Positions 1 to 64,000 of a stretch of 64,000 nt of DNA are shown one piece after another. Source of the stretch: Komagataeibacter xylinus NBRC 15237 (GTDB taxonomy: Bacteria > Pseudomonadota > Alphaproteobacteria > Acetobacterales > Acetobacteraceae); assembly GCF_001571345.1 (NCBI RefSeq), contig NZ_BCTP01000006.1:1-64000 (forward strand), read 5' to 3'. The translations under genes were made by a program, and so were the position numbers. Every line of letters begins with the position of its first letter. Positions within the stretch are counted from its first letter, which is position 1. Below the pieces are notes generated by a model. The model saw only the letters and a program-made list of their open reading frames with translations, did not search any database and had not been told where the DNA came from.

Positions 1-897
1 CAGCGCCAGCGCACCGTGCTGCTCGTTGAAAACGCGGGCCAGTCCCTCGGCCTGCCCGGCCGGGTGATCCGCCACCTGCTGCGCGTGCGGCGTGACGAGA
101 TCCGCATGCTGGGCGGCATGCCGTTCGCCGTGGTGCCCCACCCGCCCGTTGGCGCGGGTGCGGCCAGCGAACAGCGCGAGGAGGAACGGGTGCCGCTGGT
201 CCCGCTGCGCGCCTTCGTGGGCGATGAAAACGCGCCGCTGCCGGTGCGCGATGGCGCGGTGAGCGTGGTGGTGATGGAGGTTGATGGCGTGCGCTGCGGC
301 TTTGCCGTCGAGCGCATGCTTGATGTGCGCACGCTGCTGGTGTCGGACGCGACCGCCGTGGGGCTGGACAGCGAACTCGTGCCCGGCATTGCCTGGCCGC
401 GTGAGGACCAGCCGGTGTTCGTGCTCAGCCCCGACCGGCTGTTTGCGCGCTGGCGCGAGCGCGGCAATGGCGGGGGCGCGCATTTCAGCGATGTGGACAG
501 CGCCGCCCCCGTGGTGCCCGTGCGCCACGCGCCGCTGGTGATGGTGGTTGATGATTCGATCACGACCCGGACATTGCAGAAAACGATCCTCCAGTCCCAC
601 GGTTATGACGTGTGCCTTGCGGTGGATGGGGAGGAGGCGCTGGCCATGCTCCAGCAATCCTCGCGGCATGTGGATGTGGTGGTGACGGATGTGGAAATGC
701 CCCGCATGGATGGCCTTGCCCTGCTTGCGGCCATGCAGGGGGATGCGCATCTGGCCCATATTCCCGTCGTGCTCATGACCTCGCGCAATGATGGCGAGGA
801 TATCCGTCGCGGCATGGAAGGGGGCGCACGGGCTTACCTGACCAAGCAGCGTTTCGATCAGGGCGAACTGATCGACACCATAAGGGGACTTTTGTGA
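1..897 (+). CDS. CheA-like hybrid histidine kinase, C-terminal part (CheW-like domain plus receiver)
   Basis: The reading frame is open from base 1, so this is the 3' end of a longer gene. The visible 298 residues begin with a CheW/CheA regulatory-domain fold (roughly residues 1-150, with VLLVENAGQSLGLP and a later GFAVERMLDV stretch). A receiver domain follows from about residue 176 (VMVVDDSITTR), with the phospho-acceptor Asp230 in VTDVEMPRMDG and the conserved Lys in YLTKQRF. A CheA ending in its own receiver is typical of chemosensory pathways of the FrzE or Wsp kind rather than plain flagellar chemotaxis. The stop codon overlaps the GTG start of cheB, so the two are co-translated. The kinase core and Hpt domain lie upstream of the window, so the full architecture is inferred. 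Confidence 0.85.
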   Translation, partial: QRQRTVLLVENAGQSLGLPGRVIRHLLRVRRDEIRMLGGMPFAVVPHPPVGAGAASEQREEERVPLVPLRAFVGDENAPLPVRDGAVSVVVMEVDGVRCGFAVERMLDVRTLLVSDATAVGLDSELVPGIAWPREDQPVFVLSPDRLFARWRERGNGGGAHFSDVDSAAPVVPVRHAPLVMVVDDSITTRTLQKTILQSHGYDVCLAVDGEEALAMLQQSSRHVDVVVTDVEMPRMDGLALLAAMQGDAHLAHIPVVLMTSRNDGEDIRRGMEGGARAYLTKQRFDQGELIDTIRGLL

Positions 898-1994
898 ACG
901 CAGCCACGCCCCAGCCCGCCCAGCCGCCAAGGCGCGTGCTGATCGTGGAGGATTCGGCGGTATTGCGCCACCTGCTCATGCGCGTGGTGGCCGATGATCC
1001 GCGCCTTGAACTGGCCGAGGCAGTGGAAACGGCGGAGGAGGCCCTGCGCCTCGTGCCACGCCTGCGGCCGGATGTGATCTCGATGGATATCTGCCTGCCG
1101 GGCATGGACGGGCTTGAGGCCACGCGGCAGATCATGGCGCATTTTCCCACCCCCATCGTGATCGTAAGCGACAGGCCGGGGGGCGGGGCCGCGCATGTCT
1201 CGATGAACGCGTTGCGCTCGGGGGCGCTGTCGGTCATCGAGAAGCCGCAGGGCCTCACGGGCAGCGCGGGTGCCGCCGTGGCCCAGGGCATTGCCACCCA
1301 GCTCTACATCATGAGCCAGGTGCCGGTCATCCGGCGCAGGCTCATGCAGGCGGAACCCTTTCGCCACAAGGGCATGTGGTCGCGCCCGCTGGCCATTCAC
1401 CCCCGCATCCTGGCCCTGGCCGCCTCCACCGGGGGGCCGACCGCCTTTGCCCGCGTGCTGGGCGACCTGCCGCCCGATTTCGCGCTGCCCGTAGTGCTGG
1501 TGCAGCATATGGGGCAGAGCTTCATGGAAGGCTTTGCCCAGTGGCTGGACCAGCAGGTGGCGCTGCCGGTCAGGCTGGCGCAGCATGGCATGCCCATCGC
1601 GCGCGGGCAGGTGCTCGTGGCGCCGGGTGACCGGCACATGACGGTCGGCCCGCACGGTGAGGTGCTGCTGCATGACGCGGCCCCGGTGCAGGGGCAGCGG
1701 CCTTCGGCTGACGTGCTGTTTTCCTCCGTGGCACGGGTTTTTGGCGCCGACGGGCTTGGCGTGCTGCTGACCGGCATGGGCGAGGACGGCGTGGAAGGGC
1801 TTGGCCGCATCCGCGCGCGCGGTGGCTACACGGTGGTCGAGGACCGCAGCACCGCTGTCATTCACGGCATGCCGGGTGCTGCCGAGCGCGCGGGGGCTGC
1901 GTGCATCAGCCTGCCGGTGCATGAGATCGCCCCCCATATCCTCCGGGCCATGGCGGGCGGCCCGGTTCCCTCACAAGACCCCCTGGCTGGATAA
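894..1994 (+). CDS. cheB: Protein-glutamate methylesterase CheB
   Basis: This 366-residue protein has the two-domain layout of CheB: an N-terminal receiver (VLIVEDSAV; acceptor Asp65 in SMDICLPGMDG; Lys117) and a C-terminal methylesterase domain. The serine-hydrolase triad is visible as Ser178 (AASTGGP), His205 (VLVQHMG) and Asp298 (LTGMGEDG). CheB removes methyl groups from chemoreceptor glutamates in the cytoplasm and resets the sensory array. The GTG start overlaps the stop of the upstream CheA hybrid (GTGA), which fixes the start and shows operon membership. No receptor, cheR or cheW gene lies downstream here; they would be upstream of the window. Confidence 0.93.
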   Translation: MNAATPQPAQPPRRVLIVEDSAVLRHLLMRVVADDPRLELAEAVETAEEALRLVPRLRPDVISMDICLPGMDGLEATRQIMAHFPTPIVIVSDRPGGGAAHVSMNALRSGALSVIEKPQGLTGSAGAAVAQGIATQLYIMSQVPVIRRRLMQAEPFRHKGMWSRPLAIHPRILALAASTGGPTAFARVLGDLPPDFALPVVLVQHMGQSFMEGFAQWLDQQVALPVRLAQHGMPIARGQVLVAPGDRHMTVGPHGEVLLHDAAPVQGQRPSADVLFSSVARVFGADGLGVLLTGMGEDGVEGLGRIRARGGYTVVEDRSTAVIHGMPGAAERAGAACISLPVHEIAPHILRAMAGGPVPSQDPLAG

Positions 1995-2003
1995 GACGAC
2001 CCC

Positions 2004-3869
2004 ATGGTGCTGACCGACCGCGAAGACATTGCCGATACCCTGCTGCTGGTGGAAGATTCCGACACGCAGGCCCTGCGCATCCGCCGCATGCTGGAAAGCC
2101 ACGGCTTTCATGTCCATCGCGTGGCCAGCGGGGAGGAGGCGCTTGATACGCTCGATGTGCGCCTGCCGGGGCTGGTGATTGCCGATTATCACCTGCCGGG
2201 CATGAATGGCGGCCAGTTGGCCCGCCAGTTGCGCATGAACGCGGTCACGCGCACCATACCCGTGCTGATCCTGACCGAGGGGATCGAGCCGGGGCTGGAG
2301 CGCGAGGGGCTGGAAAGCGGGGCGGATGCCTATATTCCCAAATCCTCCGACCCGGCGCTGATCGTCTTCCGCATCCGCGCCCTGTTGCGCGAGCATGCGG
2401 CGCATGCGCCCTCGCTTCTGCCGCAGCGTGTGTTTCGCCGCGCGCGCATCATGGTCATCGCCCCCGAGCCCGAACACAAACGCGCCGTGCCCGAACTGCT
2501 CGACCAGTTGCGGCGCGACGGGCATATCGTCACCCTGTGGCATGACCCCTCCCGCCTCGTGCCAGCCCTGCTGCATGACCCCGAGCACATGCCCGACTGC
2601 GTGGTGATCGACCTCGCATGCCGGGAGTTCGACGGGCTGGAAGTGTGCCGCAAGCTTGATGAATGGCGGCAGGAGGACCTGCTCTCGGGCAACGTGCCGC
2701 CGCGCATACTCGGCGTGGATGGCGCCCCCCGGCCCGATGCCAAGGAGTTCTCGGCCCGCGTGTTCGAGGCGGGGATCGATGATCTGGTCTCGCGCGATGT
2801 GGGGCCTGCGGCGCTGGCGCTGCGCATTCGCGTGCTGGTGCGCCGCAAGCTGTTGCAGGATGACGTGCGCCGCATCGAGGTGGAGCGGCAGGCGCGCGAG
2901 ATCGCGGTCAAGAGCGCGCGCGCGGAGGCGGCGGCCATTGCATCGAAAGCCTCGCTGGCCGAGGCGCTGGAGCAGGCCAACCGTGAACTGGCCGATGCCA
3001 ACCGCAAGCTGATCGAAACCCAGGGCAAGCTGGTGCAGACCGCCAAGATGGCCTCGCTGGGTGAACTGGTGGCGGGCATCGCGCACGAGATCAACAACCC
3101 GCTGGCCTTCATCCTGGCGCATAAGGACACGGTGGCACGCGGGCTTGACCGGCTCGCGGCGATGGAGAACACGACCACCGACGCCGATCACGACCAGCGG
3201 GGCGCGATCCTGGCCAAGTGCCGCGACCGGGTGGGGTCGATGAACATGGGGTTGCGGCGCATCCAGAACCTTGTGCTGAACCTGCGCAAATTCTCGCGGC
3301 TTGATGAAGGGCTGTTCCAGGTCATCGACGTGCCCGAGGCGCTGGAAACGGTCATGGCGTTGCTGACCCAGAAGCTGGGCAGCGGCATTGCGGTCAAAAG
3401 GCAGTATGATGCCCCTGACCGGCTGTACTGCCAGGCGGCGCTGCTCAATCAGGTCATCATGAATATCATCAGCAATGCGGCGGATGCAATTCTTGCCGCC
3501 CAGCATGATGATATGTCTGGTCAGGGCGGCATAGCGGTGGGCGAGATCGGGATTCACACCTGCCTCGCCCATAATGAGGACGGGCCTGACAGTTACGTCT
3601 TTGTCATTACCGATAGCGGCCCCGGCATCGCACCTGATGTGCAGGAACGTATTTTCGAGCCGTTCTTCACCACCAAGCCGGTGGGGGCGGGCACGGGGCT
3701 GGGGCTGGCCATTGCCTACAGCGTGGTGCAGGCGCATCACGGCAGCCTGTCGGTGGGGCGGGCGCCCCAGGGTGGGGCGCGCTTCACCATTTCCATACCG
3801 TGGCACCCGGAGCAGGGGAGTGAAGGCCCGGCACTGCCCGCCGCCACATCGTCCGAGCGCATGAACTAG
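2004..3869 (+). CDS. Hybrid sensor kinase with two N-terminal receiver domains
   Basis: A 621-residue soluble protein. The first receiver has acidic residues in LLVEDSD, Asp61 in [11 protein letters not shown] and Lys113. The second receiver-like domain (about 145-270) keeps Asp203 ([12 protein letters not shown]), but its acidic pair is replaced (VIAPEPE), so it is probably degenerate. A coiled-coil linker (about 285-345) leads to a histidine kinase core with His361 in [12 protein letters not shown], an N-box ([14 protein letters not shown]) and GTGLGLAI. There is no membrane segment, so its input probably comes from phosphotransfer, perhaps from the CheA hybrid 9 bases upstream of its gene neighbour cheB. 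The ATG follows the cheB stop by 9 bases. Output is unknown. Confidence 0.85.
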
Positions 3870-3901
3870 CCACGCCTTTAACCCGCGTGCAGGGAGAGAC
3901 C

Positions 3902-5869
3902 ATGCCCATCAATACAGATCCTGCCACGCAGGCGCGCCCCGTTGTGCTGCTGGTGGATGACGAGGCGGAGATCCTCGTTGCCCTGACCGACCTTCTGGAA
4001 GACACGTTTACCGTCCTGTCCACCACATCGCCCACGGAGGCGCTGGAGATCCTCTCCACCCGCAACGACGTGGACGTGATCGTGTCCGACCAGCGCATGC
4101 CCGAGATGGGGGGCGACGTGATGCTGGCCCGCGCCCGCGCCCATAGCGACGCGCAGGCCATCCTGCTCACCGGCTATGCCGATATCGGCGCGGTGGCGGC
4201 AGCACTGAACCAGGGGCGCATCTCGTTCTATTCCCACAAACCGTGGGATGCCGATGCCCTGCGCGCCATGATCGTGCAGGCGGCGGATTATCACCGCCTC
4301 GAGCGTGAACTGCGCACCGAGCGCATGCTGCTGCACGGGCTGCTTGACAACCTGCGCTCGGGCCTTGGCTTCAAGGATGCGCAGGGCCGCTTCATCCGCA
4401 TCAACCAGCAGGCCGCCGATTTCTATGGCCGCGACGTCAATGCCTGCCTTGGCCACACGGAGGAGGAACTGTGCGATGCAGACCTCCTGCCCCTCATCCG
4501 CGCCGCACAGGCGCGCCTGCGGGCGGAGGGGCGTGATGAGGAAATGCTGGAACTGCCCGCCCACATAAGGGGTGCGGCACAGGGGCGGTGGCGCGAGATC
4601 ACGCGCGTGGTGCTTGGAGCACTTGGCGATGGCTCGGCGGGGTCGGTCGTGATCAACCGCGACATCACCCGCCAGCAGGAAATGGCGGCCCGCCTGCGCC
4701 AGGCGGAAAAGATGCAGGCGCTCGGCACGCTGGCGGGCGGCATCGCGCACGACTTCAACAACCTGCTCACCGTCGTGCTCGGCTCGCTCGAACTCGTGCG
4801 CGACATGGGGCCGGAGGAAGGGCCGATGGCCCGCCTGCTCGATAACGCCGCCGCCGCCGCCCAGCGTGGTGCGTCGCTCACGCGCAGGCTGCTCAATTTC
4901 AGCCGCCCGCGCGACCTGAGCCTCGAGCCGGTGGATGTGAACGCCCTGCTGCACGGCATGAAGGATCTTCTGGCCCAGACCGTGGTGTCGCGGCAGGGCA
5001 AGGATGCCCGGGGGCAGCCCTGTTCCATCGTGGTCGATACGGCTGCCTCCGACGGGGTGCTGCCGCCTGTGTGCACCGATGCGGGCCAGCTTGAGCTCGC
5101 CGTGCTCAACCTGTGCATCAACGCGGTCGATGCCATGCCCGGTGGCGGCATGATCGTGGTCTCCACGGCACTCAAGCAGGTGAAGGAGATCGTGGCGGGC
5201 ACCAACCTCGTGCCGGGTAATTACGTCATGGTTTCAGTGACCGATCAGGGGATGGGCATGTCGCCCGACACGCTGGCGCGCGTGTTCGAGCCCTTCTTCA
5301 CCACCAAGGATGTGGGGCGCGGCACGGGGCTGGGCCTGTCCATGATCTATGGGTTCATCCGCCATGTGGGCGGCGAGGTGCAGGTGCGCAGCCAGCCGGG
5401 CGAAGGCACGCGCGTGGATCTGTGCCTGCCGGTGCAGGGGGGCATCAGGGCGCAGGACCAGCCCCTGCCCACGGGCCGCCCGCAGGTGGGGGCACGGAGC
5501 GGCCGCGCGCTGCATGTGATGGTGGTTGATGACGAGCCGGGCGTGCGGGCGGTCACGGCGGGCTTCCTGCGCGCACGAGGGCATGATGTGCTTGAATATT
5601 CCTCCGGCACGGCGGCTGTAAATGCCATGGAGGCAGGGCTTGGCCCGATCGACCTCGTGATCATGGACGTGATGATGCCCGGCATGGGCGGGCTCGAGAC
5701 GGTGCACCACCTCCAGGCCCTGCGCCCCGGGCTGCGCGTGCTGTACCTGACCGGCTATGCCAGCGCGGGCGCATTGCCCGCAGGCAGCGCCAATGTCATG
5801 CACAAGCCCTTCACGCAGGCGGATCTTGCCGCCCATATCGACCGGATCATGCAGCGCCCGCCTGACTGA
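3902..5869 (+). CDS. Hybrid histidine kinase, REC-PAS-HisKA-HATPase-REC
   Basis: A 655-residue protein. The N-terminal receiver has [10 protein letters not shown], Asp63 in [11 protein letters not shown] and Lys113. A PAS-like sensor follows at about 144-258 ([19 protein letters not shown]). The kinase core has His283 in [11 protein letters not shown], an N-box ([18 protein letters not shown]) and [13 protein letters not shown] second receiver forms the C-terminus ([27 protein letters not shown]). The FxDFNN-type H-box is common in kinases that phosphorylate receivers in cis. I chose the ATG at 3902 because AGGGAGAG sits five bases upstream; an in-frame GTG at 3887 lacks such a site. It is the last gene of the chemosensory block and lacks a DNA-binding output domain. 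Confidence 0.86.
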
Positions 5870-5878
5870 AATGCCGCC

Positions 5879-5904
5879 CGCGCCCGGCAGCGGGCGCGTT
5901 GCCC
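5879..5904 (+). terminator. GC-rich hairpin after the hybrid-kinase gene
   Basis: CGCGCCC pairs with GGGCGCG around a six-base loop, then TTGCCCC. It lacks a true U-run, so it is a weak terminator candidate between the signalling block and hslV. Confidence 0.35.
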
Positions 5905-5940
5905 CTTGTGCTGGCGCAGGAAGGTTTTATCTGTAGAACC

Positions 5941-6534
5941 ATGCAAGATCATCATTCCACATCCCATGACCCGGTCGGGTGGCATGGTACGACCATTCTG
6001 TGTGTGCGCCGTGGCGGCCGTGTTGCCATGGCGGGCGACGGGCAGGTGACGCTGGGGGCTACCGTGATCAAGGGCAATGCCCGCAAGGTGCGCCGCATCG
6101 GGCCGACGGGGCAGATCCTGGCAGGCTTCGCGGGGGCGACGGCGGATGCCTTCACCCTGCTGGAGCGGCTGGAAAACAAGCTCGAGCGCTACCCCAACCA
6201 GCTTGAGCGCGCCTGCGTGGAACTGGCCAAGGACTGGCGCACCGACCGCTACCTGCGCCGGCTCGAGGCCATGATGGCCGTGGCCGATGCCGAGCGCTCC
6301 TTCACGCTGACCGGCAATGGCGATGTGCTTGAACCCGAGGATGGCATCATCGCCATTGGCTCGGGCGGCAATTACGCGCTCTCCGCCGCGCGCGCCCTGC
6401 TGGGCATTGACGGGCTGGGGGCGGAGGAAATCGCCCGCCGCTCGATGAAAATTGCTGGTGATATCTGTGTCTATACCAACCATTCCGTCATTGTGGAGAC
6501 ACTGGGCGGGGATGCGCATGAGGGGGCCGCGTAA
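5941..6534 (+). CDS. hslV: ATP-dependent protease peptidase subunit HslV
   Basis: A 197-residue threonine protease of the proteasome-beta fold. With HslU it forms the cytoplasmic ATP-dependent HslUV (ClpYQ) protease. The N-terminal nucleophile is Thr17 in WHGTTIL, exposed after removal of a 16-residue propeptide. The family blocks [12 protein letters not shown] and [15 protein letters not shown] are intact. I chose the ATG at 5941 because it gives the usual short propeptide; upstream in-frame starts would add residues not seen in the family. The stop codon overlaps the hslU start (TAATG), which implies translational coupling. Confidence 0.95.
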
Positions 6535-7847
6535 TGGAAATACCCAATCATACCCCGCGTGAGATCGTCTCCGAACTCGACCGTTTCATCATCGGGCAGG
6601 GTGATGCCAAGCGGGCCGTGGCCATTGCGCTGCGCAACCGCTGGCGCCGCGCCCAGTTGCCCGATGCGCTGCGTGAGGAGGTGGTGCCCAAGAACATCCT
6701 GATGATCGGGCCCACCGGCTGCGGCAAGACCGAGATCGCCCGCCGCCTCGCCAAGCTCGCGCAGGCGCCGTTCCTCAAGGTCGAGGCCACCAAATTCACC
6801 GAAGTGGGTTACGTGGGCCGCGATGTGGAAAGCATCATCCGCGACCTGATCGAGGTCTCGATCAACATGCTGCGCGACCTGCGGCGCAGGGATGTCGAGG
6901 CCAATGCCGGGGACGCCGCCGAGAAGCTCCTGCTCGATGCGCTGGTGGGCGAGGGGGCCTCGGCCGAGACCCGCAACAAGTTCCGCCGCATGCTGCGCGC
7001 GGGCGAGCTTGAGCACAAGGAAGTCGAGATATCGATTGCCGAGGGCGGCAACCCGGCCCAGTCCGACATGCCGAACATGACGCCGGGCACCGTCATCAAC
7101 TTCTCGGACATGATGAAGGGCTTCATGAACCGCGTGCCGCAGCAAAAGCGCATGACAGTGGCCGCGGCCCGTGCCGCCCTGATCCGGCAGGAAGCGGACC
7201 GGATGCTCGATACCGAGGCCCTGACGCGCGAGGCCGTGGCCCACGCGCAGGACCACGGCATCGTCTTTCTCGACGAGATCGACAAGGTGTGCGCCCGTGC
7301 CGCCGAAGGGGGCGCGCGGGGCGGCGATGTCTCGCGTGAGGGCGTGCAGCGCGACCTGCTGCCGCTGATCGAGGGCACCACCGTCTCGACCAAATACGGC
7401 CCGGTGCGCACGGATCATATCCTGTTCATTGCATCCGGCGCGTTCCATATTGCCAAGCCATCCGACCTGTTGCCCGAGTTGCAGGGGCGGTTGCCCATCC
7501 GGGTGGAACTGGCCTCGCTTACGCGCGAGGACCTGCGTCGCATCCTGACCGAGCCGGAGCATTCACTGCTCAAGCAGTATGTTGCCCTGCTGGGCACGGA
7601 GGATGTGAAACTGTCGTTCAGCGACGGGGCGATAGACGCGCTGGCGGAGCTTGCGGCGGATATTAACGAGCGGGTTGAAAATATCGGCGCGCGGCGTCTG
7701 GCCACCGTGCTTGAGCGCCTTCTGGAGGATGTGTCCTTTACCGCAGCCGACCGCAAGGGCGAGGCTGTGCTGATCGAGGCTGCCGACGTGCAGGCCAGGG
7801 TCGCACCCCTGGCCCGCAAGGGTGATCTGAGCCGCTTTATCCTGTAG
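6534..7847 (+). CDS. hslU: ATP-dependent protease ATPase subunit HslU
   Basis: A 437-residue AAA+ unfoldase of normal family length that feeds unfolded substrates to HslV. It has Walker A at residues 59-66 (GPTGCGKT), the pore loop context YVGRDVESI, an I-domain between the two halves of the ATPase, Walker B in IVFLDEIDK, and a C-terminus ending SRFIL. The conserved hydrophobic C-terminal tail is what docks into HslV. The start overlaps the hslV stop. A strong hairpin lies 22 bases downstream, so hslVU looks like a two-gene operon. Heat-shock control is usual for this operon, but I could not make out a convincing sigma-32 promoter upstream of hslV. Confidence 0.96.
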
Positions 7848-7869
7848 GCCATGCGGCCTGCCCGCAGGG

Positions 7870-7895
7870 GGCCGTGCCGCAGGGCGCGGCCTTTT
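7870..7895 (+). terminator. Rho-independent terminator of hslVU
   Basis: GGCCGTGCC (7870-7878) pairs with GGCGCGGCC (7883-7891) around GCAG, followed by TTTT. Confidence 0.75.
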
Positions 7896-7936
7896 GCATT
7901 CTGACCGATTTGATGGCCACCAATGCTGGAAAGATG

Positions 7937-8383
7937 ATGACCGACCCGTTTGTAAAGCCCGAGGACGATACCGCCGCTGACGCCATTGCCGAGATTGGCG
8001 AAGAACTGGCCCTGTTTGATGACTGGATGCAGCGCTACCAGTACATCATCGAACTCGGGCGCAAGCTGCCGCCTTTTCCGCCCGCGTGGCAGGATGATGC
8101 CCACCGCGTGCCCGGCTGCCAGAGCCAGGTCTGGATGGAGGTGCAGCCGCGCGACGATGGCGCGCTCTACCTTGCAGGCGCATCGGATGCGGCCATCGTG
8201 TCGGGGCTGGTGGCGCTGCTGCTGCGGGTCTATTCCGGCCGCAGCCGGCAGGAGATACTTGATACCGACCCCGCCTTCCTGCGTGATCTGGGGCTGGTGC
8301 AGGCGCTCTCCACCAATCGTGGCAACGGGGTGGAGGCCATGGCGCAGGCCATTCGCAAGGCCGCTGCCGCCATGCCTGCCTGA
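7937..8383 (+). CDS. sufE: Cysteine desulfuration protein SufE
   Basis: This 148-residue protein matches SufE, which accepts persulfide sulfur from the desulfurase SufS and passes it to the SufBCD scaffold for Fe-S cluster assembly. The sulfur-accepting Cys lies in RVPGCQSQVW, and the N-terminal helix LFDDWMQRYQYIIELGRKLP is characteristic. Several in-frame ATGs exist (7913, 7934, 7937). I favour 7937 because GGAA sits at a normal distance upstream, but 7934 is nearly as good. The other suf genes are not in the window. It converges on copZ with a shared hairpin between them. Confidence 0.92.
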   Translation: MTDPFVKPEDDTAADAIAEIGEELALFDDWMQRYQYIIELGRKLPPFPPAWQDDAHRVPGCQSQVWMEVQPRDDGALYLAGASDAAIVSGLVALLLRVYSGRSRQEILDTDPAFLRDLGLVQALSTNRGNGVEAMAQAIRKAAAAMPA

Positions 8384-8406
8384 AAAACAGGAAACGCTTT
8401 AAAAGC

Positions 8407-8435
8407 CGCCGCCTTTTTGAGGGAAAAAGGCGGCG
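8407..8435. terminator. Bidirectional terminator between sufE and copZ
   Basis: A perfect 12-bp stem (CGCCGCCTTTTT / AAAAAGGCGGCG) with a five-base loop. It has T-runs in both readings and lies between convergent genes. The stem is the same as hairpin B of the dispersed repeat family described below, so it may be a domesticated half-copy. Confidence 0.75.
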
Positions 8436-8453
8436 CGTGGACTGTTCTGGCGT

Positions 8454-8663
8454 TCAGTAACCCGCATCAAATCCTGCATCGTCCACGGCGGCGTACAGTT
8501 CTTCAAGGTTGGTGGAACGGGTATCGTAGGTAACGAAGGCCTTGCCCTGTTCGAGCGAGACTTCAACCATCGATACGCCATCCACCCCTTCGAGCGCGCG
8601 CTGCACCTTGGCGGCGCAGCCATCGCAGGTCATGCCCTGTATGTTCAGTGTCAGTTTTTCCAT
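8454..8663 (-). CDS. copZ: CopZ-like heavy-metal-associated domain protein
   Basis: A 69-residue stand-alone HMA domain with the metal-binding motif GMTCDGCAAKV and the beta-alpha-beta-beta-alpha-beta pattern of copper chaperones. The protein binds Cu(I) through the two cysteines and hands it to a P-type ATPase or regulator in the cytoplasm. No CopA-type ATPase or CueR regulator is next to it, so the copper specificity is inferred from the family. It converges with sufE. Confidence 0.87.
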   Translation of the reverse strand: MEKLTLNIQGMTCDGCAAKVQRALEGVDGVSMVEVSLEQGKAFVTYDTRSTNLEELYAAVDDAGFDAGY

Positions 8664-8869
8664 GGTCTGGCTACCTTCTGCTGTCGCACGCCCGCAGTGG
8701 CTGCGTTGGGTTGGTCGGTCGAATCATTACAACGGAAAAGGGGGGCGCGCCATTACCTCTTCCGCAGTGCTCCCCCATGGCACGGGATGCACGCCGTATT
8801 GCCGCAGGCCCGATAAAGGCATCCTCATTCATTATGGGATCCATTGGGGCATCGTGAAAATGGAAGCCG

Positions 8870-8956
8870 ATAAAAGTTTTTGGTGAAGCTTTTTTCAAAA
8901 AGCTTCGAAGAACGCCGCCTTTTTGAATAAAGGCGATACCCCGAAACTTTTCTTAT
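8870..8956 (+). repeat. Dispersed palindromic repeat, near-complete copy 1
   Basis: Left outer arm AAAAGTTTTTGG (8872-8883). Hairpin A has arms GAAGCTTTTT / AAAAAGCTTC (8885-8906). Hairpin B is a slightly decayed CGCCGCC...AAAGGCG stem (8913-8935). The right outer arm is CCGAAACTTTT (8941-8951). Confidence 0.85.
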
Positions 8957-8964
8957 TTTGCCTC

Positions 8965-8980
8965 TGAACGTTATCGTTCA
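8965..8980. promoter_or_regulatory. Perfect inverted repeat TGAACG-TTAT-CGTTCA
   Basis: Six-bp arms with a four-base centre in non-coding DNA just beyond repeat copy 1. It could be an operator or a small hairpin; no neighbouring regulator gene identifies it. Confidence 0.35.
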
Positions 8981-9128
8981 TAATGGAAATGTCGCTCTGT
9001 TTATTCCCTATCCGCACAAAGGCTATCGCGATCCTAGCGTGTTCATGTGGCATGGTGGAATGGAAAACCGCCCGTATTGCGCACGGCGCGCATGTGGCTG
9101 TTTAAAGAGAGTGCATTGATAAAACAGG

Positions 9129-9186
9129 ATAAAAGTTTTTGGGCGCGCTCTTTTTTAAGGCGGCGTTCTTGAAGCCGTTACCTGAA
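9129..9186 (-). repeat. Dispersed palindromic repeat, decayed copy 2 (opposite orientation)
   Basis: It keeps the outer arm AAAAGTTTTTGG (9131-9142), then a decayed hairpin B (GCGCTCTTTTTTAAGGCGGCG), then a GAAG-containing remnant of hairpin A. The order of the two hairpins is reversed relative to copy 1. Confidence 0.7.
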
Positions 9187-9210
9187 GATCGGCGCGGAGG
9201 GGCGCATGCA

Positions 9211-9239
9211 AAAAGGGCCGGTGCTTGCGCAACCGGCCC
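9211..9239 (-). terminator. Rho-independent terminator of hpnR
   Basis: On the minus strand GGGCCGGT pairs with ACCGGCCC around a nine-base loop and is followed by a T-run (plus-strand AAAA at 9211-9214). It lies 32 bases past the hpnR stop. Confidence 0.8.
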
Positions 9240-9271
9240 TTGCGTGGCGGCGATGATTGACGCGGTGGGTG

Positions 9272-10816
9272 TCAGTCAACCGTGCTCATACGGGTTTCAT
9301 CAACGAACTTTTCAGTATCGTCATCGATCTTGCGCGACTTGCGGCCAGCGGGGCCATGCACGTACAGCGTCTTGCGGTCGATCTTCTGGTCAGAACCCTG
9401 CGGCTTGAGCGGCATTTCATATTCGGGCTTCTGCGCATGGTCGGCCATCTGCAACTCGGGGTTGAATACCGAGTTGAACTTCCAGATCATGGTCAGGAAG
9501 TTGGTCTGCCCCCGCAGGGCCAGGCGCAGGGCGATGCCCAGCGTATCCTTGATCGCGCTCCAGCCCAGATGCTTGTTGTTGAGGATCTGCTGGGTCTTGA
9601 CGAGTTCCTCATAGAACTCGCGCAGCGGCAGGGTGGTGGGCATGACCGCGTGCTGGATGTCGAACAGGCGGTAGTCACGCGTGGTCAGCTTGCGGGACTC
9701 GCTCTCCCATATCTCGGTGCCGGGGTAGGGGGTCGTGACCGAGATGTTCACGATATCCGGGATCTCGAGGCACCACTGGCGGATGACCTCGAAGCGCTCG
9801 CGGTCCCATGACGGGTCGGCAATCAGGTTGATGGCCACGATCAGGTCGAGCGAGCGGGCATATTCCAGCGCCTCGAAGTTGCGGTCCATCGACACGCGCT
9901 TGCGGAAGCGCTTCAGCCCTTCGGAATCCACCGCCTCAAGCCCGATGAAGATGTAGCTCAGCCCGATCTCTTTCCAGACCGCGAACACTTCCTTGTTGCG
10001 CATCAGCACGTCGGCGCGCGTCTCGAGGTAGTATTCCTTCTGGATGTTGCGGCGCTTGATTTCATCGGCAATGGCCATGCCGTGCTCGGCATGCACGAAG
10101 GCCACGTCATCGACGATGAAGATGCCGGGCTCCTTGATCTCCTGCAGTTCCTCGCCAATCACCTTGGCGCTCGCCGTGCGGTAGGAGCGGCCATAGAAGG
10201 TCCAGGCGCTGCAGAAGGTGCAGTCCCACGGGCAGCCACGGGCGAACTCGATGGAGGCGGCGGGGTCGAGGGTGCCGATGAAGTATTTGCGGCGGTGGCG
10301 CAGCAGGTCGCGCGCGGGGCGCACCTCATCAAGCGATTCGATGAAGATGGGCGGCGGGCCATCGCCATCCATGGTCACCACGCCGGGCACGGTGGTCAGG
10401 TCCTTGCCTTGCTCCCATGCCTCGAGCAGCAGGCCGACGGTGGCATCGCCCTCGCCCTTGAGCACGCAGTTGATGGCGCCATCGGACAGGGCCAGCACGT
10501 CACGCGCGATGAACGAGATGGAGTGCCCGCCAATGAACAGGAACACGTTGGGCAGGCGCTTGCGCGTTTCCTTGCACAGGTCGATGATCTCGGGAACATT
10601 GGCCAGGTAATTGCCCGAGAAGCAGATGGCATGCGGGCGGAATTCCTCGATGCGCTGCCAGTAATCAGGGTGCTTCTCGACCTGCAGGTCGAGGATCTGC
10701 ACGTCATGCCCCTTGTTGCGCGCGGCACCGGCAACCAGTTCAAGCCCCAGCGGTTCAAGACGCAGGAAGACCTTCGTGTACATGAGCGAGCTTGGATGAA
10801 CGGCCAGTAATCTCAT
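9272..10816 (-). CDS. hpnR: B12-binding radical SAM protein, hopanoid C-3 methylase HpnR
   Basis: A 514-residue protein with an N-terminal cobalamin-binding fold (about 1-140, beginning MRLLAVHPSSLMYTKVFLRL), a radical SAM domain with the cluster motif C195-x3-C199-x2-C202 (ARGCPWDCTFCSAW), and a C-terminal extension of roughly 150 residues. Length, domain order and sequence fit HpnR, which methylates ring A of bacteriohopanoids at C-3. 3-Methylhopanoids are well known from acetic acid bacteria and methanotrophs. A TGAGGT ribosome-binding site lies seven bases before the ATG, and a terminator follows. It stands alone, away from the main hpn cluster, as is common for this gene. Confidence is high for family and good for the exact function. 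Confidence 0.87.
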   Translation of the reverse strand: MRLLAVHPSSLMYTKVFLRLEPLGLELVAGAARNKGHDVQILDLQVEKHPDYWQRIEEFRPHAICFSGNYLANVPEIIDLCKETRKRLPNVFLFIGGHSISFIARDVLALSDGAINCVLKGEGDATVGLLLEAWEQGKDLTTVPGVVTMDGDGPPPIFIESLDEVRPARDLLRHRRKYFIGTLDPAASIEFARGCPWDCTFCSAWTFYGRSYRTASAKVIGEELQEIKEPGIFIVDDVAFVHAEHGMAIADEIKRRNIQKEYYLETRADVLMRNKEVFAVWKEIGLSYIFIGLEAVDSEGLKRFRKRVSMDRNFEALEYARSLDLIVAINLIADPSWDRERFEVIRQWCLEIPDIVNISVTTPYPGTEIWESESRKLTTRDYRLFDIQHAVMPTTLPLREFYEELVKTQQILNNKHLGWSAIKDTLGIALRLALRGQTNFLTMIWKFNSVFNPELQMADHAQKPEYEMPLKPQGSDQKIDRKTLYVHGPAGRKSRKIDDDTEKFVDETRMSTVD

Positions 10817-11200
10817 TCTTTTACCTCAGGCATCGATGGGGACGGTGACAACGCGCGACAGCCATACGCAATCTGGTAACAAATTTACAGCCAGTCCGGT
10901 GCTGTATTTGCAATTTTTATATATCACGCATGATTTAAAAAAAATCAGAATAATGACAGAGGGTGGCAATATAAGGGCCGCCTGTCATCAGGATCACGGT
11001 AATATCACCTATGCATTCAGATGATACCAGCATCTGGCTTCATCATATCTTCTTGGCAGATATGCTTTGTGTTCATGTCCGGCATTGCAGGTAGGGCACC
11101 TATGCATTGCCCACGCGGCACCCCCTGCCCGGCGTCTTGTCCCCTATCGCGGGCAGCGCTTTCGTGGCAGTCTTGCCAGCGCTTAAGCGACGGGGTCGAA
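10817..11200. other. 384-bp intergenic region between divergent hpnR and lipoprotein gene
   Basis: AT-rich around 10900-10960 (runs of T and A), consistent with promoters for hpnR on one strand and the small lipoprotein on the other. I could not place a convincing -35/-10 pair or a riboswitch here. Open frames crossing it are unlike proteins. Confidence 0.5.
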
Positions 11201-11515
11201 ATGAAGCTGAAGATTGTGGAAAAACTGCCTGCCCGCCTCGGGCTGCTGGCATGTGGGCTGGTAGTGCTTGGTGGCTGCACGGCCGAGATCGGGCGCAAGC
11301 CGTTCGAGAGTGACATAAAATGCCTGCGCGAGCAGCTGGGCACCACCATGCAGCTCAGCTTTCCCATCGCGGCGAATACCTGCCAGCGCATGAGCGACCA
11401 TAACTTCATCTTCGGTTCAAAGAAGAAGAAGGCCGTGCCGCTGCCGCTCAACCTGCGCGGCGCGCCCGACCTGCAGAAGATGGCCGATGAATACGGCTAC
11501 AGCTACACAAAATAG
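11201..11515 (+). CDS. Small predicted lipoprotein of unknown function
   Basis: A 104-residue protein with a clear lipoprotein signal: basic N-terminus (MKLKIVEKLPARLG), hydrophobic core and lipobox VLGG-Cys26. After cleavage it would be a membrane-anchored protein of about 79 residues with two further cysteines (KCLREQ and NTCQRM), which could form a disulphide in the periplasm, and a basic SKKKKAV stretch. The frame is open further upstream to 11021, but the signal peptide fixes the start at 11201. I do not recognise a named family. It is divergent from hpnR and convergent with the HNH gene. Confidence 0.7.
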   Translation: MKLKIVEKLPARLGLLACGLVVLGGCTAEIGRKPFESDIKCLREQLGTTMQLSFPIAANTCQRMSDHNFIFGSKKKKAVPLPLNLRGAPDLQKMADEYGYSYTK

Positions 11516-11591
11516 CGTGTCCGCCCGGTAAGGGAACCCTGGCCGCCCCGGCGTGTTGCGCCTGCGTTGCGCTGGCCAGGGCGGGGTGGCT

Positions 11592-12152
11592 TCAGTTTTC
11601 CAGTTCGGTATCCCAGTACAGGTAGTCGCGCCAGCTTTCGTGCAGGTAGTTGGGCGGGAAGGCGCGGCCGTTTTCCTGCAACCTGCGGCTTGAGGGGCGT
11701 GCGGGTGTGTGGGCGGGATACATGCGGATCTGGTGCGGCATGTAGGAGCCCTTGATCAGGTTGCACGGGCTGCAGGCGGTCACCACGTTTTCCCAACTCG
11801 TGCGACCGCCCTTGCTGCGGGGAATGACATGGTCGAAGGTCAGTTCCTGCGTGGGGAAGCGGGTGTTGCAGTACTGGCAGGAAAAATTGTCACGCAGGAA
11901 GACATTGAACCGTGTGAAGGCGGGCTTGCGGGCGGTAGGGATATAGTCCTTGAGCGCAATCACGCTGGGCAGGCGCAGGCTCTGGGTGGGGGAGTGGACA
12001 ACGGTGTCATATTCGCTCAGCACCGATACGCGGTCGAGCCACACGGCGCGGATGGCGTCCTGCCATGACCATAGCGAAAGCGGAAAATAGGAGAGCGGCC
12101 TGAAATCGGCATTCAGGACCAGGGCTGGCAGGTATTGACTGTCACAGGGCAC
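11592..12152 (-). CDS. HNH endonuclease family protein
   Basis: A 186-residue protein with an HNH fold in its C-terminal half: CQYCNTRF supplies the first Cys pair, LTFDHVIPRSKGG carries the DH catalytic histidine, NVVTACSPCN supplies the Asn and second Cys pair. The N-terminal half (about 80 residues, with ALVLNADFRPLSYFPLSLWSW) belongs with a widespread stand-alone HNH group found in many bacteria. Its biological role is not established; it is not next to restriction, phage or toxin genes here. I prefer the GTG at 12152 (AAAGGA nine bases upstream) to the GTG at 12182. Confidence 0.82.
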   Translation of the reverse strand: MPCDSQYLPALVLNADFRPLSYFPLSLWSWQDAIRAVWLDRVSVLSEYDTVVHSPTQSLRLPSVIALKDYIPTARKPAFTRFNVFLRDNFSCQYCNTRFPTQELTFDHVIPRSKGGRTSWENVVTACSPCNLIKGSYMPHQIRMYPAHTPARPSSRRLQENGRAFPPNYLHESWRDYLYWDTELEN

Positions 12153-12375
12153 GGACGCATTCCTTTCCGAATGCCGCCGCACAAAGTTCAGGCGTACTCT
12201 GTTCCGAAGCGAACGCCTTATGGATGTGCGTCGTCGTCAGGTAACTGTCGAATCTATTGCAGACCCCGCATGGCGTGGCAACCCCATGCCCGCGCGGGCG
12301 CAGGAGTTGATCCATCAACGCAGCAGGGCAGGGTGGGGGCGCATTTTTTCGCCATAACCCTGATTTGACTTGATA

Positions 12376-14518
<2,143 letters not shown>

Positions 14519-14531
14519 GGAACGGACAGCC

Positions 14532-15758
14532 ATGAACAGGAATGAAGGACTGCCCCATCCGCTGTTTGCGCAGCGGATGGAGCGCCTGAGCGTGCCCGCC
14601 ACCATTGCCATGGCGCAGCGCGCGCGTGAACTGCGCGCCAAGGGCGAGAAAGTGCTCTCGCTCGCATTGGGCGAGCCTGACTTCGCAACGCCCCCCGCCG
14701 TGATCGAGGCGGCGCACCGCGCGGCGCTGGACGGGCAGACCAAATACCCCCCCGTTGATGGCACGCCTGCGCTCAAGGCGGCGATCGCGCGCAAATTCGC
14801 GCGCGAGAACGCGCTGGACTACGCGCCGGGCGAGATCATGGTCTCGAACGGGGGCAAGCAGGTCATCTTCAATGCGTTCATGGCCACCGTGCAGCCGGGT
14901 GATGAAGTGGTCATTCCGCGCCCGTACTGGGTCAGCTACCCGCTGATTGTCGAGATGTTTGGCGGCACGCCGGTCTATGCCGACTGCCATGAGGCCGATG
15001 ATTTCCGCCTCAGGCCCGCGGCGCTGGAGGCCGCGATCACGTCACGCACCAAGTGGCTGGTGCTCAATTTCCCCAACAACCCCACTGGCGGCACCATGGG
15101 GGAGGCGGATCTCGCGGCCGTTGCGGAAGTGCTGCGCCGCCACCCGCATGTGCATGTGCTCAGTGACGAGATATACGAGCACCTGCTCTATGACGGGCAG
15201 CGCCATGCCTCGCTTGCCGCCGTCGCTCCCGACCTCAAGGGCCGTATCCTGACCCTGAACGGCGTGTCGAAAGCCTATGCCATGACTGGCTGGCGGGTGG
15301 GTTACGTGGGTGGCCCCACGCCGCTCATCCGCGCCATGACGGCCATACAGGGTAGTGCTACCTCGGGCATCTGCACCATCAGCCAGGCCGCTGCTGCCGC
15401 TGCCCTTGACGGGCCGCCCGACATTATCGCGCAGATGTGCGCGGTCTATGCCCGCCGGCGCGAGATGGTGGTGTCAACCCTGCGTGCCATTCCCGGCCTG
15501 ACCTGCGCCATGCCGCATGGGGCGTTTTATGCCTATCCCGGCATTGCGGGCTGCATCGGCCGCAGGACAGCGGAGGGGCGTATGCTCAACACGGACGAGG
15601 ATTTCGCCATTGCCCTGCTCGCCGAGCAGCATGTGGCCGTGGTGCATGGCTCGGCCTTCGGGCAGGGGCCTTACCTGCGCCTGTCCTATGCCACGAGCGA
15701 CGACATTCTCACGGAATGCTGCACACGCCTTGCGCGGTTTGTGGATGGGTTATCCTGA
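14532..15758 (+). CDS. Pyridoxal-phosphate aminotransferase, class I (copy 2)
   Basis: A 408-residue paralogue of the preceding enzyme with the same blocks in the same order: LALGEPDFATPP, YPPVDGTPALKAAI, NFPNNPTGG, DEIYEHLLYDG, the PLP lysine in [13 protein letters not shown] and LRLSYATS. AAGGA upstream supports the ATG at 14532. Tandem class Ib aminotransferases often differ in side-chain preference (aspartate, prephenate or aromatic acids); which applies here cannot be read from sequence. It most likely forms an operon with copy 1. A repeat copy follows 21 bases after the stop. Confidence 0.88.
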   Translation: MNRNEGLPHPLFAQRMERLSVPATIAMAQRARELRAKGEKVLSLALGEPDFATPPAVIEAAHRAALDGQTKYPPVDGTPALKAAIARKFARENALDYAPGEIMVSNGGKQVIFNAFMATVQPGDEVVIPRPYWVSYPLIVEMFGGTPVYADCHEADDFRLRPAALEAAITSRTKWLVLNFPNNPTGGTMGEADLAAVAEVLRRHPHVHVLSDEIYEHLLYDGQRHASLAAVAPDLKGRILTLNGVSKAYAMTGWRVGYVGGPTPLIRAMTAIQGSATSGICTISQAAAAAALDGPPDIIAQMCAVYARRREMVVSTLRAIPGLTCAMPHGAFYAYPGIAGCIGRRTAEGRMLNTDEDFAIALLAEQHVAVVHGSAFGQGPYLRLSYATSDDILTECCTRLARFVDGLS

Positions 15759-15779
15759 AGGGCATCAAGGCGCCCGGAT

Positions 15780-15850
15780 GCCGCCTTTTTTCAAAAAGGC
15801 GGCGTTCCTGGAAGCTTTTTTCAAAAAGCTTCACCAAAAACATCCTTATG
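15780..15850 (-). repeat. Dispersed palindromic repeat, well-preserved copy 3
   Basis: Hairpin B comes first (GCCGCCTTTTT / AAAAAGGCGGC, 15780-15803), then hairpin A (GAAGCTTTTT / AAAAAGCTTC, 15811-15832), then the outer arm ACCAAAAACATCC. The left outer arm is missing. Orientation is opposite to copy 1. Confidence 0.85.
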
Positions 15851-15892
15851 ATTTCTGGATGTTTTTCGGACTGACTTTTCAAACAGTCTCTT

Positions 15893-15940
15893 ATGGGAGG
15901 CGGTATTTTTTGAAGCTGGCTGATAAAGCTTCACCAGAAT
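15893..15940. repeat. Possible decayed remnant of the dispersed repeat
   Basis: GGCGGTATTTTTTGAAGCT followed by AAAGCTTCACCAGAA looks like a rearranged fragment of the same element, 45 bases from copy 3. Confidence 0.4.
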
Positions 15941-15952
15941 ATCGTGTTGTTT

Positions 15953-16435
15953 TCAGTCAGGATCGGGCGAGGGCGGGTTGAGCAGGAAAACCCCCTCGGT
16001 CAGGATGGCGGGCAGGAGCGGGGTTGCCAGCGGCAGGCCCGACAGCACGATCGCCCCTGCCGAGGCCGCGCAGGCCCCCACGTAGCCGGTGCGCCCGCCA
16101 AGGCGCTCGGCAATGACAAACAGAAAGACCGCCACAAGCTCCAGCACCGCAGCCCCCCCGAGGCGGAGCGGGTGCAACTGGGTCTGCAATCCCATATCCG
16201 ACAGCAGGCGCAGCAGCGCGGGCGACTGTGCCTGCGTGTCGCCCCCTAGTCCGAACATGAAGGAAAAGGGCAGGATCAGCACGCCGAGTATATCGCGCAG
16301 CAGGTTGATCAACCCGCTGACCAGCGGCAACAGCACCAGAATGGCGAGGCTCATGCTGGTGCAGGTGGCGACAATGATCAGTCCGACCTGTCTCTGCCGG
16401 GCCGCCGGGTTGTGCGGCGGCTCATCGGGCTGCAT
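15953..16435 (-). CDS. Predicted membrane protein of unknown function
   Basis: A 160-residue protein with about four hydrophobic segments: near residues 18-40 (VGLIIVATCTSMSLAILVLL), 44-65, 92-112 (AAVLELVAVFLFVIAE) and 118-145. It has a Pro/Asp-rich N-terminus and a PPSPDPD C-terminus. I recognise no family. It lies 67 bases downstream of the coiled-coil gene on the same strand and is probably co-transcribed with it. The ATG at 16435 is preferred over a GTG two codons upstream. Confidence 0.6.
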   Translation of the reverse strand: MQPDEPPHNPAARQRQVGLIIVATCTSMSLAILVLLPLVSGLINLLRDILGVLILPFSFMFGLGGDTQAQSPALLRLLSDMGLQTQLHPLRLGGAAVLELVAVFLFVIAERLGGRTGYVGACAASAGAIVLSGLPLATPLLPAILTEGVFLLNPPSPDPD

Positions 16436-16502
16436 GGGCACGGCGGCTTGCGGCTGGCGTCACCACCATTTTACGGGTTCGGGTTCATTGGGGTCAGCCT
16501 CG

Positions 16503-17111
16503 TCATTGCCTGCCTGGGGGGGGGCGGGCGAGCACGACCCGGTTTTCCGCCATGCGGTTGCGTGCCTTGTGTCGGCCGGCATCCTCACGCAGGCGGTCGG
16601 CCTCCTCGCGCGCGGCATAGATTTCGGCGCGCAGGCTCAGTATTTCAGCATCGCGTGCGGCGAGTTTGGTCTTGTTCTCGGCAGCGATGACATCGGCATG
16701 GCCGATGCGGGTGGTCAGGGAGCGGATCTGCGCCTGCGCTTCCGAAAGGCGGAGTTCCGCCTCCTCGCGCAGCTTCTGCTCGAACTGGATCTTGTGGCGC
16801 AACTGCTCCGCTTCGCCCCGGTCTTCAGGCTGGGCATGCAGCACGCGCGGCGAGGCGCGTCCGGTGGTCAGTGAATGATGTTCGACACGGACATCGCCAT
16901 CCTGCACGAATTTGCGGCGGCGCTGGGTGGGGTCTGCCTGGCGCACGGGGCGCGCCTTGGCCTGCGGGGCCTTGGGCGCGGCGGGGCCGCGCGGCTTGCC
17001 CTTGCCAAGGCGCTCGAGCGCCTGGCGGAAGGCGGTTTCATTGACTTCTTCGCGTTGGGGGCTCTGGTCTTCTTCCTTCGAAAAGGAAAGAAAATCGTTA
17101 TAAGATGACAC
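16503..17111 (-). CDS. Coiled-coil protein of unknown function
   Basis: A 202-residue, highly charged, soluble protein. Residues 1-90 are low-complexity and basic (PRGPAAPKAPQAKARPVR, then RRRKFVQDG). About residues 98-185 form a long predicted coiled coil with heptad-like Leu, Ile and Ala spacing (RHKIQFEQKLREEAELRL, LTTRIGHADVIAAENKTKL). It begins MSSYNDFLSFSKEED. No enzymatic motif is visible. It sits upstream of a small membrane protein, so an envelope or cytoskeleton-linked role is possible but only a guess. An AT-rich promoter region of about 400 bp lies upstream. Confidence 0.62.
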   Translation of the reverse strand: MSSYNDFLSFSKEEDQSPQREEVNETAFRQALERLGKGKPRGPAAPKAPQAKARPVRQADPTQRRRKFVQDGDVRVEHHSLTTGRASPRVLHAQPEDRGEAEQLRHKIQFEQKLREEAELRLSEAQAQIRSLTTRIGHADVIAAENKTKLAARDAEILSLRAEIYAAREEADRLREDAGRHKARNRMAENRVVLARPPPGRQ

Positions 17112-17516
17112 AGCAGAACTCTCGATAACTCAATGCACCATGCGAGACGTTGGATGGGGTCATATTTAGGAAATTATTCCTCTGACCGGGATGCCGATGG
17201 TGTCTGTTTTTAAGTGATTGATCGAGCATATAACGCTTTTCGGGCAAGCTGTGCAAGAGGTATGAAGGTAAATATAATAATGTAATGACATAATTATTAT
17301 GTCATAATATGTTTAACAAAATCCAAATAAATTAAACAGAAATAAGAATATAAATTAATAATATTTTTTCATTTTTAAACAAAAAGACGACAGATTTGAT
17401 AATGAAGTTCATTGTATTGGTGCGCCCGCGTGGCAGCGGTCACTTGCGTTTTTAGGGGTGGTTGGGCCAGATAAGGCGCGATAACGTCTTTTCCGTAATA
17501 TCCGGCAGGATACAAT
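17112..17516. other. 405-bp AT-rich intergenic region with a perfect palindrome
   Basis: The region separates divergent genes (coiled-coil protein and gluconokinase). From about 17260 to 17400 it is strikingly AT-rich for this genome, with long A/T runs and a perfect inverted repeat at 17285-17305. I see no ORF with a ribosome-binding site in it. Confidence 0.7.
17285..17305. promoter_or_regulatory. Perfect 10-bp-arm palindrome in AT-rich promoter region
   Basis: Arms ATGACATAAT and ATTATGTCAT around a single T. The symmetry and position between divergent genes suit an operator for a dimeric regulator. Confidence 0.5.
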
Positions 17517-18092
17517 ATGTGTGACAATGGGCAAAATGCCGTTGCGGTCTCTCTCTCGCGCAGGCTCGGGCAGGCGGTGCGCCCGCGCGTGCTGGTGGTG
17601 ATGGGGGTGTCAGGGTGTGGCAAAAGCACCGTGGCCCAGCTTATGGCCGCGCGCATGGGCTGGTCTGTCATTGAGGGTGATGACCTGCATCCGCCCGCCA
17701 ATATTGCGCGCATGAGCAATGGCATTCCCCTGACCGATGCGGATCGTGCCCCTTGGCTCGACCGTATTGCCGCCGAGATACTGGCCTGGCGCGAGCAGGG
17801 GCAGTGCGGCATCGTGACGTGTTCATCGCTGCGGCGGGCCTATCGCGAGCGGATCAGCAACGGCCATGCGGATGTATGCTTTGTCTATCTCAAGGGCAGC
17901 AAGGAAGACATTGCCCCGCGACTGCGCCAGCGCACCGGGCATTTCATGCCGGTTGGCATGCTCGACAGCCAGTTCGCAACCCTGGAAGAACCCGACATGC
18001 ACCATGAGATGGTCATGACGCTCGATGTCAACGCCCCGCAGGCCCATCTGGCCGAGCAGGCCTGCCTGCATCTCGACCGCCTGCCGGACTGA
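17517..18092 (+). CDS. gntK: Gluconokinase
   Basis: A 191-residue P-loop kinase of the GntK family, which phosphorylates gluconate to 6-phosphogluconate for the pentose phosphate pathway. Walker A is residues 30-37 (GVSGCGKS). The family blocks EGDDLHPPANIARM, LTDADRAPWLD, CSSLRRAYRE, VYLKGSKEDIAPRLRQR and GHFMPVGMLDSQFATLEEP are all present. It has an N-terminal extension of some 20 residues before the kinase core. AGGA precedes the ATG at 17517. Gluconate is a major product of glucose oxidation in acetic acid bacteria, so the enzyme fits the host. It ends six bases from the convergent adenosyltransferase gene. Confidence 0.94.
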   Translation: MCDNGQNAVAVSLSRRLGQAVRPRVLVVMGVSGCGKSTVAQLMAARMGWSVIEGDDLHPPANIARMSNGIPLTDADRAPWLDRIAAEILAWREQGQCGIVTCSSLRRAYRERISNGHADVCFVYLKGSKEDIAPRLRQRTGHFMPVGMLDSQFATLEEPDMHHEMVMTLDVNAPQAHLAEQACLHLDRLPD

Positions 18093-18098
18093 ACGCCC

Positions 18099-18671
18099 TC
18101 AGCCTGCCGCAGGCGGCGGGGAGGCCGGGGCCCATGTCAGGTCATCGGCCCCGTTCTCATTGAGGTGACGCCCCAGCATGAACAGGTAATCGGACAGGCG
18201 GTTCATGCAGGCGGGAATGGCGGCGCCAATGTCTTCGCTCCGCGCCAGCGTGGCCAGCCGTCGTTCCGCCCGGCGCACCACGGTGCGCGCCAGATGGGCG
18301 TGGGCCGCGGCCATCGTGCCGCCGGGCAGGACAAAGCTGGTCAGTGGCGGGATATGCGCGCGCAGGTGCTCCACCTCGGCTTCCATGGCCGTGACCGCCA
18401 CGGCACCCTGTGCGAGCGGGCGGGGCGGCTGGCCGGGCATGCACACCACGCCGCCAATATCGAACAGAAGCCCCTGCAGCCAGGCAATGAAACGGGCGTT
18501 CCGGCCTGCGGGCAGGCTCGCGCGCAGCAGCCCGATTACGGCATTGGCTTCATCAAGCGCGCCAAGGGCCTCGATGCGCACCGAGTCCTTGGCGACGCGC
18601 GTGCCATTGCCTAGCGCGGTCTGTCCGGTGTCGCCGCCACGGGTCACGACCCGGTCGATGCGAATGCTCAT
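18099..18671 (-). CDS. Corrinoid adenosyltransferase, PduO/MMAB type
   Basis: A 190-residue protein that makes adenosylcobalamin by transferring the adenosyl group of ATP to cob(I)alamin. Family features are the N-terminal [19 protein letters not shown] (ATP loop), [45 protein letters not shown] (active site) and [15 protein letters not shown]. Length is normal. No cobalamin riboswitch is visible upstream. HpnR in this window also binds a corrinoid, but uses methyl- rather than adenosylcobalamin, so a direct link is doubtful. Confidence 0.92.
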
Positions 18672-18764
18672 GGATTGATCCGTTTGTCATGAGGAGAGTA
18701 ATAAAAAACTTTAAGTCAAACTGTTATATATAAATAAACCATAAGAAAAATATATTCTGTAAAT

Positions 18765-18813
18765 CAAAAAACGCCATCTGTTTGAATACAAGGCGGCACC
18801 CACACTCTTTTAT
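18765..18813 (+). repeat. Dispersed palindromic repeat, decayed half-copy 4
   Basis: Hairpin B remnant (AACGCCATCTGTTTGAA then AAGGCGGCACCCA) followed by a right-arm remnant ending CTTTTAT. Hairpin A is absent. Confidence 0.65.
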
Positions 18814-18831
18814 CAGTAATGGCAGCGCTTT

Positions 18832-19407
18832 TTAGCGTGAAGGCTTGGCCGCGCCCAGCTTCAGGGAATCGTTGAGCAGGGTCTGCAACGTGTCTGCCGT
18901 GGTGGAGGCATAGGTCTTGAGTTCAGGGTCGGCGGCGGATTCCGCCTCGTTCTGGAACATGGCCAGCGCATCGCTTGCAGCCTGGGCCTGAAGGTCGAGG
19001 TAATCGCGCTCGAATTTGGCGCCGGTTTCGGTCTTGAGCTGGGCTGCCACTTCCTCCTCGTCCGGGCTCATCTCCTTGTGCAGGGTCAGTCCGTGCTTGA
19101 GGGCGATGGTGGAGAGGGCGGCCTCGTTGGTGGTGTGCAGCTTGACCGAGCGCGTGGCGAATTCCTGCACCTTGCGCCGCTTCGCCTCCGTCGTGGCCAT
19201 TTTGGAGATGGTGATCTCGAATGCGTTCAGGGCCGACACGTTTTCAGCAAAGGTGGAATCGGATTCCGTCAGCGGCGGCAGGCTCGGCGCGGGCGCAGGT
19301 GCTGCGGCAGGGGGGGCTGCGGGCGGCGTGGCAGGACGGGCCGCAAGGCCCGCTGCGGGAAGAAGGCTGACAGACGCGCAAAGAAACCAGACGGCGTAAT
19401 TTTTCAT
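18832..19407 (-). CDS. DUF4142 family periplasmic protein
   Basis: A 191-residue protein with a cleavable signal peptide (hydrophobic residues 5-22, AAGLAA cleavage region). A Pro/Ala-rich linker (about 24-45) precedes an all-helical domain of about 140 residues matching DUF4142: helices carrying SALNAFEITISKMATTEAKRR, VQEFATRSVKLHTTNEAAL and YLDLQAQAASDALAMFQNEA. The fold resembles ferritin-like four-helix bundles, but no metal-ligand set is obvious. The function of DUF4142 proteins is unknown; some are stress-induced. Monocistronic by position. Confidence 0.78.
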   Translation of the reverse strand: MKNYAVWFLCASVSLLPAAGLAARPATPPAAPPAAAPAPAPSLPPLTESDSTFAENVSALNAFEITISKMATTEAKRRKVQEFATRSVKLHTTNEAALSTIALKHGLTLHKEMSPDEEEVAAQLKTETGAKFERDYLDLQAQAASDALAMFQNEAESAADPELKTYASTTADTLQTLLNDSLKLGAAKPSR

Positions 19408-19695
19408 GCTTTCATCTTCCCAACGTGTAAAATTCAGGCGGTTTTACTGAACGCCCCCATAGTTTATCAGTTTTGGTCCGCCATACAAAGCCAGCAGGCC
19501 ACAATACCAGCCCCTTGCGGCAGATGCAGGCAACAGGACAGGCCAGAGGAAAACTTTCCTACCGTCCTGATCCGGCCTGCTGGCTGGTTGGCCGCCCTTC
19601 CTGCCCGGCTGGCCTATACGATGCGCCCACGGCGGGAGTAGGGTGTGCCCGCCCGCGTCGTGTGCGGGTCGTCACCCTGTTTGCGGATATGCTGA

Positions 19696-20073
19696 ATGCC
19701 TACTGTTGTCCGGTTCCTGTTGTGTTTTGCGGCGCTGGCCGCATTCTCCGCCGTCATGGGCGGGGCGCTCACCGCCCATCTGCCCGATCATTTCTTTGCC
19801 GAGGGCGGGCGTGACATGGCCCGGCAGGCCATACAGATGCAGATGTGGCATGCGCTGGCCATGATCGGCATCGCGGTGCTGATGATCCAGCAGGGGTGCC
19901 GTGCGCTCATTTCCCTGTCCGGCTGCCTCATGGCGGTGGGCACCGTCCTGTTCAGCGTGGGCGTGGCGCTGACGGCGTTCTGGGGCATCCATCCCGGCCC
20001 GGTGGCGCCAACGGGGGGCAGCATCCTCATGGGGGCGTGGCTTTTGCTGGCGGTGGGGGTCATGCGCGCATGA
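19696..20073 (+). CDS. DUF423 family inner-membrane protein
   Basis: A 125-residue protein with four predicted transmembrane segments (about 7-27, 48-64, 70-95 and 105-123). The DUF423 (YgdD-like) signature is present: GALTAHLP near the N-terminus, QMQMWHALAMIG in the middle, and GGSILMGAWLLLAV at the end. No function is established for the family. The stop overlaps the ATG of the RlmM-like gene (ATGA), so the two are translationally coupled; E. coli also keeps ygdD next to rlmM. Confidence 0.85.
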   Translation: MPTVVRFLLCFAALAAFSAVMGGALTAHLPDHFFAEGGRDMARQAIQMQMWHALAMIGIAVLMIQQGCRALISLSGCLMAVGTVLFSVGVALTAFWGIHPGPVAPTGGSILMGAWLLLAVGVMRA

Positions 20074-21023
20074 ACGCCCGGACCGAAGCAAACACGCAGC
20101 CCGCGTGGCCCGTGCGCAGCGCCTACCTGGCGGCGCCCGGCTTTGAGGAGGTTCTGGAACAGGAACTGGCGCGCAAGGGGGCAGGGGCATTGTGCTGGCA
20201 CGGGCGGCTGGCGCTGTCAGCAGCACTGCCCGTGGCCAGCCTGTGGGCAATTGACATATGGGATGCGCCCGCCCTGCACCCGGTGCCCTCCATCAAGGGG
20301 GCGGCGCGGATCATGCGCGGCCTGCAGCGCAACTGGGCGGGTTACGCGCCCACGCTTCACCGCCGCAGCGCCCTGATTACCGATGCCCTGCCGCCGGTGC
20401 GGCCGAAGCCGGTCAGCTTTCCCGCCATGCCGCCTGATGCCCCTCTGGGCGGCTGGACGCTGCTGGCGCCCGACCAGTTGCTGCTCTCGCCCACCAAGTC
20501 CGCGCCGTTCATCAATGGCGAGGTGGCTTTTGTCGAGAACCGTACGGACCCGCCTTCACGTGCCTATCTCAAATTATGGGAAGCGCTGTTCCGCCTTGGC
20601 CGGTGGCCGGTAGCGGGCGAGACCTGCATTGACCTCGGCGCCTGCCCCGGCGGGTGGACATGGGTTGCGGCCAGCCAGGGCGCGCAGGTCATGGCCATTG
20701 ACCGCTCGCCGCTCGCCGAGAGTGTTGCCGCCCTGCCCAACGTGACGTGCCGCTATGAAAGCGCCTTCGGGCTGGACCCTGCGACCTGCGAACCCGTGGA
20801 CTGGCTGTTTTCCGACATCATCGCCTATCCCACGCGGCTGCTCGCACTGGCGCAGCGCTGGATTGCTTCAGGCCGGGCCGCGCGGATTGTCATGACCATC
20901 AAATTCCAGGGCGAGACCGACCACGACACGGCGGATGCCTTTGCCGCCATTCCCGGCGGGCGCGTGCTGCATCTGTGGCACAACAAGCATGAACTCACCT
21001 TTTTCTGGCAGCGCGGCGCATGA
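20070..21023 (+). CDS. rlmM: RlmM-like 23S rRNA 2'-O-methyltransferase (FtsJ fold)
   Basis: A 317-residue protein with a THUMP-like N-terminal half and an FtsJ/RrmJ-type SAM-dependent methyltransferase in the C-terminal half: SAM motif CIDLGACPGGWTWVA, acidic AIDRSPL, the catalytic-type SDIIAYP, and the Lys in MTIKFQGE. RlmM methylates the ribose of C2498 in 23S rRNA in E. coli. Coupling with the DUF423 gene matches the E. coli neighbourhood and supports the call. The start at 20070 is fixed by the ATGA overlap. The 3' end overlaps the convergent 98-residue membrane-protein gene by 29 bases. Confidence 0.83.
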   Translation: MNARTEANTQPAWPVRSAYLAAPGFEEVLEQELARKGAGALCWHGRLALSAALPVASLWAIDIWDAPALHPVPSIKGAARIMRGLQRNWAGYAPTLHRRSALITDALPPVRPKPVSFPAMPPDAPLGGWTLLAPDQLLLSPTKSAPFINGEVAFVENRTDPPSRAYLKLWEALFRLGRWPVAGETCIDLGACPGGWTWVAASQGAQVMAIDRSPLAESVAALPNVTCRYESAFGLDPATCEPVDWLFSDIIAYPTRLLALAQRWIASGRAARIVMTIKFQGETDHDTADAFAAIPGGRVLHLWHNKHELTFFWQRGA

Positions 21024-21291
21024 GCAGCCGGTCGGCGATCTCGACCACGCCGATGGCCAGTATGCAGCACACAAGGGCCACCGCCATCACGATCAGCCGT
21101 TCCTGCTCGGTCTCATCGGTGGCCCCGGCAAGACGGTAGACGGACAGCCACAGATCGGTGCCCGCAATGCGGTCGACCAGGCCGGCCACGGTGGTGCTCA
21201 GGCGCAGGCTGAGCATGAACAGCGCCGTCAGCCCAAGCACGGCCAGCGTCTTGTACACGGTGCGGGCAACCGTAGGCGTGTTGGTGGGCAT
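20995..21291 (-). CDS. Small membrane protein of unknown function
   Basis: A 98-residue protein with two predicted membrane segments (about 15-34, VLGLTALFMLSLRL, and 61-80, IVMAVALVCCILAIGVVEIA) and a very basic C-terminus (RLLMRRAARKR). The loop has acidic residues (TDETEQE). I start it at the ATG at 21291; a longer frame to 21345 would begin inside the dispersed repeat. No family recognised. It overlaps the convergent rlmM by 29 bases. Confidence 0.6.
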   Translation of the reverse strand: MPTNTPTVARTVYKTLAVLGLTALFMLSLRLSTTVAGLVDRIAGTDLWLSVYRLAGATDETEQERLIVMAVALVCCILAIGVVEIADRLLMRRAARKR

Positions 21292-21308
21292 GCATTCCCC
21301 GAAATATG

Positions 21309-21368
21309 GATAAAAGACAAAAGTTTTGGGCGAAGCTGCTTTCAAAAAGCTTCAGGAAACGCCCAGAA
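21309..21368 (+). repeat. Dispersed palindromic repeat, partial copy 5
   Basis: Left arm ATAAAAGACAAAAGTTTTGG, then hairpin A (GAAGCTGCTTT...AAAAAGCTTC, 21332-21353), then a short hairpin B remnant (AAACGCCCAGAA). Confidence 0.7.
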
Positions 21369-21381
21369 CAGTTTCCCGCTT

Positions 21382-23055
21382 TCAGTCATCCAGCAGGGCG
21401 CGCGCGGTGCGCACCACATCGGCCAGCGTGCCTGGCTTGAAGGGGGACTGAAGCCCGGCTGAACGCACGAGCCGGGTAAAGGGTTGCGACCCACCCTGCG
21501 CGCACAGGTCAACATAGGCTTTCAAGGCGCCCGGCATATCCTCGCGGCTGCGGATCCAGAACTGCATGGCGCAGCACAGGGCGAGCGCGTAATCAATGTA
21601 ATAGAACGGCGAGCGGTAGATATGCCCCTGCGCCTGCCACCGCCCCCCCATGGTGGGGTGGGGCAGGCCGCCATAGTCGCGCCAGGGCAGGTAGCGCTGC
21701 TCAAGTTCGCGCCACACGGCATGGCGCTCGGCGGGGGTCATGTCGGGGCGGGCATAGACCTCGTGCTGGAAGTGATCGACACATACGCCGTAAGGCAGGA
21801 AGGCGAGCGACGAGATGAGGTGCATGCGCCGGTAACGCGCGCCCTGACCGGGCTCGACCATCAGGTCGATATGCGGCCAGGTGAGGAATTCCAGCGCCAT
21901 CGAGTTGATCTCGGCGGCGTCCATGGTCGGCCATAGCAGGTCGATGGCGGGCAGTTTGCGGCTTTTCCAGTTCTGGTAGGCATGGCCCATCTCGTGCGTG
22001 AACACGTTGATGTCGTGCTGCGTGCCATTGAAGTTGGCGAAGATGAACGGCATGCCCACGGTCGGGAAGGAGGTGCAGAACCCGCCCCCCGCCTTGCCGG
22101 GCCGGTTGACCAGGTCGAGATAGCCGTTCTCGCGCATCTGGGCAAAGAAGGGGCCAAGATCGCCGCCCATGCGGTCGAACATGGTCTGTGCGTGTGCCAT
22201 CAGCGCGTCATGGCCGCCTGCGGGGCGGGGGTTGCCCAGCGGGTCGATCAGCGGTTCATCCCATGAATACAGCACCTCCCACCCCATGGTGGTGGCGCGT
22301 TTTTGCACGATGTCATGCACCAGCGGCACGACATGGGTGCGCACGTCATCGCGAAAGCGCGCCACATCGGCAGGCCCGTAATCCACGCGGCGCATGCGGC
22401 GGTAAGCGAGTGGAATGTAGCTGTCATAACCCAGCGTGCGCGCCATGCCATCGCGCAGGTGCACCATGTCATCAAACAGGGTGTCGAGCCGGGGCGCGTT
22501 TTTGGCAAAGAACGCCCAGCGCACCTGTTCGGCCTGCTGGCGCACGGCCCGGTCGGTGCTCTCGGCATAGGGGGCGAGGCCGGACAGGTTGACCTGCCGC
22601 CCGTCAATCTCCACCCGTGCGCTGGCCAGCAGGGCTGTATATTCACCGCTCAGGCGGGCTTCTTCCTCCAGCGCATCGGCAATGCGGGGGTCGAAGGTGG
22701 TGATGTCGGTGCGCCACAGTTCCAGCGTGTGGGGTGTAACCACCTGGGCCACCGCCGTGGGGTCGGGGTATTCGAGCAGCCTGCGCTTGAGGGTGACTTC
22801 ATGCGCGGTAACATAAGGGCCCAGCCCATCGGCGTAGTCACGGTCGGCCTTGGCGGCCGGGCTGGTGGTGTCCTGGGCGAAGCGCAGGTCAACCAGGGCG
22901 GACCAGCTTTCATAATCGCGGCGGATGGTATCGAACAGGCCAGCGGCATCGGCCACGCGGCCCTGATCGAGCAGGGTCGAGACCTGACCGAAGCGCAGGG
23001 CCAGCGCATCACGCGCGGGGCGGGGAAAGGCGAGGCTGTCAAAAGGGCGGGGCAT
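21382..23055 (-). CDS. pepF: M3 family oligoendopeptidase
   Basis: A 557-residue zinc metallopeptidase of the M3B (oligoendopeptidase F) group. The zinc motif HEMGH begins at His354, followed about 28 residues later by the third ligand region (DAAEINSMALEFLTWP). An N-terminal helical region of about 190 residues caps the catalytic channel, as in the family. Such enzymes cut short peptides in the cytoplasm. The frame extends upstream to 23232, but the ATG at 23055 begins the conserved protein. It is 49 bases downstream of an OPT-family peptide transporter gene, so peptide uptake and breakdown are probably linked. Confidence 0.9.
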   Translation of the reverse strand: MPRPFDSLAFPRPARDALALRFGQVSTLLDQGRVADAAGLFDTIRRDYESWSALVDLRFAQDTTSPAAKADRDYADGLGPYVTAHEVTLKRRLLEYPDPTAVAQVVTPHTLELWRTDITTFDPRIADALEEEARLSGEYTALLASARVEIDGRQVNLSGLAPYAESTDRAVRQQAEQVRWAFFAKNAPRLDTLFDDMVHLRDGMARTLGYDSYIPLAYRRMRRVDYGPADVARFRDDVRTHVVPLVHDIVQKRATTMGWEVLYSWDEPLIDPLGNPRPAGGHDALMAHAQTMFDRMGGDLGPFFAQMRENGYLDLVNRPGKAGGGFCTSFPTVGMPFIFANFNGTQHDINVFTHEMGHAYQNWKSRKLPAIDLLWPTMDAAEINSMALEFLTWPHIDLMVEPGQGARYRRMHLISSLAFLPYGVCVDHFQHEVYARPDMTPAERHAVWRELEQRYLPWRDYGGLPHPTMGGRWQAQGHIYRSPFYYIDYALALCCAMQFWIRSREDMPGALKAYVDLCAQGGSQPFTRLVRSAGLQSPFKPGTLADVVRTARALLDD

Positions 23056-23104
23056 GCAGGCAGGGTGCCATGGAAAGCGGGCCTGCGTCCATGCCCCACT
23101 CGGG

Positions 23105-25045
23105 TTATTGGCCCGCGCGGCCCCGTTGCGCGCGGGCAAACCACAGGCATAACGCGCCAAAGGCCACAAGCCCCGCCAGTTCGGGCAGCGTGCCGCCCAT
23201 GCCCGTGGGCCGCAGCGAGAGCGGTGCGTCACGCCCGCTTGCAGCCGACAGGCAGGCCAGCACCACTCCGGTCAGGCTCTCGCCCACGATCAGGCCCGAG
23301 GCGACCATGGTGCCCTGATGGCGGCCAGCCCCCTTGGTCAGCCGGGTCATGACATGGCCAAGCAGCGCGCCCACGGCCAGCGTCATGGAAATGCTCATGG
23401 GCAGGTAGATGCCAATGCCCACGGCCAGCGGCGGCAGCGCGCCGCGCCCGCTGCGGCGCAGGGCGGCATCGAGCGCAATCAGCCCGCAACCCGCGGCCAC
23501 CCCCAGCCCCAGCATGCTCCAGTCAAGCTGATGGAGGAAAATGCCAGAGGTAATCATGAGCAGGAGCGCAGGCTGCGGGGCGGCCAGCGCCCCGGTCGGG
23601 TCCATGCCCGCATGCGGCATGGCGCCCACGAAGCCATAGGTCTGGTACAGCACGTTGAGCACTGGCGGAATGACCAGCGCCCCGGTTACGCAGCCGATCA
23701 GCAGCGCGATTTCCTGCCGCCAGGGCGTGGCATTCACCATGCGGCCGGTTTTCAGGTCCTGCAGGTTGTCATTGGCAATGGCGGCGGAGGCGGTGATGGC
23801 GGTCAGCGCATACAGGCAGAACCCGATGGTGAAGTGCTGCCCCTCCGCCCCCGCGAACAGCCCCACCGCGCGCAGCGCCACGAACACGCAGGCCAGGCAC
23901 ATCGCGGCAAGGATGATAACGCCCGACAGCGGCGAGGAGGATGACCCCACCAGCCCCGCCATGTAGCCGCACGCCGCCGCCACGAACACCCCCAGCCCCA
24001 GGCAGCATGCAAGCCCGGCGAGTGCTGCCACCAGTGCCGATGTGAGCCCGGCGGGGGCGGCAAAGGCCATGAACATGCCGCCAATCGTCACGACCACCAG
24101 CCCCGCTACAGCCAGCATGGCCCGTGGCGAGAGGTCGGTATCGGTGCGCGCGGGTGGCCCTGCCGTGGCAGGCAGGCGTACCAGCAGGCCGCGCATGCTG
24201 CCCAGCAGCGGGCGGCCCATGCGCAGCACGGTCCAGATGGCGGCCACGCCAATCAGCCCCACGCCGATGAAACGCGCCTTGTCCTTCCAGAGCTGCGTGG
24301 CGAAATCACCTGCTGGCAGGCCCGAAGGGTGCGGCACAAGGTGCGCCATGACGGGAATGGCGATCTCCCACGTCAGCAGCGCGCCGAGCAGCATGGCCAG
24401 TCCTCCTTCCAGCCCCACGAGGTAACCGGCACCCAGCAGTGCTGGCGAAAAACCGAGCGAGAACCGGAAGGCCGAAAGCCCGAAGGTGAGCGACGTCGTG
24501 ATCCCGTCGCCCAGCAGCCGCAGCCCCGCCGAGGCAAAGGTGAAGGTGCTGGCAAGGATGCCGCCGCGCACCAGCGCGCGCAGGCCGCCGGGGCTTTCGC
24601 CATGGTGGCCCGCGCGCAGGATCTCGGCTGCGGCCACCCCTTCGGGGAAGGGCAGGGCCGGGTCGGCGAGCATGACCCGTCGCAGCGGGATGGTGAACAG
24701 CACCCCCGTCATGCCGCCCGCTGCCGTGAGCATGGCTGTCTGCACAAAGGGAAAGCGTTGCCAGAACCCGGCCATGACCAGCGCGGGCAGGCTGGCGAAC
24801 ACGCATGACAGCGTGCCCGCCGCCGAGGCCTGGGTCTGGACGAGGTTGTTCTCGAGGATGGTGCCGCCGCCGAGCATGCGCAGCACCGCCATGGAAATGA
24901 CGGCGGCGGGGATGGAGGTCGCCACCGTCAGCCCCACCCGCAGGCCCAGATAGACATTGGACGCGGTGAAGACGACCGTGATCAGCGCGCCGATCACCAC
25001 GCCGCGCCAGGTCAGTTCCTTCGTATCTGCTGCGCGGTGGGGCAC
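23105..25045 (-). CDS. OPT family oligopeptide transporter
   Basis: A 646-residue integral membrane protein with about 14-16 hydrophobic segments, starting at a GTG. The OPT signature region TASNVYLGLRVGLTVATSIPAAVI lies near the N-terminus, followed by NNLVQTQASAAGTL and FPEGVAAAEIL. Members import oligopeptides or metal chelates driven by the proton gradient; the bacterial type is much less characterised than the fungal one. It is followed closely by the M3 peptidase gene and preceded by a lipoprotein gene nine bases away, all on the same strand. Substrate is inferred from the neighbour. Confidence 0.9.
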   Translation of the reverse strand: MPHRAADTKELTWRGVVIGALITVVFTASNVYLGLRVGLTVATSIPAAVISMAVLRMLGGGTILENNLVQTQASAAGTLSCVFASLPALVMAGFWQRFPFVQTAMLTAAGGMTGVLFTIPLRRVMLADPALPFPEGVAAAEILRAGHHGESPGGLRALVRGGILASTFTFASAGLRLLGDGITTSLTFGLSAFRFSLGFSPALLGAGYLVGLEGGLAMLLGALLTWEIAIPVMAHLVPHPSGLPAGDFATQLWKDKARFIGVGLIGVAAIWTVLRMGRPLLGSMRGLLVRLPATAGPPARTDTDLSPRAMLAVAGLVVVTIGGMFMAFAAPAGLTSALVAALAGLACCLGLGVFVAAACGYMAGLVGSSSSPLSGVIILAAMCLACVFVALRAVGLFAGAEGQHFTIGFCLYALTAITASAAIANDNLQDLKTGRMVNATPWRQEIALLIGCVTGALVIPPVLNVLYQTYGFVGAMPHAGMDPTGALAAPQPALLLMITSGIFLHQLDWSMLGLGVAAGCGLIALDAALRRSGRGALPPLAVGIGIYLPMSISMTLAVGALLGHVMTRLTKGAGRHQGTMVASGLIVGESLTGVVLACLSAASGRDAPLSLRPTGMGGTLPELAGLVAFGALCLWFARAQRGRAGQ

Positions 25046-25054
25046 GGGGCGGCC

Positions 25055-25633
25055 CTACAGCTTGTGGAAGGTGGGCATGACAAGATGGGCGCGGTTGAAG
25101 TCAAGCTGCGCCTTGGTGAGCTGGAAGCCGATCTCGATATGGTACTGGTCGCTGTGGATATGGCGCGACACCGGTAGCGTGATGGGAATGTTGCGGGTGT
25201 GGGTCAGGTCCTGCATGCGCCCGTCATCAAACGAGACATGGGCCACGAATTCCTTCTTGCTCTTGATCTCGCCATTGAACACCACCGCCACGAAATACGG
25301 GATGTTGACGAAATTGACGCTCGAGGCCGGCCCGCGCTCGACATGCAGGCCGATCTTCATGTTGGTCATGACGGTGCGCTGCTGGCCCTGCTCGCACGCG
25401 CCGACCACGCGCGTCAGGCTGGCGCGGGCCACGAGGTGGGTCACGTCGTGGTCATTGCCGGTGTACTGGTAGTAATCCGCTGCCTCGCCGGGAATTTCCA
25501 CTACCGGGCAGGCCGGGGCGAAATCGATCGAATCGGATTCGCCCTCGCACGCGCCCAGCAGGGACAGGCCCGCGACCGTGCAGATTTTCAGGGCATTGCG
25601 CCACAGGCGCGGCGACACAGGGGCAGGGATCAT
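25055..25633 (-). CDS. Predicted lipoprotein of unknown function
   Basis: A 192-residue protein with a lipoprotein signal (lipobox LLGA-Cys29). Further cysteines are present (PACPVVE and VGACEQG). The rest looks like a beta-rich domain (TNMKIGLHVERGP, FVNIPYFVAVVFNGEI, EFVAHVSFDDG, HIEIGFQL). No named family recognised. It begins the run lipoprotein, OPT transporter, M3 peptidase on the minus strand with only nine bases to the next gene, so it is probably co-transcribed. Confidence 0.68.
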   Translation of the reverse strand: MIPAPVSPRLWRNALKICTVAGLSLLGACEGESDSIDFAPACPVVEIPGEAADYYQYTGNDHDVTHLVARASLTRVVGACEQGQQRTVMTNMKIGLHVERGPASSVNFVNIPYFVAVVFNGEIKSKKEFVAHVSFDDGRMQDLTHTRNIPITLPVSRHIHSDQYHIEIGFQLTKAQLDFNRAHLVMPTFHKL

Positions 25634-25884
25634 GCGGGCGTTCCGGCTAGGTCAGGTGTGGATGAAGCCCCATGGCGCGGGCATGGCATGGGGCGGGATA
25701 TGCAGGCGGCGGGGCGACGGGGGAGGACAGGCATGGCAGAATACGTTAGGATGAACGGGAAAATGGCTTGCGCCATTGCCGTGGTTTGCGTAGGGCCGGG
25801 TCCATCGCTCGGGATGCCGGCGCCGCAACTGTAGCAGATCGCGGCCCGTATCCTATACCGCCCGCCGGATGTTTGGGGAACACC

Positions 25885-26883
25885 ATGCCCGACCAGATGA
25901 TTCATACGCCCGATAATATCGCCGCCGATGCCCCGCCCCGCGTGCTCAAGGTGCTGCTCGCAGGCCCCCGCGGCTTCTGCGCCGGTGTCGATCGTGCCAT
26001 CCGCGTGGTGGAGGAAGCGATCCGCCGTTATGGCGCGCCGGTCTATGTCCGCCACGAGATCGTGCATAACCGCACCGTGGTCGAGGCGCTCGAGGCGCAG
26101 GGCGCGATCTTTGTCGAGGAACTCGATGAAGTGCCCGCCGATGGCCAGGTCGTGTTCTCGGCCCATGGCGTGCCCAAGACCGTGCCGGCCGAGGCCATGC
26201 GCCGCAACCTGCTTTACCTGGATGCCACCTGCCCGCTGGTCTCGAAAGTGCACCGCGAGGCCGAGCGCCACTTCGCCGATGGCGGGCCGGAAAGCCGCCA
26301 TATCCTGATGATTGGCCACGCTGGCCACCCGGAGGTCGTGGGCACGATGGGGCAGTTGCCCGTGGGCGCCGTCACCCTGATCAACGATGCCGAGGAAGCC
26401 CGCACCGTCCAGCCCGCCGACCCCTCGCGGCTTGCCTTCATTACCCAGACCACGCTCTCGGTTGATGATACGGCGGAGATCGTGGACATCCTGCGCGATC
26501 GCTTTCCCCTGATCGAAGGCCCCCGGCGCGAGGATATCTGCTACGCCACCACCAACCGGCAGGAAGCGGTCAAGGCCATCGCGCCGGGCTGCGACCTGGT
26601 GATCGTGATCGGCTCGCCCAACTCGTCGAACTCGCAGCGCCTGCGCGAGGTGGCCGAGCGCTCCGGCGCGCCGCGCGCCCTGCTGGTGCCGCGCCTGAAC
26701 GCGCTGGACTGGTCGGCACTTGATGGCGTGTCCACGCTGGGCATTACCGCTGGCGCCTCCGCCCCGGAATCTCTGGTGCAGGAAATGGTGGCGGCCCTGG
26801 CCAAGCGCTTCACGCTCGAGATCGAGGAAATTACCGTGAAGGAAGAAAACGTGGCCTTCCGCCTGCCGGCACCGCTGGGCTGA
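25885..26883 (+). CDS. ispH: 4-Hydroxy-3-methylbut-2-enyl diphosphate reductase IspH
   Basis: A 332-residue Fe-S enzyme that makes IPP and DMAPP in the last step of the non-mevalonate (MEP) pathway, which supplies isoprenoids for ubiquinone and hopanoids. The three cluster cysteines are visible in [22 protein letters not shown] and [10 protein letters not shown]; the substrate motif [11 protein letters not shown] and histidines in RHEIVHN and GHAGHPE are intact. The frame is open further upstream, but the ATG at 25885 gives the family N-terminus. It heads a likely operon ispH-thrB-rnhA-thiZ. Confidence 0.95.
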
Positions 26884-26896
26884 TCCGTACCGTCAC

Positions 26897-27868
26897 ATGG
26901 CAGTCTATACCGAAGTGCCGGACGATGCGCTGGCTGCGTTTCTTGAAGGCTATGACATCGGCAGGCCCATTGCCTGCCACGGCATTGCGGAAGGGGTGGA
27001 AAACAGCAATTTCCTGCTGAAGACCACCGAAGCCACCTTTATCCTGACGCTGTACGAGCGCCGGGTGAACCCTGATGAACTGCCATGGTTCCTCGGGCTG
27101 ATGCAGTATCTGGCCGCGCGTGGGCTGTCCTGCCCACTGCCCGTGGCTGATCGCCATGGCCGCACGCTGCGTGAGCTGCGTGGCAGGCCTGCCGCCATCA
27201 CCACCTTCCTGCCCGGCAAGGGTGCCGTGGCGGTGGATGTGGATATGTGCGCGCAGGTGGGCACCGCCATGGCGCGGCTGCACCTGCTTGGCGAGGGGTT
27301 TGTTGCCGAGCGCCCCAACTCCATGGGGCCACAGGCATGGACCGGATTGCTGGATGCCTGCCGGGCGCGCGGCGATGAACTGCGCCCCGGTCTTGTGCAT
27401 GACATCGGGGCGGTTCTGGCCCGCGTGCTGCCCGCATGGCCGGGGGTGGGCAACAACCCCACCCTGCCGCGTGGGCAGATCCATGCCGACCTGTTTCCCG
27501 ATAACGTATTTTTCCGTGACGGCGCGCTTTCAGGCATCATCGATTTCTATTTCGCCTGCACCGACTGGTATGCCTACGATCTGGCCATTACCATCAATGC
27601 CTGGTGTTTCGATGCCGACCACCGCTTCATGCCCGCGCGGGCGGCGGCCATGACCGCGGCCTACCGCCACGTGCGCCCGCTGGAAGCGGCGGAAGACGCG
27701 GCCCTGACCACGCTGGCCACGGGGGCGGCCATCCGCTTTGCGCTTACCCGGCTGTATGACTGGATCAACACCCCGCCCGATGCGCTGGTCACGCGCAAGA
27801 ACCCGCTTGATTATCTGGCGCGCATGGAATTCTTTGCCGCCCATCTGGGTCAGGAATTCCCCGCATGA
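26897..27868 (+). CDS. thrB: Homoserine kinase, aminoglycoside-phosphotransferase fold
   Basis: A 323-residue homoserine kinase of the APH-fold type (ThrB2) common in alphaproteobacteria, which phosphorylates homoserine for threonine synthesis. Markers are [13 protein letters not shown] near the N-terminus, the catalytic loop [13 protein letters not shown] and the metal-binding [18 protein letters not shown]. It starts 13 bases after ispH and its stop overlaps rnhA (ATGA). The ispH-thrB-rnhA order is widespread in this bacterial class. Confidence 0.94.
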
Positions 27869-28365
27869 GCGAAGACACATCTCCGGCCGACGTGACACAG
27901 CCCGCGACCGATCTGGTTGAAATCTGGACCGATGGCGGCTGCAAGCCCAATCCCGGCCCCGGCGGCTGGGGCGCACTTCTGTGCTTTCGCGGGCAGGAGC
28001 GCGAGCTTTCGGGCGGGGAGGCGGAGACCACCAACAACCGCATGGAACTCACTGCTGCCGCCGAGGCGCTCGAGGCCCTCAAGCGCCCCTGCCGCGTGGT
28101 GCTGCATACCGATAGCGAATACGTGCGCAACGGCATCACGCGCTGGAGCACCGGCTGGGTGCGGCGCAAGTGGCGCAACGCGGCGGGCGACCCGGTGGCC
28201 AACATGGACCTGTGGCGGCGGCTGCTCGATATCAGCGCAAGGCATGAAATCGAGTGGAAATGGGTGCGCGGCCATTCGGGCGATGTAAATAACGAGCGCG
28301 TGGACCAGATGGCCACCGCCGCGCGTGACGCGCTGGGCATCGCCTACCCCAAACGTAAAAAATGA
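27865..28365 (+). CDS. rnhA: Ribonuclease HI
   Basis: A 166-residue RNase HI that cleaves the RNA strand of RNA-DNA hybrids. The catalytic acidic set is in [16 protein letters not shown] (Asp), [13 protein letters not shown] (Glu), [10 protein letters not shown] (Asp) and [15 protein letters not shown] (His, Asp). A short N-terminal extension of about 15 residues precedes the core. It overlaps thrB upstream and the ABC ATPase gene downstream by four bases each. Confidence 0.96.
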
Positions 28366-29084
28366 CGCCGCCCCCCGGCATCCGGCTTGAAGGCGTCGGG
28401 CTGGACTTTGGCAATGCCCCGCTGTTTCGCGGGCTGGACCTGCTTCTGGCCGCCGGGCACATGACCGTGCTGCTTGGCGCAAGCGGGGTGGGCAAGACCT
28501 CGCTGCTGCGCATGATCGGTGGGCTGGCCGCGCCGGATTACGGGCGGATTATAGCCAATGATGACCTGCCCCTTGCGGGCAGGGTGGCGTGGATGGGCCA
28601 GCAGGACCTGCTGCTGCCCTGGGCCAGCGTGATTGATAACGTGACACTTGGCGCGCGCCTGCGTGGCGAGCGACCTGATCTGGCCCGCGCGCGCCACCTG
28701 CTGGGCTGCGTGGGGCTGGCTGATCAGGCGGGCGTGCTGCCGGCGGCCCTGTCGGGTGGCATGCGCCAGCGCGCGGCCCTTGCGCGGGTGCTGTATGAAG
28801 ACCGTCCCGTGGTGCTGATGGATGAACCCTTTTCCGCGCTCGACAGCGTCACACGCGCGCGCATGCAGGATCTGGCCGGGCGCATGCTGGCTGAGCGCAC
28901 CGTGGTGCTGATCACCCATGACCCGCTCGAGGCCTGCCGCCTGGCCGATACCATGCTGCTCATGGCAGGCAACCCCGCTACCCTTGCGCATCTGGACGTG
29001 CCCGGGGGCACCGCGCCGCGCCCGGTCGATGCCCCGGCGGTGCTGTCTGCGCAGGCCAGCCTGCTGCGGCGGATGATGCAATGA
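28362..29084 (+). CDS. ABC transporter ATP-binding protein, ThiZ-like
   Basis: A 240-residue ATPase subunit with Walker A (GASGVGKTS), Q-loop ([13 protein letters not shown]), signature ([15 protein letters not shown]), Walker B ([12 protein letters not shown]) and H-loop (VLITHDP). It belongs to the nitrate/taurine/pyrimidine group of importers. Together with the permease 212 bases downstream it matches ThiZ/ThiX of hydroxymethylpyrimidine uptake, but no ThiY binding protein is adjacent, so the substrate remains inferred. Its start overlaps rnhA. Confidence 0.82.
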
Positions 29085-29296
29085 CACGTCTCACCCATTC
29101 CTGCGGCATGATGGTGGCCCGTTTGCACTCACATCGCCGACCGGGGAAGGCGTCATGAGATGGCGTATTTTCTCTTCGGTAGGGGCGCGCGGGCAATGAC
29201 GGGATGCATCTCTCCCCATGCCGTGAAGGTCCGGTGCCGGGGTTCTGATGCATCGGTGCTGCCCGCGCAGTCATGCTGGCGGCGGAGGAGGGTATC

Positions 29297-30076
29297 ATGA
29301 TCCGACCTGCCTCCCACCGTGTCATGACGGTGCTGCGTCCGGTGCTGACCTGTGCCGGGCTGGTGGCTTTGTGGGGCGCGCTGGCGCGGTGGGGGCATGT
29401 GCCGCCCTACATGCTGCCCGCGCCCGATGCCGTGGCGCGCGCCCTGTGGTCGGGCCGTGCCCAGCTTGAACCCGCGGCCGTGACCACGCTGGAGGAAACG
29501 CTGCTTGGCCTTGGCATCGGCATCGGGGCAGGCAGCATGCTTGCCATCGGCATGGCGCTGTGGGCGCCGCTGCGGCGGTGGGTCATGCCGATGGTGCTGC
29601 TCAGCCAGGCCGTGCCGGTTTTCGCGCTCGCGCCGCTGCTGGTGCTGTGGTTCGGATTCGGCATGGCGTCCAAGGTGGTGATGGCGGTGCTGGTCATCTT
29701 CTTTCCCGTCACATCCGCACTTGGCGATGGCCTGCGCCAGACCGAGGCGGGGTGGATGGACCTGGCCCGCACCATGGGGGCCACGCGCTGGCGGGTGCTG
29801 GTGCATATACGCCTGCCTGCCGCCATGCCCGCGTTTGCCACCGGCGTGCGCATGGCCACGGCCATCGCGCCCATCGGGGCGGTGGTGGGGGAGTGGGTAG
29901 GGGCGTCCTCCGGCCTCGGCTTTCTCATGCAGACGGCAAACACCCGCTTCCAGACCGACCTCATGTTTGCGGCCCTCGCGGTGCTGGCCGCCATGACCGT
30001 ACTGCTATGGTGGGGAGTGGACAGGCTTCTGGCGCGGGCGCTGTACTGGCGGCCAGCCCATGCGGATATTGATTAA
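29297..30076 (+). CDS. ABC transporter permease, ThiX-like
   Basis: A 259-residue permease of the BPD (binding-protein-dependent) superfamily with about six membrane segments. The EAA-type cytoplasmic loop is in LARTMGATRWRVLVHIRLPAAMP. Blocks such as LSQAVPVFALAPLLVLWFGFG and IGAVVGEWVGASSGLGFLM resemble ThiX, the permease of the hydroxymethylpyrimidine importer. GGAGGAGGG five bases upstream fixes the ATG at 29297. A binding protein is not found nearby. I looked for a TPP riboswitch in the 212-bp gap upstream and did not see one. Confidence 0.82.
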   Translation: MIRPASHRVMTVLRPVLTCAGLVALWGALARWGHVPPYMLPAPDAVARALWSGRAQLEPAAVTTLEETLLGLGIGIGAGSMLAIGMALWAPLRRWVMPMVLLSQAVPVFALAPLLVLWFGFGMASKVVMAVLVIFFPVTSALGDGLRQTEAGWMDLARTMGATRWRVLVHIRLPAAMPAFATGVRMATAIAPIGAVVGEWVGASSGLGFLMQTANTRFQTDLMFAALAVLAAMTVLLWWGVDRLLARALYWRPAHADID

Positions 30077-30092
30077 ATAACTGCTTTAAAAC

Positions 30093-30148
30093 AGATAAAA
30101 ATTTTTAGGTGCCGCCCTTTTTCAAAAAAGCTGCACCAAAAGCTTCGT
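30093..30148 (-). repeat. Dispersed palindromic repeat, scrambled copy 6
   Basis: Left arm GATAAAAATTTTTAGG, half of hairpin B (GCCGCCCTTTTTC), then AAAAAAGCTGCACC and an AAGCTTCG remnant of hairpin A. Confidence 0.65.
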
Positions 30149-30250
30149 TATCTCTGCCGTACCGGCTTTTTGCTCCACCCGGCAGGCCATGGTTGACTGA
30201 ACTGTTGTAACAGGCCACCACCGACACACCGCGCAACCCAGCAGGACAGG

Positions 30251-31171
30251 ATGCCCATGACACGCCCCATCATTCTTGATCTGACACCCGGCGCGCAGGC
30301 TGCGGCAACCCTGCTGGCCGCCCTGCAGCTTCCCGCGCATGTGCGCCTGGCGGGCGTGCTGTTCAGCGGCGCGGGCACGGAGGTCGGGGTCGCCATGGCC
30401 CATGCGCGCGACATGCTGGACCAGCACGGCCTGGCGGATGTGGGTGTTTACGCAGGCGCACCCGGCCCGATGGTGCCGCCTCACGGCGCGGGGCGCAGCC
30501 TGCCCGGGGGCAATGACGGGCTGGGGGCTATGCATCTGGTGCAGGCCATACGCGCCTGCCCGCCCGATAGCGTGAGCGTGTGCTGTAGTGGCCCGCTGAG
30601 CACGCTGGCGCTTGCCCTGGTGCAGGCGCCCGATGTGGCGGGGCATCTGCATGGCGTGGTCATGGCGGGCGGCGCCTTTCATGTGCCGGGCAATGTGACG
30701 ACGGTGGCCGAACGCAATATCGCAGCCGACCCCGAGGCCGCGTCCGTCGTGCTGGGGATGGACGTGCCGGTCACGCTTGTGCCGCTCGACTGCACCGCCC
30801 GCTTCGTGGCCGATGCGGTGTGGATGGAACAGCTTGCCGCCATGGGCCACGATCCGGCCTCGGTCGCGGGCCGGGTGCATGCCGGTCTGGTGGCCGCCCG
30901 CATGGGCCGTGGCGGCGGCAACGGGGTGGATCTGGCGCTGGCGGCTGCCACCCCCCTGCTGGCGCTGGTCGCACCCGCCCTGTTCAGCGGCCATCTGGCG
31001 CATGTGGCGGTGGAATGCCGTGGCGCGTTCACCCGTGGCATGACCGTGATCCAGCTTCCCCAGCTTCCCCAGCTTGCAGGCGGGCAGCCCAATGCGCTTG
31101 TGCTCGAGCGCATGTCGGTTGATGCGGCGCGTGGCGTACTGCGTGACCTGCTGCTGGCCGCGGTGAAATGA
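30251..31171 (+). CDS. Nucleoside-hydrolase-like protein lacking the calcium site (likely pseudoenzyme)
   Basis: A 306-residue protein with the fold of inosine-uridine nucleoside hydrolases: N-terminal PIILDLTPG, SGPLSTLALAL, VVMAGGAF, NIAADPEAASVVL and a C-terminal GAFTRGMTVIQ and PNALVLERMSV. Active members carry DxDPGxDD near residue 10, where the aspartates bind Ca2+ and activate water. Here the segment reads LDLTPGAQAA, so the first, third and fourth acidic positions are gone; the later His-Asp pair (HDP) also appears replaced (DLALAAAT). Catalysis by the known mechanism looks impossible. Start at 30251 or six bases later. Neighbours are a ThiX-like permease and pstC. Confidence 0.78.
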   Translation: MPMTRPIILDLTPGAQAAATLLAALQLPAHVRLAGVLFSGAGTEVGVAMAHARDMLDQHGLADVGVYAGAPGPMVPPHGAGRSLPGGNDGLGAMHLVQAIRACPPDSVSVCCSGPLSTLALALVQAPDVAGHLHGVVMAGGAFHVPGNVTTVAERNIAADPEAASVVLGMDVPVTLVPLDCTARFVADAVWMEQLAAMGHDPASVAGRVHAGLVAARMGRGGGNGVDLALAAATPLLALVAPALFSGHLAHVAVECRGAFTRGMTVIQLPQLPQLAGGQPNALVLERMSVDAARGVLRDLLLAAVK

Positions 31172-31353
31172 CACGGGGCATATGCCGCCGGAATTGCACA
31201 AAAATACAACGATCTGGCGCAAACTTCGCCCCTGGACGATCATGACGGTTGCAGAACCGCCTCCCGGTCCAGTATTGGTCCCGGCATTCCGGTGTGCCTG
31301 CGGGCGCGAATGTTGAGAACTTTGATGCGTGTGGCGGCACGGAGGTCTTCTGT

Positions 31354-32316
31354 ATGGAGCGGTCTGCAACATCCCCTTCGGCCCTGACCGGGGCGGCAAG
31401 GGGAAACGGGGATGCCGTATTCGCCGCGATTGTCCGCTTTAGCGCAGCCCTGATCCTGCTGGGGCTGGGCGGCATGGTTGCCGTCATGGCATGGGGTGCG
31501 CGCGGCGCGTTTGCCAGATTCGGGCCGGGCTTCATGTTCGACAAGGCGTGGAATCCCGTCACCCAGCATTTCGGGGCGGCCGCCCCCATGTTCGGCACGG
31601 TCATCACCGCGCTGCTGGCCATCCTGCTTGCCGTGCCGCTGGCCTTCGGCATTGCCGTATGGCTGACCGAGATCGCCTCGGCGCGGATCGCGGGCATTAT
31701 CGGCACGCTCATCCAGCTACTGGCCGCCGTGCCGTCCATCATTTTTGGCATGTGGGGCTTTGCGGTGCTGGTGCCGTTCATGGCGCATTATGTCGAGCCG
31801 CTGGCCAGCCACACGCTGGGCCGGGTGCCGGGCATCGGCACGCTGTTCCGTGGCGCGCCCTATGGCACCGGCTTCCTCACCGGCGGCATGATCCTCGCGG
31901 TCATGATCACGCCCTTCATCTGCGCCGTGATGCGCGATGTGTTCCTGTCCATCCCCGCCGTGCTGAAGGAAAGCGCCTACGGGCTGGGCATGACGCGGTG
32001 GGAGGTGGTGCGCCGCATCATCCTGCCGTGGTCGCGCTCCTCGGTGGTAGGCGGCGTGATGCTGGGGCTGGGCCGCGCGCTGGGCGAGACGATGGCCATC
32101 ACCTTCGTGATCGGAAACGCCAACCATATCGGCTGGTCGCTGTTCTCGCCGGGCAACACCATCGCATCGCTCATCGCCCTCGAATTTCCCGAAAGCGCGG
32201 TCGGCAGCCTCAAATTTTCCTCCCTCATGGCGGCCGGGTTCCTGCTCATGCTGATCTCCCTTGGCACGCTGGTCTGTTCGCGGCTCCTGCTGCGCACCAA
32301 AGCGACGGGCCGCTGA
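31354..32316 (+). CDS. pstC: Phosphate ABC transporter permease PstC
   Basis: A 320-residue inner-membrane permease with six or more hydrophobic segments. PstC features are PSIIFGMWGFAVLVPF, MITPFICAVMRDVF, AYGLGMTRWEVVRRIILPW (EAA loop) and GLGRALGETMAITFVIGN. With PstA it forms the channel of the high-affinity phosphate importer. GGAGG upstream supports the ATG at 31354; the open frame continues 35 codons further without support. No PstS gene lies upstream, and I could not identify a Pho box in the 180-bp leader. Confidence 0.94.
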   Translation: MERSATSPSALTGAARGNGDAVFAAIVRFSAALILLGLGGMVAVMAWGARGAFARFGPGFMFDKAWNPVTQHFGAAAPMFGTVITALLAILLAVPLAFGIAVWLTEIASARIAGIIGTLIQLLAAVPSIIFGMWGFAVLVPFMAHYVEPLASHTLGRVPGIGTLFRGAPYGTGFLTGGMILAVMITPFICAVMRDVFLSIPAVLKESAYGLGMTRWEVVRRIILPWSRSSVVGGVMLGLGRALGETMAITFVIGNANHIGWSLFSPGNTIASLIALEFPESAVGSLKFSSLMAAGFLLMLISLGTLVCSRLLLRTKATGR

Positions 32317-32317
32317 C

Positions 32318-33226
32318 ATGACCACGCACACGATCACCCCTGCCGCGCAGGCGGCTCCCTGTAGCGGCACGCGCTGGCAGGGCAACGGCGTGTCCGACAT
32401 CCGCCGCCGCATGGTGGACCGCGTGGCCACCGCCCTGTGCTGGGCGGCGACCGTGCTGGTGCTGCTCATGCTGTTTTCCATCCTGTTCGTGCTGGTGCGC
32501 AACGGGGTGGGCGGTCTGCGCTGGGTCACGTTCGTGCATGTGACCCTGCCGCCGGGGCAGGCGGGGGGGCTGGCCAACGCCATCGTGGGCAGCCTGATCC
32601 AGACCGGGCTGGCCGTGCTGATCGGCGCACCCGTGGGGCTGTTGGTGGGCATCTACCTTGCCGAGTTCACGGCCACTGACGGGAAGCTGATCAATTTCGT
32701 CCGCTTCGTGTCCGACCTGCTGCTTTCGGCCCCGTCCATTCTGGTGGGGCTGTTCATCTACATGATCGTGGTGGTGCCGAGCGGGCATTTCTCGGGGCTT
32801 GCGGGGGCGCTGGCGCTGTCCATGCTGGTGGTGCCCGTGGTGGTGCGCACCACCGAGGACATGCTGCGCCTCGTGCCGCTGGCCATGCGCGAGGCGGCGA
32901 TTGCGCTGGGCGCGCCCCGGTGGCGGATGATCCTGTTCGTGTGCCTGCGCGCCGCGCGCGAGGGGGTGGCGACGGGCATCCTGCTGGCGCTGGCCCGCGT
33001 ATCGGGCGAGACGGCGCCGCTTTTGTTCACCTCGCTGGGCAACATGAACTGGTCGATAGCTCCCGGCAAACCCATGGCCAGCCTGCCGGTCACCATCTAC
33101 CAGTATGCGGGCGCGGCCTATGCGGACTGGACCGCGCTGGCCTGGACCGGCGCGCTGCTGATTACGGCGGGCATCCTGATGATCAACATAACCGTGCGGC
33201 TGGGGCTGGGACGTAACAGGAAATGA
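32318..33226 (+). CDS. pstA: Phosphate ABC transporter permease PstA
   Basis: A 302-residue permease paired with PstC. Recognisable blocks are [55 protein letters not shown] (EAA loop) and [22 protein letters not shown]. It begins one base after the pstC stop and its own stop overlaps pstB (ATGA). Normal length for the family. Confidence 0.94.
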
Positions 33227-34008
33227 ACATGACAGTCGCGCAGCATGATGCCATGCCCGCAGCCATCTCGGTGCGGAACCTCGATTTCTATTACGGCGCG
33301 CACCATGCGCTCAAGGATATCTCGATCGACTTCCCGCAAGGGCAGGTGACGGGCATGATCGGGCCTTCGGGCTGCGGCAAGTCCACGCTGCTGCGCGTGC
33401 TCAACCGCATGTACGACCTCTATCCCGGCCAGCGCGCCACGGGCGAGGTGATCTTTGATGGCTGCAACATCATCGGCCCGAAGGTGAACCTCAACGTGCT
33501 GCGCTCGCGCGTGGGCATGGTGTTCCAGAAGCCCACGCCCTTCCCCATGTCGATCTATGACAACATCGCCTTTGGCGTGCGCCTGCATGAGCGGCTCGAC
33601 CGGGCGGCGATGGAGGCGCGGGTGGAAGACGTGCTCAGGCGCGTGGCCCTGTGGCCCGAGGTGCGCGACCGGCTGCGCGATTCGGCGGCCGCCCTTTCGG
33701 GCGGGCAGCAGCAGCGCCTGTGCATTGCGCGCACCATCGCCACCCGCCCCGAGGTGGTGCTGCTCGATGAGCCGACCAGCGCGCTCGACCCGGTCTCGAC
33801 CGCGCGCATCGAGGAACTGCTTGATGAGCTGAAGGCTGATTTCACCATCGCCATCGTCACCCACAACCTGCAGCAGGCGGCGCGCTGCGCCGACCAGGTG
33901 GCGTTCTTCTATATGGGCGAGGTGGTGGAGGTGGACAGCGCGGACCGCATGTTCACCACGCCCCGTGAAAAGCGCACGCAGGATTATATTACCGGGCGTT
34001 TTGGCTAG
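33223..34008 (+). CDS. pstB: Phosphate ABC transporter ATP-binding protein PstB
   Basis: A 261-residue ATPase with Walker A (GPSGCGKST), Q-loop ([16 protein letters not shown], the PstB-specific form), signature ([16 protein letters not shown]), Walker B ([13 protein letters not shown]) and H-loop (IVTHNLQQA), ending in [13 protein letters not shown]. It powers phosphate import by PstCA. PhoU and PhoB, which often follow pstB, are not here; the next gene is an unrelated Spy-like protein behind its own promoter region. Confidence 0.96.
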
Positions 34009-34155
34009 CCGCGCGCCCTGACCTTACATTTTGTAGCAAGTTTGCCCCTATTGAACCGGGTGGGGTGATGTAGCGTTGCGTTTACAGGTCTTGTATCAGC
34101 CGCAGGCTGCATGCAGGGTATGAAGCAGGTTATAACAGGAGTAGACTTGGTTCCC

Positions 34156-34683
34156 ATGATGAAGAAACTGATTCTCGCTGCCACGATCGTCGGCGGTATG
34201 GCAACCGGCCTTTCCGGCCAGGCTTTTGCAAAGCATCACCACGGCCCGCCGCCGGGTGGCTGCGGCATGATGGCTGGCCCGATGGGCGGCCCGGGTGGCG
34301 GCGCCTATGGCATGCCGTTCCTTGGCAACGTGCAGCTGACCTCGGCCCAGCACAAGAAGCTGCAGGCGATCCTGAAGGACAGTCACCCCGATTTCCACGC
34401 CGACATGGAGCAGGAGCATGGGCTGCACAAGCAGATCCAGACCCTGCTCGTGGCGCCGGGCAAGGTTGATGAATCCCAGATCGTTGGCCTGCAGCAGCAG
34501 ATCACGGCCATCCACCAGCGCCATGAAGCCGCCCGCCTGCAGACGGCCATCCGCATCCACGATATCCTGACGGCTGACCAGCTGAACCAGATCCGTGCGA
34601 CGCAGGACAAGATCGACAGCCTGCACGAGCAGCTGCGCGCGCTGACCGCGCCCCCGCAGCCGCCCGAAGACGGCAAGAAGTAA
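34156..34683 (+). CDS. Spy/CpxP-like periplasmic protein with metal-rich N-terminus
   Basis: A 175-residue secreted protein: signal peptide MMKKLILAATIVGGMATG with cleavage near AFA, then a His/Met/Gly-rich segment (KHHHGPPPGGCGMMAG) that could bind metal, then an all-helical domain with two LTxxQ-type motifs (LTSAQHKKLQAIL and LTADQLNQIRATQ), the hallmark of the Spy/CpxP/ZraP group. Such proteins act as ATP-independent periplasmic chaperones or metal-stress sensors. Start could be 34156 or 34159. A strong terminator follows. No cpx- or zra-type kinase is adjacent. Confidence 0.8.
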   Translation: MMKKLILAATIVGGMATGLSGQAFAKHHHGPPPGGCGMMAGPMGGPGGGAYGMPFLGNVQLTSAQHKKLQAILKDSHPDFHADMEQEHGLHKQIQTLLVAPGKVDESQIVGLQQQITAIHQRHEAARLQTAIRIHDILTADQLNQIRATQDKIDSLHEQLRALTAPPQPPEDGKK

Positions 34684-34724
34684 GACCCGCCTGCCTGCCC
34701 CGCGCAGGCATGGAGGAAAAAAAG

Positions 34725-34759
34725 CGGCTGCCCGGCCCTGTGCCCGGCAGCCGTTTTTT
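34725..34759 (+). terminator. Rho-independent terminator after the Spy-like gene
   Basis: CGGCTGCC (34725-34732) pairs with GGCAGCCG (34746-34753), followed by TTTTTT. Confidence 0.88.
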
Positions 34760-34778
34760 ATTGCGGAGTCTCCGCAAT
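34760..34778. promoter_or_regulatory. Perfect palindrome abutting the ffh promoter
   Basis: Arms ATTGCGGAG and CTCCGCAAT around a single T. It ends two bases before the -35 hexamer of the ffh operon promoter, a position suited to an operator or activator site. Confidence 0.5.
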
Positions 34779-34780
34779 GC

Positions 34781-34809
34781 TTGACACGCAGGGGCGGGGC
34801 GCGATACAT
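34781..34809 (+). promoter_or_regulatory. Sigma-70-type promoter of the ffh-rpsP-rimM-trmD-rplS operon
   Basis: TTGACA at 34781-34786, a 17-base spacer and ATACAT at 34804-34809, about 70 bases before the ffh start. The match to the housekeeping consensus is the best in the window. Confidence 0.7.
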
Positions 34810-34880
34810 CCGCCCGACTAATCAGGCACGTCACTTCGCGAGGGTTCGCGCAGTGGCGCGTCTACTTTTGGGGAAATACG

Positions 34881-36275
34881 TTGTTCGAGACGCTGTCAGG
34901 CAAGCTTTCCGGTGTGTTCGATGGTCTCGCCAAGCGCGGGGCCCTGTCGGAAGCAGATGTTACGGAAGCAATGCGCGAAGTGCGTCTGGCCATGCTGGAT
35001 GCCGACGTGGCGCTGCCTGTCGTCAAGGATTTCGTCAACAAGGTACGTGAACGCGCCGTGGGCCATGAGGTGCTTGACAGCATCTCGCCCGGCCAGGCCG
35101 TTGCCAAGATCGTCAATGATGCGCTGATCGATGCCCTTGGCGGTGCCGGTGCGGTTCCCCTCAACCTGAATGCCGCCCCGCCGGTGCCGATCCTGATGGT
35201 CGGCCTGCAGGGCTCGGGCAAGACCACCACATCGGGCAAGATCGCCCGTCGCCTCGCCCAGCGCGAGCGCAAGAAGGTGCTGCTCGCCAGCCTTGATACG
35301 CAGCGCCCGGCAGCGCAGTTGCAGCTCGCCCAGCTTGCCGAGCGCGCAGGTGTGACCTCGCTGCCCATCATCGCAGGCCAGACGCCGGTGCAGATTGCCG
35401 AGCGCGCCATGGATACGGGCCGCCGCGAGGGGTATGACATCGTCATCCTCGATACCGCGGGCCGCCTGTCCATCGATGAAGCGCTGATGGACGAGGTCCG
35501 CGCCATCCGCGCAGCAACCGACCCTGCGGAAACGCTGCTCGTGGTCGATGCCATGACCGGGCAGGACGCGGTCAATACCGCCAAGGCGTTCAACGAGGCC
35601 GTGGGCGTGACCGGCGTGGTCATGACTCGCATGGATGGCGATGCCCGTGGCGGTGCCGCCCTGTCCATGCGTGCGATCACGGGTGCGCCGATCAAGCTGA
35701 CCGGCTCGGGCGAGAAGCTCGACGCCCTGGAGGAATTCCACCCCGAGCGTGTTGCCGGTCGCATCCTCGGCCTTGGCGACATCGCGGGCCTGGTGGAAAA
35801 GGCGGCCGATACCCTTGATCATGAGGAGAGCGAGAAGCTCGCCCTCAAGATGATGCAGGGCAAGTTCGATCTGGATGACTACGCCGCCCAGATCCGCCAG
35901 ATCAACAAGATGGGGTCCATTTCCGGCATTCTGGGCATGCTGCCGGGCATGGGCAAGCTGAAGGACGCGCTGGGCGACAAGGAGCTTGATACCTCCGTGC
36001 TCAAGCGCCATCAGGCCATCATTTCATCCATGACCCGCAAGGAGCGGCGCACGCCCTCCATCATCAAGGCCTCGCGCAAGAAGCGCATCGCCAGCGGGTC
36101 CGGTACGACCGTGCAGGAGATCAACCGTCTGCTCAAGCAGTATGACGCGATGGCCTCCATGATGAAGCGGTTCAGCAAGTTGGGCGTGAAGGGACTGATG
36201 CGTCAGGGTCTGTCCGCACTCATGCCAAACGGGGGTCGCCCCCCGGGCGGCGGCGGGCGGCCACCTTTCGGCTGA
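34881..36275 (+). CDS. ffh: Signal recognition particle protein Ffh
   Basis: A 464-residue SRP54 GTPase that, with 4.5S RNA, targets membrane proteins to the Sec machinery. The N domain leads into the G domain (GLQGSGKTTTSGKIA, DTQRPAA, LDTAGRL, TRMDGDARGGAAL, TGSGEKLDALEEF). The methionine-rich M domain follows (MGSISGILGMLPGMGK, MTRKERRTPSII, RKKRIASGSG), with an unusual Gly/Pro-rich tail (GGRPPGGGGRPPFG). It starts with TTG at 34881, following GGGGAAA; the conserved N-terminus FETLSGKLSGVFDGL begins right after. First gene of the operon with rpsP, rimM, trmD and rplS. Confidence 0.96.
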   Translation: MFETLSGKLSGVFDGLAKRGALSEADVTEAMREVRLAMLDADVALPVVKDFVNKVRERAVGHEVLDSISPGQAVAKIVNDALIDALGGAGAVPLNLNAAPPVPILMVGLQGSGKTTTSGKIARRLAQRERKKVLLASLDTQRPAAQLQLAQLAERAGVTSLPIIAGQTPVQIAERAMDTGRREGYDIVILDTAGRLSIDEALMDEVRAIRAATDPAETLLVVDAMTGQDAVNTAKAFNEAVGVTGVVMTRMDGDARGGAALSMRAITGAPIKLTGSGEKLDALEEFHPERVAGRILGLGDIAGLVEKAADTLDHEESEKLALKMMQGKFDLDDYAAQIRQINKMGSISGILGMLPGMGKLKDALGDKELDTSVLKRHQAIISSMTRKERRTPSIIKASRKKRIASGSGTTVQEINRLLKQYDAMASMMKRFSKLGVKGLMRQGLSALMPNGGRPPGGGGRPPFG

Positions 36276-36333
36276 GCCTGAGCGTCGTTCCCGTTTTTTC
36301 TTTTTGTCTTTCTACTGTCTGGAGAAATCTTAA

Positions 36334-36678
36334 ATGAGCCTCAAGATCCGTCTCGCCCGCGCAGGCGCCAAGAAGCGCCCCTACTACCACATTGTCGTGG
36401 CTGACAGCCGCTCCCCGCGTGATGGCCGCTTCATCGAGCGCGTGGGTTCGTACAACCCGATGCTGCCGTCCGACCACGCTGACCGCGTGCGCCTGGTGGC
36501 CGAGCGCATCACGCACTGGCTGTCCAACGGCGCGCTGCCGACCGACCGCGTGGCCCGTTTCCTGGGCAACGCTGGCCTGGCGCCGAAGCCGACCTGGAAC
36601 GAGCAGCCCAAGAAGTCCGCGCCCAAGAAGCGCGCGCAGGAACGTGCCGCCGCCGCTGCCGAAGCAGCCGCAGCGTAA
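36334..36678 (+). CDS. rpsP: 30S ribosomal protein S16
   Basis: A 114-residue S16 protein: N-terminal [25 protein letters not shown] and [14 protein letters not shown] are the family signature. The C-terminal tail is extended and Lys/Ala-rich, as in other alphaproteobacteria. CTGGAGAAATC precedes the ATG. It is essential for 30S assembly. The order ffh-rpsP-rimM-trmD-rplS is widely conserved. Confidence 0.97.
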
Positions 36679-36718
36679 CTGACGCGATAGACAGGCAGGA
36701 AAGGCAGGCAGTCATCCC

Positions 36719-37270
36719 ATGAACCACGATCAGGTCCTGATGGGTGTGGTGGGTCGTCCGCATGGCGTGCGGGGGCTTGTGCATGTGCGCAGCTACACCG
36801 CCGTGGCGGAAGACCTGGCCACCTATGACGGGCTGGTCGATGATCTGGGCCGCCCGTGGCGGCTGACATGGCATGGCAATGGCATTGCCCGGCTGCACGA
36901 TGCGGCAGGCAATACCATTGACAGCCGTGAGGCCGCCCAGCAGCTGGTCAACCGCAAGCTGTACGTGCCGCGCACCAGCCTGCCCGAACCCGATGCGGAC
37001 GAATTCTACTTCGCCGATCTGGTCGGGCTGGACGTGCGCGAGCAGGGCGGCGGGCGGGTGATCGGCCGCGTGATGGCCGTGCATGACTATGGTGCTGGCA
37101 CCAGCCTTGAAATCGATGGGGCAGGGGGCAACCTCCTGCTGCCGTTCACCGAAGGCTGCGTGCCGGTGGTGAATGTGCGCGCAGGCTGGATTGAAGTCTG
37201 CCTGCCCGATGAGATCGAGGTTCCGGTCGAATGCTTTCCCGGCACGGCCAGCGCGGATGATGCGCCATGA
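36719..37270 (+). CDS. rimM: Ribosome maturation factor RimM
   Basis: A 183-residue two-domain protein. The N-terminal RimM domain has [20 protein letters not shown] and the C-terminal PRC-barrel has [12 protein letters not shown] and [13 protein letters not shown]. RimM binds S19 and helps mature the 30S head. The stop overlaps the trmD start (ATGA). Confidence 0.94.
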
Positions 37271-38013
37271 CGTGGCAGGCAACGGCGCTGACGCTGTTCC
37301 CCGCCATGTTCCCCGGCACGCTGGGGCAGTCACTGGCCGGGCGCGCGCTCGAGCGTGGCATCTGGTCACTGGATGCGCGCGACATGCGTGAATACGGGCT
37401 GGGGCGGCACCGGGTGGTGGATGATACGCCTTTTGGCGGCGGCGCGGGCATGGTCATGCGGCCTGACGTGGTGGCTGCGGCCATTGCCGATGTCGACCGT
37501 GCCGGTCGCCCGCTGGTGTATCCCACGCCGCGCGGGCGACCGTTGGCGCAGGCCGATATCCGCCGTTATGCGGCGGGGCCGGGCGTTGTGGTGCTGTGTG
37601 GCCGCTATGAAGGGGTGGATGAGCGCGTGCTCGAAGCCTCTGGTGCCGAACAGGTCTCGATCGGGGATTACATCCTCTCGGGCGGGGAAGTGGCGGCAAC
37701 GGTGCTGCTTGATGCCTGCGTACGGCTGCTGCCGGGCGTGATGGGATCGGGCGAGAGCGCGGTTGAGGAAAGCTTTGCCGACGGCCTGCTTGAATATCCG
37801 CTTTATACCAAGCCGGCGCAATGGGACGGGCGCGACGTGCCCGAGGTCCTGCTGTCCGGTCATCATGCCGCGATCGCCCGGTGGCGGCACGCGGCATCCG
37901 AGACGGTGACGCAGGCGCGTCGGCCGGACCTGTGGGCGGCCTATCAGGCCCGCACGGGTCAAGACACTCCCCGGACTACAGGCCCCCGTGCCGATGTGGA
38001 CCGGCTGAACTGA
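37267..38013 (+). CDS. trmD: tRNA (guanine-N1)-methyltransferase TrmD
   Basis: A 248-residue SPOUT-class enzyme that makes m1G37 in tRNAs reading CNN codons, including tRNA-Pro(GGG), whose gene lies at 51.5 kb. The trefoil-knot SAM site is seen in [15 protein letters not shown] and [26 protein letters not shown] is also typical. It overlaps rimM by four bases. Confidence 0.96.
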
Positions 38014-38044
38014 ACATGAAATCCTATCGAACGAGGACCGGATC

Positions 38045-38440
38045 ATGAACGTTATCCAGAAGTACGAGGCGGAAGAGATCGCCCGCCTGACCGCCATCCG
38101 CGCGGTGCCCGAATTCGCGCCCGGTGACACCGTGCGCGTTGGTGTGGAAGTGGTTGAAGGCACCCGCAAGCGCGTGCAGAACTACGAAGGCGTGGTCATT
38201 GCCCGCTCCAACAAGGGCCTGAACAGCAACTTCACCGTGCGCAAGATTTCCAACGGTGAGGGCGTGGAGCGCGTGTTCCCGCTGTATTCCCCCACCATTG
38301 CGGAAATCGCCGTGGTGCGCCGTGGCGTCGTGCGCCGCGCGAAGCTGTATTACCTGCGTGGCCGTCGCGGCAAGTCCGCCCGTATTGCCGAGCGCAAGCG
38401 CGAAGTGGCGGCACCCGCCGCGCCCGCAGCAGCTGAGTAA
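38045..38440 (+). CDS. rplS: 50S ribosomal protein L19
   Basis: A 131-residue L19 with the family blocks [55 protein letters not shown] and [15 protein letters not shown], and an Ala/Pro-rich tail. GAGGA lies upstream of the ATG. Last ribosomal gene of the ffh operon; leuC follows after a 137-bp leader. Confidence 0.97.
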
Positions 38441-38451
38441 TACACTGACCT

Positions 38452-38488
38452 TTCGCCCGTTTCCCGCCGCATGGTGGAAACGGGCGAA
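38452..38488 (+). promoter_or_regulatory. 13-bp perfect hairpin in the leuC leader
   Basis: TTCGCCCGTTTCC (38452-38464) pairs perfectly with GGAAACGGGCGAA (38476-38488). No T-run follows, so it is not a simple terminator. It could be a Rho-type end of the ribosomal operon or an mRNA-stabilising or attenuating structure for leuCDB. Confidence 0.45.
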
Positions 38489-38577
38489 CCGTTTCATGCA
38501 AGATTTTCCGGCTGCCTGTTGCGTGCGTTGCCTGCGCGTGATGGCGGCCTGTTTCCGTCCGGGAGAGGATAAGCAAG

Positions 38578-39981
38578 ATGGCCCCGCGCACATTGTTCGA
38601 CAAGATATGGGACAGCCATGTGGTCGAAACCCTCCCGGACAAGACGGCCATCCTCTACATCGACCGTCACCTTGTGCATGAGGTCACGAGTCCGCAGGCG
38701 TTTGAAGGCCTGCGCCTGAGCGGCCGCCGCCTGCGCCACCCGGATGCGACGATTGCGGTGGTGGACCATAACGTGCCCACATCCGACCGCACCCAGCCCA
38801 TCGAGGAGGCGGAAAGCCGCAACCAGATCGAGACGCTCGAGCGCAATGTGAAGGAATTCGGCGTGCCGTATTTCCCGCTGCTCTCGGCGCGGCAGGGCAT
38901 CGTGCATGTGGTCGGCCCCGAGCAGGGTATCTCGCTGCCGGGCATGACCATTGTATGCGGCGACAGCCATACCTCCACCCATGGCGCGATGGGCGCCCTG
39001 GCGTTTGGCATCGGCACGTCCGAGGTCGAGCATGTGATGGCGACCCAGACCATCCTGCAGAAACCCGCGAAGAACATGAAGGTCGTGGTCGAGGGGCAGG
39101 TTGGCCCCGGTGTCACCGCCAAGGACATCATGCTTGCCATCATCGGCCATATCGGCACGGCGGGCGGCACGGGGCACGTGATCGAATTCGCGGGTTCGGC
39201 CATCCGTGAACTCGACATGGCGGGCCGCATGACGATCTGCAACATGTCGATCGAGGCCGGTGCCCGCGCGGGGCTGGTGGCACCTGACGAGACCACGTTC
39301 GAATACGTGCGCGGCCGCCCCTTCGCCCCGAAAGGCGAGGGGTTTGACGAGGCGGTGGCCTACTGGAAGACGCTGGCTGCGGATGAAGGGGCGCATTACG
39401 ACCGCGTGGTCGAACTGCGCGCCGAGGACATCACCCCTGTGCTGACCTGGGGCACCAGCCCCGAGACGGTCATCCCCGTCACCGGCACCGTGCCCGACCC
39501 GGCAGCCGAGGCCGATCCCGGCAAGCGCGCGCAGATGCAGCGCATGCTGGACTATATGGGGCTTGAAGCGGGCCAGAAGATTGCGGGCACGCCGGTTGAT
39601 GTCGTGTTCATCGGGTCATGCACCAACAGCCGCATCGAGGACCTGCGCGCCGCAGCAGCCATTGCCGCGGGCCGCAAGGTGGCTGAAGGCGTGCGGGCGA
39701 TGATCGTGCCCGGATCGGGTATCGTGAAGGCGCAGGCGGAAGAGGAAGGGCTGGACAAGGTCTTTCTTGAAGCCGGTTTCGAATGGCGCGAGGCCGGGTG
39801 CTCCATGTGCCTGGGCATGAACCCCGACCGGCTGACACCGGGGCAGCGCTGTGCGTCTACCTCCAATCGTAATTTTGAGGGCAGGCAGGGCCCCGGCGGG
39901 CGCACGCACCTGCTCTCGCCTGCTATGGCGGCGGCCGCTGCCGTGACCGGATGCCTGACCGATGTGCGGGAGCTGATCTGA
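38578..39981 (+). CDS. leuC: 3-Isopropylmalate dehydratase large subunit
   Basis: A 467-residue aconitase-family subunit. With LeuD it isomerises 2-isopropylmalate to 3-isopropylmalate in leucine synthesis. The 4Fe-4S ligands are the Cys in [13 protein letters not shown] and the CxxC of [13 protein letters not shown]-terminal [11 protein letters not shown] and [30 protein letters not shown] are typical. The gene starts after AGAGGATAAGCAAG and ends two bases before leuD. Confidence 0.97.
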
Positions 39982-39983
39982 AA

Positions 39984-40607
39984 ATGGATAAATTCACTGT
40001 TCTCTCGGCCGTAGCCGCTCCGCTGCCTGAAGAAAACATCGATACCGACAAGATCATTCCCGCGCGCTTCCTCAAGACCACCAAGCGCACCGGGCTGGGC
40101 GTGCATGCGTTCGACAGCATGCGCTACCGCGAGGACGGATCGGAAAACCCGGATTTCGTGCTGAATCAGGAGCCTTACCGCAAGGCGGAGATCCTGATCA
40201 CGTATGACAATCTGGGCTGCGGTTCGTCGCGCGAGCATGCGCCGTGGGCATTGCTGGATTTTGGCATCCGCTGCGTGATTGCGCCGTCATTCGCCGATAT
40301 TTTCCATAACAACTGCTTCAAGAACGGCATCCTGCCTATCGTGCTGCCGCATGATGTCTGCACGCAGTTGATGGAAGATGCCCGCATGGGCGGCAATGCG
40401 CGGCTGACCATCGACCTGCCCCGGCAGGTGGTGGTGCGGCCCGATGGCACCGAAGTGCCGTTCAATGTCGATCCGCTGCGCAGGAAGCTGCTGCTCGAAG
40501 GGCTGGACGATATTGGCCAGACGCTCCAGCACGAGAAGGAAATCACCACCTTCGAGGAACGCCGCAGCAAGGCGCAGCCGTGGATTCCGCGCATCGTGCT
40601 CGATTGA
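39984..40607 (+). CDS. leuD: 3-Isopropylmalate dehydratase small subunit
   Basis: A 207-residue swivelling domain subunit partner of Leu[42 protein letters not shown] and [20 protein letters not shown] are diagnostic. The ATG at 39984 follows the leuC stop directly; no separate promoter is expected. Normal length. Confidence 0.97.
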
Positions 40608-40687
40608 GCGGGCAGGGCGGTTCCTGCCGCCCGCAGCCGCACGGCAAAAAGCATTTAACAAACCGATTGAACCGGATGGGAAACGTC

Positions 40688-41806
40688 ATGTCCGCACCCA
40701 AGAAGCTCCTGATCCTGCCTGGCGATGGCATTGGCCCCGAGATCATGAACGAGGTCCGCCGCATCATGGACTGGATGGCGCAGGCGCGTGGCATCCGCTT
40801 TGATGTGAGCGATGACCTTGTTGGCGGTGCGTCGCTTGCGGTGCATGGCCAGCCGATTACGCAGGACGTGATTGATGCCGCGCGCGCGGCGGATGCGGTG
40901 CTGTTCGGCTCGGTGGGCGACCCGAAATGGGCTTCCGCCGGGTTTGACCGCCGGCCCGAGATCGCGATTCTCAAGCTGCGGCAGGAGCTTGGCCTGTTTG
41001 CCAACCTGCGCCCGGCCAAGGTGTTCGACTCGCTGGCCGATGCCAGCACGCTCAAGCCCGAAGTGGTGCGCGGCCTCGACATCATGATCGTGCGCGAGAC
41101 GGTGGGTGGCATCTATTTCGGCACGCCCCGTGGCATCGAGACCCTGGCCGATGGCACGCGCCGGGGCATCAACACCGAGGTTTACACCACGCCGGAAATC
41201 GAGCGCGTGGCCCGCGTGGCGTTTGAACTGGCCCGCAAGCGCGACAACCGGGTGTGCTCGGTCGAGAAATGCAACGTGATGGAAAGCGGCCTGTTGTGGA
41301 AAGAGGTCGTGACCGACCTGCACGCGCGGGAATACCCTGATGTGCAGTTGACCCACATGCTGGCCGATAACTGCGCCATGCAGCTTGTGCGCAACCCGCG
41401 CCAGTTTGATGTGATCGTGACCGGAAACCTGTTTGGCGACCTGCTGTCCGACCTGGCTTCGATGCTGACCGGCAGCCTTGGCATGCTCCCTTCGGCCACG
41501 CTCGGGGCCAAAGGCGAGGATGGCCGCATGCCCGCGCTGTATGAGCCGATTCATGGCAGCGCGCCCGACATTGCCGGGCAGGGCAAGGCCAACCCGCTGG
41601 CGCAGATCCTCTCGTTTGCCATGCTGCTGCGCTACTCGTTCGACATGCAGGACGATGCAGCCCTGATCGAGCAGGCTGTCTCGAACGTGCTCGACCGTGG
41701 CCTGCGCACGCCCGACATCATGAGTGCTGGCCGGACGGAAGTGAACACGGCAGGCATGGGCGCCGCCGTGGTGGAAGAACTGGCCCGGCTGAACAAGGCA
41801 GGCTGA
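40688..41806 (+). CDS. leuB: 3-Isopropylmalate dehydrogenase
   Basis: A 372-residue NAD-dependent beta-decarboxylating dehydrogenase, third enzyme of leucine synthesis. Blocks [66 protein letters not shown] and [25 protein letters not shown] are intact. The ATG at 40688 has GGATGGG just upstream; an in-frame ATG inside that site (40676) is less likely. A very strong terminator ends the leuCDB unit 16 bases after the stop. Confidence 0.97.
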
Positions 41807-41822
41807 TCTGCCCTTCTAAACC

Positions 41823-41857
41823 AAAAGCCCGGCATGGTGTTTCATGCCGGGCTTTTT
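41823..41857 (+). terminator. Rho-independent terminator of leuCDB
   Basis: A perfect 14-bp stem (AAAAGCCCGGCATG / CATGCCGGGCTTTT) around a six-base loop, running straight into a T-run. Confidence 0.93.
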
Positions 41858-41864
41858 ATTAATG

Positions 41865-41944
41865 AAAGTTTTTGGTGAAGCTTTTTTCAAAAAGTTTCAA
41901 GGAACGCAGCCTTTTTGAAAAAAGGCTGCGCCCAAAAAACTTTT
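41865..41944 (+). repeat. Dispersed palindromic repeat, best complete copy 7
   Basis: Left outer arm AAAGTTTTTGG (41865-41875). Hairpin A is GAAGCTTTTT / AAAAAGTTTC (41877-41898). Hairpin B is a perfect 12-bp stem CGCAGCCTTTTT / AAAAAGGCTGCG (41905-41930). The right outer arm is CCAAAAAACTTT (41932-41943). Hairpin B has compensatory changes (GCAGCC with GGCTGC) relative to other copies (GCCGCC with GGCGGC), which shows selection or replication of the folded form. Confidence 0.92.
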
Positions 41945-41950
41945 ATTTTT

Positions 41951-42688
41951 TCACAATCCCGGCTTGAGCACGTAGCCCTTGCCGCGCACGGTCTGCAAAA
42001 AGCGTGGCTCCTTGGGGTCGGGCTCGATGCGGCGGCGCAGGCGCGTGACCTGCACATCCACCGCGCGTTCGCCAATTTCCTCCATGTCCAGCGTGGTGGC
42101 GATGGCGGTGCGCGAGAGGATTTCGTTGGGGTGGCGGGCCAGCACCGAGAGCAACGCCGATTCGCCGCCCGTCAGGTGCACGATTCCCTCCGCATTCGAC
42201 AAAAGCCCCCGCACGGGGTCGAACTCCAGGTCGCCAAGCCGCACGATGCGCAGGTTGCTGCTCGGCGCGGGCGGCACGAAGCGGCGCAGATGCGCCTTGA
42301 GCCGCAGCAGCAGTTCACGCGGCTCGAACGGCTTGGCCAGATAGTCATCGGCACCGGCTTCGAGGCCGATGATCCGGTCTTCCGGCTCGCCACGCGCAGT
42401 CAGCAGCAGGATGGGAAAGTTCAGGTTGTCGCGCCGCAGTTCACGGGTCAGCTCCAGCCCGTTTTCCCCCGGCATGGTAATGTCGAGCACCAGCGCATCG
42501 GGCTGCATGAAGCCCAGCACCTGCCGCGCCTCCTGCGCCGAGCACGCGGCGCTGACCCGAAAGCCCTGCTCGCTCAGGTAACGGTGCAGCAGGCGGCGCA
42601 GGCGCGGGTCATCATCCACCACGACGACATGGGCATCCATGATCATGCTGTCGCGGGGGAGGGCGGAATCGCAGGCCGTCTGGATCAT
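41951..42688 (-). CDS. OmpR-family response regulator, PetR-like
   Basis: A 245-residue transcription factor. Its N-terminal receiver has VVVVDDDPRLRR, acceptor Asp in LVLDITMPGENG and Lys in YLAKPFEPREL. A winged-helix DNA-binding domain follows (LTGGESALLSVLARHPNEILSR, ERAVDVQVTRLRRRIE, FLQTVRGKGYVL). The start overlaps the stop of the upstream MarR gene (ATGA), reproducing the petP-petR pairing known from Rhodobacter. A sensor kinase 2.2 kb away on the other strand is the likely partner. Confidence 0.9.
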   Translation of the reverse strand: MIQTACDSALPRDSMIMDAHVVVVDDDPRLRRLLHRYLSEQGFRVSAACSAQEARQVLGFMQPDALVLDITMPGENGLELTRELRRDNLNFPILLLTARGEPEDRIIGLEAGADDYLAKPFEPRELLLRLKAHLRRFVPPAPSSNLRIVRLGDLEFDPVRGLLSNAEGIVHLTGGESALLSVLARHPNEILSRTAIATTLDMEEIGERAVDVQVTRLRRRIEPDPKEPRFLQTVRGKGYVLKPGL

Positions 42689-43233
42689 GAAGAACTCCGG
42701 TCGGGAGGGTGAAGGGCATCGGTGGATACGCCGGGCATGGCCGATTCGTCTATCAGGCCGCGCATGACGCGGCGAAAACCGTCAACCGCCCGCCCCCCCG
42801 CGTTGCGATACACCCGTAGCAGCACTTCACGTTGCAGCGAAAAGAGCCGGTTTTCAATCTCCGCGCCACGCGCGCTCAGGTGCAGGCAGCGCCGCCTGCG
42901 GTCCTGTGGCGTGGTTTCGTGGCGCAGCAGGCCGTGGCTTACCAGTTCGCCCAGCGTGCGGCTCATGCTCTGCTTGGTAATGCCCAGCACATCAAGCAGC
43001 GTGCCCACGGCAATGCCCGGCTGCAGCGCCACGGTCTGCATGATGCGGTAGTGGGCGTGGCCCAGCCCGCATTCCTGCAGGGCCGGGTCAATCACGTTGC
43101 CAAAGGCGCGGCAGGCCAGCAGGAGCAACTCCTGCGCCTGGCGCATGTCCTCATCACGCAGGAACAGAAGTTCCACGCCCGCGCCCGCCATGGGGGCGGG
43201 GCGCGCAGCGGGGGGCCGGGGCGGGGTGGTCAT
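42685..43233 (-). CDS. MarR-family regulator, PetP-like
   Basis: A 182-residue winged-helix regulator. The DNA-binding core is at about residues 60-125 (HAHYRIMQTVALQPG, LLDVLGITKQSMSRTLGELVSHGLL, TTPQDRRRRCLHLS). The N-terminal FLRDEDMRQAQELLLLACRAFG resembles PetP, the MarR protein encoded with the PetR response regulator and connected in Rhodobacter with cytochrome bc1 gene context. It lies 16 bases downstream of coq9 and overlaps the response regulator gene by four bases. Confidence 0.85.
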   Translation of the reverse strand: MTTPPRPPAARPAPMAGAGVELLFLRDEDMRQAQELLLLACRAFGNVIDPALQECGLGHAHYRIMQTVALQPGIAVGTLLDVLGITKQSMSRTLGELVSHGLLRHETTPQDRRRRCLHLSARGAEIENRLFSLQREVLLRVYRNAGGRAVDGFRRVMRGLIDESAMPGVSTDALHPPDRSSS

Positions 43234-43249
43234 GGCAGGCGGCTTGGCG

Positions 43250-43873
43250 TCAGGCGATGCGGCCGGTCAGCCGGTTGCGCAGGCGGGTGATGCGCCCGAC
43301 CTCGGCCAGCCTGCGGTCAAGGAATTCCTCCACCGAGGCCGGGTTGCCCCCGCGCGTGAGCCAGAACAGCAGGGTCGCGACATAGACACCGCTCAGGCTC
43401 AGCCGCTTGGTCATGTAGGTAAAGCCGGTGGAGGAATCGCCCGCCGCCTCCCATATTGCATTGACGCTGCGGCCCAGCACATGGGCCAGGCTGCGGGCAT
43501 GGGTGGGCACCAGCAGCACCGCCAGCGCCTGCCTTATGGCCGCGCGGTGGGGGGCTGCGCGTTCGAGCCGGAACATGATGGCCGCGCGCACCCGGCGGCT
43601 GATCTTGCGGCTGCGGAAGGTGTGGGCATGGCCCAGCATGTCGCGGTCCATCAGGTCGAAGCAGGCCGCGGCCAGTTCCGCCATGCCACCGGGAAAGAGC
43701 AGGTCCGAATCCGGCCCGGCGCATTGCCGCAGCAGATCTGGAGTCCAGGCATGGGTGCCTGCACGCGAATCGGCCAGGAAATGGCGGAGCAGCGCATCAC
43801 CTTGTGGTGAGTGCTGCATGGCGGGCGGATGCAGGCACGACGCCGCGCGCGCGACCAGGGCGGAAGGGTTCAT
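43250..43873 (-). CDS. COQ9 family protein
   Basis: A 207-residue all-helical protein matching COQ9, a TetR-like fold that binds isoprenoid lipids and assists hydroxylation steps of ubiquinone synthesis in mitochondria and alphaproteobacteria. The diagnostic C-terminal part is SSTGFTYMTKRLSLSGVYVATLLFWL followed by EEFLDRRLAEVGRI (described here as two blocks). The first ATG overlaps the stop of def. Its place in an operon with PetP/PetR-like regulators suggests a link to respiratory-chain control; that link is inference. Confidence 0.82.
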   Translation of the reverse strand: MNPSALVARAASCLHPPAMQHSPQGDALLRHFLADSRAGTHAWTPDLLRQCAGPDSDLLFPGGMAELAAACFDLMDRDMLGHAHTFRSRKISRRVRAAIMFRLERAAPHRAAIRQALAVLLVPTHARSLAHVLGRSVNAIWEAAGDSSTGFTYMTKRLSLSGVYVATLLFWLTRGGNPASVEEFLDRRLAEVGRITRLRNRLTGRIA

Positions 43874-44400
43874 GGGCGCTCTCCATAACGGGCCATTTCG
43901 CTGTCAAAGCCCATGCGGCCAAGGTTGGCCATGCGCATGGGGTAGAGGATTCCGTTCAGGTGGTCGTATTCATGTTGTAGTACATTGGCCAGAAAGCCCG
44001 ATGCAACGCCCCGCACCGCGTGCCCGTGCGCGTCCAGCCCCGCATAGGCCACGCGGGCATGGCGCGGCACCCAGCCCCGCAGGTCGGGAATGGACAGGCA
44101 GCCCTCCAGCCGGTCCACCATCTCGTCGCCCACCGGTTCAAGCACGGGGTTGATCAGGGCGGAAGGCGGGCGCGGCGGGTCATCCTCGCCCGTGCTGCGG
44201 GCCAGCGGCACATGATAGACGAACAGCGCCAGCCAGTGATGCACCTGTGGGGCTGCGAGTCCCGCGCCCCCTGCATCCAGCATTGTCTCGATCATGTCGG
44301 CCACCAGCGTGCGGATGGCGGGGGCCTGCGTATCGGCCACCGGCTGCGTGGGTTGCAGCAGCACCGGATGGCCCATGCGGGCGATCTTGAGCAGCGTCAT
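43870..44400 (-). CDS. def: Peptide deformylase
   Basis: A 176-residue metallo-deformylase that removes the N-formyl group from new proteins. All three motifs are present: GAGLAAPQ (motif 1), EGCLSIP (motif 2, metal Cys) and QHEYDHLNG (motif 3, two metal His and catalytic Glu). The segment VYHVPLARSTGEDDPPRPP is a low-complexity insertion. It is not beside fmt as the main def usually is, so it may be a second deformylase. The frame continues upstream, but the ATG at 44400 starts the conserved region. First gene of def-coq9-marR-RR. Confidence 0.92.
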   Translation of the reverse strand: MTLLKIARMGHPVLLQPTQPVADTQAPAIRTLVADMIETMLDAGGAGLAAPQVHHWLALFVYHVPLARSTGEDDPPRPPSALINPVLEPVGDEMVDRLEGCLSIPDLRGWVPRHARVAYAGLDAHGHAVRGVASGFLANVLQHEYDHLNGILYPMRMANLGRMGFDSEMARYGERP

Positions 44401-44499
44401 GCAGCGAAAGGCCTTCCTGTTTTGGGGAACATGTATATGACAGCGTTGGCGCGCAAAGCGCAGCACCAAAATTCATGCCCCCCGATATGCGGGAATGAT

Positions 44500-44527
44500 T
44501 TGTGTTGCGCGACGCGAGTGTGATATA
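44500..44527 (+). promoter_or_regulatory. Candidate promoter of rpsU
   Basis: TTGTGT at 44500-44505, a 16-base spacer and GATATA at 44522-44527, preceded by TG (extended -10). It leaves a 110-base 5' leader before rpsU. Confidence 0.4.
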
Positions 44528-44639
44528 GGTGCGGCCCGTTTGGGAATCGCACGAAGGGAATGGCCTCGGGCGGACGTTCCCCAAGTTTCAGTTTCATGGA
44601 TCATCCATACCGGATGGCAGATCAGGAGTTGACGACCCA

Positions 44640-44843
44640 GTGCAGGTTCTCGTTCGTGACAACAATGTTGATCAGGCCCTCAAGGCCCTCAAGAAAAAAA
44701 TGCAGCGTGAAGGCATCTTCCGCGAAATGAAGCTGCGTCGCCACTATGAAAAGCCGTCCGAGCGCAAGGCGCGCGAGGCAGCCGAGGCCGTGCGCCGCGC
44801 CCGCAAGATGGAGCGCAAGCGCCTCGAGCGTGAAGGCTTCTAA
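44640..44843 (+). CDS. rpsU: 30S ribosomal protein S21
   Basis: A 67-residue S21: [40 protein letters not shown] and a basic C-terminus. It starts with GTG at 44640; AGGAG lies 11 bases upstream. The frame is open further upstream, but only this start gives the family N-terminus. Short gene with its own terminator, divergent from def. Confidence 0.95.
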
Positions 44844-44880
44844 TCCTTCGCGTATCGGAATACGGGTTATGACCCACAAG

Positions 44881-44911
44881 AAACCGGCTTCTGCAAGGAA
44901 GCCGGTTTTTT
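44881..44911 (+). terminator. Rho-independent terminator of rpsU
   Basis: AAACCGGCTTC pairs with GAAGCCGGTTT around a six-base loop, followed by a T-run. It lies between rpsU and the sensor-kinase gene. Confidence 0.9.
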
Positions 44912-44932
44912 TGTGTCTGGAGAGGGAAGGCC

Positions 44933-46312
44933 ATGGGCACGGACTCCGTATCTGAAGCCACGACCGGCTGGCGGCGGTGGCGGGCGCGGGTGGCGCGACG
45001 CATCCTGCCGCGCTCGCTGCTGGGGCGGATGCTGCTGATCGGGTTCATTCCGCTGCTGGCCACGCAGGCCATCTCGCTTGAACTGTTTTATGGCAACTAC
45101 CTGCAGATCGTCTCGCGCCGCCTGTCAGGCGACATGGCCACCACCATCTCCATGACGCTGGACATGCTCGAGCGCTATCCTTCCGCTACCGATCGCAAGT
45201 GGATCCTGGAGGATGCGGGCCGCAGGGCGGGGCTGGTCATGACCCTGCGCGAAGGCGAGAGCCTGCAACGGCGCGGCTCGAACCACGTGCTCGGCCCCAT
45301 TGACGAGGACCTGGCGCGTGACCTGCAGGCCAGCGTGCGCTGGCCCACCTTTGTCGACTGGAAAAAAGCCCACCGCCGGGTCGTGATCCTGGTGCAGACG
45401 CCCATTGGCGTGCTGCAGGTCGTAGCCCTGCGCAAGCGGCTGGACGTGGCCCCGGTGTGGCTGTTCGTGGCATGGGCCTCGGGCAGCGCGCTGCTGCTGT
45501 TCCTGATCGCGGCGCTGTTCATGCGCAATCAGGTGCGTGCCATCCGCAGGCTGGCGCGGGCGGCGGAACTGTTCGGGCTGGGGCGCGATACGGTGCCCAT
45601 CGTGCCCGAAGGCGCGCAGGAAATCCGCAAGGCCGCCATCGCCTTCAACCGCATGCGCGACCGCATCAACCGCTTTGTGGAGCAGCGCACCACCGTGCTG
45701 GCCGGGGTCTCGCATGACCTGCGCACGCCGCTCACCCGCCTGCGGCTTTCACTGGCCATGTTTCCGCGCACCGGCATGGTCCGGGCCGAGGATCTCCAGC
45801 CCGATATTACCGACATGATCGGTGATATCGTGGAGATGGAGCACATGATCGAGGGGTATCTGTCGTTTGCGCGCGGCGAAGGGGCTGAAACGCCCTCGGT
45901 CATCCGGGTGGAGGACCTGTTCGAGGAAAGTGTTGCCGCCCTGCGCCGGGTGGGGGCGCAGGCCAGCATCGGGTTTGTCACCCCGCCGGAACTGAGCATC
46001 ATGGGTCGCAGCAACGCCCTGCGGCGCGTGCTGAACAACGTGGTGGAAAACGCGCGGCATCACGCCACCCGCATCGTGCTTTCAGCCGAGAGCGGGCGCA
46101 AGCAGGTGTTCCTGTATGTCGATGATAACGGCTGCGGGGTGGAGGAAGCCCGGCGCGAGAGCGTGTTCCGGGCCTTCGAGAGCGGCAAGGAAGGGGGCAC
46201 GGGGCTTGGCCTGGCCATCGCGCGTGACATCATTCACGCCCATGGCGGCCATATCGGGCTGGAGGCCGGGCCGCTTGGTGGCGCACGGGTCACGATAGAA
46301 CTGCCAGCCTGA
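44933..46312 (+). CDS. EnvZ-like membrane sensor histidine kinase
   Basis: A 459-residue kinase with two membrane segments (about 28-52, LLGRMLLIGFIPLLATQAISL, and 178-200, WLFVAWASGSALLLFLIAAL) flanking a periplasmic sensor of about 125 residues. A HAMP linker, HisKA H-box (VLAGVSHDLRTPLTRLRLSL), N-box (RRVLNNVVENARHH), and G-boxes ([20 protein letters not shown]) follow. GGGAAGG precedes the ATG at 44933. The class matches OmpR-type regulators, so the PetR-like regulator at 42 kb is the obvious partner, although the genes are on opposite strands with rpsU between. Confidence 0.9.
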   Translation: MGTDSVSEATTGWRRWRARVARRILPRSLLGRMLLIGFIPLLATQAISLELFYGNYLQIVSRRLSGDMATTISMTLDMLERYPSATDRKWILEDAGRRAGLVMTLREGESLQRRGSNHVLGPIDEDLARDLQASVRWPTFVDWKKAHRRVVILVQTPIGVLQVVALRKRLDVAPVWLFVAWASGSALLLFLIAALFMRNQVRAIRRLARAAELFGLGRDTVPIVPEGAQEIRKAAIAFNRMRDRINRFVEQRTTVLAGVSHDLRTPLTRLRLSLAMFPRTGMVRAEDLQPDITDMIGDIVEMEHMIEGYLSFARGEGAETPSVIRVEDLFEESVAALRRVGAQASIGFVTPPELSIMGRSNALRRVLNNVVENARHHATRIVLSAESGRKQVFLYVDDNGCGVEEARRESVFRAFESGKEGGTGLGLAIARDIIHAHGGHIGLEAGPLGGARVTIELPA

Positions 46313-46338
46313 GCCATGGCCTGGGGCTGGCCGGGGCA

Positions 46339-46908
46339 TCAGGGCAGGCTGTTGCCCGAGCCCCCATGGCCGGGGCCACCGTTCATGCTGTTCATGGGGC
46401 CGGTGCTGCCGCCATAGGTGCTGCTCATCTGGCTGAGCGGGTTGTAGCGGCCCACATTGCCCAGGATCTGCTGCATGATGTTGATCTTGGTGCCCGGCGT
46501 GGGGGTCTTGCCCGGCATCATGGTCACGTAGCGGGCGTCATCCTTGTGCAGCGTGCGCAGGTTGCGCAGCACGCCTTCCTGGTCAAAGGTCAGCACCACC
46601 ACTTCCTGCTTTTCCACCTGCGGGAAGCTGATGGGGGCCAGCACCTGCTTCATGGAAACGTAGAGCCATGTATTGTCATCAAACGTGGCATGGCCGGTGG
46701 GCGAGCCGAGCGCGTCCATCACGTCCGAGCGTGAGGTCTCGCCGACCTTGAGCTTGTTGTAGTCATCCGCCTCGACCAGCGAGCCGCGCTGCATGGTGCT
46801 GGGCTTGAAAACACTACATCCGGACAGCGCAATCCCCGCCCCGATGACAGCGCACGAAAACACGCGTAATGAACGGGAGCGGGGCTGGTTGTCCTTGGGT
46901 GACCTCAT
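46339..46908 (-). CDS. bamE: Outer-membrane assembly lipoprotein BamE (SmpA/OmlA)
   Basis: A 189-residue lipoprotein with lipobox LSG-Cys31 and the SmpA/OmlA domain: YNKLKVGETSRSDVMDALGSP, TWLYVSMKQV and VVVLTFDQEGVLRNL. BamE is the small subunit of the BAM complex that inserts outer-membrane proteins. The C-terminal 45 residues are an unusual Asn/Ser/Gly/Met-rich tail (SSTYGGSTGPMNSMNG). The open frame extends far upstream; the ATG at 46908 (or 46944) fits the signal peptide. Divergent from the DUF177 gene, the normal alphaproteobacterial arrangement. Confidence 0.9.
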   Translation of the reverse strand: MRSPKDNQPRSRSLRVFSCAVIGAGIALSGCSVFKPSTMQRGSLVEADDYNKLKVGETSRSDVMDALGSPTGHATFDDNTWLYVSMKQVLAPISFPQVEKQEVVVLTFDQEGVLRNLRTLHKDDARYVTMMPGKTPTPGTKINIMQQILGNVGRYNPLSQMSSTYGGSTGPMNSMNGGPGHGGSGNSLP

Positions 46909-47092
46909 GGTCGGGAAAATATCCTGAAATAGGGCAGGGCGCATATGCGGTTCGTCTTTCCGGTGCCCCATCGGGTAAATGAAGTCAATCACAGATCGCC
47001 CTGGTGGTGGAAAAACACCCTGCCAGCCCCATATTTTTACCATCATCGCAACACGGGCGCGCCCCGTGGTCACATGTGCAGGAGTTAACGAG

Positions 47093-47623
47093 ATGGATGC
47101 AGAATTTTCCCGCCCGATGGCCGTGGGCCGCATCCCGGTCCATGGCATGGAAACGGTGATCGAGGCGAAGGACACCGAATGCCGCGCGCTCGCCCGCCGC
47201 TTTGGCATTCCCGGCCTGCGCAACCTGTCATGCCGCTACCGGCTCAAGCCGGGGCCGGGCGGGGAGGTGCTCGCCGAAGGCTGGCTGACCGCCCACGTTA
47301 CCCAGGAATGCGTGGTCAGCCTCGAGCCGTTCGAGGATGTGATGGCAGAATCGTTCACCGTGCGCTGCATCCCTGCCGCGCGTTTTCGGGAGGACGACGA
47401 GGTCGATCCGTTTTCGATCGATGAAGTGCCCTATGAGCGCGATATCATCGACCTTGGCGAACTCGCGGCGGAAGAAGTTTCGCTCGCGCTCGATCCCTAT
47501 CCGCACAAGCCCGGCTGCGCCATTCCGGCCGAATTTGCGGGCACGGACGAGGCCGCTGTGGAAGAAACCACGCGCAGGCAGCCTTTTTCCGCTCTGGCCG
47601 AGTTGAAAAAAAAGCAGAACTGA
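47093..47623 (+). CDS. DUF177 (YceD family) protein
   Basis: A 176-residue protein of the YceD family, whose gene sits upstream of rpmF and plsX in most Proteobacteria. Typical parts are the central VTQECVVSLEPFEDVMAESF, the acidic EVPYERDIIDLGELAAEEVSLALDPYPHKPGC and a basic end. It is linked with 23S rRNA or ribosome accumulation in plants and bacteria. AGGAG precedes the ATG at 47093. Confidence 0.9.
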   Translation: MDAEFSRPMAVGRIPVHGMETVIEAKDTECRALARRFGIPGLRNLSCRYRLKPGPGGEVLAEGWLTAHVTQECVVSLEPFEDVMAESFTVRCIPAARFREDDEVDPFSIDEVPYERDIIDLGELAAEEVSLALDPYPHKPGCAIPAEFAGTDEAAVEETTRRQPFSALAELKKKQN

Positions 47624-47794
47624 CGCAAAGGAGGGGCGCGAGCGGGGGTGTCTCGCCATGAGTTGCGCACATAATCCCTTGTGCAAGTGCAAATGGTCTG
47701 CTAGAGCGCCCCCCTCAATTATTGATAACTGACCGGTGTAACGCCACGAGGGTGTGCCTGCCGGTTGTGATCCAGATCGGAGGGGCCCGGGCCC

Positions 47795-47998
47795 ATGGCT
47801 GTACCCAAGAGAAAAACCTCGCCGTCCCGTCGTGGCATGCGTCGCAGCCACGCTGCGCTGAGTGTTCCGGCGCATGCGGAATGCTCCAACTGTGGCGAAC
47901 TCAAGCGCCCGCATCACGTCTGCAGCCACTGCGGGCACTATGATGGCCGCGAAGTCGCTTCCGCCGGCAAGGCGCTGAAGACGGCGGTCCGCGCCTGA
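47795..47998 (+). CDS. rpmF: 50S ribosomal protein L32
   Basis: A 67-residue L32: [21 protein letters not shown] is the family signature. Two Cys pairs (ECSNCGEL and VCSHCGHY) form the zinc ribbon, so this is the zinc-binding form. It is followed by plsX after a 166-bp gap in which I see no clear terminator. Confidence 0.97.
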
Positions 47999-48164
47999 TA
48001 ACACGACGCTACAGGCGTCATTACCCGGTAACGGCGCGGCCCTGTTTGGTCGCGTCGGCGGGCTGGCCTCGGGCCGTCCTGTCCGGGTCGCGCGGGGAAT
48101 ATGATCTTTTCAAAGTGTATTCCCCGATCTTGCGCGTTCCTTTCTTACCCGGCACAAGACGAGC

Positions 48165-49253
48165 ATGAGCGAGACAGGTTCCTCCTTTTCCGAGACTGGG
48201 CCTTACACCCTTGCCATTGATGGCATGGGCGGGGATGGTGGTCCGGAAGTTGTAGTGGCCGGACTGGCAATTGCAGCAGACCGACATCCCTCAGCCAGGA
48301 TTCTTCTGGTTGGTGATGAGGCGACGTTGTCCGGCCTTCTGGCCCGCCATCCGCGCGCGGCCACCATCTGCACGATCCGTCCGGCCAATTCGGCCATTTC
48401 CATGGACATGAAGCCCACCGCAGCCCTGCGTGTGCGCGATTCCTCCATGCGTCTGGCCATGGATGCCGTGGCGCAGGGCGAGGCGCAGGGCGTTGTTTCC
48501 GCTGGCAACAGCGGTGCCATGCTGGCGCTGGCCAAGATCGTGGTCAAAACCCTTCCCGGCATCACCCGCCCGGCCATGGCGGCCATCAGCCCCACTACGC
48601 GGGGCGATGTGGTCATGCTCGACCTTGGCGCCAATGTCGCGTGCGACTGGCGCAACCTTGTCGAGTTCGCCATCATGGGCGAGGCCTTCGCCAAGGCGGT
48701 GCTCGGCCTGCCCGCACCCACCATCGGGCTGCTCAATGTCGGCTCCGAGGAACTCAAGGGCGACGAGCGCCTGCGCCAGGCGGCTGACGTGCTGCGCAAC
48801 AGCTCGCTCGCCCGCCAGTTCCATGGTTTCGTGGAAGGGCATGACATTACCGCAGGCACGACCGACGTGGTGGTGACCGATGGCTTTACCGGCAATGTCG
48901 CGCTGAAAACGGGCGAGGGCGCGCTGAAAATGGCGTTCACGCTGCTGCGGCAGGTCTTCACCTCCAGCCTGATGGGCCGGATCGGCTACCTGCTGGTGCG
49001 CCCCGGGCTTGAGCGGATGAAGGAATGGCTCGATCCGCGCCGCTATAATGGCGCGGTGTTCGTGGGGCTGAACGGGGTTGTGGTCAAGTCGCATGGCGGC
49101 ACGGACGCTGAAGGCTTTGCCGCGGCGGTTGACGTGGCGATGGACATGGTCACCCACCGCTTTACCGACAGCATCCGCGAGCGCCTCGCGCACATGGAAA
49201 GCCTCACCGCCGTCAAGGCGTCCGACCCGTCGCAGACGGTCCCTGCATCCTGA
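48165..49253 (+). CDS. plsX: Phosphate acyltransferase PlsX
   Basis: A 362-residue enzyme that converts acyl-ACP to acyl-phosphate, the first step of phospholipid synthesis in the PlsX/Y pathway. Blocks are LAIDGMGGDGGPEVVV, VSAGNSGAMLALAKIVV, VMLDLGANVACDWRNLVEFA, GLLNVGSEELKGDE, VVVTDGFTGNVALKTGEG and NGVVVKSHGGTDAEGF. Length is normal. The plsX-fabH-ihfA order is conserved. Confidence 0.96.
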   Translation: MSETGSSFSETGPYTLAIDGMGGDGGPEVVVAGLAIAADRHPSARILLVGDEATLSGLLARHPRAATICTIRPANSAISMDMKPTAALRVRDSSMRLAMDAVAQGEAQGVVSAGNSGAMLALAKIVVKTLPGITRPAMAAISPTTRGDVVMLDLGANVACDWRNLVEFAIMGEAFAKAVLGLPAPTIGLLNVGSEELKGDERLRQAADVLRNSSLARQFHGFVEGHDITAGTTDVVVTDGFTGNVALKTGEGALKMAFTLLRQVFTSSLMGRIGYLLVRPGLERMKEWLDPRRYNGAVFVGLNGVVVKSHGGTDAEGFAAAVDVAMDMVTHRFTDSIRERLAHMESLTAVKASDPSQTVPAS

Positions 49254-49343
49254 TGCGGCAATAACAGCCGGCGTGGGGTCAGCAGGGAGCACCTGCCTGC
49301 GCCCACCCGTGTATATGAAATGATAGTGGTGGAAAAAACAGGC

Positions 49344-50315
49344 ATGACGGCGAAACGCTCGCTTCTGTCCGGTTTTGGCGGTTACCTGCCCGAGCGGATC
49401 GTTACCAACGATGAACTGGCCACCTGGCTCGATACATCGGATGAATGGATTCGCGCCCGCACGGGAATCGCCCAGCGCCACATGGCGGGCGAGGGCGACA
49501 ACGCCGTTTCCATGGCAGCACAGGCCGCCCGGCAGGCGCTGGATTATGCTGGTGCCACGCCTGATGATGTCGATGCCGTCATTGTCGCGACCAGCACGCC
49601 CGACCAGGCCTTCCCCTCCACGGCCGTGCGGGTGCAGGCTGCACTGGGCATGACCGGCGGCTTTGGCTTTGACCTTGCCGCTGCGTGCTCGGGTTTCATC
49701 TATGCGCTGTCCATGGCCGATTCGCTCATTCGCAGCGGGCAGGCGCGCTCGGCGCTGGTCATTGGCAGCGAAGTCTATTCCCGCATTCTCGATAAATCGG
49801 ACCGGGGCACCTACGTGCTGTTCGGCGATGGGGCGGGGGCGGTTTACCTGACCAGCACGGATGAGGCGGCGGGCGAGGCGGGCATCCTGTCCACCCATCT
49901 CCATTCCGATGGTCGTTATGGCGACCTGCTTTTTGTCGATGGCGCGACAGGCCAGCATGATAAACCCGCCCACCTGCGCATGAACGGGCGCGAGGTGTTC
50001 CGCCATGCGGTGGGCAAGCTGTCATCCTCGGTGGATGAGGCGCTGGCCGCCAATGGCCTGACCCATGCGGATGTGAACTGGCTGGTGCCACACCAGGCCA
50101 ATCTGCGCATTATTGATGGCGTGGCCCGCAAGCTCGCCCTGCCGCCCGAGCGCGTGGTGGTGACGGTGGACCGGCATGCCAATACCTCTGCCGCCTCCAT
50201 TCCGCTGGCCCTGAACGAGGCGGTGCGTGACGGGCGCATCAACCGGGGCGATCTTGTGCTGATGGAAGCGCTGGGCGGTGGCCTGACATGGGGTTCGGCG
50301 CTGGCACGGCTGTAA
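49344..50315 (+). CDS. fabH: 3-Oxoacyl-ACP synthase III FabH
   Basis: A 323-residue ketosynthase that starts fatty acid synthesis by condensing acetyl-CoA with malonyl-ACP. The catalytic triad is visible as Cys in LAAACSGFIYAL, His in VPHQANLRII and Asn in NTSAASIPLAL. N-terminal GFGGYLPERIVTNDELA and TGIAQRHMAGE are typical. The ATG at 49344 is chosen because 49320 has no ribosome-binding site, but neither is strong. Part of plsX-fabH-ihfA-merR. Confidence 0.95.
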   Translation: MTAKRSLLSGFGGYLPERIVTNDELATWLDTSDEWIRARTGIAQRHMAGEGDNAVSMAAQAARQALDYAGATPDDVDAVIVATSTPDQAFPSTAVRVQAALGMTGGFGFDLAAACSGFIYALSMADSLIRSGQARSALVIGSEVYSRILDKSDRGTYVLFGDGAGAVYLTSTDEAAGEAGILSTHLHSDGRYGDLLFVDGATGQHDKPAHLRMNGREVFRHAVGKLSSSVDEALAANGLTHADVNWLVPHQANLRIIDGVARKLALPPERVVVTVDRHANTSAASIPLALNEAVRDGRINRGDLVLMEALGGGLTWGSALARL

Positions 50316-50414
50316 TGTCATTTCGGTACCACATTGAAACGGACGCGGAATAAACTGCCCGCGCCCCTGCGACATTCAATTGACGATACGCACGCGCATG
50401 CATAACGTTTACGC

Positions 50415-50738
50415 ATGAGCACCGTCACGCGCGCCACTCTGGCAGAACACATATACGATCAGGTCGGCCTGTCCCGCCATGAATCCGCCGATATTCTAGA
50501 AGATATCCTTGAGCGGATGGCACGGACCCTTGAGGCTGGCGATACCCTCAAAATAAGCGGGTTTGGCACGTTTTCTGTCCGGCAGAAGGGGCAGCGCACG
50601 GGCCGTAACCCCAAAACCGGCGTGGAAGTGCCGATTCTGCCACGCTCCGTTCTGGTGTTTCGCCCCAGTCAGTTGCTTCGTGCCCATGTCAACGGACAGT
50701 CCGCCGGGCAGATCCCGCCGGAAGGAGACGATGAATGA
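50415..50738 (+). CDS. ihfA: Integration host factor alpha subunit
   Basis: A 107-residue HU/IHF DNA-bending protein with [43 protein letters not shown] (the arm) and [11 protein letters not shown]; the position after fabH identifies it as IhfA. Its C-terminal tail is longer than in E. coli. The stop overlaps the merR-like gene (ATGA). Confidence 0.95.
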
Positions 50739-51463
50739 CCACGGAGCACTCTCCAGGCAGCACGCTCGAGCCGGGCAGGGACTGCCTGCCGATCTATGAG
50801 GTCGCGCGCGAGCTTGGCCTCGCGCAGCATGTCATGCGCATGTGGGAGGCCAGCTTTCCGCAGCTCCAGCCGCTGCGCGGGCCGGTGGGGCGGCGCTACT
50901 ACCGCCCGCAGGACATAACCGTGCTGCGCGAGATTGCCGACCTGCTTTACGTGCGCAAGCTGTCAGTGGCGCAGGCGCAGGTCGAACTCGCGCGCGAGGC
51001 GCTTGCCGCACCCGAATCAGAAGGCGAGGCCGTAACCCCGCCCATCGAGCCAGTTGTGGTCCAGCCCCCACTCGCCCAGTCTCATACAGCGCAGCCCCCT
51101 GTGGCGCAGGATGCAGCGGTGGAAGCTGCCTCTCCCGCAACGGACGCTGTGCAGGTGACGGTAATCGAGGAAGTGATGGAAACCGTGGTGGCGTGCGAAT
51201 CGCCGCCCACCGTTGCAGCACCTGAGCCTGAAGCCCCTCCGATGGTGGAAGCTGCCGCAGCCGACGCGAATGCGGCCCCGGAGCCAGAAAGCGTGGCGGA
51301 GACGGCGGCACAGGCGCCTGCTGACGAGCCGGAACAGCTCCCCCTTGAGCAGATTGTCATGATCGAGCTTGAGCGCCTGCAGGCGGAAAATACGGTGCTG
51401 CGCGACAGCCTGCGCGGCGTGCTGGTTGAGTTGCAAGCCCTGCGGCAGATGGTGCCGGCCTGA
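50735..51463 (+). CDS. MerR-family regulator with long Pro/Ala/Glu linker
   Basis: A 242-residue protein. The N-terminal 75 residues form a MerR winged helix ([41 protein letters not shown]). A long low-complexity Pro/Ala/Val/Glu segment follows (about 90-205), then a short C-terminal coiled coil ([21 protein letters not shown]). There is no Cys-based metal site. Alphaproteobacteria conserve a merR gene downstream of ihfA; its targets are unknown. It is co-translated with ihfA. Confidence 0.85.
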
Positions 51464-51500
51464 GCCAGGCATTTTTTTTCGGTTTGGTTCATTACATGGG

Positions 51501-51529
51501 TTGCGGTCCCCCCCATCGGCTGCTACATC
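51501..51529 (+). promoter_or_regulatory. Promoter of tRNA-Pro
   Basis: TTGCGG at 51501-51506, a 17-base spacer and TACATC at 51524-51529, with the tRNA beginning 19 bases later. Confidence 0.55.
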
Positions 51530-51547
51530 CTGCGCATCGCAGACAGG

Positions 51548-51621
51548 CGGGCAGTAGCGCAGCCTGGTAGCGCATCAGTCTGGGGGACTGGGGGTCGTGG
51601 GTTCGAATCCCGCCTGCCCGA
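51548..51621 (+). tRNA. tRNA-Pro (anticodon GGG)
   Basis: A 74-base cloverleaf: acceptor CGGGCAG / CTGCCCG with discriminator A, the D-arm with AGCGCAGCCTGGTAGCGC, anticodon stem TCAGT / ACTGG with loop CTGGGGG (anticodon GGG), and T-arm GTGGGTTCGAATCCCGC. CCA is not encoded. It resembles the E. coli proK product. A promoter and terminator flank it. Confidence 0.95.
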
Positions 51622-51657
51622 TATCCCTGTCTGCGATAAGAATACCAAGCAAGCAAG

Positions 51658-51682
51658 GCATCCTGAAAAGGGTGCTTTTTTT
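51658..51682 (+). terminator. Terminator of tRNA-Pro
   Basis: GCATCC pairs with GGGTGC (one G-T pair) around TGAAAA, followed by seven Ts. Confidence 0.75.
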
Positions 51683-51713
51683 GTATCTGGCGCCCGGAAG
51701 CCAGAGGCCCGGC

Positions 51714-52859
51714 TCAGTAGCGGGCCCGGCTCCAGTTCAGCCACAGCATGTGCAGCACCGCCATGATGGCAGGCCCCATGAACAGCCCGAGCAGGCTCCA
51801 GCTTTCCGCACCACCGAGTATGCCCGCCAGCACCCACAGGAAGGGGAGTTGCGTCGAGCCGCCAATCAGGGCCGGACGCACCAGGTGGTCGGCCAGAAAG
51901 ATCACGGCCATGCCCAGCAGGATGATGGCCATCGCGCCGAATAGTGCGCCGGTCTTGATAAGCAGCATGAGGGCGACGGCGCTGATGGCGATGAAGGCGC
52001 AGAACGGGATCATGGCCGCGATGGCCGTCACTACCCCGAACAGGAAGGGGTGTGGCGCGCCAGCGACCAGATAGGCCACGGCCATCAGCATGCCCTCGCC
52101 AATGCCCACGAGCACCAGCCCCGATACCGAGCCATGCACCGAGGCGATCATCTGCAAGGCAATCCGCTCGCCCCGCTTGCCAAAGGCGCGGCGCGAGACG
52201 TTGAGCGACTGGCGAATGACGGAATCGCCATCCTTGAGCAGGAAAAACAGCGTGAGGATGGCAAAGGCGAACAGCAGCACCCGGTGCAGCACCTGCGAGC
52301 CAAGCTGCTGCGTAACCTTGACGCTCTGCCCGATATTCATCGTGCCGAGCAGGGCGGACACATCCGCCGGGTTCTTCAGGTGTTCGTTCCACCACGCGGT
52401 AATCGCCCCCTGGCCATAGGGCAGGTTGCTGATCCAGTCCGGCACGGGAATGCCTGAATGGCGGGCTTCGTTGAGGAAGCGCAGCACGCCTTCCGCCTCG
52501 CGCCCCGCCTCCAGCCCGAACAGTGCGAGCGGCCCGATGAAGATGAAGGCGATGGTCAGCGTAAACAGCAGCGGCAGCAGTATTCTATGCGCCCGCCCGT
52601 TCCATCGCCGCCGCGCACGCGCGTAAAGCGGCCAGGAGGCAATGGCGAACACGCAGCCCCATATCAGCGAGGGCAGGAACCCGCGCACCGTATAAAGCCC
52701 CAGCAGCACGAAAAACAGCGCCAGCCCCGCGCGCGCGATGCGTTGCGTGCGCTGGGTCTCGCGGAATGAACGGAAGGTTCGCATCGTGGAGGGGTCGACC
52801 TCGCGCCCTGTCATGGGGGCAGGAAAGCCATCCTGATCCGCGTTGTGGGGATCCGTCAT
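51714..52859 (-). CDS. AI-2E/PerM family membrane protein
   Basis: A 381-residue membrane protein with about seven or eight hydrophobic segments. Family features include FVLLGLYTVRGFLPSLIWGC at the start, the mid-protein GSVSGLVLVGIGEGMLMAVAYL and the C-terminal LPFLWVLAGILGGAESWSLLGLF. Members have been tied to AI-2 export or sodium-proton exchange; the real substrate here is unknown. Its gene follows that of oligopeptidase B on the minus strand after 74 bases. Confidence 0.88.
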   Translation of the reverse strand: MTDPHNADQDGFPAPMTGREVDPSTMRTFRSFRETQRTQRIARAGLALFFVLLGLYTVRGFLPSLIWGCVFAIASWPLYARARRRWNGRAHRILLPLLFTLTIAFIFIGPLALFGLEAGREAEGVLRFLNEARHSGIPVPDWISNLPYGQGAITAWWNEHLKNPADVSALLGTMNIGQSVKVTQQLGSQVLHRVLLFAFAILTLFFLLKDGDSVIRQSLNVSRRAFGKRGERIALQMIASVHGSVSGLVLVGIGEGMLMAVAYLVAGAPHPFLFGVVTAIAAMIPFCAFIAISAVALMLLIKTGALFGAMAIILLGMAVIFLADHLVRPALIGGSTQLPFLWVLAGILGGAESWSLLGLFMGPAIMAVLHMLWLNWSRARY

Positions 52860-52933
52860 TCTTGTTCCTCTGGGGTATGCGGGCTCTGCTGTAAGGGGCT
52901 ACTTATGCTAACGCGCCCGTGTGCGGAAAGACT

Positions 52934-55018
52934 TTAATCCTGACGGGCCGGTGCGGTTTCAATTGCCCACAGGGCAAAGGCGTGGATCAGGGCGGCTTCC
53001 CTGAGGGAGTCGAAGCGCCCGGTGGCTCCCCTGTGCCCGGCCTCCATGTTCGTGCGCAGCATGATGGGCCGGGCCGAGCGGTTATGCGCGCGCAGGCGGG
53101 CCACCCATTTGGCGGGCTCCCAGTAGGTCACGCGCGGGTCGGTCAGGCCGCCCATGGCCAGTATGGCGGGGTAGGCGCGCGGGGCGACCTGTTCATAGGC
53201 GGCGTAGCTGGCAATCAGGTCATAGGCTGCCACATCTTCCACAGGGTTGCCCCATTCGGGCCATTCCGGCGGCGTCAGCGGCAGCGACGCGTCAGACATG
53301 GTGTTGAGTTCATCCACAAACGGCACCACGGCCACGATGCCCGCAAACAGGTCGGGCCGCATGTTGGCGATGGCTCCCATTACCATTCCACCAGCGGAAC
53401 GTCCATCAGCCACGATGCGGCCGGTCGCGCCAAAGCCCTCGGCCACAAGGGTTTCGGCGCAGGCGATGAAATCGCTGAACGTGTTGGGCTTGTTGCGCCC
53501 GCGCCCGCCAAGGAACCAGTTCCAGCCCTTTTCCGAGCCGCCGCGCACATGGGCAATGGCGTAGAACCAGCCGCGATCGACAAGGCTGAGCGTGCGGGTG
53601 GAAAAGACCGGGTCGATGGCGTGGCCATAGGCGCCGTAGCCATAGAGCAGTAGCGGGGCCGAGCCATCAATGGGCGTGTCATGGCGGCCCAGCACGGTTA
53701 CCGGCACCAACTCGCCATCTGCCGCCCGGGCCATGAGCCGCCAGCAGCGGTACTGTGCCGGGTCGTGGCCTGATGGCACCTGCTGCTGCTTGAGCAGGGT
53801 CTCGGCCCCGCTCACCATGTCACGCGCATGCCACGCGCGCGGGGTGGTGGGGGACTGGTAGATGTAGCGCAGCTCGGTGGTGTCGTATTCGTAACCGCCC
53901 ACCAGCGTCAGGTCATAGGCGGCTTCATCGGGTTCAAGGGCCTCGGTTGCGCCATCCACGCTGCGGATGATGATGCGTGTATTGGCGTCACGCCGCTCGC
54001 GCCAGGCCAGGTGGCCCGACCAGACCATGCACTCCGTGATGTAGCGGCCTGGCTCATGGGCCACGAGGTCGCGCCAGTTGGCGCGCGTCGGTGCCGTGTC
54101 GGGCGTGGTCATGAGCTTGAAGTCATACGCGCCATCGGCATTGGTCAGGATGATGAAATCCGTGCCCTGATGGTACAGGCCGTATATCAGCCCCGTCTCG
54201 CGCGGACTGGCGCAGCGTGGTGCTGCCTGCGGGTCGTGGCCGGGGATGAGCCAGGATTCGGAGGTGTCGTGGTTGCCGCTGGAGATGATGATCCACCCGC
54301 CCGAGCGCGTGGCTTCCACGCCCACGAAAAAGCCGGGATCGGCTTCCTCATACACCAGCGTATCGTGGTCCGCGCCGATGCGGCGGCGATAGACGCGGGC
54401 CGGGCGGCCATGGCTGTCGCGCCAGACCCAGAACAGGAAGGCGCTGTCGGGCGAAAACACGAACGCCCCGCTACAGTTCTCGACCGGGGGCAGGGGTGTG
54501 CTGTCACCGGCCAGCCTGCGGATGTGGATGCGGTAGATTTCCGAGCCCTGCGTGTCCTCCGCATGGGCGAACAGGCTGTGGTCGGGGCTGTGGGCGGCGG
54601 CGGCCACGGCGTAATATTCATGCCCCTTTGCCGCTTCATTCACGTCGAGCAGCACTTCTTCCGCCGTGGGCGTGGCAGTGGGGTAGCGTTTATAGACCGG
54701 GTACTGCGCGCCCGCCGTGTAGCTGGTCTGGTAGTTGTAGGGGCCATGCGGGGTAGGCGGATAGGTGTCATCCGCCTGCATGCGGCCCTTCATCTCGGCT
54801 ACCAGTGTGTCCTGCAACGCATCCGTGCCAGAGAGGACGGACTGCGTATAGGCGTTTTCCGCCCGCAGGTGCCCGGCAATGTCGGGGCGCAGGAGCGTGG
54901 GGTCGCGCAGCACCTCCTGCCAGTTATCGTCCTTCATCCACGCATATTCATCGTGCCGGGTGCGGCCAAGCTGCGTGATGGCGTGGGGGATCTGGCGGGC
55001 AATGGGGGGCGTGGTCAT
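52934..55018 (-). CDS. ptrB: Oligopeptidase B (S9A prolyl-oligopeptidase family)
   Basis: A 694-residue serine peptidase with an N-terminal beta-propeller (about 80-420) and a C-terminal alpha/beta hydrolase. The nucleophile is Ser541 in DGRSAGGMVMG; the catalytic His is in GHRGATGR near the end. HDEYAWMKDDNW near the N-terminus is typical. Oligopeptidase B cleaves short peptides after Arg and Lys, in the cytoplasm or periplasm; no signal peptide is visible, so it is probably cytoplasmic. It is 25 bases from the NUDIX gene upstream and probably co-transcribed. Confidence 0.92.
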   Translation of the reverse strand: MTTPPIARQIPHAITQLGRTRHDEYAWMKDDNWQEVLRDPTLLRPDIAGHLRAENAYTQSVLSGTDALQDTLVAEMKGRMQADDTYPPTPHGPYNYQTSYTAGAQYPVYKRYPTATPTAEEVLLDVNEAAKGHEYYAVAAAAHSPDHSLFAHAEDTQGSEIYRIHIRRLAGDSTPLPPVENCSGAFVFSPDSAFLFWVWRDSHGRPARVYRRRIGADHDTLVYEEADPGFFVGVEATRSGGWIIISSGNHDTSESWLIPGHDPQAAPRCASPRETGLIYGLYHQGTDFIILTNADGAYDFKLMTTPDTAPTRANWRDLVAHEPGRYITECMVWSGHLAWRERRDANTRIIIRSVDGATEALEPDEAAYDLTLVGGYEYDTTELRYIYQSPTTPRAWHARDMVSGAETLLKQQQVPSGHDPAQYRCWRLMARAADGELVPVTVLGRHDTPIDGSAPLLLYGYGAYGHAIDPVFSTRTLSLVDRGWFYAIAHVRGGSEKGWNWFLGGRGRNKPNTFSDFIACAETLVAEGFGATGRIVADGRSAGGMVMGAIANMRPDLFAGIVAVVPFVDELNTMSDASLPLTPPEWPEWGNPVEDVAAYDLIASYAAYEQVAPRAYPAILAMGGLTDPRVTYWEPAKWVARLRAHNRSARPIMLRTNMEAGHRGATGRFDSLREAALIHAFALWAIETAPARQD

Positions 55019-55043
55019 CGCATGGTCCTCGGGGTGCAGGGGT

Positions 55044-55895
55044 TCAGGCGGGGCGGGGGGCGTGCCAGCCGGTCAGGCCCTGGCGCAGGCGCTGGCCTTC
55101 GGGGCTGGTGGCGTCAATCAGGCCCGTGCGCAGGAACAGGTCGATCAGCACGAGGTTGACGTTGAACTTGAACGCATCCGTGTCACGCACCAGCGTATAG
55201 GCTTCCTCGATCGGGATCAGGCGGAATTCCTCCACTTCCCCATCGGCGGGAGTGGGCACGAAGTCAGGCGGCAGTTCCAGTTCGAAGCAGTGCAGCACGT
55301 CGCGCCGCAGCCCTTCGGGGCGGTCGAGCGCGTAGCGGATATCGGCAGTGGGGCGGGCGCGCTGCACCAGTTCGGCTGGCAGGCTGGCTTCCTCCGCCGC
55401 TTCCTTGAACAGGGCTTCGGCCGCCGTATGGCCCGCCGGTATGCCGCCCGCCACGAGGTGGTCAAGCTTGCCGGGGTCGAGGCGCTTGGTCATGGAGCGC
55501 CGCGCGATCCACAGATGCAGGCCGTGGGGCAGGCGCACGAGGCCATTGAGGTGCACGCCCGCCGCCATCAGCCCAAACAGCGGCAGCGCGCCACGGTCGA
55601 TGCGGGCCACGGGGGGCAGGGCCATGTCGGTCCAGACATCGAACAGCTCATGGTGCGAGCGGTACACGCCTGCCTGCGCCATGGCCTCGCCAATGGCTTC
55701 AAGCCGGGCGGGGTCGGCAAGGGTGACGGTGTCGCCCGCATGGGTCATGCCGTGTTCAAGCAGCACCGGCAGCAGGGCGGGCTGCACCCAGCCCGCGGGG
55801 GCATGCCCCAGCCGGAACTCCAGCCGCCCGCCGGGCAGCACCGCCGTGTTGCAGGCGGCGATATGACGAAAGAAACCTTCAAGGCTGCGTGACAT
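55044..55895 (-). CDS. DUF4743-NUDIX hydrolase
   Basis: A 283-residue protein with an N-terminal DUF4743 domain (about 1-120) and a NUDIX domain (about 125-260). The NUDIX box is seen in GGIPAGHTAAEALFKEAAEEA (21 residues apart from its final part; key residues G, E, K in place of the usual R, and EE). DUF4743-NUDIX proteins in fungi and plants hydrolyse oxidised or damaged thiamin diphosphates, so a thiamin damage-control role is plausible. The K for R change in the box is conservative. Divergent from the Atm1-type ABC gene. Confidence 0.84.
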   Translation of the reverse strand: MSRSLEGFFRHIAACNTAVLPGGRLEFRLGHAPAGWVQPALLPVLLEHGMTHAGDTVTLADPARLEAIGEAMAQAGVYRSHHELFDVWTDMALPPVARIDRGALPLFGLMAAGVHLNGLVRLPHGLHLWIARRSMTKRLDPGKLDHLVAGGIPAGHTAAEALFKEAAEEASLPAELVQRARPTADIRYALDRPEGLRRDVLHCFELELPPDFVPTPADGEVEEFRLIPIEEAYTLVRDTDAFKFNVNLVLIDLFLRTGLIDATSPEGQRLRQGLTGWHAPRPA

Positions 55896-56024
55896 GTTTC
55901 ATCCCTGTCCTTCGGGTTGAGGGTGGCATAACGGCTGCCCCCCGGCCTGACAATGCCGGGCTGTTCCGCGCCGGGGTGGGAATATGGGTTGCAAAACAGG
56001 CGGCATGTGCCACATGCGGTGGCT

Positions 56025-57848
56025 ATGGCTGTTTCCCCCCCGGCCCGGCCCGACAGGCCGGAGCGCTCCGCCGCCGCCACCCTGCGCGGCCTGTTACCCT
56101 ATCTGTGGCCCCGCCATGACCCGCGCACCCGCCTGCGCGTGGTGGGGGTGTGCATGCTGCTGGTCACGGCCAAGGTAGCCACCATTGGCGTGCCCTATGC
56201 CTATAGCCGCGTGATCGATGCGCTCCAGCCGCATGCAGGGGGCGTTGCCATGATGCCGCTCCTGCTGATCGTGGGCTATGGCCTGCTGCGCATGGCCGCC
56301 GCCGGACTGGGCGAATTGCGGGATGCGCTGTTCGCGCCACTGCGCTACCGCATCAGCCGGGTTGCGGCCATGCAGAGCTTTACGCACATGCATCAGCTTT
56401 CGCTGCGCTTTCACCTCAACCGTCAGTCGGGCGGGGTGACGCGGGCGATTGCGCGCGGCACGGAAGCCATCGAGACGCTGCTGCGCGTGGGCGTGTTCAA
56501 CGTAGCGCCCACGCTGATCGAGGCGCTGATGGTCATCATCGTCATCTGGCGACTGTTTGACTGGCGCTACGCGGTGGTGATGCTGGCGGCGGTGGCGGCC
56601 TATGTGGTGTTTACCATCAAGTTCACCTCATGGCGCATCGGCCTGCGCCGCCAGATGAACGAGATCAACAGCGAGGCAAGCTGGAAGGCGCTCGACAGCC
56701 TGCTCAACTACGAGACCGTCAAATATTTCGGTAACGAGGCGCACGAGCGCCAGCGCTACGAGGATGCCCAGGCCCGTTACGAGCACGCCGCCATCCGCAC
56801 CCAGATCTCGCTCAACGGGCTCAATTTCGGGCAGGCGGCGATCATTGCCGTGGCCCTGATCGCGGTCATGCTCATGGCCGGGCGCGATGTGGAGGCAGGC
56901 CGCATGACGGTGGGGCACTTCGTGCTGGTCAACACCTACCTCATGCAGCTTTACCTGCCGCTCAACTTTCTGGGCAGCGTGTATTCCTCGCTGCGTAATT
57001 CCCTCGTTGACCTTGAGCACATGTTCGGCCTGATGGATGAACGCGCCGACATTACCGATTCCGCCAGCGCCCTGAGCCTGCCCGCGCGGCTCGATGAGGC
57101 ACCGGCCGCCGATATCCGCTTCGAGGACGTGCATTTCAGCTACCGCCCCGACCGCGAGATTTTGCGCGGCATCAGCTTTCACGTGCCCGCGGGGCACCGG
57201 GTGGCCATCGTGGGGCCGACAGGGGCGGGCAAGTCCACCATCAGCCGCCTGCTGTTCCGCTTCTATGACGTGACGGCAGGCTGCATTCTGGTCGATGGCC
57301 ACGACATACGCGACTACACGCAGGCCGCCCTGCGCGGGGCCATTGGCGTGGTGCCGCAGGATACCATCCTGTTCAACGACACCATCGGCTACAACATCGC
57401 CTATGGCCGACTGGGTGCCGCGCAGGCTGAGGTGGAGCAGGCGGCAAGGCTCGCCTGCATCCATGACTTCATCATGAGCCTGCCCGAAGGCTACGCGACA
57501 AGGGTGGGCGAGCGGGGGCTCAAGCTTTCGGGTGGCGAGAAGCAGCGCGTGGCCATTGCGCGCACCATCCTCAAGAACCCGCGCGTGCTGCTGCTTGATG
57601 AGGCAACGAGCGCGCTCGACACCGGCACCGAGCACGAAATCCAGACCGCCCTGCGCGCGGTGGCCGCCAACCGCACCACGCTCATCATCGCCCACCGGCT
57701 CTCCACCATCGTGGACGTGGATGAAATCCTTGTGATGGGTCACGGCCAGATCCTCGAGCGCGGCACGCATCGCGCCCTGCTTGAGCGCGGCGGCCTGTAC
57801 GCGGGCATGTGGGCCGCCCAGGCGGAGGAGGATGCCGAGCGCGGATGA
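56025..57848 (+). CDS. Atm1-type ABC exporter
   Basis: A 607-residue half-transporter: six membrane segments in the first 330 residues ([21 protein letters not shown] and so on), then an ATPase domain with Walker A ([19 protein letters not shown]), signature ([15 protein letters not shown]), Walker B ([12 protein letters not shown]) and H-loop (IIAHRLSTI). The region [20 protein letters not shown] and [17 protein letters not shown] mark the Atm1/HMT1 group, which exports glutathione- or sulfur-containing compounds linked to Fe-S assembly and metal tolerance. I prefer the ATG at 56025. It works as a homodimer in the inner membrane. Confidence 0.9.
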
Positions 57849-57949
57849 AGCCCCTCACGCGGGCTTGTGACCCCTTTCATGCCCGCCCCGCACTGGTCAG
57901 GGGCGGCAAGGCGGTACATATCAGGGATAACGCGAAAAGGAGCCGTGAC

Positions 57950-58216
57950 ATGACGGACAAGACCAACCCGCCGCCCGAAGGCGACGCCATTCCCCCCGAA
58001 CTGAGCCATTGCGGCGCGGTGGTGGACAAGGCCATCGAATACATGCTGGGCGAGAACCTGCCCCCCATGGCCATTGCCTCCGCCCTGCTGGGCGGCTCGC
58101 TGGGCCTGCTGTCGCGCACCATGGGGCGCGAGGCCATGCAGGGCCTGCTTGAAAACGCGCTGCACAGCGTGCAGGCGGGCGAACTGCACCCCGACCATGA
58201 AGGCGGGGCCGGCTGA
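57950..58216 (+). CDS. Small protein of unknown function (88 residues)
   Basis: An 88-residue mostly helical protein with MTDKTNPPPEGDAIPPELSH, then AVVDKAIEYMLGENLPPMAI and a Gly/Leu-rich helix (SALLGGSLGLLSRTMG), ending in an acidic/His tail. GGAG lies at a normal distance before the ATG at 57950 (AAAAGGAGCCGTGAC). No family recognised. The hydrophobic middle could be a single amphipathic or membrane-associated helix. Confidence 0.62.
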   Translation: MTDKTNPPPEGDAIPPELSHCGAVVDKAIEYMLGENLPPMAIASALLGGSLGLLSRTMGREAMQGLLENALHSVQAGELHPDHEGGAG

Positions 58217-58226
58217 ACAAAGGGCC

Positions 58227-58264
58227 GCGAAAGGGCCGTAACGGGGTCGTTTGCGCCCTTTCGC
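58227..58264 (+). other. 10-bp perfect hairpin downstream of the 88-residue gene
   Basis: GCGAAAGGGC pairs with GCCCTTTCGC across an 18-base loop. No T-run follows, so the role is unclear. Confidence 0.4.
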
Positions 58265-58296
58265 ATACAAAATATGCCGAATCATGCTTATGCGTC

Positions 58297-58325
58297 TTGA
58301 CGAATGGCGGTGGTTTGGCGATAAG
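58297..58325 (+). promoter_or_regulatory. Candidate promoter of rpmB
   Basis: TTGACG at 58297-58302, a 17-base spacer and GATAAG at 58320-58325, 70 bases before rpmB. Confidence 0.5.
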
Positions 58326-58395
58326 CCGCGCCTAATCTAGACGATCCTTGCCGGGCATTTATGCCTCGGCCAAAGTTATATCCGAGGATGATAAA

Positions 58396-58695
58396 ATGTC
58401 TCGCCGCTGCCAGATCACAGGCAAGGGCGTGCTGACCGGTAACAACGTCAGCCACGCCAACAACAAGTCCCGCCGCCGCTTCCTGCCCAACCTGCAGGAA
58501 ACCTCGCTGCTGTCCGATATTCTCGGCACGGCCGTTCCCCTGCGCATGACCACCAACGGGCTGCGCACGGTCGAGCACAATGGCGGGCTGGACTCGTTCC
58601 TGCTGTCCACCCCGAACCGCAAGCTGACGCCGGAAGCCATGACGGTGAAGCGCCGCATCCTGCGCGTTCAGGAAAAGAAGGCCGCCGTGGCCTGA
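58396..58695 (+). CDS. rpmB: 50S ribosomal protein L28
   Basis: A 99-residue L28 of the longer alphaproteobacterial form: [33 protein letters not shown] and a C-terminal extension ending in KKAAVA. GAGGATGATAAA precedes the ATG. rpmG (L33) does not follow; fusA comes next after about 200 bases. Confidence 0.95.
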
Positions 58696-58901
58696 CATGC
58701 CTCACGCCGCCTGCCTGCAAACGCGGGCGGGTGGCCTGGTGCTGTCAAAAAGCCTGACTGAAGTCTGGCGCATTGTTCCGCTATGCCGGTCTGCGTCGTC
58801 CAGGTTGAAAGAGACTGAGGGCGGAAGCAGCTTACGGTTCTGGCAGGCGCGAAAGGGAACGGTTTCCCTTCGCGCCCGTGTTGTCTTGTGGAGGTTCTCC
58901 C

Positions 58902-60989
<2,088 letters not shown>

Positions 60990-61012
60990 TCCTTCTCGAA
61001 AGAGAGTGCCTG

Positions 61013-61050
61013 AAAAAAAGCCGGCCCCTGCGAGGGGGCCGGTTTTTTTT
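61013..61050 (+). terminator. Rho-independent terminator of fusA
   Basis: CCGGCCCC (61021-61028) pairs with GGGGCCGG (61035-61042), flanked by a run of seven As before and eight Ts after. Confidence 0.92.
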
Positions 61051-61358
61051 GTATGAAAAGCAGGGGCAGGCAAGGCGTGGTTTTACGCTCTTCAGGGGCT
61101 GTAGCCATTGGGCGCGGACATGCGTTCTGGAACAATATAAGGTGCTGGCAAGACGGGGCTGATTTTTCAGGTCAGGTCTGGCATCCTGTCATAAAGCAGT
61201 TTCTGAACCGCGCTTTGTTCAGCGATACGCCCTGAATCGGGGAAATATATACTTTAACGTCAAAATCGACATCGAGGATATTACCGGACGACAGGAGGGA
61301 GGCTAAGATTGTTCCGATACGGATCGTTGTGAACTTTATTTTTATCGGAATACATCAA
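61051..61358. other. 308-bp intergenic region, GC-rich to AT-rich transition
   Basis: After the fusA terminator the sequence is of mixed composition to about 61230, then shifts to AT-rich DNA leading into the lipoprotein gene. No RNA gene or repeat copy seen. A small in-frame ORF (61053-61235) lacks a ribosome-binding site. Confidence 0.5.
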
Positions 61359-62054
61359 ATGAAAAAACAGGCTTCTGTAGTCTTATATGGGATTGCATGC
61401 CTCTCTTTGTCCGGATGCCAGAGTAACCTGCAAAAAGAACATATAAAATATAAGCATTTAATAAATGAATCAGAGGAAAATATACAGAAAAAGACGACTG
61501 TTTCTAAGCGGCCGTGGGAAAGATATATCAAGATACAACAGGATCACGTGTATCGGAACGGGTTTAATCGGGAGCTTAATTCAAAACAGAATAGTGTTGG
61601 TATTACAACAGATACATTCCTAACTGCAAGAATTGATAAAAAAACAGGAAATATCGACTATTACATATTAATAGATATGCACACTAGCGATAATGTTTTC
61701 CAACGCATGGAATATACAGATAATGGAGAGAAGAAATCTATCAATGCAACGGATTTGGATCGTGAAACCAGATGTGTCGGAGTGGGCATATATACATCCA
61801 ATTTAATTCAAGATAGAGCGCCAAGTTGTGACTATGAGGCAAAATCCTTAGTAAAAATCAGCAGAGAACTGGTAGAAAACATATCCAGATCATCTGCGCC
61901 ATTCGGGTTTCTTCTTGTTTCCGATAGTCCGGAAATACTGCCTTTCCATGACATCATCACCGCGCCGGAGGCGCATGCTTTGCTCGACCGTGTGCAGCAG
62001 GAAAAAGCCAGCGCAGCGACCAGCACTGACGCAGAACTGGACGCGCAGCCGTAA
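61359..62054 (+). CDS. AT-rich predicted lipoprotein, probably acquired
   Basis: A 231-residue lipoprotein: MKKQASVVLYGIACLSLSG then Cys20. The mature part is rich in Lys, Asn, Ile and Ser (EHIKYKHLINESEENIQKK, FLTARIDKKTGNIDYYILID), with AT-rich codons (ATA, AAA, TTA) unlike every neighbour. Near 61930 the codons switch to GC-rich host style, and the last 40 residues (SPEILPFHDIITAPEAHALL, then an Ala/Glu/Asp-rich end) look native. Two cysteines (TRCVG and PSCDY) may form a periplasmic disulphide. GGAA eight bases upstream supports the ATG at 61359. No family recognised. Confidence 0.68.
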   Translation: MKKQASVVLYGIACLSLSGCQSNLQKEHIKYKHLINESEENIQKKTTVSKRPWERYIKIQQDHVYRNGFNRELNSKQNSVGITTDTFLTARIDKKTGNIDYYILIDMHTSDNVFQRMEYTDNGEKKSINATDLDRETRCVGVGIYTSNLIQDRAPSCDYEAKSLVKISRELVENISRSSAPFGFLLVSDSPEILPFHDIITAPEAHALLDRVQQEKASAATSTDAELDAQP

Positions 62055-62138
62055 TAATCCTGCCATGATCGGCCCATGCGATGGCCCAAGGTCGTCAGAA
62101 CGGCTCGCGGTGCGCTCCCCCGCCATGTGCCTGATCCT

Positions 62139-63020
62139 TTACACGCATGCCGTGTCAGGCGGTATTCTGGCCCACAGGTTCTCCTGCAGCCGGACCTTTC
62201 CGTCCTCAAGCAGTTTTTCAAGATGCGCCTGCAGGTTGAGCCGTGCTGCCCGGCGCAGGGCAGGGCGCAGGTTGTGGTACAGGCTGTCCACAATCTCATC
62301 GAGCGTGCTTGGCCGGGTTGGCAGCAGGGCCATGATGCTGTCCTCGCGCGCCATGCGGTGGGCGACCAGCCCGTCAATGCAGGCTTCCACCCGGGTTATG
62401 GCGGGGCCATGCGCAGGCAGCAGCAGGCGGGCGTTGCGGGTGCGTACATAGTCCATGCTGCGCAGGAACTGCCGCACCGAGCCATAGGGCGCGGGCGGGA
62501 TCATGGTAGTGGACCAGCCCATGATATGGTCGCCGGTAAAGATGATGCCATCCGGCGTTTCAAGGCAGATATGGTCGCTGGCATGGCCCGGTGTGTACAG
62601 CACCCGCAGGCCCGCAATCCGCTCGCCATCGCGCAGGCCGATATCGGGTGTGAAGTCCGGGTCTTCGCTGGCATGGAATCCGCACACGGGAATGCCCAGG
62701 CGCTGTCCGAGCGGGCGGGCGCCATCAAGGTGGTCATGATGGGTATGGGTCAGGATGATATGGGTCAGCGGCCGCTCACCCTCCGCCGCCACAAGGGCAT
62801 CGAGATGCGCAGGCGTGGCGCTGCCGGGGTCGATCACCACGCAGCCACCCTCATGCTCCACCAGCCAGCTATTGGTGCCGTTGCCGGTCATGGGGCCGGG
62901 ATTGTTCGCCACCACCCGCCTTATGGCGGGTGTATGGGGCAGCGGCACTTCATAGGGCGGTGGCGGTTCACTGACCCGCCACCCGTTGCGCGGGGCAGGG
63001 TTAGCCAAAAGCGCCAACAT
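62139..63020 (-). CDS. Metallo-beta-lactamase-fold hydrolase, LACTB2-like
   Basis: A 293-residue MBL-fold protein with the zinc motif HTHHDHLDG, a second His in YTPGHASDHICLE, the Asp in FTGDHIMGW and a C-terminal His in LLPAHGPAI. A winged-helix-like C-terminal region follows (about 225-290), as in LACTB2-like enzymes with ribonuclease or thioesterase activity. Substrate cannot be stated. The start overlaps the 3' end of the PEP carboxylase gene by 20 bases, so the two are in one transcript. Confidence 0.87.
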   Translation of the reverse strand: MLALLANPAPRNGWRVSEPPPPYEVPLPHTPAIRRVVANNPGPMTGNGTNSWLVEHEGGCVVIDPGSATPAHLDALVAAEGERPLTHIILTHTHHDHLDGARPLGQRLGIPVCGFHASEDPDFTPDIGLRDGERIAGLRVLYTPGHASDHICLETPDGIIFTGDHIMGWSTTMIPPAPYGSVRQFLRSMDYVRTRNARLLLPAHGPAITRVEACIDGLVAHRMAREDSIMALLPTRPSTLDEIVDSLYHNLRPALRRAARLNLQAHLEKLLEDGKVRLQENLWARIPPDTACV

Positions 63021-64000
63021 GGTGCATCACGCCGGTGCTGATTTCACGCACCATCTGGAACAGGCGCTGCATCGGCTCGAACACTTCTGTGTATTCGCGG
63101 CTGTACGTGCCCTCCTGCCGGGGGCCATGAGGCTCGTGGAAATCAAGGTCGAAGCTGCCATCGGAGCGGTAGGGGAAGATCTGCTCCAGTTCCTTGAGCA
63201 CGGCGGGCACTTCAAGGCACAGCACCTTCAGTGTCATGACATCACGCGAGAAGGCATGCCGGGGCGAGAAATACGGCACGCGGGTGGAAAGCATCCAGAT
63301 CTGCTCGATCAGCGCAATGCGGATGCCATGCAGCAGCAACTCGTCGGGCTGCATGCGCGGGGCTTCGGGCCAGGCGCGGCGCAGGGCGAGGTGGTCGGAC
63401 TGGATGCGGCGGAACATGGCCTGCGTGCTGGCCCAGAAATCAAGCTGTTCCAGCCCGTGCATCAGGGTGAGGCAGGCTTCCTGCGCGCCCGCGTCGCGCT
63501 GGGCGGTGGCGCGTTCGAGCCACATGTCGGGGTCGAGCAGGCGGATCACGCCGCGCAGTACCCCGTGGTCGGAATGGGCCAGGCCGTGGGCCGCGAAATC
63601 CATCGCGCGGCGAAAGCGCGGGCTCTCGGCCAGGTATTTCTCGAAGGTTTCAGGGTGGCGGGCCGCTGCCGTGCCCAGCCCCTGCAAGGTGTTCGCGCAC
63701 CACGCAAGCTGTTGCAGGATGGCGTTGTTGGGAATGGCGCGGAGCTGGCTGGGGTGCTTGATGCGCGTGACCGTGGAGGCGGCATCGCTCTGCCGCGCTG
63801 ACGGGCGCGAGCCGGTCTTGTCGATCAGCGAGGGGCCGAACGCGCCAAGCAGGGCGGCATAGCCGGGGTCTTCCACCAGCCCGGTCATGCCATTGGCGAT
63901 GGTGGAGAAGAAATCGGCCGAGAAATCCGGCTCGTCATAAACCGGGTCGCGGTCAAGTGCGCTTGTGGCGAAGGCGTGCTCGGCAATGATGCTGACCGTG
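63001..64000 (-). CDS. ppc: Phosphoenolpyruvate carboxylase, divergent, C-terminal part
   Basis: The frame is open to the window edge, giving the last 332 residues. Parts resemble PEP carboxylase: PVYDEPDFSADFF (compare the DPDF..YF block), KTGSRPSARQ (compare the IGSRPxRR block) and LRAIP. However the following W-x-F-x-W-x-Q-x-R pattern is not kept, and the protein ends GVMHHVGAFG where PEP carboxylases almost always end in a NTG motif. It should carboxylate PEP to oxaloacetate, but the losses leave activity open. The catalytic histidine and glycine loop are outside the window. It overlaps the MBL gene by 20 bases. Confidence 0.6.
   Translation of the reverse strand, partial: TVSIIAEHAFATSALDRDPVYDEPDFSADFFSTIANGMTGLVEDPGYAALLGAFGPSLIDKTGSRPSARQSDAASTVTRIKHPSQLRAIPNNAILQQLAWCANTLQGLGTAAARHPETFEKYLAESPRFRRAMDFAAHGLAHSDHGVLRGVIRLLDPDMWLERATAQRDAGAQEACLTLMHGLEQLDFWASTQAMFRRIQSDHLALRRAWPEAPRMQPDELLLHGIRIALIEQIWMLSTRVPYFSPRHAFSRDVMTLKVLCLEVPAVLKELEQIFPYRSDGSFDLDFHEPHGPRQEGTYSREYTEVFEPMQRLFQMVREISTGVMHHVGAFG

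Follow-up and report, generated by a model that had tools for sequence, protein, structure and literature searches.

A dispersed palindrome behind the genes of Komagataeibacter xylinus and its long form with the features of an IS5-type MITE

Duplication of a TNA target is typical of IS5/IS1031-type elements. MITEs of the IS5 family are short, have no coding capacity and carry inverted ends next to a 3-bp TNA duplication, and the element described here is alike in all of these respects. It is unlike them in having a conserved two-hairpin core which also occurs alone, and its autonomous partner is a candidate. The REP/BIME sequences are also extragenic, palindromic, high in copy number and mostly situated between convergent or tandem genes, as stated in passages of PMC3733652. 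However, the present element has two different hairpins within an outer stem of an 84-bp unit, and its genome gave no match to PF01797. The GTAG and CGTC tags were absent by eye from the 84-bp consensus; GACG was present in some single copies through linker variation. Correia elements of Neisseria are MITEs that were reported to invert (an excerpt of PMC10969869, citing Elbeyioglu 2017). According to the same excerpt they lie upstream of genes with promoters, whereas the present copies lie behind genes. The SPRITE repeat of Streptococcus pneumoniae, a different organism, carries a terminator-like sequence by the description in that excerpt of PMC10969869. No description of our element was found in the titles and abstract openings of open-licence PMC papers, and a 16-base string of the core occurred in no open-licence PMC paper. 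The portion of PMC12306157 that was covered does not mention the genus Komagataeibacter, and that of PMC4686929 mentions MITEs in general terms only.

The element was studied starting from a 64-kb window, i.e. the whole stretch of K. xylinus NBRC 15237 DNA that was analysed. The initial annotation had reported a dispersed palindrome at nine places. A profile HMM, built from an alignment (A1) of 54 copies including the intact window copies at 8870 and 41862, matched all nine of them at E<=3.2e-4 in an 864-kb search (Table 1), and the element proved to be real and larger than first described. Beyond that description, outer arms with an inverted end (15876-15892) were recognised, and copy 7 proved to be flipped in one relative. 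A structure model of the core, R1, matched strongly at 41862, 8870 and 15764 (75-97 bits), weakly at three further places (E 1.6e-4 to 0.0025) and at two more with E 0.11 and 0.16. At 9129 it had no match up to E 5, and a separate 168-bp model of the long form matched there.

Table 1. Copies of the element in the 64-kb window, with the match of the profile HMM and the occurrence in relatives
Feature	Position	Strand	HMM match	Score	Relatives
Remnant around hairpin B, between convergent genes	8392..8442	+	8392-8442	HMM 24 bits; R1 E 0.0025	
Intact core, short form	8870..8953	+	8871-8951	R1 93.7 bits	common to G018
Right half of long form with right arm	9095..9179	-	9130-9176	long-form model E 4.9e-8	
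Core, left arm and left inverted end; right end lost	15764..15893	-	15772-15845	long-form model 95 bits, positions 1-130 of 168	
Fragment adjoining the 15764 copy	15897..15939	-	15897-15939	HMM 20 bits	
Decayed copy	18764..18812	+	18764-18812	HMM 22.5 bits	fuller at same place in L131, L133, L140
Left half (outer arm and hairpin A)	21319..21363	+	21319-21363	HMM 33 bits	absent in L132
Decayed copy	30096..30143	-	30096-30143	HMM 28 bits	absent in G018
Intact core, copy 7	41862..41946	+	41863-41943	R1 97.1 bits	

The copy at 8870 has the genes 8454-8663(-) and 9272-10783(-) as neighbours, and an unrelated stretch of about 240 bp was found at its place in the relative G014. In the 15764 copy the left inverted end GAGACTGTTTGAAAA was located at 15876-15890; the fragment adjoining it was without a match at this place in either G018 or G014. 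Copy 7 is flanked by the convergent genes 40676-41806(+) and 41951-42688(-). A fuller copy was present at the 21.3-kb place in the relative L133, and the decayed window copies were considered credible since relatives carry fuller copies at the same places (18.7 kb and 21.3 kb). Compared with Rfam at gathering scores, the window gave a single match, a tRNA gene (51548-51621, plus strand).

A search for further copies, which had been named as a check in the initial annotation, was run with a profile on a sample of 864 kb, 24% of the 3.62-Mb genome. It yielded 98 copies at E<=1e-3, and a typical sample would imply about 410 for the whole genome. Allowing two mismatches at most, the 22-base hairpin A had 164 forward and 154 reverse matches in the genome (reversed control 0), many places being counted twice because the hairpin is palindromic. 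Copies were also recorded in Gluconacetobacter entanii and Novacetimonas hansenii, as well as in plasmid records of Komagataeibacter (five) and Novacetimonas (one); none was recorded in phage records. One copy (C1:125633-125671) had shrunk to the outer arms and hairpin A, forming one long near-perfect palindrome; its equivalent was less perfect in G018, and the full core was kept in G014.

The core consensus obtained from A1 (54 copies, genome sample of NBRC 15237) was ATAAAAGTTTTTGGTGAAGCTTTTTTCAAAAAGCTTCGAAGAACGCCGCCTTTTTGAAAAAAGGCGGCACCCAAAAACTTTTAT, an 84-bp sequence consisting of a 14-pair outer stem, hairpin A, a 7-base linker and hairpin B. As the initial annotation had supposed, it was predicted to fold as a three-way junction (-38.9 kcal/mol, z -8.0 against 200 shuffles). 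An exception was the minus strand of copy 7, for which another fold was preferred (-29.2, z -5.1), and by these predictions ideal folding is not universal among the copies. Either strand of the core reads as an A-tract, the three-way-junction fold and a U-tract.

The pairing in A1 was compared with shuffled controls. Paired cells amounted to 91.0% versus 89.5%, two-sided changes were seen in 13 pairs versus 8.1 (reached by 2 of 500 shuffles) and in 34 cells versus 16.8 (reached by none of 500), and every measure of covariation dropped when the pairing partner was slid. The paired changes of copy 7, which keep the stem, had been taken to suggest that the folded form matters; the changes are real and the covariation exceeds that of the shuffles, but a selected fold is not proven thereby. 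Covariation counts alone are no proof of selection, because they are inflated both by the kinship of the copies and by replication template switching, which can create compensatory stem changes (PMC8794818). In 18 pairs of copies compared between NBRC 15237 and G018, the substitution rates were 4% for hairpin A, 13% for hairpin B, 12% for the outer stem, 19% for the linker and 11% for the flank, hairpin A being the sole part of the core that was slower than the flank. Compensatory changes in the same 18 pairs (hairpin B with 4 compensated and 3 broken doubles) were too few to be used as an argument for either selection or template switching.

The sequence common to the flanks of many copies ended in GAGACTGTTTGAAAA and its complement, and the genome contained 64 matches to this 15-mer when one mismatch was allowed (control 0). 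The long-form model matched 89 places in the 864-kb sample, with the left end reached by 23, the right end by 25, both by 13 and at least one by 35, while 40 were core only, a class that depends on cut-offs set by the authors. An exact 17-base form of the end was present in 15 of 19 Komagataeibacter genomes, NBRC 15237 included; when 20 stretches around ends were fetched, 18 matched the long form at that end and both ends were recognisable in 10. All sequence examined contained 36 distinct full-length copies with at least 11/15 bases matched at both ends. They were 122-165 bp in length (25 of them 160-165 bp) and without coding capacity. Identical triplets flanked 18 of the 36, compared with 7.3 expected after shuffling left and right triplets, and the share rose to 10/14 when both ends matched at least 14/15. 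The pattern TNA was fitted by 25 left and 28 right triplets.

A comparison of orthologous places for presence and absence, also proposed at the outset, provided one clean empty site. The plasmid p1 of Novacetimonas hansenii (L342) reads CTTA-element-TTA, as opposed to a single TTA in pGXY010 of K. medellinensis (L395), where the TTA corresponds on the complementary strand to the stop codon that ends a DotG/IcmE/VirB10-family gene. The MITE-like nature suggested in the initial annotation thus held for the long form, with inverted ends, a 3-bp duplication and this empty site, and the element can be regarded with good confidence as a new family of IS5-type MITEs. In L342 the right-hand TTA copy carries an IS630 within its TA; the comparison with L395 places it beside the element, in the right-hand duplication, and the reading of the Novacetimonas copy as lying within IS630 was rejected. 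A single stop codon, that of a dot/icm-like gene on a conjugative plasmid, thus contains both the element and the IS630 (L342:2953-3117). In G014, two chromosomal sites scored as absent (opposite C1:137700 and g12:114455 of NBRC 15237) retained the outermost arm bases and look like deletions rather than virgin sites. At the place of copy 7 in G006 (L284, L289), the assembly was broken by what looked by eye like an IS end. The break falls on the T-run immediately preceding the element, and such places may attract insertions.

The best candidate for a parent was an IS5-family gene (PF13340, PF01609) on contig C62 of NBRC 15237 (L240/L261), about 1.4 kb end to end. The right end of this element, GAGACTGTTTCAAAAGTTAG, agreed with the MITE end of L212 in all but 1 of 20 bases, and TTA was present on both sides; the left end matched the MITE end poorly. 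The element was found at its whole length in 1 of 19 genomes, NBRC 15237 itself, and copies in G013 and G015 had ends of similar type. By this resemblance the IS5-type element at C62 is a candidate parent only. No autonomous element with both ends matching the MITE was found, and an automatic search of 30 IS5-type loci detected no inverted-end pairs with matching TNA. The locus L227 was rejected as an autonomous parent, being another IS (end CCTGTTGGGAATT, as in L241/L242) beside an element end. In the IS5-family elements L240, L239, L262 and L267 the transposase was followed by a small differing frame (92, 85, 106 and 95 aa) and then by the right end, and two contigs of G015 shared the transposase end and the right end but had different small frames, suggesting that these frames are exchangeable cargo. 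They had no Pfam match at a meaningful E-value.

The placement of the copies was determined relative to genes called by a purpose-made simple hexamer caller (765 genes, 87-90% coding, in the 864-kb sample). As previously claimed, the copies were intergenic: 97 of the 98 overlapped an intergenic region, and the remaining one was at a contig end. By context, 55 were convergent, 38 tandem and 4 divergent, and the regions occupied were 51/97, 36/439 and 3/98, respectively (convergent versus the rest, Fisher p 3e-24). The distance from a copy to the facing stop codon had a median of 18 bp and quartiles of 8 and 50 (n=148). Orientation in the tandem contexts was 23 to 15.

At least one end was recognisable in 76 distinct elements, and in 20 of these the triplet next to it was exactly the stop codon of the facing gene; one end was offset by -1 and none by -2, +1 or +2. 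Another count gave 13 of 45 ends with a facing gene (70 ends examined). Random insertion into TNA triplets of non-coding and stop positions would give a share of 11-15%, and the excess was about twofold with a binomial p of 0.0002 to 0.007, values that are overstated as some of the 76 elements are mutually orthologous. Insertion at such a triplet is silent, since both TAA and TGA fit TNA and the codon is made whole again by the 3-bp duplication. Tolerance accounts for much of the excess, as it is only about twofold. A canonical hairpin-plus-T site preceded the copy at 9/96 convergent gene ends, compared with 14/61 convergent ends without a copy (p 0.02), a difference confounded by the lack of space; counting canonical sites of any kind within 110 nt, 23 of the 96 ends that face copies had one. 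The outer stem is followed by UUUU and is AU-rich and branched, a form that the canonical-terminator scan does not score.

We proposed that the palindrome is the payload of an about 160-bp MITE with IS5-type features, which would be moved in trans by an IS5-family transposase. Where the TNA target is TAA or TGA, the codon is restored by the duplication, as in the 20 elements above. The arms would then erode until the 84-bp core is left close behind the gene, and copies with both, one or no end were all seen. Most likely the core would end transcripts in both directions or block exonucleases, for example where genes converge. Owing to its inverted-repeat arms the segment between them occurs flipped between species, most likely by replication template switching, and flipping would do no harm to a two-way device. 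The MITE may also have captured an older element, which is the weakest step; related cores without these ends in other Acetobacteraceae genera are the reason for considering it. Taken whole, from the palindromic payload and silent insertion at stops to erosion into a flipping two-way core, this proposal was given an even chance of being correct. A transcript-end function would be the best-fitting mechanism and is consistent with the placement behind stop codons. Two observations spoke against a function: the relatives L134-L137 lack the 15.8-kb copy and have 8-17 nt between the same convergent genes with no visible substitute, and the substitution rates of hairpin B and the outer stem were not below that of the flank.

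Mere tolerance behind genes is a strong rival. It is quite possible, if somewhat short of probable, that the element is a selfish MITE without host function, that its copies lie behind genes only through the purging of insertions elsewhere while old copies decay, and that hairpins and flips reflect mutation mechanics. The inverted ends, the duplication and the empty site agree with this, as do a core whose substitution rate, hairpin A excepted, is close to that of the flank, 15.8- and 21.3-kb copies that are dispensable in relatives, and the two G014 sites resembling deletion scars. It accounts less well for the occupation of about half of the convergent regions (51/97), for a hairpin A slower than the flanks and for the related cores behind stop codons in other genera.

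In a survey of the family, R1 at E<=1e-3 matched 20 of 150 genomes, representing 13 of 102 genera, with at most 30 candidates per genome being scored. Very strong matches, among those listed, were restricted to the own genus (3/3 genomes drawn) and the genus g73 (2/2). From ten weaker genomes and the family survey, 21 of 27 loci from other genera were readable and corresponded to 20 distinct places. Most of these loci had an outer AAAAGTTTTTT-like arm with its complement and two inner inverted repeats, and the inner stems differed by genus, e.g. GTGGACCC/GGGTCCAC in place of GAAGC/GCTTC. Ten of the 20 had the junction as their minimum-energy fold, nine of them when the exact match was folded and L389 over 96 bases, and the other 10 preferred one long imperfect stem. 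A facing stop codon was within 35 nt of 17 of the 20. The contexts of the 20 were 14 tandem, 4 convergent, 1 divergent and 1 unassigned, and recognisable transposon ends were absent by eye. Judged by the outer stem and the common plan, the cores of other genera are probably homologous to that of Komagataeibacter, convergence being the alternative. The genome G161 (3.4 Mb, 66% complete) had at least 144 matches among 150 candidates scored, with both palindrome strands counted (e.g. on C20, C225, C351 and C581). Several of them lay on short contigs and scored the same, which would suit a recent amplification.

A family of host terminators or 3'-end stabilisers, more widespread in Acetobacteraceae and older than the MITE and spread by recombination or gene conversion, with the IS5-like ends as a later accident in Komagataeibacter, is a more doubtful explanation. 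It would suit the loci of other genera, which lack recognisable ends by eye and mostly lie close to the facing stop, and the 40 of 89 own copies that were core only by the chosen cut-offs. However, the near-uniform copies within one genome need a dispersal route, of which the MITE was the only one seen, and half of the loci in other genera were without the junction fold. A reading that goes further is that Acetobacteraceae have a class of palindromic two-way transcript-end elements with stems that turn over and a constant plan of outer stem and two inner hairpins, captured between IS5-type ends in Komagataeibacter. A miniature transposon would then deliver a bidirectional terminator, ready to act, onto stop codons that the 3-bp duplication restores, and its flips would cost no function. 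This reading is unlikely, as the junction fold was found in only 10 of the 20 loci.

Flips were assessed by comparing orthologous places between species. With G018, 39 of the 98 copies were comparable, as the genomes overlap in part (flanks about 95% identical): 29 had the same orientation, 5 were inverted, 3 absent or decayed and 2 ambiguous. The inverted loci were C1:137700, C6:41863 (window copy 7), C7:15562, C7:25266 and C7:78314; C7:45370 looked inverted in the pairwise alignment, yet was outside the five calls. Comparison with G014 at 19 loci gave 12 same, 0 inverted, 5 absent or decayed and 2 ambiguous, and that of G018 with G014 at 26 loci gave 15 same, 2 inverted (one weak, 21 versus 4 bits), 3 absent and 6 ambiguous. 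At copy 7, among the readable genomes, hairpin A came first in NBRC 15237, G014, G006, G015 and G008, and the opposite order was found in G018 and G017. If G018 is closer to NBRC 15237 than to G017, as the identities to NBRC 15237 suggest (G018 95%, G017 92%), at least two flips occurred there. At C7:15562 the outer arms looked exchanged too (by eye), which suggests that the inverted repeats drive these events and that the breakpoint is not fixed. In yeast, and with short spacers, arms are homogenized and spacers inverted when templates are switched at short inverted repeats, according to passages of PMC8604942. Orthologous cores were compared with random copies: identity was 0.858 versus 0.795 for the same orientation and 0.863 versus 0.834 for inverted ones, with a mean percentile of ortholog-likeness of 0.74 (51 same-orientation pairs) and 0.61 (7 inverted pairs). 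Since orthologous cores were just modestly more alike than paralogues, flipped places may possibly represent replacement by another copy through the common arms.

The in-place inversions with colinear flanks would also fit a dedicated site-specific recombinase flipping the core as a phase switch. Such a switch is improbable, as the arms beyond the core seem exchanged at C7:15562 (by eye), so that breakpoints would vary, and the tandem orientations (23 to 15) reveal no strong orientation-dependent use. A REP/BIME-type element moved by a Y1 (RAYT) transposase, as entertained in the initial annotation, is hardly credible in spite of the extragenic, palindromic, high-copy placement behind genes that REPs share (passages of PMC3733652), given that PF01797 had 0 matches in the genome where the same search was positive in 5/14 control genomes, that 84 bp with two hairpins compares with 20-40 bp, and that the mobile form has TNA-duplicating inverted ends.

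The element shows how mobile DNA may do almost no harm: insertion at gene ends is silent when the target triplet covers two stop codons and 3 bp are duplicated, and a strand-symmetric payload could even be useful there. The copies also call for caution, in that compensatory changes in palindromes need not reflect selection on RNA. Because cellulose producers used in industry carry hundreds of copies, each a natural replicate, one can measure in them how palindromes invert, how their arms are homogenized and how transcript ends arise.
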